Source: Apostichopus japonicus
Lineage: Eukaryota > Echinodermata > Holothuroidea > Aspidochirotida > Stichopodidae
Length of the DNA: 64,000 nt
Direction: 5' to 3'
Assembly: GCF_037975245.1 (NCBI RefSeq)
Contig: NC_092565.1
Coordinates: forward strand, 18,763,999-18,827,998
Part shown: one piece after another, positions 1-64,000 of the stretch
How positions within the stretch are numbered: the stretch's first letter is position 1
Layout of the letters: each line of letters begins with the position of its first letter
Program-made: the position numbers and the translations under genes
Notes under the pieces: generated by a model
Told to the model about the DNA's origin: nothing
Database searches by the model: none
What the model saw: the letters and a program-made list of their open reading frames with translations, nothing else

Positions 1-99
1 TTTTTAGATCCTCCTGCAAATAGGAACTCGTGAACAAGCCTCATTGGCTTATCAAAGCCGCAAGCTGACCGAAGTCAGTCTCTTAGATTCATATTTAAC

Positions 100-216
100 G
101 TCCATGATTATGAATTGTCAATTGTCAACAACTCTGTAACTGGACGACAGATATTAATCTGGAGTGACCTTATGATTGGAAGGCACCGGCGTTAACCACT
201 GAGCTAACACTCCTTA
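100..216 (-). repeat. tRNA-derived SINE relic
   Basis: On the minus strand, 216-171 reads TTAGCTCAGTGGTTAACGCC, a good polymerase III A box, followed by an anticodon-arm-like stretch. The expected B box (GGTTCGANTCC) is lost. It is therefore a truncated SINE or tRNA-like relic and not a tRNA gene. The rest of 1-1040 shows nothing I can identify. Confidence 0.45.
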
Positions 217-1062
217 TGATAGTCGAAAAAATGTTAGCAAACTTTTTTTTACAAATGAAATGGATTGAAAAAGGAGTGCTGGATGAAAAAAAAATTGCAA
301 TGTTATAGGATGTGAGATAGAGCGTGGTTTTAATGAAAGTGGCACATCTTTGATCTTGAAAAAGAGGGGGAAAAATCTGCATTAAATGGGTCCTGCCTAG
401 TTAGCATGCTGAAAATTACTATACAGTTGCTGAAAGAACTTTACAGGAAGCTTAATGCTACAAATTAATTCCCAGATTCTGGAGAGGGTCCAACTTGTAA
501 ACCAAAATTGCAAAGTCTGAAATTGCTATGTAAGTGATAGCCAAATGGGAGGCAACAACCAAACCTTTCCTACGTGTGATAAACAATTTTCCCAACCTGC
601 TATGGAAATTATTATTTCCAGAGGATTGGAAGATATCAAATATTATGTTTCTTCAAAATCAGAACTCAACATTTTGAGCAAGTCTAATTTTGATATCATT
701 TAAAGATATATGGTCTTCTTAATTTATTAAATATTTCTTTCTAATTGTGAGTTTTTTTGATATATATTTTTTTTGATAGATGCTCAATCTGAAATCTTGA
801 AGTTCTTAATATGACCTAATGCTACCATGGGTGAAATAGGGGGCAGTATTCTGTTTGCATTCAACTTAAAAATGTAAAAAGAAACAGGTTTCACTTCCTG
901 TGGTGCAATAACATAAAAAAAATATTATGACTTTTGTTTTTTCATAAAAGAACCTGAAGGTAGTCTCAGTGTGTTGTCTGATTTGTCTGATCATCGGCCG
1001 TTCGTTACTTTCTAAATACCAGAATGCTTTGCAAAATGGACTACACATGTGCCAATATGTAT

Positions 1063-1433
1063 AGCAGTTGAAGGCATTGAAGACTCGCCCCAAACCGCGT
1101 GTCACGCTCTGAAAAAGTTAACATTCCGTTGCTTGCAAGTGAAGTTTTCTGCTTGTTGCTACAAAATGCAGACAGTAATGAAACATGATACCTTGTTATC
1201 TTTAGCTGGACCTGAGATATCCATCGCTGTATCGTTTGTACACTGTGCTGTGGGTATTGGCCACAGCTGTATGTACTGACTGTACACTAGTGTCTAATTA
1301 CCAAAGGTAGCAAGCTGTGTGCGTATTTTCTAGGATCGATGGTGGTGTCTAACACTTCTGTTACACCTCATTCGAAACTAGGTCAGATTACCGGCATTAG
1401 ACATTTCTTTTTGCGAGAGTCTTCACACCCTTT
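1063..1433 (-). mobile_element. MITE copy 1 (TTAA family), inverted
   Basis: This segment is the reverse complement of 38164-38523, with high similarity along about 360 bp. It has end motifs GTGTGAAGACTCG on one side and TTGAAGACTCG on the other. The flanking TTAA seen at copy 2 has decayed here. It has no coding capacity. Confidence 0.8.
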
Positions 1434-1583
1434 ACAGGATACAAAACCATAGCATTTTCTTTACTTTATCAGAAATTAAATTCATAAACCTGAAGAAAGG
1501 ACCCACAGAAATTTTGAATTGCAAAAGACTCTGTGTCATAAATACTTCAGATCTCTTTGTTTTCTGTTTTGTTTTTTCCTCAG

Positions 1584-4500
1584 ATGTTTGAGTCAGATGG
1601 CTCTGTGATGGTCTTTTGGTATGCATTACCTGCAGCTGAATCTACTCAAGGTCTGTTAGTTATAATTAATTGATTATCAGAAAAATGATCCAGTAAAGAA
1701 CTCATTTATTGATTAGAAAATTGATGTTTGCAAATGATTTGTTGTTTAGTTTACTACAACATAAACATGAGAATATGCACAAAGCCCTTTTGAAAATCTC
1801 AACCACAGTAGTGAATACTTTATTTTATTGTCTACAGCCAGAAGCATGGTTGGAAAACCTTGCGAACCAAACGGATGCGAGGGCGTTGTGGTCAAGTGGT
1901 TAAGGCAGTGGACTTGTGATCTAAGGATTACAGGTTCGAGCCCTGGCCAGATCATTGCGTTGTGTCCTTGGGCAAGGGGCTTTATCTCCATTGCCTCTCT
2001 TCACCCAGGTGTATAAATGGGGACCTGCGAGGTAACTTGTAAATATAGTTGCGTGCGCCGGTTTGTGGCTGCACCCTATGGGAAGTCCCCCGGGGGACAC
2101 GTGGTTGTGGTGCACTATGGTGCCCCAGGAGAGATTGATTGAATTGTGCACACTTTGGTGTGTGGGTGTGACAAGTTACCAATGACCAGGGGTTAAGTTG
2201 TAAAGTCGTGTGAGGAGGCATTAGCCTCATAGAAGACTGTAAACATTCAACTTTAACTTTAACCAGAATAGTGGGAAATGTAGGGTCCTAGTGGGAATTC
2301 ACTGTACAAAAGAAAGTAGTAATAATAATGAGGGAAAAAAGATGGTAAAAGGTGTAGAGAATAGAATAGAATAGTGGGAAATGTAGGGTCCTAGTGGGAA
2401 TTCACTGTACAAAAGAAAGTAGTAATAATAATGAGGGAAAATAGATGGCAAAAGGTGTAGAGATCTGTGTCAAAATTAAAGATAGAGAGGATTGATCAGT
2501 AGAACAGTTCAGTTCAACAGTTCGTTTCATTGTTAAAAAAACAACCCTTTTTGTATCGGGATTGCTTGTTCATACACTATGTGACTAATAGCAGGAAATT
2601 GTCAATACTAGCAAACACGTTCACAGTGAAGTCAGTTAGGGTTTCCCTACTCAGGCTCGCAGTTGGTCTTAGCTCCGAATGCAATATTCATGTTTTACTT
2701 TAAAAGATTAAACGAACGATGAAAGGTGTTCTCCTGAGCTCATACGCCGGTCTGCAGTTGGTTCACGTTTTTTCTGATTTACTTTGCTTTTGTAGGCTTA
2801 CTCTTCACAAGGGGTATCGCAGTCTTACCGGACAATTTAATAGCCATTGGTGAGTCAGTTATCCTACGCATTTCTGTAGTACTTATTGCTTTATCAAATC
2901 ACGACAGTTAGAAACCGTAATGAAATGATTATCAGCCTAGCTGATATTATTTGTAGCCAACACATAACTGTCTGTGAAGCTGCATTTTGTATTTCACAGG
3001 AAGCTCTTGTCATTCTGGCAAAGCCCGATTTGCACATCAGTAGATATGCAGAAATCTAGCTTAGCCATGTATATATGGGAGTCCCAATCATTGAATAAAC
3101 ATCAGATTAATAGAGAAGTGAACCATTCAATAAAACCTATCAAAGCTTTGCTAAGTTATTTTTTTTTTTTTATTGCTAAGTTATTTTAAAGAACATTACT
3201 TTATACATAACAACAATTTTCTTGTTCAAATTCTTTGTCTGTCCTGCACTTTTTATGGACAGAAATCACAGATTTATGTTTTCAAGTGCCTGATCATTTC
3301 AGTAATGGTGGAAACTAGATGGCGGCAAATCCAATGCAAGCATCACCATGTTTGCTGAGGAAGCAGGACACTTCGCCCAACAACCATTTCGCCCAACTGC
3401 CATTTCGCCCAACCTTACCATTTCGCCCAACCAGCCTGGTCATTTCGCCTAACCAGCCTGGTCATTTCGCCCAACCAGCCTGGTCATTTCGCCCAACCAG
3501 CCTGGTCATTTCGCCCAACCAGCCTGGTCATTTCGCCCAACCAGTCTGGTCATTTCGCCCAACCTTGATTAAATATGATATTTCAAAAGGAAAACGTTCG
3601 GGAATTGTTAACGTTACAGGATACGAACCGAATATTAAGGAAACTTGAGGATTGATCAGTGTGTTAGGGGTTAGGTTTGATAGTAAACGTTCGAATATTA
3701 AGGAAACTTGAAGTCCTTTACTTTGTATAACTTTAGTAAGGAAACGTTCGGGAATTTTTAACGTTACAGGATACGAACCGAATATTAAGGAATCTTGAGG
3801 ATGGATCAGTGTTTTAGGGGTTAGGTTTGATGCTTTTTAGTCACTTCGCCCAACAACCATTTCACCGCCCAACAAACACAGGGGAATCGGTCTTCATAAA
3901 GACCTAGGTTTGATACTGTAGGTCTTTATGAAGACCGATTCCCCTGTGTTTGTATAATAATGTAACTTCCATTGTATGCGCAAACGCCTAAAGTAGTGTA
4001 ATCCTCCCATTATACCCGAAATAACTGCTCAGACTCCGATCGATATCGAGCGGACCTCATTTTTTTATTTACCTATTACGAAGTAACCTTACCCAAAATA
4101 AATCAAATTGAACTAGTGGAATAGAAAAAGTAATATTATTCTGACTGAATATTAGTAAAAATAAGGTTGGGCGAAATGACCATGCTGGTTGGGCGAAATG
4201 ACCAGGCTGGTTGGGCGAAGTGACCAGGCTGGTTGGGCGAAATGGCAGTTGGGCGAAATGGTTGTTGGGCGAAGTGACTAGAAAGCTTTGCTGACAGATG
4301 TTAATTTTTACGAATAAAATCAAGCGTCCTATTCTACACATATAAAGCCTGACAGAGGGCTTTGTTAATATCATAGTTAGGTTTCATATACCTTCAATTT
4401 CAACGAAAAATAAACCCATCTGAATCACCCTATGAATATTCAGCATACTTCTTCTCTCAAAGTTTTGGTCGTTAGGTTAAGACTAAACCACTTCTGCATG

Positions 4501-7038
4501 TACCATTCGATTGACTTCCAACGCAGGCTCGAAATTGTTATCCAAGGCTTAACATTTTTTCTTTTCAGGAACCCACTATGGTGGAATCCTAGTTTTCAGA
4601 GTGCCGAGCCAAGGAACGAACGTGACTCTTTGTCAAACCTTGAAATGTCATGACTACCCCATCACGGCAATAGCCACAGAGGGCGCTGTCATGGCCAGTG
4701 CTGACGATAGCGGAGGAATCACGGTTTGGGAGACGGTTCAGGACCAGGTTGGAAGAGTAGCTAAAATAAATGGAGGAGGGTAAGAGATGACTCCGAACAG
4801 TTTTAATTTGAAAAGTTTTTTTTTTACTAAAAGTGATTTAACAACAATTCTGTTCAATTCTTACAAATATGTTATTCAGACACTTTTGTTATATTATTAT
4901 TGTTAAGCCCATAAAAGCTTTTTCAAACACTGTTTAAATATAATTAAAGTTGTTTTGATTATTTGAAATTAAATTTCAATACTTAATCTAATGAACTGCT
5001 TGGTAATCCACAGAATGTTCCCAGTTTAAAGTAAAATGCCACTAAATAGCATAATATCAGAGTAGATGCAGTTCATTACCAGGAGAAGACAAAGCAATTT
5101 TTTTATTTATTTATCAATTTTATTTACTATAAAAAAAACTTGATATGTCGTTAAGTATATGAGTTTTAAGCATATGTTACCAGAAGTGCAGGGCCAAGGA
5201 ACCATGCCTTCTCCTGCGATGGTAGGCCAAGGAACCATGCCTTCTGTTATTGTAGGCCAAGGGAAAATGCCTTCTGTAATTGTAGGTCAAGGGACCATGC
5301 CTTCTCCTGCAATTGCAGAACTTTTAATGGAATATCGGCAGAAAGGAGTTAGCTCATGAAACAGGGCAAGTTCTTTTGCAAGTATAAATAAATATATAAA
5401 TTCAATCTTTTATGTATTTATTTATTTTTATTCTTTAGATCATCATGCACATCCCTGGTGGTCTACAAACAGATGGTGATTGCTGGTTATGGTTCGGGCC
5501 ATATCAGGATATTTGATGCATTCAAAGCCACCATGATGGTGGAGGTCTGCGCCCATGCCAGGTGGATCCATGCTATTGATTTAGCTCCAGACAGTGGTCT
5601 GGTAAGTAAGACGTTTAATTCTATGCATGTCATTAAAAGATCGCTTTGTTGTTTCATTCGACCAATACGCTCGTAGCTGCAAAGTTGTGAAGAGGAAACT
5701 GTTAACCATTACTTCTCTTCTAAAAGTTCCCCTTTGGCAAAAACCTAGACTACAGTCATCCTTTCTCTGCTCTTACCTTCCCTCCTAAAACCAAGTATGT
5801 GGAAATAATAGTTCTCAAATTCTGGACATTCATATTAATATTAACAAAATCTTTACTTCTTGTTTGATAGCTGGTGTCAACTTCTGAAGACACTTTTGTT
5901 AGAGTCTGGTCCATACTGAAGAAGCAAGATGACGTTCATGTAAGATGTGACATCATGTTTAATCATTATTGCCAAATCATGTGGTATATCATTTATTCAT
6001 GTTTATTTTATAAGAGATAAACTGCATCATAAAGTAAAGTATTTTTTCTCATAACAGTTTGGTGGACTTGAGAAATCAATCATTTATCTTGTCAAATACA
6101 ATTTCAGACACACGTCTCATTATTGCTGATGTTTGCAATTTGTGTTAGTCAAATGTCACACAAGTTCTTATCATGCTGGTTTTTGCAGCATTTGTGACAA
6201 ACAAAGTGGTCTATCTGCATAAGTTCACATGTACCCTACACGTACCTGTGTTGTGTGTACCTTGCCACAATGTTGGTGGGCAAACACTACCCCTCACAAA
6301 TGCACTGTATCATTTATCCTCTTCGTGTTGTGTCAAACATATTGTCATTGTGTGCTAGAGTTAAAGTGTTTGTGAAAGGCAGTGTTACTTACCTGCTTAT
6401 GTTAACTTGTACTAGGTGTCTCCATGTTGGTATGTCAAGGTATAAAGTGTTTGTTAGAGGCAGTGTTACATACCTGCTTATATGTGTCCTACACATAACT
6501 TGTGTTAGGTGTCTCCATGTTGGTATACCAAGGTAAAAAGTGTTTATGAGAGACAAATTGATATACGTATGTATGTATGTGTACTCTAAGGTACCAAGCC
6601 AAGGAACAAATGTCCCTCTTTGGGGAAGCCTTGAAATAACATTACTGTGCTCGTACCCTATCACAATAGTAGCAACGGAGGGCAACGTCACGGCCAGTGC
6701 TGACCATTGTGAGTGAACCACTGTGTGTGTGTCATGGACCTGAACCAGATTAGAAGAGTAGTTTAAATAAATAGAGGAGGGTAAGAGATGACTTTGAAGA
6801 ATTTGATAAAAGTTGAAATATACTTGTTATTACAGAAAGGATGAAATTTTTCAATCGCCGATATCTTTGCATTAAATTGCTTGACGTTGTATTTCTATTG
6901 CAGATCCAGCTAGAGCACACAGAAAAGATACAAGATACACAGCTGACTGGTGTACAATTCTTGGATCCCAACGGACAATCTTTCAGTGTCTCTGGTTACG
7001 ACTCCAACGTGCTCAATCATTTCACCAAAGTGAATTGA
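1584..7038 (+). CDS. WDR54: WD repeat-containing protein 54 orthologue (3' six coding exons)
   Basis: Six exons join in frame: 1584-1650, 2796-2849, 4569-4779, 5439-5601, 5871-5939 and 6904-7038 (TGA at 7036-7038). Together they give 232 aa. All introns are GT-AG and the phases agree (0/1, 1/1, 1/2, 2/0, 0/0). The exons read as WD40 blades: MFESDGSVMVFWYAL, then GILVFRVPSQG, ITAIATEGAVMASADDSGG, AGYGSGHIRIFDA, STSEDTFVRVW and GVQFLDPNGQSFSVSGYD. This order and the closing SGYD segment are characteristic of WDR54, a small beta-propeller scaffold protein. Human WDR54 is about 334 aa, so roughly the first 95-100 residues are missing; no upstream exon is recognisable in 1-1583, so they probably lie off-window. 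The first exon opens with an in-phase ATG, but family length argues that it is internal. Intron 2 carries a foldback element, and the last intron carries a decayed copy of exon 3 (6591-6814). The family match is strong; exon borders are inferred. Confidence 0.93.
1882..2262 (+). mobile_element. tRNA-derived SINE
   Basis: The head has a polymerase III A box (TGGTCAAGTGGTTAAGGC, 1890-1907) and a B box (GGTTCGAGCCC, 1932-1942) at tRNA-like spacing. About 300 bp of unrelated body follows, ending in a short CTTTAA-rich repeat tail near 2248-2262. The acceptor stem does not close, so this is not a functional tRNA gene. It lies in intron 1 of WDR54. Confidence 0.7.
2266..2462. repeat. 103-bp tandem duplication
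   Basis: Two nearly identical units with a period of 103 bp begin GAATAGTGGGAAATG at 2266 and 2369. They differ at only a few bases, so the duplication is recent. They sit directly after the SINE tail. Confidence 0.9.
3359..4286. mobile_element. Foldback-type DNA element with tandem-repeat arms
   Basis: The left arm (about 3367-3566) is an array of 22-bp units CATTTCGCCCAACCAGCCTG. The right arm (about 4166-4280) carries the same unit in inverted orientation. Both arms start with CACTTCGCCCAACAACC (right arm read on the minus strand). The octamer TTTGCTGA lies on both sides (3351-3358 and 4287-4294) and is a plausible 8-bp target duplication. The interior holds a direct duplication (about 3586-3686 and 3737-3834), a solitary terminal motif at 3838 and a perfect hairpin. 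No transposase frame is present. It lies in WDR54 intron 2. Confidence 0.75.
3872..3953. repeat. Perfect 35-bp inverted repeat (hairpin)
   Basis: Arms 3872-3906 and 3919-3953 are exact reverse complements separated by 12 bp. The arms begin ACAAACACAGGGG. The hairpin lies inside the foldback element. Confidence 0.95.
5159..5356 (+). repeat. In-frame peptide-coding minisatellite in WDR54 intron 3
   Basis: Four units of about 30-33 bp encode GQGTMPSPAMV, GQGTMPSVIV, GQGKMPSVIV and GQGTMPSPAIA within an open frame of 66 codons. The unit length is a multiple of three and the frame stays open. It could be a cassette exon or simply a codon-length minisatellite. WDR54 homologues have no such insertion at this point (between KINGG and SSCTSL), so a coding role is doubtful. 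Confidence 0.6.
6364..6545. repeat. Two-copy degenerate tandem repeat
   Basis: Blocks at about 6364-6447 and 6448-6545 share AAAGTGTTTGT, GGCAGTGTTAC, TACCTGCTTAT and GGTGTCTCCATGTTGGTAT in the same order. The repeat lies in the last intron of WDR54. Confidence 0.7.
6591..6814 (+). pseudogene. Decayed duplicate of WDR54 exon 3
   Basis: The segment aligns with 4601-4816: CCAAGCCAAGGAAC, ACGGCCAGTGCTGACC and the donor region GGAGGAGGGTAAGAGATGAC are all recognisable. It continues past the splice donor into copied intron sequence, so it is a genomic duplication and not a retrocopy. Frameshifts and stops break the frame. It lies in the last intron of WDR54, about 2 kb from its source. Confidence 0.85.
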
Positions 7039-7200
7039 AGATGCTTTTGCAGTTTGTCCTTCAATGGTCATCAATAGTAACAGCCGACGCATTTCTTTTT
7101 GCAAACGTTTTTAGAAGGGGGCGGGAGGATTTGAAATCAGCTTTAACATTCAATGTATTCAAAAATGTTATATATCTGAAGATAAATATATATATAACTA

Positions 7201-7206
7201 AATAAA
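7201..7206 (+). terminator. Candidate poly(A) signal of WDR54
   Basis: AATAAA lies about 160 nt after the WDR54 stop codon, in A/T-rich sequence. A second candidate AATAAA lies near 8383. Which one is used cannot be told from sequence. Confidence 0.5.
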
Positions 7207-10029
7207 GTCATAGGGCAGTATGATGTAATTAGAAGACCTGGTTGCAGAACAGTGAACCAGTGACTGTATAGCATTGTTTTCCTGTTTGTTCTCATATAGA
7301 AGCCACTGTTAACTTTATCTTTCTAATTCCCCCCCCCCCCACCCTCTCCCCATCCCCTGAATTGCTAGATGACAATTCAACACGCTAAAATATATCATCT
7401 TGTGTTTAAGATTGCATTTTTGATTAATATTACCAGCTGGTTAATGCTAATTGTCAGATTACTGTCTGCCCATTCCCTGTGGAATTTTCTTCACGGTAAT
7501 GCAAGTTGTTACTAATTGTAAGCCCTCTGCCTTTCCCCGCCATCATTTTAAGATCCCTCCAGCTGGCCAACCTCCATATCAAATATCTGATGCTAGTGCA
7601 GCCACTGTCTTTCATCAAAGTAATAGCTAACAGAACCCTTCTTATAGTAGTAGTACTGATGACAGTACTCGAATGGTTTCATTCAATTTTATGACAAAGT
7701 GAAAAACGTATTTACAAGTCAGTCGCTGTTTTCATGTTAGATTCTTATCAGCCATGTGACTTATATAGAGTAAAGCTTAACTATTTCCATTGGTATTTTT
7801 ATGTGAAAGTGCCTACAATGTTGTTCTACTCTGTGTTTTAATTATATTTTACAAATTAATTGGAAAGAGTGATAGTTAAGACAGTGAAAGACATTCCAAA
7901 TTACAATTTGAGGCTAACTTAACAAAACTTATACTACATCACACCTTGAAGTTTACAAAAATTATACCTTGACATCCTGTTTAACTTATAAATTTAAGAA
8001 ATTCATAACTGTTATATCTTACCTTATTTTGTTCATTTGCTTTTTTTATGTGTGCTTATAAAAACTGAAGCCTGTCTTTAGAGTATACAATCAAACTGAT
8101 GCAAAAACCACACAAAGGTACTGTTCCTTTGGCTACCTTGTGTCACAATAATTTTAATTCTTCAAATCTGTTTAAATTTGCATATAAGATTCTAGACAAA
8201 GATAGTTATTGTCATGGATTAACTAGGCTAAATCTATTTGAATCCCTTTGATTAAGTTATTCTCTGCAGTGTAAGTCCCCCCCCCCCTTTTGTTGATTGT
8301 AAAGTCTTTATAAAGTTACCTATAAACAGTATTGTTCAATTTTAAATCACTGCTAGGGTTGTATTTAATTTTTACCAAAATTCAATAAAATATAGTTTAT
8401 CTTCCTCTTACCCGCCCATCTCACCCTCCCCCCCCCCCCCCCTAACCCTTGGCCTCTGTTCATTCATCTTTGAAATTCCTCTGGTTATGTTTTAGCATTT
8501 ACATAGAAAAATTTAAATCAATTTATTGTGTTTTGCTTGCTAATTAATTAGATGCAAAGTTACCTTGATAATCATGTATTCTTGTTTCTTATCTTTGTTT
8601 ATATATGTATGGAGGGAGTAAAATATTTGTGTACTTAATATATCACTTTTGTTAAACTGCTATGTTTATTCTATATTCTGTACTTACCTCCTGCCACCAA
8701 AATTGGAAGGAGCTTGTGTGCATTCATTGTGTATGTCGTTACGCCATATGTCGTATGTCTTTACATGTGGCATTACGTATGTCAATACATTGTGTATGTC
8801 GTGTCGAACATTGAAGCGATGATCATGTTTTGTAGAATGTGCAATCTCTGTTTATCAGCTCAACATAAATTTAAAAAAATAAATAAGTAAATGTTTGCCA
8901 TGTTTACAAAAATGCATGAATTGATTTTTGTATTTCTTTGAGATCTCAGAACAAGTTATTTCATGTACCTGATTAAAGAAACCCTTCGCCCTCGAACATA
9001 GTGTATGTGCTCAAGGCACCTTGTTAAACCAAGGTTTCCCCCCATTAATTCCCCATTCCATTGACACAGCATGACTCAATGGAGGTGCAACTTTCCTCAG
9101 GCTCTCACATCTCATCTTCACCTCTCTCTCTGCCTCCCTCTTTTCCTGAGGCAGGCAAGCAAGTGAAAATAGTATAGCTGCAGTGTTTCCAATTCCACCG
9201 TTAGTTCACGTTAGTCCAAAACTAGATTCACTATATGGAAGAGTTGACTTTACAATCCTTTCCTAGTGTCGATAGTTTTATTTGATCCGATAGGCCAATA
9301 GATTGAAAATGTCTATCCACTTACAGACTATCCAAAAATATGCTAGAAAGTAAATTAATGGTCACTATAGTTCCAACCTTAGCAGGCAGTTTACAATCAC
9401 TGACAAAATGAGAATTTTCTTCGATTTGACAATATAACTGGAATCGATGTCTGGGAATGCACCTCGAAGGATATGATTCGCAGAATCTCAAGGAAAGTAA
9501 TTTTGGGACATTTTAAGCACTTTTTTTTTAACATGGTCAATTTTGCTGACAATGAGTATATGACCTTTTTGGCCATGGGTGTACCCCAAAAGTTGAGCAT
9601 TCTGAAATCGATTTAAAACAAATTCAAAGACAATTACTTCCCTGGAGTTCATGACCTCACAAATTATTCACAGACAGAAAGGAATGTATATAAGACATGT
9701 ATGTCAGTGACGTAACATGGATACATTAAACTGCTTATGGCCACGTCTCTGCACCACAATCACACTTCACCTCCTGTGCAAGTTTATATTAATTTAGCCG
9801 TGTAATCTTTCTTTGAAATGTGTTCATAAATAGCGCCGTTTCCTTCGTTCTGGGAACTGAAATAGCGCCCTCGAAATGAAAAGTTTCCCGTGGCGATAGG
9901 TTAAAGACACTTTTTTTTTTTCTATAAAGGGATTTTTTGACGGGTAGGTGATTTTTTAAGACTATAATTAATAAAATTAAGAACGAATTAATGATCTCAT
10001 CCATCACCAGGACCCAGATCAATTAAAGA
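7207..10029. other. 3' flank of WDR54, no gene recognised
   Basis: A/T-rich sequence with poly-C tracts (7329-7340, 8279-8287, 8429-8442) and short GTATGTCGT-like repeats (about 8728-8805). I see no exon-like coding pattern. The open frames on both strands here match nothing I know. Confidence 0.5.
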
Positions 10030-10539
10030 CAACTTGTACCGAGATCGCCAGCGAAAAGGATCCCTGTATTTTCTGGAGGAAGGTTAGCAGTCCCGGAAAC
10101 GACCCGGAAACCAAAAAAGCTAACTTATTAACAATAACCCGTCCGCCCAAATTTATCTCCTTTGAAAAACGTTTCCTAGCATTTTCGACATTCCCACCAA
10201 CCCGAACTACGATAATGCCTTCATAATCTACATTGATACTCCTATCAACTCCAATCCGAGTTACTTTATTCCATATTTTAACGACATTCCTCTTCAAGGG
10301 AATGAAATTACCACCATATTGCTCTTATTGATAAGAACCTAGCATTCGCTAACACAGAACTGTTCCTCTCTTTGTCATGACGGTGTTAGCTATTTTATGC
10401 TTGAATATTGTCCTGTTAGTTTTCTCGTAAATACAATAAATTGTCTCCTTTGATCACGCTTGTCTCAGGTCCAAAAAGTCAACTTTAAATCCCATCTTCA
10501 GAATTAAGGAAATTGTCAAAATCAGTTTCCAAACAAAGA

Positions 10540-10760
10540 CCACACAACCGATCATTTTCTCAATTGTGATAAAGCTTTCCACAAAACCAGGCATAATGGT
10601 CTCCGCTTTATACTTCTAAACTATAAGTTTCCCATTCAGACTAATTAGACTTCTTTCCTTCTATCTCCACGGCCGTTCAATGAAAATTAACTTTAATTGT
10701 ATAAGCTCCAATCCCGTTGAGCCCATAGCTGTTACTGCACAAGGCCTTAGTGTCAGGGAA
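10540..10760 (+). pseudogene. Non-LTR reverse transcriptase relic
   Basis: Plus-strand translation gives DKAFHKTRHNGLRFILLNYK, resembling the jockey/CR1-type RT segment with a D-K-x-F-x-K-x-x-H-x-G-L core. After a +1 shift it gives LLSFYLHGRSMKINFN and ISSNPVEPIAVTAQGLS, which fits the following RT block. Stops and at least one frameshift break it. Sequence from about 10030 may be further decayed upstream parts of the same element. Confidence 0.5.
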
Positions 10761-10944
10761 GGGGGGGGGGGGTACAAGCCTGAGCGAATCTGCTCCTGCA
10801 GGTTGGCAACAGTTTTTAAAACAAACCAAAAACAGACTATTAAATACATTGGTATGGGTAAGAAGACAAGCAATTTACACAGATTGGAAGTAATCTTTAA
10901 ATATTCGAACTCCAATGGAACGAAACTGGGAGGATGAGGGTACA

Positions 10945-11075
10945 GAGCTGGGGGGGGGGGGGTGAATAGGAAGCGGAAGGAGGAAGGGAAGGGCTGATGA
11001 GGGGAGGAGAAGAGAAGGGAGGAGAAGAAAATGGGAATAAGAAGGAAAGGGAGGGGTGAGGAAGAAGAGAGTATA
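10945..11075. repeat. Purine-rich tract (poly-G and GGA/GAA)
   Basis: A G-run followed by more than 100 bp of almost pure purine on the plus strand. It could form triplex DNA; no coding signal. Confidence 0.7.
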
Positions 11076-12299
11076 TAGACCTATATCCGTATCCTGAACA
11101 GGGATTTAACACAGCAAGATACCTCGGCCATTGTTCGTTACATTCCACTTCCTAAAGATACCATATAGCCTCTCAAGTGTTTCTTTTTGGTGAAATCATG
11201 AGCACTGTCTGCCTATTTCTCAGTTGAGAACGTAGTGGTTTTATATAATGGCTACTCTGGTATGCTGTTCACTCAGGGAACAACTCCCTGGTCAACGTTA
11301 AGTAATCACGCCCGACACAATCCTGGACTACTTTCGCTGATGCCACCGCTCACAGAGAACCGCATGTGAACAGCACGAGATACTCCTTTGTAAACCGGTA
11401 TACCGGTAACTTATTATAGTACGGCGGCCGAGAAGTTGTAGTAAGCTTAACTTAGCGTTAGACATAATAACCAATGGAAGTTCATTGTGAAGAAATCGAT
11501 CCCAAAGCAATTTATACAAAGGAAGTAGATGTACTTGTGCAAAGTGTCCTATAGCCATACGATTGCCATCCTGTTCGAAACGCTTTTTAAATTGCATTGG
11601 TTATTTTCACAGCCATAGTAGTCACAGCAGCAATTTAAATAGAGGGTGTTTAGAAATCACACTGACATTGAACGCATTGGAGGTGTTTAACCCGGTCGTA
11701 CGTGACCCTTTCTTCTTTTTATAAGAACGTGGGCAAAGCTCAATTAAACAGCAGCTATAGTATTCACTATTACAACTATCACATAAGGTTAGTTTGGGCT
11801 ACCGTAGTCCCGGAGGACCATGTATTGCAAACAGTAAACTTGTCCATTCTCTCTGATCGTCTGCATATATTGCGGGAACATTTGACATACTCATGGGCGT
11901 TGTTTAATTGGCCAATTTGTTTACATTGAAGACTATAGAAATGGTGCGATTTGGAAACGATAGAACAATCTTGTAAAAAAAAAAAATATTCGATTTTTGC
12001 ATTTAGCTTTTTGCCGACTTGTGAGCAGACGGTGAGTTATTTTACATACAACTGAAAGGTATTTAACTTTCATTAAGGCCTATAGCCTAGGTCTGAGATA
12101 CCGGTGATTGGATTATGAATTAAAAAAAAAGACTTTTTAACTTAGGTCATAATTAGTAAGTAGCTTACTTTGATATTTTTAGAAGTAGGCACAGACTGCA
12201 CAAAGAATGAATTATCTTACTTTATGTGGTTGTAAACTTGCACAAGTGATAGCTAGACAGGCTGTTACTAGCTGATAAAATTATGAGATAACATTAGCC

Positions 12300-12895
12300 C
12301 ATTATTCAAAAGATTAAATTTATTAAAACTAAATGATATTATAAGAGTCCAGCTTGCAACATTTGCATATAAAGCGTGGAATGGATTGCTACCCGAGGCT
12401 TTTAAAGATTTTATTTATAGTAGTAGACTAATCCACAACCATCAAACACGCCATTGTAATAACGCACATGTTTTATCCCATCGAAGTAGGCCTACTATGG
12501 GTTCTTTAAGCCCTCGTATTCGTGCTATAAAAACTTGGAATATTCTCCAGGATAATGTTAAGAATAAGCCTTCTTACTCTTTATTCAAAAGGAATCTCCA
12601 AACTGAAATTATTTCTCACTATTGATGGATTTATTCTTGTGTGTGTTTGTGATTAAATCATTATAAAGATTGTTAGGATTTTTTATTAAGACTATTAATT
12701 TCAATTAGTGTCAATTCGATTATTCATCATTGTAGATGCTAATATTAACTTTTCTTTTTCTATTCTTAAGTTTTTCTCTCTTTTTTCTTTTTGGGGAGTC
12801 TCCTACTTTGTTAAGCCTTGCAGGCTTTATAGGAGACTTCCGTCACATTGAAATATGTGATGAAACAAATAAATATACGAATACAAATACAAATA
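12300..12895 (+). mobile_element. 5'-truncated LINE: ORF2 C-terminus plus 3' UTR
   Basis: An open frame running to the stop at 12625 gives RVQLATFAYKAWNGLLPEAF, SHRSRPTMGSLSPRIRAIKT, then WNILQDNVK and SLFKRNLQTE. This TR...P...WN.L...FK pattern is typical of the C-terminus of jockey/CR1-clade non-LTR ORF2 proteins. The 3' UTR carries a GCCTTGCAGGC hairpin motif (12816-12826), and the copy ends in an ATACAAATACAAATAAA tail. Reverse transcriptase and endonuclease domains are absent. Confidence 0.7.
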
Positions 12896-13251
12896 AAGTT
12901 AACCGGTAGCCTAGGCCTGGTTGGAGATACAGTAAGCCTAACATTTACACTTTGACCAAAGTGAAGTAACTATCGCACGAATATTCTTTTTTTTCTGTTA
13001 GTAAACAACATCAAAATACTGCAGGATGGCAAGCTATTGTTCCAATTAGCATGGGGTGAGGTGTCCGAGTGGAATTAAACACTCCTCACATATACCAACC
13101 ATTGACAATTATTGATGAATGATATAATTAAATGTTTCAGAAAAGAAAATACTCTGGTGGCTGTAAATGCCTCATGGAAGGTAGCAGCCTCTAACACTAA
13201 AACAGCAGCCACTAGAGAACAAGGACAGTAAGACATGACACACAGTACTAC

Positions 13252-13798
13252 CACTGCGGTCATGTGTGTTTGTTATAACTGACACTGCGGTCGTGTGTGT
13301 TTGTTATAACTGACACTGCGGTCGTGTGTGTTTGTTATAACTGACACTGCGGTCGTGTGTGTTTGTTATAATTGACACTGCGGTCGTGTGTGTTTGTTAT
13401 AACTGACACTACGGTCGAGTGTGTTTGTTATAACTGACACTACGGTCGAGTGTGTTTGTTATAACTGACACTACGGTCGAGTGTGTTTGTTATAACTGAC
13501 ACTACGGTCGAGTGTGTTTGTTATAACTGACACTACGGTCGAGTGTGTTTGTTATAACTGACACTACGGTCGAGTGTGTTTGTTATAACTGACACTACGG
13601 TCGAGTGTGTTTGTTATAACTGACACTACGGTCGAGTGTGTTTGTTATAACTGACACTACGGTCATGTGTGTTTGTTATAACTGACACTGCGGTCGTGTG
13701 TGTTTGTTATAACTGACACTGCGGTCGTGTGTGTTTGTTATAACTGACGCTACGGTCGAGTGTGTTTGTTATAACTGACGCTACGGTCGAGTGTGTTG
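13252..13798. repeat. 31-bp minisatellite, about 18 units
   Basis: The unit is TTGTTATAACTGACACTGCG followed by GTCGTGTGTG. Two main variants occur in blocks: five CTGCGGTCGTG-type units, eight CTACGGTCGAG-type, one hybrid, two of the first type again, then two GACGCTACGG units. There are no spacers, so this is not a CRISPR array. Confidence 0.95.
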
Positions 13799-13869
13799 TT
13801 CAATTAGTGCATAAATACTGTGTAGTGATCGCAAAATCTTTTTTTCTTCCAAAATCGAATAATTTAATT

Positions 13870-14040
13870 GAGTTATCGACCTTATTGAGATGTCCGGTTA
13901 AATTAGAAATGTTCCTCTTTCACGTGGTATATCTCAACTATCGGTAACAAAACCGATCTCTTGACCAAAAGTGGCCTTAAATTTTTCACCCCAATATGGA
14001 CATCTCTAAACACGCTCTATAACATAATGTGTAATGATAT
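13870..14040. repeat. Dispersed repeat, left copy flanking a LINE
   Basis: Contains CTTATTGAGATGTCCGGTTA, GACCAAAAGTGGCCTTAAA and GGACATCTCTAAACACGC. The same blocks occur in the same order at 14703-14880 on the other side of the L2-like fragment. Confidence 0.85.
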
Positions 14041-14069
14041 AAAAATTGATTTAATCTGAGTTATCTGAA

Positions 14070-14700
14070 ACTACCAGTTATAATAAACAGATAAAACAAC
14101 TGCATAGGCTCCAAAACATAGCAGCAAGGATTGTTACACTGACAAGAACATCTAGTCATATTACCCCAGTACTGCATGATCTTCATTGGCTGCCAGTATC
14201 TCAGCAGATTAGTTTCAAAGTCCTTCTTCTTGTGTTCAAGTGCCCGAACAACATGGCACCTCCATACCTGCAAGATCTCATCAGCCCTTTTCAGCCAACA
14301 AGAGCCCTACGTTCTGCTGGTCAGAGTCGTCCAGAGGTGCCAATTACCAAGACAAACAGCTATGGGAACAAAGCATTTTGCGTGGCTGGGCCACGCCTCT
14401 GGAATGAGCTGCCAGCTGAACTTAGAACTGCTTCTAGTCTAACAACATTTAAGTCAAAGCTGCAAAATCTACATTTTTAGACAGCATTACTGCAATATAT
14501 ATATACTGTGTATTCAACTATATTCATGTGCATCAAACTCAAACATGCATGCTTTTATTTTTCATACTCATTTATATTGTATTTTATTCTGCAGTTTTAC
14601 TACATATTTTGTGTCATATATTTTTTTATTTTCCGTTACATAGTGTTTTAGAGCACTTTTGTGGATTTTACACTTTATAAAATAAATTATTATTATTATT
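14070..14700 (+). mobile_element. 5'-truncated L2/CR1-like LINE 3' end
   Basis: The plus-strand frame reads LHRLQNIAARIVTLTRTSSH, ITPVLHDLHWLPVSQQISFK, PPYLQDLISPFQPTRALRSA, then GNKAFCVAGPRLWNELPAEL and LTTFKSKLQ. This is the standard C-terminus of L2/CR1-type ORF2. A short 3' UTR and a (TTA)n tail at 14686-14700 follow. The frame ends at 14480. Only about 130 codons remain, so it is immobile. Confidence 0.85.
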
Positions 14701-14702
14701 TA

Positions 14703-14880
14703 TCACCTTATTGAGATGTACGGTTAGCACCACATTAAAAGTAGAAAGGTTCCTCTTCCACGTGATATATCTCTACTATCGATAAAAAGAACGATTTCTT
14801 GACCAAAAGTGGCCTTAAAGTTTTAACCTCGATACGGACATCTCTATAAACGCGCTGTATATATGTAATGTGTAATCTTT
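14703..14880. repeat. Dispersed repeat, right copy flanking a LINE
   Basis: Second copy of the 13870-14040 repeat in the same orientation, about 80% similar by eye. It directly follows the (TTA)n tail of the LINE. Confidence 0.85.
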
Positions 14881-15009
14881 GTTTCCGATAGTAGACGTAT
14901 AGCACATGAAAGAAGAATCTTACTTCTTTAATGTTGTGCTTACTGGACCTCTTAACTAGGTTGATAACTCAAATTAATCTATTTTGAAATAAAAAATACG
15001 TTTAGATCA

Positions 15010-15361
15010 TAACACATTACTGCGCTTTTCAAGCGAACTCTCCCATTTGCATCCCCTTCCTGTTAGACCAGGAATTTGCTCTTGTGTGGTTCTTACCAGT
15101 CATTTGCGTGCAATATTAAGGAACATTTCTTAGCTTTATCACATGTGTAATTTGTCATTTTTAATTTTTATATTTCTTATGGTTTATTTGTGAATATTAT
15201 ATATTTATTTTAGTTCTAAGTCTCTTATTGTAAGGGTGTACAGGCCTTCGGGCTACAGGAATTTGGTTTCCTTTTGTACATCATGATCCGCTTTGTGTTT
15301 TCGTACTTTGTTGTTTGTATACTGCTTTTTGATTGAATCGAATATATAATGAAAAAAAAAA
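15010..15361 (+). mobile_element. Possible LINE 3' UTR with poly(A)
   Basis: Noncoding sequence has a GTGTACAGGCCTTCGGGCTA hairpin motif (15237-15256) and ends in a poly(A) run at 15352-15361. The layout resembles the 3' UTR of the LINE at 12300-12895. No ORF2 sequence is attached. Confidence 0.35.
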
Positions 15362-15981
15362 CGGTTTGTAGCCATCGATTTTCAATAAATCAAAGTGTTA
15401 CTGACTGTTTATTCATACCACGTGTAAGAGGAATAACTTACCTTTGTCATGGTACCTCTCTTGACTGTTGCATATTCTCATAAATTAATTGTTGAGACAT
15501 TTGGGGGGGGGGGGGTGGGGAAACAAATTGGTATGAAAATTGCGGCAATTTACCCCTTTCTCCACAAGTTTTGGTTGGATCACAAGTTTAATTTGACTAT
15601 GGATGCAGAAATCGCCCATGACCATTAAATTCCAGAATTATATCACATAAAAGAGCAAAATCTCTTCTCGCTTATGGTGCTAATTTTTGGCCTTTGACAG
15701 TATGCATACGTAAATTATTATCGCTTTAAAACAGGTAAGAAAAAGTAACAGTCTTGTTATTGTCCGCTAATTTAGGCTGCCCTTAGTGGCTGCTGGGGAT
15801 CCACTTTTCCGCCACAGCGTACCCAGCGCTCGTCACAATGTACAAACATCTATGGCCAACGGCGCGTAACATTGATGTTTACACTATTGGCTGCTGTTAG
15901 TGGCTGCTCTTAATTGCTAGCATATATTTAGGAGTATTACTGTGTTGATCTTTCAGGATTTTCAATCTTTTTCTCTTACAG

Positions 15982-18900
15982 ATCATCATGGAGTTCTTAA
16001 GTGTGAAAATTACTTTCTTCTTCTGGATGCACCTTACCTTGCTCATAGTGATGGCTGCTGGGTTCTGCCAATGGTTACTCTTGTACATCTATGCCATCTT
16101 CTTGCCAATACTAATCATACTTCGTGCTTGGTTTTATTTTAAATTAAAATGGCAGCTGTTCCTCGTTGACTTATGTTACTGCATAAATCTTGTCTTGTAC
16201 ATATACATATGGTGAGCTAGAATTTCATGAAATCTTTTTGCATAATTAAGCTAGATACTCTTATGGTTCTTTTTCTTCAATTGCCAGGACCCCTTGCTTT
16301 TGGTTAGTTGTTCAGGCGCATAGCCAAGAATTTGCCAAGCGAGGGGCGAAACTGTAGATTCGGCATTGCAAACTATCTAAGTGTAGCGCCACCATGTTGG
16401 CGCGAAGCGCACAAGAAAATTTTGGCTGAAAATGCCTCCCAGATTGCTGGAAATGGCACTTCCCAGGCCTTGTAAGTTGCATCTTAGCATTTTCTCTTTT
16501 GAAAATACTAGCAATATCATAACAACATTAAAAAAATAATACAAAAATATGCTCAAAGGGGGGCGGCGGTTGCCCCCTTCGCCCCACCCCCCTTGGCTAC
16601 GCGCCTGTAGTTGTTAGGACCTCCACTCCCACTGCCTATACCCCTCCCTTGCCCACACACATTTATTACACTCCATAGAATGGCCACTCACATCACTTTT
16701 CGAGGTGAGACCATGCCGAGAGTTTTCTCAGTTCCATATCTTGCAAACTGAATTAGCTAAAGCAAAATGTTAATATTAAATGCACTGTAAACATGGACCT
16801 TTATTAATAATGTAACCTGTTGTGTGAGACTGATGTATAACATTATAGGTATCTGCAATTACTACAACGATCGATCGCTATTCAAGCACAGTTACCACAA
16901 TTTAACGAAAGTTTCTTTCCATTTTGTATGATTTGTCAATAGGTTGCAACAGATTTCTCCAATTGTGTTCTTAGTCTGAGTATATAGTAATAGTATCTAT
17001 TAATAGCATAGCAACTGAAGGATGTATACCTGTATTTTTTTCGAATTTCAAGTGACGGTCGTAAAATGCTGGTTTGATAATGTGCACATAAAGTATAAGT
17101 TGATTTTTGGATAGCTAAGTTGACTAATGGATGAAGAGTAGAGTCAAGGGGGTCATAGGTTCAAATACTGCCCTAACGACGCCATCTAATCAGTTATGTC
17201 TTTGCTCTTCAAAAATTAATTTTCATGTCTTGTGTAGGCTTGCACGGTTTTGTAAATACTAGAAACTGTTTTTTTCTAGCCAAAAACATGGATCTGGCTA
17301 AAAAAACGGGTTATTGGTTTCGCTTATAATCGTAACCTATGCATTCATGCGTGTGTGTGTGTGTGTGAGTGCATTTGTGAAGCACAGCTTTTAAACATGA
17401 TATCTCAAGAAGTTAAGGTTAGACAAATTTCTTATTTTGTTTGTAGTAGTACCACATTAAGTACAAGAAGCCTATTGTTTTTGGTGATTTGGGATCACCA
17501 GGGGTCAAATTGTGAAAACCTGTACAAGGTTTATTAAGAAGGGAATCATGGGCAGACCTCATATTTGGTGTTTAGAAGTACCGCTCAAAAGGAGCCTACT
17601 GTTTTTGGTGGAGGGCAAAGGTCATTAGGGGTCATCAGAGGTCAAGTCTTGAGACCTTGTAAACATGTACACTCTCACTATACATTTGGTCAAATTCATG
17701 AAGAAAACTGCTCATTTAACATCATAGAAACCACAACAATGCATTTTTGCATTCTGGTTTCATCTTGTAGGGTAGGACCAAGTGTTCCAGAATTCTTGTA
17801 CGTCATCTTCGGTATATCTCACGGACCTGTCCTGACAGCAGCCATCACGTTTCGCAACTCGCTGGTGTTCCACAGCATGGACCGTATGACGTCATGTTTC
17901 ATACATCTCATGCCTCCATTGCTGACCTTTGGCATTAGGTGGTACCCAGACCGGATCACCCATTGGATCGCTCCTTTCATCAGCAACCAGGACTTAAATT
18001 TGACAGAACAATCTTTCTGGATATTTGCCCTGCCATTGGCAATTCTGGTATTCCATACTGTAAGTTCAATAGCCTGAATATGATATACTTGGTTGTTTCT
18101 AATAAGCCCCCTCCTTCATGTTACAGCAACAAAATGTATGTTATCCATTGCCATAGTTGAATTTCAATGAGCTGATTTTGTAGCATATTGTGACCAAATG
18201 AATAAAATCCTCATTTCTAAGGGTGGGCAAAGGTGTAGAGTAGGGCAGATTGTCGTAAGACCAATTTCAAATGTATTGATTGATATTAAATTGGTATTAT
18301 TTTCCTTTCACAGGCCGTTTATTTGAGCTTCTTGGTGATAGTGAGGTATGTTTATCTTTAATGAATGAATTATTGTAGTTTTGTAAAAGCTTTTACATAA
18401 GTTTTTTTTTCGTCAATTGTCAGCCAGCTAGTTTTCAACTCATCAAGAAAATTTTCAAATTTACAAATTGTTATAAAATTGTTACAAAAATCATTTGGCT
18501 GATTTTTTTTTCTTTTTAGATGAATGACATATATAAGTTTGTGATTTGCTGTTTAATTTGTGGTGTGTGATAAATTCAGTTGGTTGTCTCCATTTTGGTC
18601 AGATTCATTCATTATCATGAGCAATACTAGGAAGGTATAGTGAAACTATTCTAAACTATGCAAGAAGCTCAATAAAACATTTGAAATGACCTAACAAAAA
18701 TGAAAATGAAAATCCTTTTATGATTAAATTCATTAAAAAGGACACTCTATCTTTTAAGCAGAAAATGACGATATGGTTTTAGCTTCAAAAATAAAATAAG
18801 TGTAATTAAAGTAAATAAAGGGATGATAAACAATGATTGTTTAATTTGTTTGGATCTTCCATTCCAGTTTAAGGCAGGACGGATGTTTTCATTTGTCATT

Positions 18901-20900
18901 TTGTGTGATATGTTAGTATTTCATGATCTAATCATAACTAAACAACATTGAGGTCTTTCATTTTGCTTCAACGACTAAAGTTTTTGTGACAAAATATGTA
19001 TTGTATGTAATCCAATCTTTGTAGGCCCCACAAAACTTAAAGGATTGGTTCAGTTGTCATACATGTTTATGTTATATGAAAGAGGACAATTAAAGAAACA
19101 CAATGATGAAAAAACTGTTCAAATATCTTTTTCGATTAAAGAGATATTCAAGTGTAAAGTTTTATCAGATTGTGTAGAAAATGCTGAAATCTGACTAGCT
19201 GTGATGTCACATCCTCACTGGTTGGTGCGTAGCGTACAGAAAATTTTTGAGTAAAGATACTCTCTGGATCGCTGGAAATGACCCTTTCCGGGCCTGGCTT
19301 ATTTGCAGATAAACGAAGAATAAATAGGTGTCATCGCCAAATTACACCAACAAAATGTGACAAATGTCAATAAGTAGATGAGCGCAATAAAAAAGTCAAT
19401 AATCGCGAAGAAGTAGAAAGTGGTAAAGAGCTGAAAAGGGTGCCAGCAGTCCATTTGAGTCCATCAGGGGGGGCATCCGCCCCCCCCCCCTGACTGTATG
19501 GACGCTCCGCCACTGACTGACATAGTAAGAATGTTGTTGTCTTTCTTTTCACATTTTTAGTTTAATGCTATTACATAGTGTTGTTTTTTGTTTTTTTTTA
19601 AAACGGTTTTGTGGTTGTGTTCTTTCACCTATTTCTTTAGACCCAGTGAAGAATATGTGGGTTTTTACTCGTACTTGACAGAAGGAAGCAGTGGAATTTG
19701 GCCGACAATTTTCAAAAAGTTTGCCAGAAAGTGAGTATGAAAGATTTCTTCAGATACCATGGTGAGAGATTATAAGTTCACAGGAACAGAAATGCTCTGA
19801 AATTTCAGCATGGTAAAAAAAAAAAAAATCTTATTTTTTTTTCTTCAAATAGTCCTAATGGGAGGTTGGGGTCAGGCTTGATATTAAGGGTAGTTAAGTG
19901 ACATTGACTCTATTGACATGGGGCCAATTAGTGAGCCTGGGAAATATGGGATCAAGAATAATGTATTCTTATTTTCATAAGGGAAAATGAGGACTTCAAA
20001 CAAGGGGGCCAGGTGACTTAGTAATTGGTCTGCATGCTCCAGCCCGCCCCCCTAAATTCCAATGACCCTGGTGGGGATAAAGACTTTCCCTTTGTCAGTA
20101 ATGTCATCTTTGGTTTGTTTGTTTGCTCTCCAAATTGATAACCAGTACCTGTATAAACTGAAATTCTCTGGGCCCTTTTGTGTGTAATAGTATAATGATA
20201 TACCTCACACATTTTATCTTCGTTAGTCCAGTCAATATGTAACTAGGTCGAGTTACCGTTGTGAAAGAGCTTTCACTCTCTGCTACTCTCTTATATTCTC
20301 GTGATTGTTATTTCACTCGATATTGATTTTTGGTTTTATGAAAATTCATTACTTTTTGGTTTCGATAAATTTCGTAGTATGTTGATGTATCTATCACATT
20401 TAGTACAAGAAGCTTGTTGTTGAGGTCAATGGTCATATCAGGAGAGCCTGTGTCATTGTGAATTTACTGTTTGTCACATCGCACTGCTTTTCACTGTATT
20501 ACTAATATCAAGAATGTTGTACACTTGTGTACACCCTCACTGTACATTACTTCAGATTCATGCAGAAAATAGCTCATGTTTCATCATCGAAACCACTATG
20601 CGAATGTTTGCATTCTGGTTTTAATTCCATATCCATAGGTGGCGACCATTTCTGTACATCCTCTTGATACTGACCATAGGAGGGACAAGTGTTCTCCTCA
20701 ACTTTCTCTGGTACAACTACTTCTATGCAAACCTCACAGTGCTGTGTTTAGTCTTCTCGCGGCTCATTTGGAATGCGTCAACGTTCTATGTAGACGTTTT
20801 CAGGAAGAAAGGAATGGATTCAGAACCGTACTCTGTACTTTGGTGCTCAACTTGGTGTGATGAACAACCAGATACAAGAAGTGCAAACAAGGTGAAATGA
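15982..20900 (+). CDS. Gpc1/GPCAT-family membrane protein (glycerophosphocholine acyltransferase, DUF2838)
   Basis: Five exons join in phase: 15982-16211, 17771-18059, 18314-18345, 19641-19730 and 20639-20900 (TGA). From ATG 15988, which has a good start context (A at -3, G at +4), the protein is 298 aa with about seven to eight hydrophobic helices. Diagnostic parts are WQLFLVDLCYCINLVLYIYI, FGISHGPVLTAAITFRNSLV and HSMDRMTSCFIHLMPPLLTF. The D-x-CY and HxMDRxTS..IHLMP signatures match plant GPCAT1, yeast Gpc1 and animal proteins named 'membrane protein C776.05-like'. Family enzymes use acyl-CoA to acylate glycerophosphocholine to lysophosphatidylcholine in membranes. Plant and yeast members are about 380-430 aa, so an N-terminal cytosolic exon may lie upstream of 15982; none was recognised. 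A MITE sits in intron 1 and another in intron 3. The function is inferred from family. Confidence 0.85.
16313..16607. mobile_element. hAT-like MITE, CAGGCGC family
   Basis: The ends are CAGGCGCATAGCCAAG and CTTGGCTACGCGCCTG, inverted. The 8-bp target duplication TAGTTGTT is exact (16305-16312 and 16608-16615). The 295-bp interior has the core GCGCGAAGCGCACAAGAAAA and a G-run/C-run stem near the right end. It lies in intron 1 of the GPCAT-family gene. Confidence 0.9.
17440..17770 (+). repeat. Intron-end repeat with AGGTCA half-sites, copy 1
   Basis: The last part of intron 1 contains AGTACAAGAAGC, a cluster of AGGTCA-like hexamers (17618-17645), TGTACACTCTCACTATACAT, then GAAACCAC and TTTGCATTCTGGTTT just before the acceptor. 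The same blocks in the same order end intron 4 (20400-20638). Confidence 0.6.
19215..19515. mobile_element. hAT-like MITE, CAGTGGCGGAGC family, left end lost
   Basis: It matches the interior and right end of the complete copies at 42735 and 49536, including GCGTAGCGTACAGAAAATTT and the end GACGCTCCGCCACTG. The left terminal repeat is missing. It lies in intron 3 of the GPCAT-family gene. Confidence 0.85.
20400..20638 (+). repeat. Intron-end repeat, copy 2
   Basis: Matches 17440-17770 block for block (AGTACAAGAAGC, TGTACACCCTCACTGTACAT, ATGCAGAAAA, GAAACCAC, TTTGCATTCTGGTTT) and abuts the acceptor of the last exon. Confidence 0.6.
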
Positions 20901-23900
20901 TTGGATGTCAATATGTTCATATATGTGAAACGTGATTGACTCACAAGGTTTATGCTATAAATAATTACACTTTGGTCATGTGTTCAAGGTTTTTCTAGTA
21001 CTTTAGGAGACCATTATTTAACATTGTGAGTGAAAATCAAGAATGGCCGTCTGTGAAATGTGAGGTGAACTGAAAGGTACCACTGTCATTGGTTACCTTG
21101 GATGTTAAGAGTGAATGCAGAAAACTTTCCATTTTATTGAAAATAGTGAAATACAAACCCCAAGGGTGACTGTGGGATTGGGGGAATAAGGGGGAAGGGG
21201 GTGGGAAGGGAGAACTTGTCTAGAAAAATCAAGGTAGTACAGAAAAGGAACCAAAACTGGTGCACTCTTGTTAAAATTATACCCAGTTATACCCAGTTGT
21301 AAAATGCTGCTGATCAATTCAGACAGATAAACTGTATATGGCTTTTATCTGTTCTTTAAAGGGTGAACTTGTTATTGAATACCCCCAGTTTGCTTGCTCC
21401 TGTCTGGATTTGTCTGTGGACGTCCATGTTAAACCCTGAAGTAAACAAAAAGGGGAGATTTTAAGACTAGATAATAAAATAAAATATACTGCTAAATATC
21501 ACTGTCTGTAAATTATAACGAGTATTCCACGACCGATGGTCATCACCACAGGAAACAAACGAGAAAGGACCACTTAGTCACTTGAAAAGTGATAGATAGG
21601 CTTCAATATATGTCGATGTTTTTGACCCACTTTGAGCATGTCTTTGGAATCATTTTTGTCCATGACTTTCAAAACCATTGAGTCGCAGTCGTGTTCCCAA
21701 TTGTGGCAATATGTTGAGAAACCTGGAATAAGGGAGTCTGTTCAATACAAAACATCTGTAAAATCTTCAAGTATGCTTTATCAGTTGGAAGAGACAGTGC
21801 AGTCGAAACAAAATTATGTTTTTGCCGTCTTGTGATATTTCAAACACGAGATAGTTAATTTCTTGAATTTCATAAATGGAGGCAATATGGTAGTGCTTTT
21901 TAATACTTTACCTTTCCTCAAACGTATAAATTTTCCTTTATTTCATCGATAGAATGTCGTCTTGCATTGTGTTTATTACCGTTTTCAACACTGTACACAT
22001 TCTACAAACGTATAATTCATAATTAATAAGTGCAATCTTTTTTATATTTATGATTATTATTATATTTATTGTTACAAATTTTGCCATAGGATGATTTTAC
22101 TTCCTAAGGAACTTTGTAGAGGATTCTAGAGGCCCTTTTTTAAATATGGTATTCAGGAATTGGAGAAACTGTAAACCAATTTAATATGTACAAAAGGCAC
22201 CAAAGAAATCAAGCATTTTATTTTTTGGGTGCTGTTGTTTGTAAATCATATTTTATATCAAACACCTTGCAAGGAGATATATGCACATTCACCATTAAAT
22301 AAGAATAACTTTCTAGTCATTTTTATTCATTTTGACTGTCATTTTTCATCATAAATGATGTTGTATATGGTGTATATGGACAAACAATATGTTAATAGAG
22401 GATTCATGAAAGTGTCTGAATCTATAATCTGGAAATAAACTACCAAGTGAAAGGATAAGCATAAATATTTATTTCAAAGGTAATACTTCTCATGACGCTT
22501 TCCTCTTGGCGAGGAAATATAATAAATCTGCAGCAGTGTTTTTTTTTTTCAACTTTTAATTTTTTTCCTTGAGAGCTGATTGTTTCTATACCGGGATAAT
22601 TACAAAATCGTCAGTATTTTTTGGCTGTAATGAAAAGAAAACTGACAATAAAGAACAAATTGAGGGGATTTTAACAAGAGTTTTTATTCCAACTTGTCTC
22701 TTTTTTACAATAAACTTCTCTGACAAAAAAGGTATCAGATAATGTGAGTTTGTCAAGATATTGTTCCGTCTTGCTCTATCCAATCCTTATCAAAGATGAC
22801 TGATATGTTTCCCTACCCCCTTTTTAAATGGTCACTGTATACTCCCCCCCCTCCCGCACACCCAGGCATGAAAATATGAATCTATATTACATATAGCTGA
22901 TAGGTACAAGGCAAAAGAGTAAAGCTCACATTTTGGGGATTTGTACACATATCTCGAGACGCCTGGAAAACTTATCAGCAAGAGAACGACATATTCCTGC
23001 TTCTCAACTTCCACTGAAAATACAGGTTCTTGAAAGATTCCTAACCACATCAGTTTTGCTACCCAAAGCTATCATGCTCATTAAGAGTAATAATAACAGG
23101 TTATAAAAGGTTTACCTATTTTGTAAATAGACACAAATTTTAAGAAAGCAAAATTGTAGTCTCAAACATCAACTGATCACTGCCATCAAATTAAATATCA
23201 TAATTTATGTTTCAGCTATCATTTACATCTCAAGGCTGCAGTAGATCTCTCTTCCTACCCTTGCTCTTGGAAGTAAATATTACTCAGTTTAGTTTACTCT
23301 GGCACTGAACATTGCAGCATTTGAAAAGCAAGGGAGGACATTTTCACTTCCTACTCTCCCATTTATTTTAAGTTCCCAGCTTTATTTGGTTACAGGCAAC
23401 TCCAGAATATATCACAAAACATTTGGAAAATGTAGCTACCTGATACACTAGCAGGGGATTTATTCTGTGCCATGAAAAGAAAGCAGGCAGGATTGGTTAA
23501 AACGACAAGATTGCATAGTGATTTCAAAGTAAGCATTTGGCAAAAAATGAAAATCCTTCAAACAAAGTACAGCTCTTTTAGAGACATGATTAAATGAAAT
23601 GTGTAATAACATTTGGTCATTTCTTGAGACTTGAGTAATCGCATCACTATATTTGACGGTTTTCAATGTTGTGGTATTAACCACTGGCAGTGTTCTAAGC
23701 AACTCTGAAGAGATCTTCAGGACAATCATCCTCTCCTCTGCCAGTTGTCACTTTCATCTTTCTCATCTCGCATGCTTGCAACTGACTGTGTGTGTGTGCC
23801 TGTCAAGAATACCCTGCAAGGCTCTTTCACATCTACTTATTTTACCTACATGGTCTTAGGATTAGATATGTAGCACAGAAACCATTTCCATTTTCAAGGA

Positions 23901-24011
23901 TGTTTGGTAATCAGAGAATATTCCATCTCAAAAACAACAAAAACTGCCTGCAACATTCTAACAGTCTTCAAAACTCTAAACAGAGCTTACAGCTCCAAAA
24001 GCACCTAAAAA
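20901..24011. other. Intergenic region between convergent genes
   Basis: Presumed to hold the 3' UTRs of the GPCAT-family gene (plus) and EDRF1 (minus). It is A/T-rich with a short G-rich tract near 21180-21210. I see no exon of a known family. Candidate minus-strand poly(A) signals (TTTATT on the plus strand) occur, for example at 23459-23464. Confidence 0.5.
21473..21478 (+). terminator. Candidate poly(A) signal of the GPCAT-family gene
   Basis: AATAAA about 570 nt after the stop codon, followed by AATAAAATA overlap. A second candidate is at about 22433. Usage is unknown. Confidence 0.3.
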
Positions 24012-24225
24012 CAGGCACGTAGCCAGGAATTTGCCAAGGGAGGGGTGAAAATGTAGGCAAACTATCAGAGCCGTAGAAACAGCAGTGCAAACTATCGAAG
24101 CGTAGCGCTACCATGATTAGCGCCATGACTAGCGTTATCATAAAAACATTAAAACAAATTTAAAAAAAATATGCTCAAGGGGGGGGCGGCTGCCCCCTTC
24201 GCCCCCCCCCTTGGCTACGCGCCTG
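24012..24225. mobile_element. hAT-like MITE, CAGGCGC family, short
   Basis: The ends are CAGGCACGTAGCCAGG and TTGGCTACGCGCCTG. The target duplication CCTAAAAA is exact (24004-24011 and 24226-24233). At 214 bp it lacks most of the shared core. It sits 52 bp beyond the EDRF1 stop, probably in that gene's 3' UTR. Confidence 0.9.
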
Positions 24226-24277
24226 CCTAAAAACATCATTGCACGTAAAGAAGGTCCTGACAGGATTCCACAAACTC

Positions 24278-27200
24278 TCAAGTCAATGGATGGCTTCTAA
24301 CGATAGCCTCTATTTTATTAACTATCTCAAGAAGTGTTCTGATTCTGTCTGCGTTGACCTCGTCTGATTCTTCAACAGAGTGGGTTTTACCTAGAAAACT
24401 ACCGTAAATCTTCTTGAAGGGTTCCAGCTTCTCTGCATGTCTGAAAGATTAGTCAAATATGTGAGTTTTAGGCACAAAATATTTTACAAAGCAAAGACTT
24501 CCATAGTTCCAAAATAATTTATTCAGCAATATTTAGCATGCCAAAATTAATTATAGAGGCAAAAAATTTACATTAAATAATAGAGTTCAAAACGAAAGAT
24601 ATTTGGAATGTTTTCTTTAAAAGCTGAAATCATAAACTCTGCATTCAGGGTTTCATTAAAATACAAACCTTTGTAATAATTTTGTAAAATAATTCTAGTT
24701 TTAGCTTAAATTGCTAAGATAATTGCACACATTTTCCTGATCATTTGTCAAACTTTAAAGGAATATCTTCTTGAATAATGTGGTCTTCACTTCAAGATGC
24801 AGAAACTTTAGTTTGGAAAATTTTCTAAACTTAATGCACGAAAAAAAGGGAGGGGGAGGGGAGAGGAGGGTGAGGGGGTACAAGGAGAGAATGGGGAAGT
24901 TTTTGTTAAGCTTACCCTTTGTTGTGACTGAGATGTTTCATAACAGCGAGCAAGTTGACTTTAATTCGAGACTCCATAAGTGGTACCAGTTTGGATAATT
25001 CTGTCTGCTCTTCTGAATCAAATGCCTCCTCCACCTTTGGACTGTCTGTTTGAGGAAGTTTCTCAGGAGACTGAGATTCCTGAACAGCGTTTTTGGTTTC
25101 GGCAGAAGAACATCTACTTTGAAGAGCTATGAGAGATTCCTTTGAAGCAATGAAAAGCTGTAATATTAAGTTGAAAGACTTGGCTCTAGCCGATTGACCC
25201 GTCTGACCTTGAGAGGAAACAAACAAGAAGAGAAAAGAATTGGAGGATATTCCCATCCTTTTCTCTGTAAGTCTGTGAAGTCTTCTTGAATTAGAATAAT
25301 GGATTTAGCCCTGATGTTTATATGCAAACTTAGGGTAGGTTAGGGTACATTTTGCGATAAAGAAAATTGCAGGCCTATGGTAAGTATCAATATTAGTGTT
25401 GGAAAAATGCAGATAAATTATTATTTAGATCTCCAACATCTGTTGTAGAACTAACTTCCTTGAAAAATCCAATCTACTTTGGGTTCTTGTATTTACCCCA
25501 CTTGGTCGACACTGTACTGCAAACAACACAAGCTATTTGAACACAGCACATAATTCAAACTGAAGTGCCTGATTACCTCAACATTAGAACAATATCAGAA
25601 TAACTACCCCTCCTACCTTTCTTTCCACCCCTTCCCCTACCCCTCCCACCCTTCTTTCCACTCCCTCCCCTCCCACCCTTCTATCCCCTACCCCCTCCCA
25701 CCCTTCTTTCCCCTACCCCTCCCTCCCACCTTTCTTTCCCCTACCCCTCCCACCCTTCTTTCCACCCCTTTCGCCACCCCCTCCCACCATTCTTTCCACC
25801 CCTTCTGCCACCCCCTCTCACCCTTCTTTCCACCCCTTCCGACACCCCCTCCCACCCTTCTTTCAACCCCTTCCCCTGCCACCCTTCTTTCCCCTACCCT
25901 TCTTTCCCCTACCCCTCCCATCCTTCTTTCCACCCCTTCCACCACCCCCTCCCACCACCCCCTCCCACCCTTCTTTCATCCCCTTCCGCCACCCCCTCCC
26001 ACCCTTCTTTCAACCCCATTCCCATGATGAATACCTACAAGCCTTACCAGCTAACTGGAATTCCAGGACTGCTATCCTCTCTAGTTGTATTCTAAGTACT
26101 TCCAAATGTCTGTCCTGTTCTATGAAGTATTTGAAAGCTTTGTTATAATGTAATTCTATCAACGGATAAGTCCTTCTCTGCTTTGGAGAAACCTCCTGTT
26201 TGAAAGAGAAAGTATTAAGTTATCATGTAATTAGGTGCTTGTGCAAATGCCACAATCTATATCATGAGTAATCATATATACTGCATGTTGTAATTATTCA
26301 TGACAATGTAATTATGTTATGACTTCTGTAAATATTCTTCTGCATTTGATCAAGCCATGACGAATACTGGCCATATGATGTGAGATTTGTACAACCTGAA
26401 TATTGCAGATCTTGTGCACAGGCAACAATCAATATCATGAACAGGGTTGTCACAACGCCGGGCGGCGCCGGGCGGTGCTACCCAGCTCTCAAAATTTCCG
26501 CCCGGTACTCAAGGTCAATTTCAGCCTTACCGCCCGGCACAAATTAGCCTACAGTACCGCCAATAAGTAACTTGGTAAAGATTAGCGCGATTCAGTGCAA
26601 AACGCAGCTTAACTGTAATTAACCCCGCGGATCACTGTCACAAATTACCCGGCTCTAAAAATGGTCTGGTGACAACCCTGATCATGAATATTCATAAATA
26701 TATGAAGTGTTTAATTTATTCATGACATTGTAATGACCTGACTTCTGTAGATATTGTGATACATTGATGCCAAGCGATGATGAATACTGGCCATATGATG
26801 TGAGATTTGTACAACCTGAATATTACAGTTCTATGAATATTCATACATATTAAGTGTTTAATTTATTCATGACATTGTAATTACCTGACTTCTGCAGATA
26901 TTGTGATACATTGATGCCAAGCGATGATGAATACTGGCCATACGATACTGGTACAGAGGACGAGAGGCCATGGATCTATCCTCTGCATTACACAGCCGAA
27001 GAGCATTGCTGAAGCAATCTTGTATTTCCCTTTCCACCTGAAATATAATTTAAAAAAAACTACAATTGAACACCAAATATCTCTATGAAATATTAAATAT
27101 AAGAACAGCAATAAGTCATAGCACTTATTTGATGGTTATACACCCACTGACCATGTTAAGTAGTTCGAGAGCTGAACAAACTTAGAAATCCAATTTATTA

Positions 27201-30200
27201 CACACTTAATGATAACATGAGAGTACCAGGCTTTATCATAATAACTTGAAGATCATTTCCGTATAACTCCGTGAAGAGTTGTGAAGTGAACAAAAATCAC
27301 TACCGTAATACAAGGCTGAGAATGAAGGAGCCAACATGACAATGCTGCCATGTAATTCAGCGTTTCACCAATGCTGTTTTAGTCGTTGCATATTTCGAAA
27401 ATGGTAGATTTTTGTTTCTTTCTTTATTCTTTTTTTTCTTTTAAATGGTTTGATTTTTATATGAACGTGTATCATATAAGAAGGAGCATATGTCTTGTTC
27501 TACATTGATATATGAAATTAAGCATAAAGCAAAATATTTTGAAAATGTTAAATCTCTCGTAAGGGGCAGAGGACTTAAGAGAATCCACTTCTGCTGGTGG
27601 ATACATTGGGAGCAAAGTTCTGAGATGAGAGTATAAATGGAAGTTCGGAAAGTGGACAGAATTTTTCTACTGGCAGAGGCATAGAAACAGTGACCTCAGT
27701 GATACAAGTGCTTTGCTCGGAATATGAACGCAAAAACATTGTGAACAAATATTACCTCTTCTTGAGCAGTTGTTTTCATAGGAGGGTAGTCTTGTAACAG
27801 ACACCCCAGACTGTACTGAGAGGTGCAAAGTTCCCAGGACACCGCATCCCAAATCTGCGGATTATTCTTCCTCTTAACGAGACGTGAAAGAGCTTGCTTG
27901 TAGTATTTGAAAGCCTGAATGAAGTATAGAAAGAAAGCAGTAAGTTTGATTGCAACAAACTTGACAAACCTTTGAGAAAAGATATAAAAACAAAGCACTG
28001 ATCATATAACTTGAAAACCTGCAAGAAAAACATGTAAAAGGAAAAAATTGATGAATGCAATATGTTATATCACGGTTCAAATACCTATTATTTGGCTGTT
28101 GATCCTAAAAGCTTGTTAAGCAGGTTTCTGTCACTCCTAAATGCAAGTTTTTGTTACTCCTAAAGCAGGTTTTCCAAGTTCGTTAAAAATAATGAAGCAA
28201 AGAGTCAAAACATGTTTATTTTTTAATTTGTTTAAATTGGCTGGTTTTCAATGCTTTTATGAAAAGTGTGTGGGCAATAAAAAGTTGATGTTGATGCTGT
28301 TTTTTAATTTTCATTGAATGGAGGTGAGGGTAGGGGTGATGGTAGGGTTTTGGGGGAGGTGGTGTGGGGTTGGGGTAGAAGGAAAGTTACCGCACCAACA
28401 TAACTATCTTCTTCTAACACTGCTGTAAATATATTAATGCATTTGGAAGTGACACAAGACCAACAAACAACAAAGTAACAGATCAACTTACCGAATTCAA
28501 TAGTTTCTCAAATATCCTACCTTTTGAAAGAAATGTCTCTCTGATTGGGAAAGCTGGCCTGCTACTCCTGCACTCCCCTGGTGAGCGTGACTCTGTGCAC
28601 AGAGCCTCATTAATCGACCGCTGTTACATAGCAGGAGGGCAATGTTGGCTTCGTCCTTGACTTCCTCAAATGCTTCCATGCCCTTTTCAAAACATGAGAG
28701 GCTTTGCTTCCAAAGGTCTCTTTCTTCTTTTAAAACTTCATTGCCTTGTAAAGAAAAAATAATACTCATGTTACAATTATTGGTGGAAGCCTTTAAATGT
28801 AATTAAAAGTTTCAAGTGCAGACACAAAATGCCCTGAATATTAGAATTGTTAAACATGTGGACCCCCAAATGAGGGAATGAAATATTATTCAAGCGTTAA
28901 TACTCTGTTAAGGAGAGAAAACCAAAGTTCTTTTAGAACATACAAATGAATATTATTTACTTACCTTCCCTTTGTTTATAGCACTGAGATGCCTTGCTCA
29001 TTATATGTACTCCTAGTTCATTCTTAACGTTGCCTATCTTCCTCGCCACGGTAACCAGGAAGCTAGGCGACTGACCCTGGTCATTTCTTAGGGCACTGTT
29101 GTAACATTTCAGACTTGACCGAAGGCTAATTTCCTTCTCTTTGCTTAATTCAACTTCCCAACTGCTACCTGATAAGCAAGATAATCGACATGCTGTGAGA
29201 AAAGTTTAACAAACAAACAACCAACACCAACAACAAGAATCAAAATGTCTTTCTCACAGATTTATTTCAATCATTTTTTAGAAGACCTACCTGACCTTTT
29301 GAAATCTTGTACATCAAAGAAGTCCCTGAGCTTACAAAAATTCAGGTATTAAAAACAAAACAGAAGTATGGCTCCTCTCTATCAAGTAAAATCTTTGTAG
29401 ATGTTTCTAAAATAATTTTTTTTCCCTTTTAAATATTCAATTCTATCCAATCAATTCCAATTGATTTTCTCAAATGTACTCAAAAGTCAATACACATGTG
29501 TCTGGTATATATAATTGAAAAAGTACAAGTGACGGACACTAGGAAAAACAGAGGTTGTTTATCAGGAAAAACAAGAACAGGAAAGAAGGAGAAAGAGACA
29601 CGAAAACTAGATATCAACAAAGCAAAATAAACAACACTAAAACAACCTAAGTGTCTTTGACTATTTACAAGATGAGATTTCACATTGTTTTGGAAGCTCC
29701 TGAGATTAATAGCACAAGGAATACTCATAGGCGTGGGGGGCTGCAAAAACTTCAGGCAATATGCTGAGAATTTTTTCGGGCACCTACTGAAAGAAATATA
29801 ATTTGCAATGTGTTTTTCAATGGTTAAACTTATATTATTATTATCGTTATTATTGTAACCACTTCCCCAATAATTATAACCATATGGAAGGGTAATAAGC
29901 AGCAAATGATTGTATGTTATTGGCATGCGATGTAATAACCAATGCATGCCTATATACTATGCACATTAAATCGTTGAACACGCGCGGAGCGTACGAAAAT
30001 TTTGGTGATATTTTTCGGGCAGGTCGTTACAGCCCCCCCAAATCAAATTGGTCTCCTACACCTATGACTATATACCAAATAATAGTTGTTCAATCAAAAA
30101 AAGGAGAAAGAGTAAAAACCCCTTTAAGTTATAGCACACAACAAGAATCTTGGAAAACTTGCAAAATTCTAGAAAAAGCTATCTGTATGCTCTGATAACC

Positions 30201-33200
30201 TTTCACCTCTTCTTGAAGCACAACCTAATAAATGCAGATAGCCAGGCCTGTTACCATACAAGATGGTTCAATGACTCTCTGAGATAAAACACATGTCCTG
30301 CCACCAATTTCATGTTTCCACCACGACTTGATCAGATAACCTCCGATCTGGGTGGGGGAGGGGGGAGGGAGAAGGGGAGGTTTGTTCCCTACCGTCATAC
30401 TCACTATCGAGTAAAACTTTTTCAGTTGCTTCTTGAATGATCCTGTGATTATCAGAGATGTCCTCAAATGCCTCTAGATGCTGCTCAAAGTTAGAGGTAT
30501 CTTGAGCCATCATGACCAAAGAGTCTCCAGCCAGCATCCAGAATTGATGAGCTAGCAACCTCTGCTCTTTAAGGTTGGGGTCTTTCAGAGGGAAATGAGA
30601 TTTTATTGCTGCAAAGGGAACCAAAAATGATAAATTTAATTGTGGATTATCAGAGTAGCTTCAGAGTCTGACAGTTACTAAAGCAAGTTTAAAGGAAAAA
30701 AAATTGAAGGAAAATAAGTTAGTAAAGCAAACATTTCAAATTTATCTTAATGGACAAAGCTACAAACAGAACAAACCATTTTGCCCTTGCATTTTGGCCT
30801 GACATTCAGACTAGGTAATACTTTTAAGAACACAGAAATGTGACCATGAACCATGAACTCAATACAGAGAATATAAGCAATGAACTCACAATAAAAATTT
30901 GGGCTGATTGTAAAGAAGACAGTTCATATGGAAAATGAATGCAGTACAATGAAGTCATAGGATCAATAAACTTTATATGAACAATGGAGCTAATGTAAAT
31001 AATAATCTTAGTTAAAAAATAAATACCAAATACAAACAATGAACTCGACAATGACAACAAGAACAATGAACTCAATACCAATGAAAAAGACTTAATATGA
31101 GCAATAAACTTGGTACCATCAACAAAGTCAACATGTTACAATGATGTTAATACATATAAAAACAGTGAACCCAATACCAATAACGACAAATAATTTGGAC
31201 AAGGAAGTAAATTTGAGCAATGAAGTCTCTATACTATGCTCTATACACTTAATATACTTTTTTGAGATCTTGAAAATGAGTTTATTACCGTCGCACATTA
31301 GGCCGATTCTGCTGTATAGCAGCGCTGCCCCATAGCGCTGCTTGGAAAACTCTTCTTCCGTCATTTTCATATAAACTTGCGCAGCCTGGCACAGAAGTGA
31401 CACTTGTACATCCATTTGCCAGGAATCATTAGGAAAATGCTTTAAATCTGTCGCCTGCTCATGATCTATCTGTAGTAGAGCCGGCTTCAATTGAACAGTG
31501 TGTGGGGAAACCCCAACCACAGATAATGCATCGCTAGATTGATCTGACGCAACCAACGCAGTGTCTAAGTTATCGGAGTCTTCTCTTCTCGTCTCTGTTG
31601 TCCTCTCGGAGGTAACATCACTTGATTTTACCGTTCCCAAAATGTCATGCTTCCTCCCAAAGAGTTCCGAAGGCACTAAGGCAAGTCTTGGTCTAAGGTC
31701 ACTGCTACTACTTCCTTTAGAATGCATCGATTGAGACTCATTTGAAGATTCTTCATCTTTGAGGACTGTGGTCGTCTCTGATTCCGTGGCCGGTAGATCA
31801 GCAGACTGAGCTCCCTTCTCCTTTTCGTGTCGGACTTGCTCAGGCGATGGCAGAGGAATTTTGACACTACTCGGAGAGGATGCATGGATATATTTCAAAC
31901 CCTGCAAGTATGAAAAAGAAACAAATATGGATCTGTCTGCGGGATGGATGGAGGGGTGACTAAGGCAAGGTGGCCGTTAGAACACACATTGGTATGTGTA
32001 TATTGAGCATGATTAAACATTTCCAGTGCTTAAAGACATAACTCTAGTCTCTTTGGGTGAAGAGAATTCTCTTATGTTGAAAAGAGGGGGCATTTTCTAC
32101 CTCTTGAAACTGTCAAAATTCTTGATCCTTTTAGCGATTAAGACATAAAATGTTCAAGTCAGCGTTGAAGAAGAAATTACATCAGGGACTGTTCCAGGGA
32201 GGGGTTGTAGAAGGGGGTTGGGTGAAAGGGGGATGGGGGGAAGGGCCTGGTCCCCTCTGAAGCTTTTTGTTGAAAACAAGGTACACAGAAGACGATCTCA
32301 GAATAATTGTTGCAAGTGAACTCTGTATTCTTCTTAATAATATATTTTCCGTTACCTTGACGATGTAGTCCAGAACTGTTTCATTCTTTTCCGATGCTTT
32401 CTCATTACGTTTCGGTGATTTGATGCCGGTATTTACTTTCTCTTGAGGTTGGAGGCAGGGTGACATCAGTTCATGACATTTGACCTTTGGCATGATCACT
32501 TCCTCTTCTTCACTTCCACTGCTATTCGTGGGAGAGAGGGCTTTTTTCTGCCCTGCCGGGACCTTAGTTGGTGAATCGTATTTGTCATTGATGTGAATGA
32601 GAGTGAGCATGTAGTATGCGGAAGATGAAATCTAAGAAGAGATGAACAAGAATATGAAATTATATCACTATGAATTGCTGGGAAGCACACAAATTGGTTT
32701 ATCTTTTTCTGGTTTTCTAGTACTTAATAATTTTCACCAAAAAGATGGCACACCTTCTTAAACACTGTCAACCATTTTGTAATCATTGAGTATAGCTAAT
32801 ATTAAACCTCTAGTAGTTACTTAGCGGTAATCAATTTTCCCCCTTCTTATTGGGGGGGGGGGAGGAGAGGGATAATCACCCACAAAACTGGAAAATAACA
32901 TTAGTGTATCTTCATGTCCTCTCCTCTCCAGCATTTGAACCTCGAGTTAAACGTTTCTTTACAGCAAAACATGGAGGGTTCAACTTTTTACTTTTAAAAT
33001 GCATCAATTTTAACCCACTCAGACTTTTCTATCACATAACAAATAAATACCTCCGGATGGGTATCTCCACTTTCCCTCAGCAGTTTCACGCATTCTTTCA
33101 GTAGCTTAGATATGACAGCATTCTGTCTGTGAGGAAGACAGAGAAATGAAAAATACTGGTTAATCACAAATGCCAAGAGAAAACAATGCATTTAATAACA

Positions 33201-36200
33201 GCAGCAAGCACCAGTTATTAAACATTTTCTAACCCAAACCTTTCCCTATTTTATTCTCCCCCTCTCTCCCCCATGTTCCCTTTTGCCCCTTCCCTTGTCC
33301 TGTTGCGTCTTGAGCAGAGACCAGAGAACAGTGACCAGAGACCAGTGCCTATAATTCTTTTTTTTTCTTTTAAGGATCCTTTGTTCCAATTATTTACTTT
33401 ATTTTGACCGTTTTTTTTTAAAACTGTTTATGAACCCCGTCACATTGGTAGTAGAGATCAATCAAGGAATTGATCTAGCGCATAATATCCAAAGTGAAGC
33501 AATGTTCGGAGGAGCTAAGAGTCAAGTTCAGATAAGTCTTACGTCTCGTATTAAACGTGTCGACATAACAAGCTGTTTTGACAACGTCGGTGGGAAGTTT
33601 ATTCTGCCCCTGCTCAAAGACTGCAGGAATCCAAGCTAAAGACCCACTGACACCCACTGAAACCAAAGAGCCATTTGAACACAAATCACTCACTTTTTTG
33701 TTGGATTCATCGCCGACATGTTCTTAGCGACTCTGTAGAGAAGTAAAGCTACAGGAACAATGAAAGGATTATCCCAAGGACAGTTCGGATACTTATCGCA
33801 GAGACTGGTCAGATCGTAGAGTTTGACGATATCATCCTCCTTACCTGGATTAATACAAATGGAAAATAAAAAAATACTTTAAACAGGGATGTAAATAAAG
33901 TATAAATATCTTAACCATCTTATAATTCCATCTCTGCTGATTGATATTTACAGTGCAAAGACAAGATTTACAAATGAGAAACCAATCAAAGGTTAACATG
34001 TTAAACACTTCTGTGGCATGACAAGGGTTTCTTTACTGGAGTTAATGGAGTAGAGATGGGGAGGGTGGGGGGGAGGGGGGAGGAGTGGGCATTCTAAGTA
34101 GTACAATGAAAAGATTTTGTTTGGTCTCTGCAGAATACGAAACAGTTGACATATGTTTCATCTCTTGTTTCTGATATTTAGGATCTTGACAGCATTTGTC
34201 TGACCTGAAATAAATAAAATGAATAAAATAGTTCTCACCTTTGTAGAGCCAGTATGTGTGTCCTTCTTTGGTGCAATTACTCTTCAAGAATGACAGGATA
34301 TTCTGGGCAATATCTTTCACTACCTGCAACAGCGAGACGACCAGGAAGCCGATAGGTTTAGTGATTGTTTGGAAACTTTTACGTGAGAAACATTGAAGCA
34401 ATGCGCTACAGACCATCGACCAGTATTGACTTCAAGTGATCAGTATTAATGGTTCTTGTACAGATGCAGATCAACATATCAAGTATGAAGTTCATCCAAA
34501 TATTTACTCTTGCAGTTATCATGTTTACAGGGTTTGCATACTTATATTGACCACAAGTGACCTTTGACCTTCCAATAATCTCCTAGATGCTTTGGTTTTT
34601 ATCAACGGCATGTTAAAGTACGGGGAGTAACCAAAGAACTTTAGTGTTCCCAACAGACGATAGATTAGACATGGTGAAACAATTTACAATGAAAGCAAGA
34701 AAACACAACCTAAGACTCAATTGTTGACAGCACAGGTGCAAATCATGACATAATGAAAATAAACATGTTTCTAAACACAAATCAATTGAAGAGACATGAA
34801 GGAAGCAATTTTAAGGAAACTTGCCAGAGGCTAGAGAGACATTTTGCACAATTCATCATAATGCATGTGTGGGCAATACCGTGACATAACAAGAGATAGC
34901 AAAGACGAGTGGATAAGCTGCACATCTGAAAATACTATTGGTGCCCTCTACATAATATGATAGTAAAACCATCTTAGAGATCTAGATCTCCAAGAAGAAT
35001 GGGCTATTATGAGGTCACTTCCTTAACAACCAGTAATAACATATTACACGGTACATAATCTTCCTCTGATTGTTTTCTCCTCACCTTGGTTGAAAACTTT
35101 GCGTTTTCTAGATGAGGGATTTCTTCCGTCTTAAGCATTTCATATTTTTGGACAAAGCCATTGAGATGGTAGCACATGACTAATTCTGGAACATTACACA
35201 TGAGGTTATCCAGCCAGTAGTCCATCCCTGTTAGCACGTTGATTGGACTGTTCGTATCTCTGAATAATGAAAACCACGAGGGAAAGCAACACGTGAATCG
35301 ATGTAGAACGTGAAGACGATAACTTCTTAAGTTGTAAAACATTGCCACAAAGCAAAAAAAAACTCATCTGTGTAGAACCCAGACAATCTCAAACATTGAC
35401 AGAGAAATGTTAACACAATTATCAGTAATTACAAACAGCTCTAATTTCCTCCCCCCCCCCCTACTAAGTAGAAGACAAAAGAAACCACAGGAAAAGAAAA
35501 CTATCACCTAAGTGATGGAGATGATAATGCAAGAACAGCTGTTCCAACAAATACCTAAAGCAAAATAGACTTCCAGTTCAAAGCTTCTGTGGTCTTTATA
35601 AATCTAAAAACTTAATTGATAATTGCTTTATTGGGAAAGCATTGAAGCATACTCTCCTATAAGATTTGTCACTTTCTTTAAAACATGTAATAGTTAACTA
35701 TTTGTCAAGACTAAAATCATTATGCAACCATTTTGATATTTTCTTTGAATTAAAAAAAATAGATTGAAAAAAAAATTCTCCAGTGGGGTTACTATACTTG
35801 ATCTGATGAAAGAAAGAAAGATAATTTCCTGTGGTCAGGAGAGGAGCCTCAGTTTACTGGGTTGATCCTGGCCCTTTGGGGAAAACCTGATTTTAATTGC
35901 GGCAATTAATTGGCCAAAATCCAAAACCACTATGTGACTCAACGTGTGCTCAAATCGAAGTAACAAGATTGCTTAATTATCCTAAAAAGAGTCTTCTCCA
36001 CAAAGACTTACGCCGTACTACTCACAAATCTGGAAGGTATCTTAAATTTTGTAAATCCACTTGGATGCTCATGTAAGATAGCAAAAATGATGACACGTCT
36101 GGGGAAATCTGTTCGTACGGGTAACCAGAATCTCGGGATAACGTTACAAAATAGGAAACATAAATAGTGCTAAATTTGATGATTCCTGATAAGGATAAAC

Positions 36201-39200
36201 GTAACATTAACAGAAAAAAAGGTACATTTCTAAATAAGCGATTCTTTGTTTTTACCTGAGTCGAAGACTGACTGCTGGATACTTCCCTTCTCCAAAGATT
36301 GGTAGATCACTTCCAATCATCATACAGATGTCCTCAAACTCCCAGAGGACTTGTCGTGCAAACTCACTGCTCTCTGCCTGAAGGTTTGAAAGAGAGGAAA
36401 TTTGTTAACAAATAGATAGAAGCTGTTCAATATGTAAGATGTCCAAAAAAAAATATATATATATGTATATAAATTGGCTGATGAGTGATAGGTAATTATT
36501 GATCTTTGAAATAGGAAAGACTATAAAAACCCAAAACGTCCTCGCCTTAACAAAATAACTATATACAACCAAAACTCTTGCATTGAAGCCTGACTTCCAC
36601 TTACACACGATAGTTCTGGCAAAAATTTTGTTGGTGACTCAACATTTTATAAAGATAGCTTGCTTTTAAAGTTCTTCTTCTTGTGAACTTCTATCCATAG
36701 ATGATAAACAATGCAACATTTGCCTTTTCTCATTCATGCTTTGAATAATTGACTTTTGGGACCACAAAAGTATCTAGAAATTCAACAGAGGATTAAAAGA
36801 ATGAAACTGAGCTTTATTAGTTCAAGTTTGCCAGCCTTTCTGTTTTGTTATTTTCTAGTGAGTTTTCTGTTGGCTCCATGTATAAAAAATTAGATAAAAA
36901 TAGATTTTTATTGAAATCTTGCCTCAATTGCTTTCCAGGGTGTATTGAATGAAAACAGTTTGGTATATGGTCACACAGTATGTCAAGTACTGTTGCCTAC
37001 GACTAAGTTACTATAGCTTGAGTTGCATTCAAGCCAAACGTCTCTCTCTGGCCAATCTTGACATTAAAACTAGACCACAATGCCTCCTTGCTTGATTTAT
37101 CTTCATCTGTCAAGCAAATAATATCATCTTTGGCTCAAAGACTCTACTTCTCATTCCTCCGACCTAGCAAAAGTGTTACCGTACCTTTTGGACCTCTGGG
37201 GGTACCAGGGGTATCACCGAACGCCCCTGTTCCTGTTCTCTTTGTATAGATTCAACATTCTGCTCCTCCATGCTGATAAAAAAAGAAACAACAAATTAAT
37301 GTTAATTATGAGTAAAGCTTGATTTAAAAACAAAACACCTGCTGAGCCTAATTTCTCATCAGATTATGAAAAGATGGTTTACAGAGGGCTGAACAATAAC
37401 TGACACAATGCATTATTATTGTTTAATATTGATATATATAACATTTCCAAGTCATTTTTCTATTGTTCATGTACTTGAATATATAAACATAAAACACTGA
37501 GTTTCTCTTTAAAAATCTCTTCCTACCACTTTCTTGATCGTATGAAATGAAAATTTGGGTGGGACCCCTTCATGGTTGCATTTTGTGAAAGGTACTGTGT
37601 GGTACTTCTGAAAAGCACCAGCAACAAAGAAACTGCTGTTAAGGGGAACCGCCGCCGTCAACTATGTAATGCACAGCTCACCTGGCAGAGCACAGAACCC
37701 GTTCTTCGTTTACTTCTAAAAACAGTTTCCTCAGGGAATCAAAACTGAGATATAACACACTATATTACACTGCAGTCTGCGTCAACTACATACCAACTAT
37801 ATATTAATGCACTTTTTACTTCCCTTTCTTGAGTGACCTTCAAGAAATCCTGTGAGTACAATCTAACATCCTGTATAGAATCTGTATGATGGTGTTCTGT
37901 AAACAGAAAGTTTATTTCCACTATTAAACACAAATTTCTGATTTATCCTTACAGATCTGCTATTAAAAGCAAAGGGCAAGAATATTGACCTATCCCTTTA
38001 ATAATACCTGTGATAGAGGAATTTGGAGAGGAGATTCTGGTTCTGTAGCATCTGGTTGGTTTTCTTCTCTGTGGTAAGTGTCTGTCCATCTTGAAGGACC
38101 CTTCGTAAGAGGCATTCTTTCACCCAATCCCTGGCAGACTGAAGACAGACGATACACAGTTAAAGGGTGTGAAGACTCGTGCAAAAAGAAACATCTAATG
38201 CTGGTAATTTGACCTAGTTTTGAGGTGTAACAGAAGTGTTAAACACTACCATCGATCCCAGAAAATACACACACAGCTTGCTACCGTCGGTATTATTAGA
38301 CACTAGTGTACAGTCACTACATACAGCTGCGGTCAATACCCATAGCACAGTATACAAACGATACAGCGATGGACATCTCAGGTCCAGCTAAAGATAACAA
38401 TTAAGGTATCACGTTTCATTACTGTCTGCATTTGTAGCGACACGAACAAAACGTCACTTGCAAGTAACAGAAGTTAACTTTTTCAGATGGCCGCATGCGG
38501 TTTGGGGCGAGTCTTTAATGCCTTTAAACTCAAACACGAACATAGGACAGACATATTTGTTTAGCTAGAACGGAATCTGAATGTGTGAAATGTATCGACA
38601 AAAACAACATGATGACATCACAGAACACTCATCTTTTCTTTTAAAACAAAATATGTAATTAATTAAGCGAATCATATAACTCGCCCCTCAAACAACCTTA
38701 TACCAAAGTGGGGAAGAAGATATCCAGACAGGCTTTACAAAAAAAAATCACTTTTGTTGTATATATTTTGTTTTTCCTACTGGATGATACTGTTTAAGTC
38801 TGCTGATGACCTTTGACCTGCAATCTTACCTCAGACGTATATCGTAATTCCTTCAGTAGATCCAGCTCATCGAGAAGGAGGGTGTTTTCTACTCTGTGTA
38901 CCGCCATGCTGACCTGATTGGAGCTAAAGGGTATCTTCAATAACTTTTTAATATTCTGTTAAAATAAGAAAGAGAAATAAAAGTTTGATTGTAATGATGT
39001 GTGTTTTATACAGTATGTCCATACTTGATGAAAGCTGCCAACCGGATTTTGAAATTTTACTCTTCGTTATGCACCAAACACTTGGAATATAACAAGTAAA
39101 GTTGTGGACATATCAGTCAGTCTGATACATTTACAGACACAGGCTTTCATTCGATAAGAAATTCCAGCCCCCCCCCCCACCCCCCTCTTTGAACCTCTTT

Positions 39201-42200
39201 GAAGTTTACTTGGTCATCAAAAAAAGTCCTGTGACATCGATATTTAATCTAATCTAATCTAGATCAAAACTTGTCAAATGAATAAAAATGTACGCTGTGT
39301 CAGTGACAGCATCTGACCAGGCACTTGACTTGAGACAGTAAAGTAAACAACATCACATGACAAAGATTTGATATAATCTGGACTTTAAGCTGCAATGGTA
39401 ATCAATGTACGGACTGTGAGAGTAACTGCAAGTAATCTGAAGTCTAACTTGTGATAGTAATCAACATATGCACCGTGACAGCGATAGCATCGACTCAGTT
39501 GTGAGGGGTGTGACAGTAATCCACCTACATCCTGTGACAGTTATAGCATCTTATCCAGGTACTTAACTTGCAAATTGGTAAATACCATGAGATGTTGATT
39601 GCATGCAGGGTGGAATTAATCTTGTGACAGTAACCATGGTGATAGCGTCTGATCAGGAAATAACTGTAACCCACACCCTGTGATAGTGTTTGCTTAATTA
39701 TCTGGAAGTTAACTTTTGATGGCAACCAAGCATATACAGTAACCTATGACAATCACAGATTCTATCATCAGTAATGAAATGTGTGACAGTAATCATTCTA
39801 CGTCTTATGGACATTGACTACTGCTGATCAGGATCTAACCTTGTGAATGGAAAAGTTGAAAACTATGGTTTTAAATTTTGCCAAACTATAAAAAATAGTT
39901 TCAACTACTGTATATCCCAAATGTACATTGAGGTGTCACAAATGGTTAATTACGATATGTTTAACGTTCCATCACCTTCGAAGACACTCTCTGCTCAACG
40001 ACACTTTTATGCAACTGAATACCAGAATTATAGAAAGATGATGGGGTAAATGTCAGAGGATTCTTAATTCTTAGCATTTATCAAAATCATGACGCCTCTG
40101 ATGTAGTACAGACCTCCGACGCAGAAATGACGTCAACTTCACCGACTTGATCTGGTTTTTGATTAGCCATTCTAAAACTGAAAGTGAAAACACAAAGAGA
40201 GGCAACAGGCGGTTAAAAAATTTCATATAGCTGGTATTTCAAACAATTTAAGAATTAGTTTGATTATATTACAGATATATATATATAAAATACTCAGAAA
40301 TCTAAAATGAAGTGATTCTCACTTTCTCAGAAGCAGTAAAAGTTGAAATATTTATTAACAAAGCAAAATTTGTAAAATGCTAGTAAGTTCCATTTTAAAG
40401 TGATGTGGAATGGAATTAGCTAGAGTAGGTAAAGCAGGGGACCTGATTGTGTTGTTTTCCCTTTTGGTTAGAGAGTACGGAACAGAGAGGAGATGTAAAA
40501 CTTCCGACTATTTCCTTGCAAGGAAAGAAATCAAGGAAAATTGGCAAGTTAAACACATGTAAATTATGTGATGGTTCTCAGGAAAAAGGAGAAATTGGGA
40601 AGAAGAAGAAAGAAAATATGCAAGCAATTGTGATTGAAAGAACACACATTACACTGAGAGTAAAAACATCCATGAGAGAAGCATTACACTCAACAGGTCA
40701 AAATAAAATGTACCTGAAATAAGTATCACCTTTTACATAACTCAACGAAAGTCAACAAGTGGCACATCCCTTTACCCGGCTCATGGATTTGTCTCGTTAA
40801 TACACTGAGAGAGAGAGGGAGGAGCCTATGCAGACCTGGTGCTTTATTCTCAAACCAAAGTATTGGAAATAGTGGTCAGATGCTGGGAAAAACAATCACC
40901 TTCATCGGATGGTTATTTTGAAATGGCGGTCTAAGAAGCAGGAATGGGTGCAATCCTAACAACTATGCCTCATAATTCTCTAAACACTCATTGACAAGTA
41001 GAGGGCCTGATGTCAGCCAGTGTCCATCCGAAGTCATCACATGGATAGGTTTTCAAGTTTGTGATTAGTTGGTATGCAGATGTTGAGCTGTCAGTAATAA
41101 TATTTAATCCGTTGCTAGGTAACATAACAAGTACTTTTGTATCTTCATTTTACGATACTTTCGAACCCTAGCCATCAAGTAAAAGATTATGCCATTGATG
41201 GCCATAATTATGAAAAACTGGTGTAATTCTATATAAAACCTATGCAGTCTACTCGCAAGTTTTGATCAAACATTCCACTTCCTTTAACCAATTATTTTTT
41301 CAACTTCTCCTTTTTCTTTTAGAAGATTATATAGGAGACATGCTAAAGCGAACCCTTACCTTGAGAACTCTCCTGGCCCACCCTTGACCCATGAATTCCG
41401 ACCGTCGATTTGAATGCCACTCTTGAGCCAATTCGACGGTGGCTGGCGTAAGTCGGTATCTTGTTTGAGTTTTGAGAATGTCAGAGGAATTTGGGTCTGT
41501 GCAGATTTAAGAACATAAGTTGTCGTGGAGTTGACTTTCTCACTTCCTTCTTCCTCGGTCTATAAGAAAAGAAACAACTTTCCCATTTGAAAACCCTTAC
41601 CTTGATAAAAGTGACATAATAATGCTGCAACTATGTAACACAACAAAACATAAATAAAAGTCTTATAAACAACTTTGATAAACCCCCTAACTTTGTGAAA
41701 AAATTCAAACTCATTGATGAAAATCATGAAAATCAAAATTTAACACCGTACAGCCTTTATAGTAACGTTACCTCAAATTTTCATTTATAATTGATATAAG
41801 CTTCAAAGCAGGCTGCCCTTGAAATTATTAAACTACCTGGGGGAGGCCTTCAAAATCAACATTTCATAGAATTTTCATGTCTACAAATACCAAAGTATCC
41901 TTCTACTATCTAAATGATGTCTTAAAGACACATCCTTGCACATATCCATCTGAGCAAAAATTCTAATTAACTGACAATACTGTACAACAAAGATGGAAAT
42001 TGAATGCTGTCTATATTTTCAAATTATTTCTGTTCTTTTTCTTTTCTTCTTAACTTTGTTCCATTAAATCTAAATACCTATGGATGATCAGTGCAAAATA
42101 CTTTGAAATAAGTTGTTAAATTTGTTTTATATTGTTAGTGATCTTTGGAGTCTGATGTTGCAACTATCAGTTAGGTCGGTCTGTCAAATGATATTTGGAA

Positions 42201-42437
42201 TAAAGTCTCGTATTGATGTCAATGGTCAAGAGGATGCCTACTGTAGACACCATAATGTGCTGGTGAACTACAACTTTCACAACAGTTCAGAATTGTAATG
42301 TAATATCTTTTTTTTTTTTTCCTCTTCCACGGTATACTGGTACTAATTAGATTACTTACCATTCCTTTGTTTCCTGATTGGTCGTCTGGACAATCTGTAG
42401 TCTCAGTGATGGCGTTTATTGCAGAAAAAGATGCCAT
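24278..42437 (-). CDS. EDRF1: Erythroid differentiation-related factor 1 orthologue, complete
   Basis: Twenty-one coding exons, 5' to 3': 42437-42360, 41559-41360, 40171-40114, 38955-38830, 38138-38008, 37272-37185, 36377-36256, 35259-35085, 34323-34239, 33844-33694, 33126-33051, 32631-32356, 31901-31289, 30608-30405, 29168-28965, 28744-28521, 27914-27756, 27037-26885, 26195-26048, 25207-24916 and 24440-24278. All phases agree, giving 1242 codons; human EDRF1 is about the same length. Near-invariant stretches include EFEDICMMIGSDLPIFGEGK, DTNSPINVLTGMDYWLDNL, VVKDIAQNILSFLKSNCTKE and QYRMASIHHRLASMY. The acidic/Ser-rich middle (exons 12-13) is followed by helical TPR-like repeats (exons 13-19). 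In mammals EDRF1 is a nuclear factor linked to GATA1 activity and globin expression; its role in an invertebrate is unknown. Exon 14 has two in-phase donors 12 nt apart (after 30405 or after 30393). The A-run directly before the ATG is unusual. Confidence 0.95.
25602..26015. repeat. Polypyrimidine minisatellite in EDRF1 intron 19
   Basis: About 410 bp of C/T on the plus strand built from CCCCTCCCACCCTTCTTTCC-like units with variable length. On the gene strand it is a purine tract. The long open frame across it (minus, RVGGVGER-type) is low-complexity and not a gene. Confidence 0.9.
26283..26943 (-). repeat. Triplicated 3' end of EDRF1 exon 18
   Basis: Three related blocks occur: about 26283-26406, 26684-26828 and 26834-26943. 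The last contains the true end of exon 18 and its donor. The other two copy the exon end (on the plus strand, GAATACTGGCCATA and GATACATTGATGCCAAGCG in copy 2) plus the adjacent intron, with changes that break the reading frame or donor. Copies 1 and 2 share GATGTGAGATTTGTACAACC, which the real exon lacks. Confidence 0.85.
26442..26680. mobile_element. hAT-like MITE, CAGGGTTGTCAC ends
   Basis: The 239-bp element has inverted ends CAGGGTTGTCAC and GTGACAACCCTG and an exact 8-bp target duplication ATCATGAA (26434-26441 and 26681-26688). The interior is G/C-rich (GCCGGGCGGCGCCGGGCGG), unlike the flanks. It lies in EDRF1 intron 18 between two partial exon copies. Confidence 0.92.
29725..30066. 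mobile_element. MITE with CATAGG ends
   Basis: The ends CATAGGCGTGGGGGGCTG and CTCCTACACCTATG are imperfect inverted repeats. No clear target duplication is visible. The interior GCGGAGCGTACGAAAATTTT resembles the core of the hAT-like MITEs, and 29920-30035 matches 50075-50180. It lies in EDRF1 intron 14. Confidence 0.6.
38164..38523 (+). mobile_element. MITE copy 2 with TTAA flanks
   Basis: The 360-bp element has ends AGGGTGTGAAGACTCG and CGAGTCTTTAATGCCT, an imperfect 16-bp inverted repeat, flanked by TTAA at 38160-38163 and 38524-38527. TTAA targets are characteristic of piggyBac-type transposases, so it may be mobilised by one. It lies in EDRF1 intron 4. Confidence 0.75.
39300..39850. 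repeat. Degenerate TGACAGTAATC-rich array in EDRF1 intron 3
   Basis: Repeated words TGTGACAGTAATC, TGATAGTAATC, GACAGCGATAGCATC, ATAGCATCTTATCCAGG and CTGATCAGGA recur with a period of roughly 60-70 bp over 550 bp. The units are too diverged to fix an exact period by eye. Confidence 0.6.
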
Positions 42438-42484
42438 TTTTTTTTTTAAATCTTCAATCGTGTCTTAAGTTCTGTGTACTTGTT
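42438..42484 (-). other. 5' UTR part of EDRF1 exon 1 with upstream acceptor
   Basis: On the minus strand, the acceptor TTCCTTTTCTAG precedes 42484. The 47-nt leader ends in an 11-A run against the ATG. This implies a noncoding first exon farther right, which I could not place. Confidence 0.45.
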
Positions 42485-42734
42485 CTAGAAAAGGAACACA
42501 AAGCAACAACGATCAAAAGGTTTTGAATTACTAAAGAAGGTGCACAGAGGTGGGCTCAGTTCAGTACTCAGGCTGTGTTGACTATTAAAGTTTTTGAAGT
42601 ATATATGCTTGCCAGCTAATCCTAAATACCATTCCAAGAAAATCATGTCAGACTTCCAATAGTACATATATACAAAATATGCCTGTCTTCATTTCCCTTT
42701 CCTGCTTGTTTTACACTGCATGGAGGGTCCAAGG

Positions 42735-43132
42735 CAGTGGCGGAGCTAGGGGTATTGGCCATAGGGGGCGAGAATGGTCTGTAGGGGCGCTTTCGACACT
42801 ATCTAAGCTGAGCATCACCACAGGTTGGCACGGAGCGTACAGATTTTTTTGAGTAAAGATACTCCCTAGATCGCCGGATATGACCCTTTCCAGGCCTTTC
42901 TAATTTGCAGATAAACGAAGAAAAAATAGCCATTAGAGCATTTTGACAGAAAATTACACCAACAAAATGTGACAAATGTCAATAGGTAGATGGGAGCGCA
43001 ATAAAAAAGTCAATAATCGCGAATATAAGTAAAAAGTGGTAAAGAGCTGAAAAGGGCGCCACCGGTCCATTTGAGTCCGTCAGGGGGGGGCATTCGCCCC
43101 CCCCCCCCGACTATATGGACGCTCCGCCACTG
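42735..43132. mobile_element. hAT-like MITE, CAGTGGCGGAGC family, complete
   Basis: The 398-bp element has ends CAGTGGCGGAGC and GCTCCGCCACTG and an exact target duplication GTCCAAGG (42727-42734 and 43133-43140). The core GGCACGGAGCGTACAGATTT is followed by a G-run/C-run stem near the right end. It lies 250 bp beyond the recognised 5' end of EDRF1. Confidence 0.93.
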
Positions 43133-43140
43133 GTCCAAGG

Positions 43141-44960
43141 ATAACAACTCAGGCATCCCAATGGTATCCAGTGGTACATATGTGCCTGTCTTTGTGTCCC
43201 TTCCTTACACTGCAGCCATTGTTGCTACACATGTTATTGCATGGTGAATGACCCTAAAAAACAACTGTACAGCAAACTCCTCTTTCAAATACCTCAATGA
43301 AATATTATTCATAATTTGGGACCAAGCTGATCACCACAAATCTTGCTTTGTATCAATTCAACATTCTACCAAAACACCCTTGATGTGCTTGAAAAAAAAA
43401 AACCCATTTAGATTCAGACACCATTTCATCTACATGTATCTTGGGAGGAGATTTCAATATTGACATGTCAATAATTGAGAATAATCCAGTATTTTAATGA
43501 ATATAGATCTAATCTATGGATGTAATTGTCCAAAATGGCTCCATAATCCCAGCATAAGTTATGTTTTTAGTTTTACTGCTCCGCTATGGGTCAGAATCTT
43601 AGTCCAAGTATTAAGTATTTCACAAATGTGTCCACATGATTACCTGAACCACCCTTCTGCAAGTTACATTTGTCTTTCACCTGTTACTGAATGAGAATGT
43701 CTCAAGCAAACGCCTTGCAATTAGGCAAAACTCTAGATATGGACAGAATTCCATAAGATTACAGTAAAGCTTATGAATTTTGTTCTGACATAATTGCCTC
43801 AGATGTTGTTCATATCTGATGCTTTTATCTCTGGCTCACCTTATCCTCTAAAAGCTGCAAGGTATTGCTTTCAAAATTGGAGATAAAAAGTTTATCAGGA
43901 AACTACAGACTAATAAGTTTACTCTCTTGAATGAACAAACTACTTGATCGGGTCCAATTGATATGATTGCAATGGTCCCAAAGTAAAGAAAATATTTTCT
44001 TCAATTAAAAATTGGATTTGATGAGGTCACACAACTTTTTTAGAAACATTTAATACTTGGATATTCATTTACAACTAGAAAATGGCAGCAATTAACCAGG
44101 CATGGACTTAGACTTATAAAAAGCATTCAAGATTTGACACAGTTATGAGTTAACCATTACATATAGGGTATTTATGGCAAAGCCCACCATATATATATCC
44201 ATCTACTACTTGTTTAGCATAAAGAACTGAAGTTATGTAAATAATACGTTTTCTGAATACAAACATCTCCATTGAAGTTCTATGTTACAAGAGTCTGTCA
44301 TGGGGTTATTCAGGTATCTACGTCAATGACCTTATTTAGATAAAACAAAATTGAATTGAGTAAGCCTCTGCTACCTATATTATCTTGACCGATTGTTTTC
44401 GAATACTTTGTTGAATAGCATCGCGTTCGGATATGATACTTTTATTAGAAGTTAAAGGCCCAACTTAAGACTTTTACGACGTACAAATGGGCAAAGACGT
44501 AGTGAAGTGATTTTCGCGGAAAGGATCCATACAGTGTAAAGATATCTAAAAGCGAGTAAAGTCGAAGGCCATCCCGCAAAATGGTTTGAGATGAAAAGAA
44601 AAAAATAATAATTACCATAGTACTTACGTTTTCATTTGATTATGTGTACATTTTGACAGCAAAGGCGATTAAATGCAAGTACAGAAGTTGACATACTCTA
44701 GGATGTTGTGTAGTGAGAGACAAAATAAGTTTATTTAGTTAACCGTAGGCCTAGCCTGGGTAGACGGCTGAGGTAAGTTTCTACAAAATTCTAGGTTTTT
44801 CGACAACACAGCTAGTTGACCTTTAACGTCATTTCCGTTCAGATTCACTGATAATATGAATCGTTTTAGGGGTAAATTGTGAAGCTTTTGGAAAAGTTGG
44901 GGATAGAGATTGAGATACCAGTTACTTTTAGATCATTGTGAAAACCAAATTCATAATATC
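43141..44960. other. Gene-free A/T-rich DNA
   Basis: No exon-like pattern, RNA gene or repeat structure that I can support. It may hold the promoter and a noncoding first exon of EDRF1. Confidence 0.4.
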
Positions 44961-44964
44961 AAGT

Positions 44965-46015
44965 CAAGAAATGATGGAAAACGAAACACTCCGTGAGTTG
45001 TACCAAGTGTTCGAATCACCAATGTGAGTGAAACACTCAGAATGCAATATCAAGTGTTTGGCTTGCGGTGGGGGTGTTACTAAAACGAATGACAATTGCG
45101 TTACACATAACGAATGACAATATGTTGTACACACTAAAAAATTGCGTTGACTAAAACGAATGACAGTAATGACAGCACAGACATTTGCTTCAACCGGATA
45201 TCACAGTTCAGATTTCGTGGGTATCTAGATCTAGTAAAGTACGGACAAGATAAAAACGCACCTTATAGTAAGCGAAATTGTAAGTCTGATTTAAAAAAAA
45301 AATTAACGTCATTTTTCCGATATTAATTGTTAGAAACTAACAATAATATAATCTTGAAACGGATATATTTCTATATAAATCTACAGAGGTAAAAAGCACA
45401 GCACTCAAGCGTATTCTCACACACAAACTTTCCCTGTGATTTCTATCCGTAAATTACACCAAAACCCTGGAACCACGTAACATATGTTACAAAATCGCAT
45501 ATGCGATTTTCCTCAAATCATTTTTGCGCAGAAAACCAATAACCGCATTTACTCCACTCCGTTAATCATTCTATCTCCACTCAACACTGTCCTTCGTTGT
45601 CATTCGTTGTCATTCGCTATCATTCGCTGTCATTCGCTGTCATTCGCTGTCATTCGCAAATGATAATTAACCCTGTACAAAGTCAATTGTCATTCGGTCA
45701 TTCGCTGTCATTCGTTTTAGTTTGTCCCTGCGGTGGTGCATAAGTGAAACACTCAAAATGCAATACCAACTGTTTGAATTACTGAACCTTTTGGTACGTA
45801 AGAGAAACACTCAGAATGCAATACCAAGTGTTTCAATCACTGTGCAATCGATACGTAAGTGAAACACTCAGAATGCAATACCAAGTGTTTGAATCACTGT
45901 GCCTTTGGTACGTAAGTGAAACACTCAGAATGCAATACAAAAGTGTTTGGATTACGGTGGCACAATGAACGGGGTAAGTGAAACACTCAGAATGCAATAC
46001 CAAGTGTTTTTTCTA
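44965..46015. repeat. About 60-bp satellite array, split by a transposon
   Basis: The unit is about 57-62 bp, with GTGAAACACTCAGAATGCAA and TACCAAGTGTTTGAATCAC. Partial units run 44965-45071 and about five run 45737-46015. A DNA element occupies 45072-45728. Confidence 0.9.
45072..45728. mobile_element. 657-bp nonautonomous DNA transposon
   Basis: The ends GGGTGTTACTAAAACGAATG and CATTCGTTTTAGTTTGTCCC form an imperfect inverted repeat of about 23 bp. The exact 8-bp target duplication TGCGGTGG lies at 45064-45071 and 45729-45736. Subterminal motifs repeat ACGAATGACA on the left and TGTCATTCGC five or more times on the right. No transposase frame is present. The target is the satellite array. 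Confidence 0.92.
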
Positions 46016-46767
46016 TAGCAAGTCACATTAAATGCTCAAAAGTTTGACATTCTTCTCGGAAACTGAGTGGCTTAATGTTATCTGTTGGTGGACTGGAACC
46101 ACCTGCTGAATAAGTTCTGCATCTCCTGAACAGATTTTTATTATGGCCAAACAAATTACCAAAAAAAAAATCAATACTATGTTGGAAAGATGCTGAAGTC
46201 AATTCCTTGAAATTTTCAACTATGCAGCCTTTGAAAAAGGTTACAATTCTTAAAAAATAATATGATCGGGTAAGAATTTATATTTAATAATAACAAAATA
46301 TGAATTTAAAATTAAACAATTTGAGGGTTCAATAAACTTTAAGTAAGCAAATTGAAAACAATATTTTAAATAGATTTTGATAGCACAGTTACAATTTGTC
46401 GAGAGCTATAATTAAGTACTCAATTTTGTTTTATTGCAATTACCTTTTCCAGGTTTCAATAAAATAACTATTTTACTTGAAAGAATAATGACAAGGTCAA
46501 AGCATAACTTTGAGAAAACTTAAAAACGTTATGGTACAAAATTCAATTCCTTCAACGTTTCAACTTCGCAGTCTCTATGTTAACGGGCATTAATGTTGCT
46601 GAAGACGTGAGCCGGTGAATAAATTTTCTTTAAGCGTTTATTGAACTCAACAAAGCCATGGTTACTAGGGCAATGCTTGATACCCTCGAGATTGAAATAT
46701 GCAATGAAGAAATCGGTTTCTGTTTCACAAAGGCGATGTATCGCCGCCTCCAAGCATTTAGAATTGC

Positions 46768-47128
46768 CAAGGGCGTAGGAACCGGTAGGGGCTGGGGGGG
46801 CGCCAGCCCCCAGTGAAAAATGTGGAGGGGCGGAAGTATCATTCCGCCCCCCCCCCCCGGTTCGCAAGTCAGAAAACCCCTTTTTCATTTCCAAATGAGA
46901 AAAAAATCTCATTTGGAGCACCAAATTGCATCTAAGGCCAGGTGAAAATACAAAATTAAGTTCACAAAATGGAGAGGGTGTTGAAGTGTGTTGCATCTGA
47001 GGCCACCTGGGAATGCAAAAAAATCCAAAGGGGAGGGGGACACCCCCTCCCCTTAGACCCCTCCCCCAGGCCGGCCATCAGTCTTCAGCCCCCCCCCCCC
47101 CACTCAAAAGTACCTTCCTACGCCACTG
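46768..47128. mobile_element. hAT-like MITE, GGCGTAGGAA family
   Basis: The ends are CAAGGGCGTAGGAACCGG and CTTCCTACGCCACTG. The near-perfect 8-bp duplication is AGAATTGC/AGAATTGG (46760-46767 and 47129-47136). It is GC-rich with G- and C-runs. The open frame across it (minus) is a product of the element and not a host gene. Confidence 0.85.
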
Positions 47129-47800
47129 AGAATTGGTAATGTCCATACCATTAACGAAAGCCTGCCAACTATTATCCGCAAAATATAAAACTCTGTATGT
47201 GAGAGCGCTTTCACCAGGAGACAAATTGATGAATATTTTGTCCGTCATTTACTATGCAGGAGGTATATCCTAGATCACCTAGCTTTGAGGGTATTAAAAT
47301 ACAATGACCCAACAGGGGTAGTTGCGTCATTATCTCTGGAAGTGGTTGCTGTGGTTGAAGTGTTCGATGCTGTTACAGCATCGATACTGCAACATTGATG
47401 TTAGTAGCCTGCAGTGCAAATTTGTTTTGCTTGTAGAACCTCATCGGTGCGAGTTATGGCATGGCATCAGTAGTAAGACCTATACTTCTACGGCAGCCTT
47501 CGGTAGCTCACTGACTCTCGAGGGATAGAAACTTTTTTAAGAAAGCAACATCGAAACAGAAATGTTCTCCAAAAATTTAAAGAGACTAATTATTCTAAAG
47601 AAAACAATTTACCATGGTGTCTACATATTTGTGGTGCAATATAGGTCAATGTCTGGTTGGGTGAGGATCCTCTTTTTTGCGCAGCAAGTTGATATTTTAA
47701 TAACTTGTGTGACGATCATATTTCTCAAATCCAGTGTCACATCACACGTGTCAACTTTCACGTTTTCTTCGAATTCGTCGAGACTCGTTGGTATCGTGTG

Positions 47801-47846
47801 ACCAGGGAGTTGTTATGTAACAACTCCCAAACTCCCTGGTCTGACA
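47801..47846. repeat. Interrupted palindrome
   Basis: GACCAGGGAGTTGTTATGTA is followed by AACAACTCCC and ACTCCCTGGTC, so both GACCAGGGAGT and GGGAGTTGTT recur inverted. A related AACAACTCCCTGGTC occurs at 11280-11294. Confidence 0.8.
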
Positions 47847-48144
47847 GGTGCTCTGTGTGTTCTGCAAATGTCCCATGCAACCTTTTGAATTGGTAAAGCA
47901 AAGTTAATGCAGTAAAAGAAGTGGGGTATATTCAGGCTCTACAAATGTTGTGTTTAAGTTGACTGTAGGAGGTTGGGCACAAGCTATAGGATTTGGTCAC
48001 CATTCTTTCTTCTTCTTCTTCTTGTTTTTTGTTGTTGTAAAATCTCTATGTTTGAACCATGGGGATGGGTTGGCAGGTCTGTCCCATATAGGCTGATTTT
48101 CTATGTGTTGAAATGTATGATAAGAATTAAAAAAAACATAGGAC

Positions 48145-48170
48145 CGTTGGTTACACTAGTGTAACCAACG
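48145..48170. repeat. Perfect 26-bp palindrome
   Basis: CGTTGGTTACACT and its exact reverse complement are joined without a spacer. Confidence 0.97.
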
Positions 48171-48847
48171 CAGTACTGCTATCGGATGAATTGTGTTGAG
48201 CTATAAAGTTTATTCTCCTGCCAGGCACTGGAAGCCTTGAAAGAAATTAAATATGAACAATGAACGGTATATATTTGCTGCCCTTTTTTCAGGCATTTTA
48301 ACAGCCGCGGTCCCGTAGCTTTCAGTACGAAAATACAACATTGATTTTTTCGCGGATGGTCAATAAAATTCAAAAGCAAACACATGTTATTTATCGTCAG
48401 AAACCCCGGCCTCGTAAAATTGGGTTTATCGTTCTTCAAACCATATGATAGTTTTTATGACCTTTTGTCAGTTACTGTTAAGTTCAGTTCCAGACTTTAT
48501 TATTCTATTCTATATTTTCTGCTCTTAGCTTTAACAATGCCCGACAGTCAACTCCATACAGAAGATCAGCCAAGTAATACCCGAACACATGAAGTATTTC
48601 ATAATCCATTTTAATGTAAGTTTTTTCTTTACCCCTCCGATTGATGTAGGCCTATACGGGTTTTTTATTTTGGCGGTGAATCCTGAAAACCTAATATTTT
48701 CCATCGGTTAAGTTTGGAATTCATGTCGAAAATAGTGTATCACAATATATATTGGGAGTTTCCTTATCGAAGGACAGTAATATAAGTGTCTTTGTATACT
48801 TTGAGGATGTAACAGGAAGATACACATAGGCTTTAAATTATCATATA

Positions 48848-48990
48848 CAGGCGCGTATCCAGGATATTCAAACCCGGGGGGCGCGAATTACTATCTAAGC
48901 GGAGCGCCACCATCGGTTGGCGCGCAGCGTACAAGAAAATTTCTTATTTTGATACCCCCCAGATCACCGGAAACGGCACTTCTCGGGCTT
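48848..48990. mobile_element. hAT-like MITE, CAGGCGC family, left part
   Basis: Starts CAGGCGCGTATCCAGG, continues with GGCGCGCAGCGTACAAGAAA and CCCAGATCACCGGAAACGGC, then ends without a recognisable right terminus. A matching right end (CCTGGATACGCACCTG) lies at 51005-51020. Confidence 0.7.
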
Positions 48991-49535
48991 GAAATGACCA
49001 ACCAGATGTACACTTTTTGCCTGAGAACCGAGTAGTTCCTAATAGTTTTTTTTTCCATCCATAACCTTTTTGAAGATTGTCAACCCGGCACACATCATGT
49101 TCGACCTGATCGCATCTCCTGTGGGTCTTTGCTTTTGTAGGTGATTCTACGTCACGGCCCACAATACCCGTCAGCCCCACTTTTCAAGGTTTTAAGCCCC
49201 ATATTTGTTCCGAATTTGAAAATTCACATTTCTCGTGAATAAACTCACTTGAAAACATACCCATAATGTTGTACACAATTTCATCTATGGACAACCAATA
49301 TAGAAAAACTTCCTTGAACCCCTAACAGACTGGTCAAAATTGCACGAGTAGAGGGAAGTGTGATGCAGAATGTTGGTCAGAAATTTTCGAAAATTCAGAC
49401 ACAGTTAATTTATTGGTGTAGAAATATTAAAACCTCTTATAACGGCTATTATAAAACTTGGTTGAAGGAAATGAAAAAATAGCAGATATTTCCTTCAACC
49501 GAACACTATACACATAGGCTTAGGAGGCGCGGCGG

Positions 49536-49920
49536 AAGTGGCGGAGCTAGGGGTATTGGTCAGGAGGAGCGAGAATGGTCTGTAGGGGCGCTTTCAACAC
49601 TATCTAAGCGGAGCGCCACCACTGGTTGGCGCGTAGCGTACAGAAAATTTTTGAGTAAAGATACTCCCTAGATCGCCGGAAATGACCTTTTCCGGGCCTG
49701 GCTAATTTGCAGATAAACGAAGAATAAATAGGTGTCATCTCCAAATGACACCAACAAAATGTGACAAATGTCAGTAAGTAGATGAGAGCGCAATAAAAAA
49801 GTCAATAATCTAGAATAAGTAAAAAGTGGTAAAGAGCTGAAAAAGGCGCCAGCAGTCCATTTGAGTCCGTCAGGGGGGGGGGGCATGCGCCGCCCTGACC
49901 ATATGGACGCTCCGCCACTG
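49536..49920. mobile_element. hAT-like MITE, CAGTGGCGGAGC family, complete
   Basis: The 385-bp element has ends AAGTGGCGGAGCTAGG and GACGCTCCGCCACTG. The exact target duplication CGCGGCGG lies at 49528-49535 and 49921-49928. The core GGCGCGTAGCGTACAGAAAA is present, and a minus frame reads DGLKWTAGAFFSSLPLF as in the 19215 copy. Confidence 0.93.
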
Positions 49921-50264
49921 CGCGGCGGGGGTGCAGGCCCTAATTCGCCATTACTAATGTAAAAGAGAGTTTTGACATAATTGGACCTCCATGCTTTTTA
50001 TACATCTACATGAGACATGTCGTTGTTTACATTAGCATCCCGCGGTATACCGCGCAATTTGAACGGACCGTACGGTACATGATGGCATGCGATGTATTAA
50101 CCGATGCTTGCTTATATGATATTGACATGAAGACGTTGAACGCGCGAAAATTTTGGGTTATTTTTTCAGGCAAGTCGGACAGTTTTGAGGCTTTACATCC
50201 TGGAACGCCATTTTCATGCTCACTGATATGATGTGATATCTGCTGTTTGCGTCACAAATTCGAA

Positions 50265-50562
50265 CAGGCGCGTAGCGAGGAATTTGCCAAGGGAGGGCGT
50301 AGCGCCACCATAGGTTGGCGCGAAGCGTACAAGAAAATTTTGGCCGAAAATGCCTCCCAGATCGCTGGAAATGGCACTACACAGGACCATTTGTTAGCGC
50401 GAAGCGTACAAGCAAATTTTGGCCGAAAATGTCTCCCAGATCGCTGGAAATGACACTTCCCAGGCCTTGTAAGTTGCATCTAAGCACTTTCTATTTTGAA
50501 ATTACTTAGCGATATCATTTAAAACAATGCTGAATGGGGGGGGGGCGGGCGGTCGCCCCCAT
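50265..50562. mobile_element. hAT-like MITE, CAGGCGC family, duplicated core
   Basis: The left end CAGGCGCGTAGCGAGG is present. The core GCGAAGCGTACAAG....CCCAGATCGCTGGAAATG occurs twice in tandem (about 50319-50385 and 50396-50462). The right terminal repeat is missing after the G-run/C-run stem. Confidence 0.8.
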
Positions 50563-50799
50563 CCCAAAAATCGTCATGTTCCCCAACGACACGATCGAGT
50601 TCGAGACCAGCCACAGTTGGTTTGATAGCACAATTCTACACACGCGTTATGATAGACCATATATAGTATATATATATATAGATCATTAGTGAGAGAGGAA
50701 AATGGAAACGTCAAAAAATGGAGTTGTCGGTGTAAGGGGTAGGGTGAGTCAAACTTTTACGAAATCATTGATCCGTCACTGGCTACCCTTCAGCGCTGT

Positions 50800-51020
50800 A
50801 ATGATGTCACTGTTCCTCTTTCTCTTCCCGGTGTCTTCGCGTTTTTCTTTTACTCCCTCTTTTTCTCCTTTTTCTCTCTTTCTTCTTTTTCTTTTCTCTT
50901 CCTTCCTCTCCTCCTCTTCTTTTTTCCCCTCTTTTTTCCTTTTTTCTTCTTTTTTTTTCTCTCCTCTTTTTCTTACCCGGGGGGCGCGCGCCCCCAATGC
51001 CCCCCCCTGGATACGCACCT
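50800..51020 (-). repeat. Polypyrimidine tract next to a MITE right end
   Basis: About 180 bp of C/T (50812-50985), then CCCGGGGGGCGCGCGCCCCC and the terminus CCTGGATACGCACCTG. The open frames here, in both directions, are low-complexity. Confidence 0.7.
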
Positions 51021-52299
51021 GATATATATATATATGATAATTAGAGGTCACGCCGGGTACAGAATCCGTATAAAGCAATACGGCCATTTACGCAGACTTG
51101 TGAAATATCCGGTGAAATCGTCCGGTGAAATTAATATATAGATGGCGCACAAAGTTCATGATGAGTAATTCATTGTTTCAGTTACACAAAACGATGGTGT
51201 AATTGAAAGCGCAGTGATTACATTTCATAACGAATTATGTTGCGTATCATATATATGTAGCTGTCAACGTGCAACATAGTATATCCAGAGAGAGAGGTGG
51301 GGGGGGGGGCATTCGTTTTAATGCACAAGTCGTCAACACGAATTTGCTTATTTTTATATACATATAGGCTATACACACACACAAATCAATTAACACAATA
51401 GATCCGGTTGACGTGACACAATACATTTGTTTATAAAACTATTTTTTTTTGTACAGTTTCTACACAAAATATTCAATAGCGTCAATTGCTATATAGCTTT
51501 GTATTGTTGTCCAGTGTTTTTTTTTTTGTCGTCACCTGTTGTACACAGTCACACAGAGCGCCACACATTACACAGTACGGTAGTGCATTAACCCGCTCTG
51601 CGTGGGTTCGATATGACATCATGCAGGTTCATTTACACTGAAACTGATTATACGTGGATATATAGCTGTATGTGTGGGGTTGGTATAGGTTCGCTATATA
51701 TATTATCGGAAACAATGATGATTTTGTTCACAAGCATGCATGCATGCATGCGAAAATATCACAAGGCATTTCTTGCATCAACACACTGCAGTGCAAAGAC
51801 TCAATAATTTGTTTCATGTGTTTATCGAATAGAGCGGTGAGGCATTGGATCATTGTAGAACTGACAAGTCGGTTTCAAATAACAAGACAAATTCAGTTGA
51901 CCAAAGATAAGGTAAGTGTCAACATGATCACAAGCGTTCATTTTCTTCTATCTTCCTTTCTCTGTTTGTTTGACCAGTCTTCTTAATTTCTTTTGGCCAC
52001 AGTGACGATATTGTAAACATCGGTATTTCCTGAATAACGGTAAATTTGGTATCATACACATGTAATCCATTTTGTACCATGTTTGGGAACCGAATGGTCA
52101 ACCCTTTAACTCATTTTAGATATTTACTATTATGAGCGAAATGATAAAATCTGAATTTGAACCGTAGTATAGGCCCTATATATAGTAAACATAACTTCCC
52201 ATAACGTTTCTCATAACGTACAATTAAAACACCAATAATGGAGGGGGGCGGGGATGCCTGACTGGAACGTTAGGACTATGTATGTCTAATAGGCCTACA

Positions 52300-52350
52300 C
52301 AGGCGCGGATCCAGAAGATGCAGCCCTCCCTCCCCCCCCCCCCATGCACA
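52300..52350 (+). mobile_element. MITE left-end fragment
   Basis: CAGGCGCGGATCCAGAAG followed by a C-run matches the family terminus at 48848. No further element sequence can be followed. Confidence 0.5.
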
Positions 52351-52465
52351 CACCGCCTTTCAACCACACTCAGAACTTAGTAATAGTGGTTATTAGCACA
52401 ATCTTGAGAGTAGACCTAATTTACAACCATATGCCCGCATGCACCACTTCATCCCTTACCGAAAT

Positions 52466-52912
52466 CCCAGATCTGGCCAGATATAAGAATCCAGATCTGG
52501 AATATAAATCTGGGCCAGATCTTCTCCAGATCTGGATTTTATATCTGGCCAGATAAAAAAATTGGACAGATATAACTTGATATCAAATGAACTGAGTTTT
52601 ATATGGCACATATAAAATTTGATCTGGTTAAATTTTATGGCATCCATATCTGGGCCAGACACAACTTTATCTGCATATCTGGATTGACTACATATCCAGT
52701 AATTCATGGCTATATATATGGCCAGATTAATCTTTATCTGCATATCTGGAATAACTATTTATTCAGTTATATCATTGGTGTTATATGGCCAGATTGAACT
52801 TCATATGTATATCTGGAATAACTGCTTATCAACTTATATCTGGTTTATAAAGATCAGATATAACTTAATCTGTATATCTGGATTGACTACATCCAGTTAT
52901 ATCTGCAGGCTG
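52466..52912. repeat. Degenerate ATCTGG-rich tandem array
   Basis: Units of roughly 80-90 bp contain TTTATCTGCATATCTGG, AATAACT or GATTGACTACAT, CCAGTTATAT and GGCCAGATT. ATCTGG or its complement recurs more than fifteen times. Both strands have open frames here because of the composition. Confidence 0.8.
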
Positions 52913-53186
52913 TAACAATGTCAATGGTAAGTATAGTGGGCTTTTGTCTCTGTACAATAGGTCTGTACTTAGGTACAAGGTTAACTAGGTTGTGATCGGC
53001 TTTTCCAAGTGTTGGTAACTGAATATGAGAGGTATGCATCTTTAACGTTTTAGTAGAGTAGGTCTAGGGTAGCGGCAACCCGGGCTGTACACTTGACATG
53101 CTGATAACATATAGTACACACTGCTCTTCTTTAGACTACAATGAATTAAAGTCTCCATTAATAATAGTAAGAGCATCCGGAGCTAT

Positions 53187-53351
53187 GTGTAGTATCTGTT
53201 CCCTTTCGAGGGGAATGGTGATGCACACCTGACGATGATCACACAGTCACAGTCCCGATGCAAGGGGACTGGGCTGAGAGCGGACCAGTCGTTTGGTAGT
53301 TTGTTTTTCGTGCCCAGGTTCTCTCCTGGGCGACTTTCCCTTAAAAAAAAA
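53187..53351 (+). mobile_element. Poly(A)-tailed retrocopy, snRNA-like head
   Basis: A 165-bp insert ends in a 10-12 A tail and is flanked by a direct repeat AGCATCCGGAGCTAT (53172-53186 and 53352-53366), the hallmarks of LINE-driven retroposition. Its 5' end GTGTAGTATCTGTTC equals a 15-nt stretch of U2 snRNA around the branch-point-pairing GUAGUA. Downstream sequence no longer follows U2 but forms three short hairpins (TTCCC/GGGAA, AGTCCC/GGGACT, GCCCAGG/CCTGGGC). Confidence 0.8.
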
Positions 53352-53778
53352 AGCATCCGGAGCTATAGTATTATTGAGCGCAATGGATAACAGTTACATC
53401 TGTTTGAGAATGCATGGTAGTATGTAAGCCTATTCTTCCGATTTGCAGGTGTCTTTCTATTCCTGGATAATATTTCTGTTATGAGTTTTTTGTACGGTAT
53501 GTAATTCTAGCGATAATCTGGCTGAACGAATCTGGAAAGATTTCCTGAAAGTGAAATTAAACTCAGTTATTGCAGTGTAGCCCATAGTTATGTTTGTTTC
53601 TTCATATAAATGTTTTTCATCTTCCGGGTCATCGGTTTTAGTTCCAAAATTCATTAATAAACGTTTACAATTGCTAAGACTTATCAACAGTTAACATGGA
53701 TGAGATGAAATATCCACAATCATTGAAGAGGGTTAAATTATAGATTGAATGAATAAATGAGAGCAAACATCGTAATAG

Positions 53779-54115
53779 ACATGTACTTCCATTCATGCTC
53801 TTCAATTTGCAAGCCACACAACAACAACAACAGATCCTAATTGATAACATATAAAAGAAAATGTTCTCCTCCTGCTCTTTGGCACTTTTCCCGAGGAGAA
53901 CACTTGGGGCGGATTGATGTAGACTCTGACTTGTATGCCACCTTCTATAGCATTTTAAGCTGGCATACTCCTATTAGAATCTATATCCATCCGCTCGATT
54001 GTTCTCCTTCAGGAAAAGTGCCAAAAAGCAGCAGGAGAACATTTTTTGACCTGTTATCAATCATATCTAGTTTTTTGTGGCTTGCATGTTGAAGAGCATG
54101 AATGGAAGTACATGT
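53779..54115. mobile_element. 337-bp long-hairpin element
   Basis: Near-complete inverted repeat with arms of about 150-165 bp around a loop near 53945. The outer ends are ACATGTACTTCCATTCATGC and its complement. Inner parts such as TTCTCCTCCTGCTCTTTGGC and GCAAGCCACA pair with the other arm with few mismatches. No coding sequence. Confidence 0.9.
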
Positions 54116-56099
54116 GGTTTGAAAATTGGGTCAATTCAGGCAATTTTAGACCCCTTTAGGCCTCCTAGGAGCAGCGTAGGAAAATTGTTTACCACTGAGT
54201 GAAGAGGTTTGTTTACAAGTGACGAAAACTTCCGGCTCGGATAGCAAAAAATCTACATGGTCATGATACGGAAAATTGAAGGTGCCATGACAGGCCAACT
54301 TGTCAGCTATCCGGTGATGGGTAGCCTTTAGCTAGTGAAAAACTTCTATCTAGACTTAGAGACCACATTACTTTTGTGATTTAGTGTGTAAGTCAATGGG
54401 TCTTTTAATGGGCGTAAGCTACCATAGGTACCGTACCACAAATTAGAGTGTAGTGCACGTCCCCCTGAAAGGTTAACCATTGTCGGAAACTTGTCCTAAA
54501 GTGAACTACTATCGTGATTTTTTTTTTAACATGCTTGGATGTGGAAGAGGATGAAACAAACTACAGATGCTATAAATATCTGGAGGATTGAAGGTGATTG
54601 AAGGCACTTTAGAAAATCCTGGCTGAAAATAAAGAAGATTCCCGCAGAACTTATAGGTTGGGGAGCACTTTATGCTAACCTTTGAGTAGTCTTGGCCAAG
54701 TCGTTTGTAATACTCTTTTTCTCGCGTGCAACTGTACATGCCTCAGAGTCCGTTTCTACCTACCACGAAAGTGATTGTCCACTGTATATTACATGCCCGA
54801 GGATCTGTCCGATACAAACGTCTTGGACATTTCTCCAAAGAGGGGCTTAAACTTATGCAAACCACAAAATCTTTATTCATATTATTATTACGAAATTGCG
54901 TGTCATGTGAGATCATGTTTCTTCCACAGCAATAAGCGATGGTCTCGCAGTGTATAAAGCAATCTAAGGCCAAGTGGTTGTTCAATGCGGGAGGCAGGGC
55001 TTTGAATAAACATTTTGAGGAAGTGGGCCCAATTGGCAAACCTGATTGGCTTCTTCGCTTTTCCGAAGCAAATCTTCCAAACTCAAAGGAAAACATAAGA
55101 TAGCTTGGGAGAAATGTTTCGTGTCAGAATACCAATACACCAAAGGTGGCAAAACATCTCCTAAATTATTTATTAAGGCATTTCCTACATGCCATCAGCC
55201 AAAATTTGCAAAATATACAACAATTTAATCAGTTTTGAGACAAGTTGCTTGCTGCTAGTTTTTTGGTCAAAAGACTTAAGATTATTAAAGTATCATCATC
55301 GAAACCACACTGCAGTTTGGTGGTCTGTTTTGACCTGCGTTATGAACGTGGAGCATATTCAGTTAGTTTTTCGATATATAATTGTATGATAGCCTACAAG
55401 TTTTGTTTTGCAGGGGTATCATGTTAACCACCCCCCCCCCCATCCCCCAAAATTCTTATTTTATTTGGATATTTTCAAATTGTTCCTATGTTTTTCCACG
55501 ATTTTTTATGTAAAATTTGTAAAATTTCTCTTGTATTGCTGTTATAGAAGACAGATTGTCAGGTATCCATGATACAGGTTAAACATTGCAAGCCGTCTGC
55601 TAATAAAGACGCCGAGTTATATCTCTAGTGCTCTGAAACCGCAATCACAATCAATTTGAAAGAAGAAAAAACGCGACTTTCTTTTCCAATTAAATAATAA
55701 TTTCTAATATAGTAGAGATACAGTTGTGACATGCTGGAATAGGTAAAACATAACATTAGCCTAGTGAAACATTGGCCTAACACATTGACATCAAATTAAT
55801 TATAGTTTTCCAAAAAAATGTATCGGGCGCGGATACAGTTTTGCGGGTACGGTATATACACCCGCCCGGTTGTTATTAGCACAAACTTGCGTTAGATTAG
55901 TTGTACATCAAATTTATAGTGTCTATGTTTCGAATGTACCGTTGGTTGTCTAAAAATATTTTTTTTGTGGGGAAGACGACAACCAATCCTGTCCCCTATA
56001 TGGGTTGCTGCTTCAACGACCCAAAGGGTGCCACCCCATCTTAATAAATTCCTTGTGTGTATATATATGTGTATATGTGTGTGTATATATATATATATA

Positions 56100-56425
56100 T
56101 TATATAAATGAAAATCGTAATGAGTTGGAAAATCAAGAACAGTGAAAAAACTTTCAGCCTCCACCGGGATTCGAACCACGGGCCTCCCGCTCTGTACGCG
56201 GACACCCTAACCACTAGGATATGGACGCTGATTGTGTGTCCAGAGGTTCGAAACCGGTAAGGAAGATCGTAATTCCACTGTAGGCGTTTGTCAACTGTAT
56301 CGAACAATACTAGTTCTGTTTTTGGAGACATATTTAGCCTTACTCTAGAGATCAAACATGATGCTAACCAACTCGAAAATCATTTGTGATTCCTAAAGCC
56401 GGATCTCGAAAGAGATACTTTGAAC
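56100..56425 (-). mobile_element. tRNA-derived SINE
   Basis: On the minus strand, 56230-56155 has an A box TCCTAGTGGTTAGGGTGTCC and a B box GTGGTTCGAATCCCGG at tRNA spacing. The acceptor stem does not close. The body (56290-56420) shares TCGAACAATACTAGT and AACATGATGCTAACCAACTC with 62645-62730. A and B boxes are intact, so polymerase III transcription is possible. Confidence 0.75.
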
Positions 56426-56426
56426 G

Positions 56427-56534
<108 letters not shown>

Positions 56535-56782
56535 GAAAATCGTAATGAGTTGGAAATCAAGAACTCTTTATATACCTTTATTTATTGCCTTTATTTACTC
56601 ACAGCTCTATGACTGAAGCCGGGTTGCAGATGCGGAAGATTGCTGAAGGGCTTATCCAACATGACGGGCAGTAACAGTTACCCAAAAGCGCATTTGTTAA
56701 CGTTTCAAACATTCGTAACATCCCATAAACATGCGTACGGTTATACGACTAGGGTGTTGTTAGCCCTGGTATAGGAACGTCG

Positions 56783-58314
56783 ATGACCAGTGCTGGTTAT
56801 AAGATTAGAGGCCACAAAATGGCGTCATCGCCAAGGCTCATCCATGGGTGTCTGATGTGTGTGGCATCATTTTTCATATTTGGTGGTTTATTAGCTCCCA
56901 TGAACTCATACGGTAGACTCTTTACCGGGTTACAAGACGATCTCAATATAACAGCTGTGGAAGCAGGTCAGTATAGCTCGCGTCAGTACGGTTACGTGCA
57001 AAACAGAGAGGTACAACATTCGTTTCCGATTGTCTTTTCTATGAAGATTTCTCACGGAACCGTACGCTGTATGCGCTGTTTGTGCGTGTGCGCGTGTGTT
57101 TGTGTGTGTGTGTGTGCACTTGTTTTGTATTCTGACCGAGGACTTGACCTAAAGAGTTCCTGGGTCCTCGGATGTGATTTCTACAGAATAACCACGTCCT
57201 CGAAAGAATTCTATTGTCATGGGGTATTGTTAAGGTTAGGGTACGTGGATTTGAACAATGGAAAAAACAATGGGGTCCTCGGTCTGAATGTAAAACACAC
57301 CCAGGTGTGTGTGCGTGTGTGCACGTGTGTGAAACACAAATGTTATAACATTCAAATCATTTGAGTGAGTGATATTGCAAATTGATTGTCACATAAGGCC
57401 ACAACAAAAACTTCATTTGTTTTCTTTGAATATGGTACTGAAATTATGATTTTAAAAGTGTTTCTAGTTGCGGATGAGTCAAAGTTGCGTCAGTGCAAGA
57501 TATTGCCGGGGGGGGGGGATCAGTTTGGTGTGTTGTCTATGCATGCATGCATGCACGATATCACTAATTATTTATTTATTTATTAAATATACTGATTTAA
57601 ATAAATGAATATTTAAATTCTTATATCTCAGCAATGTATAATAAATTTTCAAGAAGAGTGTTGGACTAATGCGTCTCTATTCACTTGGTCTGTATTTATA
57701 CAAATGGTAGTGACAATTTCTTGTTTGCAACAGGTTGGATTGGCTCGGTTGCCTGGGCTAGCAATTTTTTAATCAGCCCCGTAGCAGTGTTAATAGAGAG
57801 TTATATCGGATATCGTTTGACGGCAGTACTCGGATCTGTGAGCTGTGCAATCTGCTATCTGACGTCTTCCTTCATGTCTAATTACATAGGAGTCCTACTG
57901 TTCATGGGATTCTTCTGCGGTTCTACCTCTGGAGTATGCATACATTCAATACTGTGCGTCTTGTTCAAATATTTCTCATCGAGTGCTCAAACGAGAGCTG
58001 CCGGGATACCTTCGGCCGGTGGTGCAATGGGTAAGGATATAAATGTCCTCTATGTGTTGCTATACTCAATTTTAGTCTCACTTCAGCAATAATTAAGGCT
58101 ATATGTAGATGTATCCATATTTCGTATATACGCTCTGTGGCAGCACTTAAGCTACACTCGGGCATGCGCATTGCGAGGAGTTGGTACTGGGCTGATTATA
58201 CTATACATAGTTAAGCTATAGGTCAAGCGTTTTTTTAAGACAATCTTTGAAAGGATATATCCATACGAAATTATTTAAATTTGTTTATTTTTATTTATTT
58301 CGAATGTGTTATTT

Positions 58315-58365
<51 letters not shown>

Positions 58366-61300
58366 TTTTCTTTCTTTCTTGCAGCGGTTGTCTTGGTTAC
58401 CATTGCCTATGAGAAGTTCATCCCCATTTACGGTTGGCGATTCACAATTCAGATGACGTCAGTCTTTGCTGCAATCTTTGCGATTCCAGCTTCTTTCTTA
58501 ATCAGTCTAAACGAGAAACATTTTAGAAGAATATCATTGGAGGAAGATAAGACAAATGGTTCCTTGAAGAATATACAAAAGTTACACCAAGAGGAAGAGG
58601 CAGAAGAGGAGCATCCCATGAGACCAAAAAACACGCCATATGACGTCATAATATACGAAGAAAGGAATAGTTGGATGCGTCTATTGACGTTTTGGAGGGC
58701 GTGGCTCATTTTCGGTGCTTTGATGTTGCCTGCCATGTCGTGGTCCGTATTTTGGGTGAATGTTGTAAGTATCGGTGGCAATTCAACTTGGAATGAAATC
58801 TTCACAGTTTCATATTCTTTCATATTTTGTTTATATCCTTTTTTTCCACACGGGCCGTGGGGCTGCATACCCACCGCAACCCTCACGTTATGCCTGCATG
58901 TCAAATGGGGATAGAAGCAATGTTTATTGTTTCTTCCGTAATTAGCGATGTATGTGCCATTTTCCACAGAATAAAATATCATTCTTATACTTATCTGCAA
59001 AACTTTCTTAGATTTCCAGAGCGTTGCTTTTTTTCCCCTCTCGCTCGAAAATGGTGAGTGACACAATTTCAAGACAACAAACTGACAATTTGATTTCTTT
59101 GTTTCAGATCAGTTACTTTGAAAGTATCGCGATGATCGAAGGCGACATCCTTCTCTACGTCACGATTATGACGGTTAGCGATGTATGTGGGAAACTTTTC
59201 CTTGTATTCTTTATGAATAAACTTCCATGGAAGGAAGTCAATTTACTGACAACAACTAACTTCATCATGGCAGTAGTGTCCGTCCTATTTGTAGTCTGCC
59301 CCGTGAAAATAGTTCTTTCTATATGTTGCTTGTGTAAGTAAACCGATTTAAATTGAATAGCCTACACTTTAATGCACACACTCAGACGCACGAAAACCGT
59401 ACACAAAAAAATCCACTTGACATTTTATAAGAACCTTGTCATTTCAAATATTGGGTTGTGAAGAGGATCCCAGCTGATGGTAGTCAAATATGATATTTTG
59501 ATATCTGTGAAATATATGAAATATGTGCTCACTGTATTACCGAGAAATTTATTAATACTATAATACTATTTTGGACTTGAGAGGTATTTTACACATGACA
59601 TTTTCCATGGTTGAGGTTAGAAATTTGAGGAAAAATTTCCCTCTTGTCATTGAATTGCCTAATTATTATTATTATTATTTATTTCGTTATTAATTAACTG
59701 ACACATATTCACTAATTCATGTTTTCAAATGCAATATACCTACGATATATATCAACTGATTAATGAAATTTTTAACAATAATGAAGTAAATAATACGACG
59801 AAGTGTTCTTTACTTTAGGTAGAAAAACCCTCGATCTTACTATCACCCCCCCCCCCCCGCCCGCACCCTCCTCCCTCTCTTTCTCTCTCTGTCTCTCATC
59901 CCTCGGTCTCTCTTCCCTGTTCGAAGACGTTCACCTCTCTCTGTTTACCATCTGTTCTTTTCTATACAGTCATAGGCGTCTTTAGAGGCTGGTACAATAC
60001 ATTACCATACAGAGCCGCCGTAACACTTTTAGAAGCCGATAATTCCGACCAGGGTATTACACTAGCAATGCTATCTCTCGGTATTGGATTCACAATCGGG
60101 ACATTGCCAGCAGGTATGTTAAACAAGAGGTCATTAGGTTATTCCATATGTCAGAAAATATTAACAGAACAGGTGCATAGTGCAACAAGTAGGCATAAAT
60201 AGCAGTGATTTGACATTTTCGGATCCCATGGAGACTTTGTCCAAGTCATGATCGAGTAGTATGAGATATTCGGGAAAAGGTTTTTTCTCATTTACGTTCA
60301 TGATTTTTCTTGTTAGTTTCAACAACAAAAAATCATCTAGTTTCATTAGAACTGCATTTTGCCTGCAAATACGCAGTATTGTAGTGCGCATGGAGTGCTT
60401 GCAGTATTAGAAAGAACTTTTCGCTTGTTCATGGTGTTATTTTTTTGGCGGACAACACACCAGGGAGTAAAGTCATTTAGGTACCTACAAAGTGAGGGCG
60501 CTTGTTAGCGCCGTGACAGGCTCAGAATAATTTGGCTACGCAGCTTGCCTCTGAAACTGCAAATGTACACAGACTAAATAAAACTTAAGGTTTCAACGTC
60601 CAGTCATGTTAGTATCGTTCATCACTTGGTCAGCAATGCCAATATTGTAGCGCGCTTGCGCACTGCAATAATTCCGCTGAATCTTCTATTCCATTTGGGA
60701 GGAGCGAGGGGGGGGGGGGGCGGGAGAGAGAACGGGAGATGAGAGGGCGGAACCTGTAATTAAACCTCAGATAAGGATCAGCGATGTTTTGGCTTTTGTT
60801 ATATGAAAAACCAGTTCCTTTGCTGGTGAGCGCTGACTTGAAGCTAACATACAATAGCCTGTTATTTTATTTAAAAGCAAGTGACCAACTTTTGCAAGCT
60901 TGTAAATACATATTGCACATATACACTGCAATGCAATAATGCAATGCAATTCATTGTCATGAATAGCGTAGAGATGGTTGTCAATAGCGTAGAGATGGTT
61001 GTTCAACGCATTACTATACGATAGCCGATGCCACTAGCTAGTGTGGTGCATTCCGAACATCTATTTTATGTTACGGAATATTGCAACCATGAGAACCGTC
61101 TGTTCTGCCTACAAAGATTCATGTCATGCAGATATAATAGTAAACTGATTATCATTTTCTTTTGTAATTTATTCCCGCAAATAGGTGCAATCTACGATGC
61201 AACCGGCTCATATACGTACGCCTTCATCATCAATGCCTTGCTGTATCTCATTGGGGGACTGATGCTCGTCCTTTTACATGCGCATAAACGCATGCGTAGA

Positions 61301-61372
61301 AGGAAACTTACAAGATGCAATCAGCATATTGGAGCTGTGCAATTTGCCCTAATGAAGGAAACAAATGTTTAA
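56783..61372 (+). CDS. SLC16/monocarboxylate-transporter-like MFS transporter
   Basis: Six exons join in phase: 56783-56966, 57734-58030, 58385-58764, 59108-59333, 59970-60113 and 61185-61372 (TAA). They give 472 aa from the first ATG or 460 aa from ATG 56819, which has the better context (A at -3, G at +4). The hydrophobic pattern fits twelve helices with a charged cytosolic loop after helix 6 (about residues 200-250, rich in E and K). Family marks are GWIGSVAWASNFLISPVA (helix 2), YFSSSAQTRAAGIPSAGGAM (the MCT YF..R..A.G...G region) and GAIYDATGSYTYAF near the end. The usual acidic-Gly-Trp motif of helix 1 is not evident, so the substrate cannot be predicted. MCT-like proteins move monocarboxylates or other small anions across the plasma membrane. 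Confidence 0.88.
58321..58361. repeat. (TA)n microsatellite at an intron end
   Basis: About 20 TA units directly before the T/C tract and acceptor of the third exon of the SLC16-like gene. Confidence 0.95.
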
Positions 61373-61476
61373 ACTTCTGAATTTACAGCCCCAATTGGAA
61401 ATTCGACCCGGGACTTCTTGCTCGTTAAAGGAATAGTCCCATGCTATTTTGTGTTTACATATATGCTTACTAATAT

Positions 61477-61482
61477 AATAAA
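61477..61482 (+). terminator. Candidate poly(A) signal of the SLC16-like gene
   Basis: AATAAA about 105 nt after the stop codon, in A/T-rich DNA. Confidence 0.5.
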
Positions 61483-61619
61483 CTTCAAATACATGCATTA
61501 CGTTCATTTGAAAGTGATCCAGGAAGGCAGAAATAATGATGTTTTTAAGTTAATTTTTGATATAAAAAACGACGGGTTTTCCTTTGCCAACATTGACCTC
61601 GCTCGACCTGTGACGTAGC

Positions 61620-62534
61620 AGCGACAAATACAACCCTTACGCGTTATCTGATACTGCACTCGGCTGTCGGTACGAATCGTCTTTCAACTATTATTACTCT
61701 TTGGATTTGCTTATTTACCTATACCGTTTTTAATATTTACAAATGGAAACATTTTTCTTTTGATTGCGTGGCTACTGCTTACCTTCAATGGCTGAAAATT
61801 ACGACGGACCCGTGGGGTATAATTTCGAGCCGGAATTCACGGACGCCTAGTAATCATACATGTTGGCAAAAACAACAGTACGTAGGCCAAATCGAAACTA
61901 GCTGTACTAGTAACGCGTAGTAATATTTATGCTTCCTTTTATTATTTATATTTACGCAATTTTTATCTTCCATTACGTAGAAAAGACGTTGATCCATGTT
62001 TCGATATATATTAAAATATAAAATTACGACTTACTCGCCGGGTTTTCATTCTGTTCTTGGCTTCGGACTAGGCCAAGTATATACGAGTCTAGGTACACAG
62101 TTTGGCGTGTCCTAAGTCTCGACCTACGCTACGGTCGATTTTTTTTAGGCCATAAAACTAACTTTCCGTGACCAACATGTATCTGAAAAACAAGTTGTTA
62201 AAAGATGAAATATTGATTTACATATTGCTTATCTTACCTGGACAACTGCAAGGTATTTATCCCGGAATTCCACTGCCACTCTGAATAGGTTTATGCACTG
62301 ACAATTGCGATGTTTGTATACAGTACAGGGAAAGCACTCAAACCAATTTGTAGCTCCTACGTCATCACCCATCTTACACGTGACTTGTTCAAGATTTTTT
62401 GAATTATGAATTTCGACGTTTAAAAATCCTTTTTACAAAATATATGATATTTTTGACTCTAAGATTTTGTCAGTTCATTTCAAAAATCCCAATTGCAATT
62501 ATAAGATTTTTAAGAAAGGCATGGGAAAAATCCT
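61620..62534. other. 3' flank of the SLC16-like gene, nothing recognised
   Basis: Mixed-composition DNA with no coding pattern, RNA gene or repeat that I can support. Confidence 0.4.
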
Positions 62535-62762
62535 TTAAGCGGACGCCCTAACCTATATAGGCTATAGCGTCACTGATGTTTTTTTAATTTTTATCTACGA
62601 GTGCAAACCAGTAAAGGTAGTTCGCATAGCACTGTACACCGTGCCCAATTTATCGAACAATACTAGTCCATTCTGGTGACATATTTGCTCTTAAACTCGA
62701 GTTCAATCATGATGCTATCCAACCCGAAAATACTTGAGGATCTCAATTTCGGAAAGAACTGT
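62535..62762 (-). repeat. Second, decayed copy of the 56100 SINE
   Basis: GCGGACGCCCTAACC, ATCGAACAATACTAGT, ATCATGATGCTATCCAACCC and CGGAAAGAACTG follow the same order as in 56180-56420. The B box is lost. Confidence 0.65.
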
Positions 62763-63923
62763 GAACATAACTCTGTTCAATACATTCGAAAATTAACCAC
62801 TAATGCAGATCCATACATACATATATAAATCTATCAATTTGCTTGTGGTTGATTTAAGTAATGTATTCATATTTGACATCAAATTGTGCTACTTATACTG
62901 TCTGTTTAATTTGTTGCTCCATGCAAGCGTGTAAGGAAACTAGCGGAGGTCTCTTCCGTGTAGTATGTATTATCTATAAACTAACTCCATACTTACATAA
63001 ATACAAAGATGCATTTAATCCAAGAGAGGTTTTGGGTGGTTTCTTTCCCGATGTTACTTTCGTTCCGGCGAGGGGGGGGGGGGGCATTCTAGTAGCTACG
63101 GAAGCGTAGAAGTGACATTGCATTGACGACTGCTACCCATTCTTAAACGACTGGAAATTACCGTTCTAACGAGATGTACTAACCGTGCAAAACTGGACAA
63201 ATCTGCTCAAATTTCCGTTTTTCAAACTTAGTACAAAATTTCTGACTAGATTTTTGTACTACTTTTTAGGTTTAGACCTTCTCGTTAAAATGGCAATTTT
63301 TCAGATTTTTTGACGAGACGAACACACATATAAGCGTACATATCATAAGACACATATAAAGAACAACAGATTCCCGCCCCCTCCCCTCCCCCACTCCCCT
63401 CCCCAAGTAACAATAATGATTCCGTTTGGGAGGTTTCATGTTTTCAACGTTACCCCTTATTAAGTAACCTGAAGACTTGAGAAAGTTTACAAAAAAGATT
63501 CATGAGCATGCATTGATATTTGTAATGAAATACGCGAAATTATAATGATCTGTTGTTAGTGGTACTAAGAACCACAAATGACAGCCTCACAAAGTACTTG
63601 TAACTTGTTACTAACAGAAACCTCAAGTTCATATCGTTGTGATATTAAAGTGCTATGAGAAAATGTATCTTTAGAGAATTGTTCTTACTTCGATTTGACG
63701 AATGTTAGTGCAGTTGTATATATGTTTCATGAAATGTTATATTTTTTTTACATTTTCTATACTGCGCTGTCTTAATATTTCATGTTATAGTGAACTTTCA
63801 CAATTTTATAGAAAAATAAAGAAGAAGAAAGATGTAATAAAGGCCAAGCGATTACAGAATATATCGTGTCTTTTTGTTATATATACTTTGGCTTTTGTTA
63901 TGCTTTTTTTTTGTTTTTACCAC

Positions 63924-64000
63924 TTAAAGGGTGTGAAGACTCGTGCAAAAAGAAACGTCTAATGGCGGTAATCTGACCTAGCTCTAATGTGGTGTAACAG
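63924..64000 (+). mobile_element. MITE copy 3 (TTAA family), cut by the window end
   Basis: Starts TTAAAGGGTGTGAAGACTCG, then AAAAAGAAACGTCTAATG and GTGGTGTAACAG, matching 38160-38245. The rest lies beyond the window. Confidence 0.85.

Follow-up and report, generated by a model that had tools for sequence, protein, structure and literature searches.

A conserved core shared by hAT-type MITE families with different termini in Apostichopus japonicus, and its presence in the subterminal region of a transposase-bearing element

The analyzed window is a stretch of 64,000 nucleotides of the Apostichopus japonicus genome (NCBI RefSeq assembly GCF_037975245.1, contig NC_092565.1, forward-strand positions 18,763,999 to 18,827,998); coordinates given below without a locus name refer to it. 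Its forward strand carries a number of short MITEs with different termini, which an earlier note on this DNA had described as sharing a related internal core of 70–90 bp. The core exists but is slightly longer, approximately 98–100 bp, and begins with ACTATCTAAGCG. The pattern GCGNAGCGTACNNGAAAATTTT gave six matches in the window at no more than 3 mismatches, compared with 0.02 expected. Seven copies were detected by a profile search at E < 1e-6, namely, four in the group with CAGGCGC ends (in the elements at 16313, 48848, and 50265, the last with two copies) and three in the group with CAGTGGCGGAGC ends (19215, 42735, and 49536). Apart from these elements, the window contains an exon-like ORF on the plus strand (17538–18074) with similarity to Pfam DUF2838 (PF10998, 1.9e-9), which we take to be a domain of glycerophosphocholine acyltransferase-like proteins. 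At the gathering threshold, Rfam recognised nothing in the window except a tRNA gene on the minus strand (56156–56228). There are also a minisatellite of 31-bp units (13154–13921, 17 overlapping register copies listed) and 22-bp repeats similar to CATTTCGCCCAACCAGCCTGGT (3387–3586 and 4163–4245), one copy being inverted at a distance of about 600 bp.

The element with CAGGCGC ends at 16313..16607 (plus strand, 295 bp), assigned to the hAT MITE family F1, has terminal inverted repeats (TIRs) matching at 13 of 14 bases, a perfect 8-bp target-site duplication (TSD) TAGTTGTT, and a core copy at 16372..16469 on the same strand (profile match, 96.7 bits). Another F1 copy with CAGGCGC ends (24012..24225, plus strand, TSD CCTAAAAA) has most of its core deleted. 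The hAT MITE family F2 has CAGTGGCGGAGC ends and is represented by an element at 42735..43132 (plus strand), which has a perfect 8-bp TSD GTCCAAGG and a core at 42798–42896, and by an element without its left end at 19213..19515 (plus strand, core at 19213–19294). A hAT-like element with CAGGGTTGTCAC ends and TSD ATCATGAA at 26442–26680 has no core, so hAT-like elements here do not all bear it.

The elements at 48848, 49536, and 50265 had been taken for separate ones, which proved incorrect: all three lie within a composite non-autonomous element of 2.17 kb (F11; 48848..51021, plus strand, CAGGCGCGTATCCAGG ... CCTGGATACGCACCTG) that has its own core near the left end (48890–48989). Nested in it are an F2 MITE with CAGTGGCGGAGC ends (49536..49920, plus strand, 8-bp TSD CGCGGCGG), a remnant of a C-family element (50083..50177, plus strand), and an F1-like piece of the F12 family without a right end (50265..50575, plus strand) with tandem cores at 50297–50385 and 50386–50466. 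The interpretation of the region 48848–50562 as three free MITEs was rejected in favour of this single composite, which recurs in the fetched loci L004, L012, L015, and L028. The nested F2 insert is absent from the copies in L011 and L015, and sister copies in L004 and L015 are further evidence for the nested element. No 8-bp TSD was seen in the copies of the composite that were read; three of them have matching flanks of 5–6 bp (GATAT in L028, TATAC in L012, and CATTAG in L004), and those in L011 and L006 match uncleanly. The tandem core duplication of the F12 piece (50297–50466) recurs in L004, L006, L014, L015, and L028.

As for the C-family element with CATAGG ends (29725..30066, plus strand), it had also been counted among the core carriers. 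This assignment was rejected because the element contains no core, but only a motif of about 24 nt (GCGCGGAGCGTACGAAAATTTTGG) near its right end (29982–30005), and no matching 8-bp TSD was found in its flanks. Ten other matches of the 24-nt motif were found outside cores; four of the ten read GGAGCGCGCGAAAATGTT, the others vary, and GGAGCGTAC occurs in none of them. A full core is present in a separate family with CATAGG ends, F8 (L010, L017, and L077).

Genome-wide (671.6 Mb), the exact 22-column core pattern gave 5,383 matches (2,721 + 2,662), and an independent exact pattern for the first block of the core gave 13,473 (6,735 + 6,738), with no matches for the reversed controls of either. Viral contigs and prokaryote genomes contained no exact core matches. 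The profile constructed from the window copies detected 77 matches (E < 1e-4) in 288 kb of the window and fetched loci, four of them counted twice because L006 and L007 overlap; L007 was left out of flank extraction. A later profile search yielded 150 matches (E < 1e-6) in 339 kb, including 121 full-length copies with both flanks. Loci L001–L088 come from one contig and were picked by the exact 22-column pattern or by lying within 10 kb of such a match; all 20 loci picked by the first block alone likewise contain a core match, the weakest at E 1.7e-18. The alignment of 15 representatives, F1–F15, over the core has 45 invariant columns, among which the 22 pattern columns are favoured by the way the loci were picked. 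The inverted repeat GCGCCACC/GGTTGGCGC in the core is nearly invariant, and two GCGNAGC words 23 bp apart are present in most cores (109 and 103 of the 121 copies, respectively).

The 121 full-length copies fell into 16 left-flank and 14 right-flank clusters. In 15 flank-defined groups the core lies near one end, usually 41–79 bp inside; among the copies with a recognised end, its start is at this distance in 12 left-end clusters, with one copy at 90 bp, and F15 (L068) has no recognised end. The exception is F5: its core lies 226–429 bp from the present end, and a coreless form (L012:3365-4256) has a perfect TSD. All these termini are of the hAT-like kind (CA..TG, many CANNGGCG). In eight core-bearing end types, CA..TG terminal inverted repeats are accompanied by a perfect TSD of 8 bp; for F8, F10, and F12–F15, none was found. 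A search by termini only, which required a perfect 8-bp TSD and a TIR with 10 or more of 14 bases matching, recovered 32 elements, 19 with the core under the eight end types and 13 without it, some of which may be chance TIR/TSD pairs. Among the first twelve consensuses, 10 of 66 pairs had a left-flank identity more than 0.10 above that of shuffled sequences, the pair of F1 and F12 showing the largest excess, and the look-alike left ends are mainly pairs among F1, F5, F11, and F12. When 40 of 2,187 candidates were scored, four shortened F1 copies came to light: in three, the greater part of the core is gone, and the one in L090 keeps the first half without the second. Since each copy has a different deletion, none of these forms looks amplified, and a coreless F1 subfamily that had itself multiplied was not seen among the candidates scored.

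The rate of change of the core was compared with that of neighbouring DNA in the five families (F3, F6, F10, F13, and F15) with alignable DNA to the right of it. Between families, the core differs by 0.05–0.18 and the next 78 bp by 0.28–0.54, the core being the slower in 10 of 10 pairs, which are not mutually independent (ratio about 3 to 8; Fisher p 6.4e-4 to 1.1e-8). Removal of the 22 pattern columns left a ratio of about 2.5 to 6, with p ≤ 4.1e-3 in each of the 10 pairs. Within ten families, mean change was 0.043 in the core and 0.059 on the right side, so that copies decay far more evenly. There was an approximately twofold gap within F1 (0.078 and 0.166) and F11 (0.054 and 0.129), which may speak against strict neutrality of dead copies or reflect a bias of choosing copies by the core. 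Overall, the pattern points to selection on the core in amplifying lineages, which had been suggested as one possible cause of its retention and is supported by the slower change relative to adjacent homologous DNA in every pair. Core-limited gene conversion could be an alternative brake on core change.

Ten ORFs scanned in the first loci showed no hAT transposase. In a search for the hAT dimerisation domain, 150 matches of 633 candidates were scored and the flanks of two were read; one match, on contig 1, adjoins an already fetched core. It belongs to a hAT element of 6,425 bp (C1:12202535-12208959), whose TIRs agree at 13 of 16 bases and which is flanked by the perfect 8-bp TSD GCCCAATC. Its three ORFs (341, 226, and 473 aa) and the core are on opposite strands. 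DUF4371 (4.7e-11) was recognised in the second ORF and Dimer_Tnp_hAT (3.1e-9) in the third; a Pfam search with 315 aa of the first gave no match. The sole core inside the element lies 77 bp from the terminus at the transposase 3′ side, and a second core match beside the element falls outside its TSD. The core is thus the subterminal region of a transposase-bearing hAT element, as seen in one element read whole; this origin had not been anticipated in the earlier note. A related element with Dimer_Tnp_hAT was thereby shown for F9, the one MITE family examined in this respect. In the F9 copies L012, L016, and L027, one common deletion, identical to within a few bases, joins positions ~1244 and ~6157 and removes the transposase, indicating that this form was copied after a single deletion event. 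The core end is kept in L016 and, with nested inserts between, in L012; in L027, no alignment to it was obtained next to the junction. The core is not general to hATs, as it is missing from the 1.9 kb read beyond the dimerisation domain in a second hAT family (L114, 804-aa ORF). Four hAT matches with identical scores and 804-aa frames (C1:1198075 and C7:9747129, 9836554, and 9878765) perhaps represent a recently active family, and the 1.9 kb downstream of one of them is free of the core.

In F7 (L018:788-2038, TSD CATCAAGC), the right end resembles that of F3 (80% over 88 bp), as does, by reading, the left TIR (13 of 14 bases), and positions 53 to 618 match F11 at 91%, with the first 35 bp of F11 missing. 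From this arrangement, we read F7 as F3-like ends around the core and interior of F11, i.e., as an exchange. F5 ends enclose two interiors, one with an F9-like end and core (five copies aligned) and the other with the F9 interior without a core (one copy). Modular exchange of ends, proposed in the earlier note, is supported by these two cases. On a core tree for which 58 full-length copies were taken from the 121, with no more than 5 from any group, the flank-defined groups require 16 changes (minimum 14; 43.1 in shuffles) and form nearly one clade each. A single core-tree clade for the families with GTAkCC ends (F1/F12, F11, and F9) was rejected (p-AU 0.0002), and single clades for F1/F12 + F11, F3 + F7, and F4 + F13 were not (p 0.105–0.111). 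The possibility that all ends are diverged forms of one terminus, with core and end trees agreeing, is therefore only partly upheld: the ends are all hAT-like, some left ends are alike, and the groups approach clades, but the rejection for the GTAkCC ends contradicts it.

These data are most readily accounted for, and in our opinion quite likely, by the core being the one-sided subterminal region of a hAT lineage that MITEs keep for mobilisation in cis, presumably through transposase binding; it is probably the handle by which the MITEs are moved. The MITE families would be transposase-less derivatives of core-bearing hAT transposons, in which the core is kept for a cis-acting role, most likely that of binding the transposase; the candidate sites are the inverted repeat GCGCCACC/GGTTGGCGC and the two GCGNAGC words. 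Over time, the terminal repeats of the families would have diverged; together with the exchanges of ends or interiors, seen in at least two cases and probably following nesting, this divergence would have left one core behind different termini. Binding of the core by the transposase, selection acting on this binding, and a similar source element for the remaining families are our inference. Several observations weigh against this explanation: 13 of the 32 elements found by termini lack the core, the core of F5 is distant from the end and a coreless form exists, the second hAT family shows no core in the stretch read, the right side in F1 and F11 is more diverged than the core also within the family, and the 6,425-bp element, the one transposase-bearing element read whole, has its coding part split over three ORFs, so that its activity is at most putative.

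It seems very unlikely that the core is instead a structured RNA or single-strand hairpin module whose fold is selected, and the RNA structure is at best suggestive. A three-helix structure for the 15 representatives, devised while looking at the sequences, gave 12 cells with changes on both sides compared with 5.5 in shuffles and 87.5% of cells paired compared with 84.5% (0 of 500 shuffles as high in each case). The second stem varies by family (GGC/GCC, GAGTA/TACTC, GGTTT/AAACC, and GGGTTT/AAACCC), as does the third in part. Stricter measures, however, remained within the shuffles: 23 of 500 were as high for pairs changed on both sides and 110 of 500 for further pair types, and with an alternative third helix the counts were 103 and 254 of 500. 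The covariation check suggested by the earlier note thus gave partly high counts under column shuffling but no significant pair under a tree-simulated null, where the best pair (columns 13–36) reached E = 0.83; covariation was not accepted as proof of RNA structure on that account. Own arms paired better than chimeric ones for helix 2 (P 0.013, 14 families) and helix 3 (P 0.004, 12 families); for helix 2, which is missing in three of the 14 families, this signal appeared on both strands, and for helix 3 the reverse strand gave P 0.38. The combined folding z, with families treated as independent, was below that of shuffles on both strands, the core strand being no stronger than its complement. 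A known structured RNA was rejected, as Rfam showed no match at the core (the window at gathering, one core at E up to 5, and seven loci at E up to 1). The apparent covariation, as distinct from the conservation of the core, may be due to template-switch mutation between short inverted-repeat arms, which we would put at slightly less than an even chance. Such a mechanism has been proposed (PMC8794818), and the short stems and the helix 2 signal on both strands would suit it; it would be compatible with the subterminal-region explanation, but leaves the slow change of unpaired core positions unexplained, and the covariation itself is possibly just chance.

Conservation without a function in mobilisation would be expected if descent were neutral and gene conversion, which needs homology, kept the cores alike while the flanks drifted or were replaced. 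The core is indeed the longest stretch common to all groups, the alignment of the F3 core reads as F1-like in its first half and F6-like in its second, and the tandem duplication in F12 is consistent with this. Conversion would, however, blur the group signatures that the core tree recovers almost intact, and the conserved block stops at about the same place in five families though homology continues rightward; we regard this explanation as improbable. The two GCGNAGC words, with a similar word in the C family, would also suit binding of a host transcription or chromatin factor, the core spreading through expression or tolerance rather than transposase binding. Its position beside one terminus in most families fits a role in transposition better, and a host factor has, in our estimate, only a slender chance of being the cause. 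Somewhat less improbable, but still unlikely, is a core that passes as a portable module between hAT families by end exchange and works with several transposases, possibly as a folded hairpin, its gain aiding MITE amplification; it would then be the hAT counterpart of the highly conserved domains of SINEs. Those domains, such as V, which is also found in the MER6 MITE, are likewise conserved modules in otherwise differing families (PMC6887750); they belong to retroposons, whereas the core belongs to DNA transposons.

A cis-acting hAT subterminal region would fit this pattern. Hermes transposase binds one transposon end asymmetrically, its BED domains contacting subterminal repeats of which a pair forms a quasi-palindrome, and in several hATs DNA far beyond the TIR is required (PMC10368747). 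The core resembles the subterminal repeats of Hermes and Tol2 (PMC10368747) in its location inside the TIR, its asymmetry between the ends, its quasi-palindrome as a candidate binding site, and a probable requirement in cis. It differs from them in being a single block, about 100 bp long, that is kept in 15 groups defined by their flanks and unlike in their terminal repeats; its binding is putative. The closest parallel is provided by the CMITEs of Acropora corals (Wang et al. 2010). These are piggyBac-type elements of about 100 bp with TTAA target sites, different TIRs, and a 75-base inner region that changes less than the TIRs and whose origin that study left open (PMC2872659). In the present families, too, conservation is greater in an inner region than in the TIRs, and both systems share tandem arrays, nested composites, and a proposed role in transposition. 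Unlike CMITEs, with their TTAA sites and piggyBac-type CC[C/T]T termini, the present elements are of hAT type with CA termini and mostly 8-bp TSDs, have the core near one end, and include a transposase-bearing carrier.

Ordinary hAT MITEs arise by internal deletion. The families described here agree with them in TSD length and TIR type, and F9 in its origin by internal deletion, but differ in the shared, slowly changing, one-sided module and in the exchange of ends. No hAT case of this kind was found in the literature searched (titles and abstract openings), which does not prove its absence. A pattern similar to the one in corals, for which the origin was left open in 2010 (PMC2872659), appears in another superfamily, and its source can be followed here to a subterminal region in an element that bears a transposase. 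Slow change between families combined with far more even change among the copies of one family offers a genome-only readout of the parts of non-autonomous transposons selected for mobility, and the F7 and F5 chimeras illustrate a route to new MITE families through the exchange of ends or interiors.

Two of the fetched loci that contain F8 copies also carry other sequences. In L010, an open frame of 694 aa on the minus strand (L010:3-2084) encodes SCAN and CCHC zinc-knuckle domains and is perhaps a retroelement gag. In L017, a 3,051-bp stretch (L017:1536-4586) has CATAGGCG-type ends, an 8-bp TSD TGTGTAGT, and ORFs that look RT-like from their letters; it is probably a nested retroelement or a case of chance ends.
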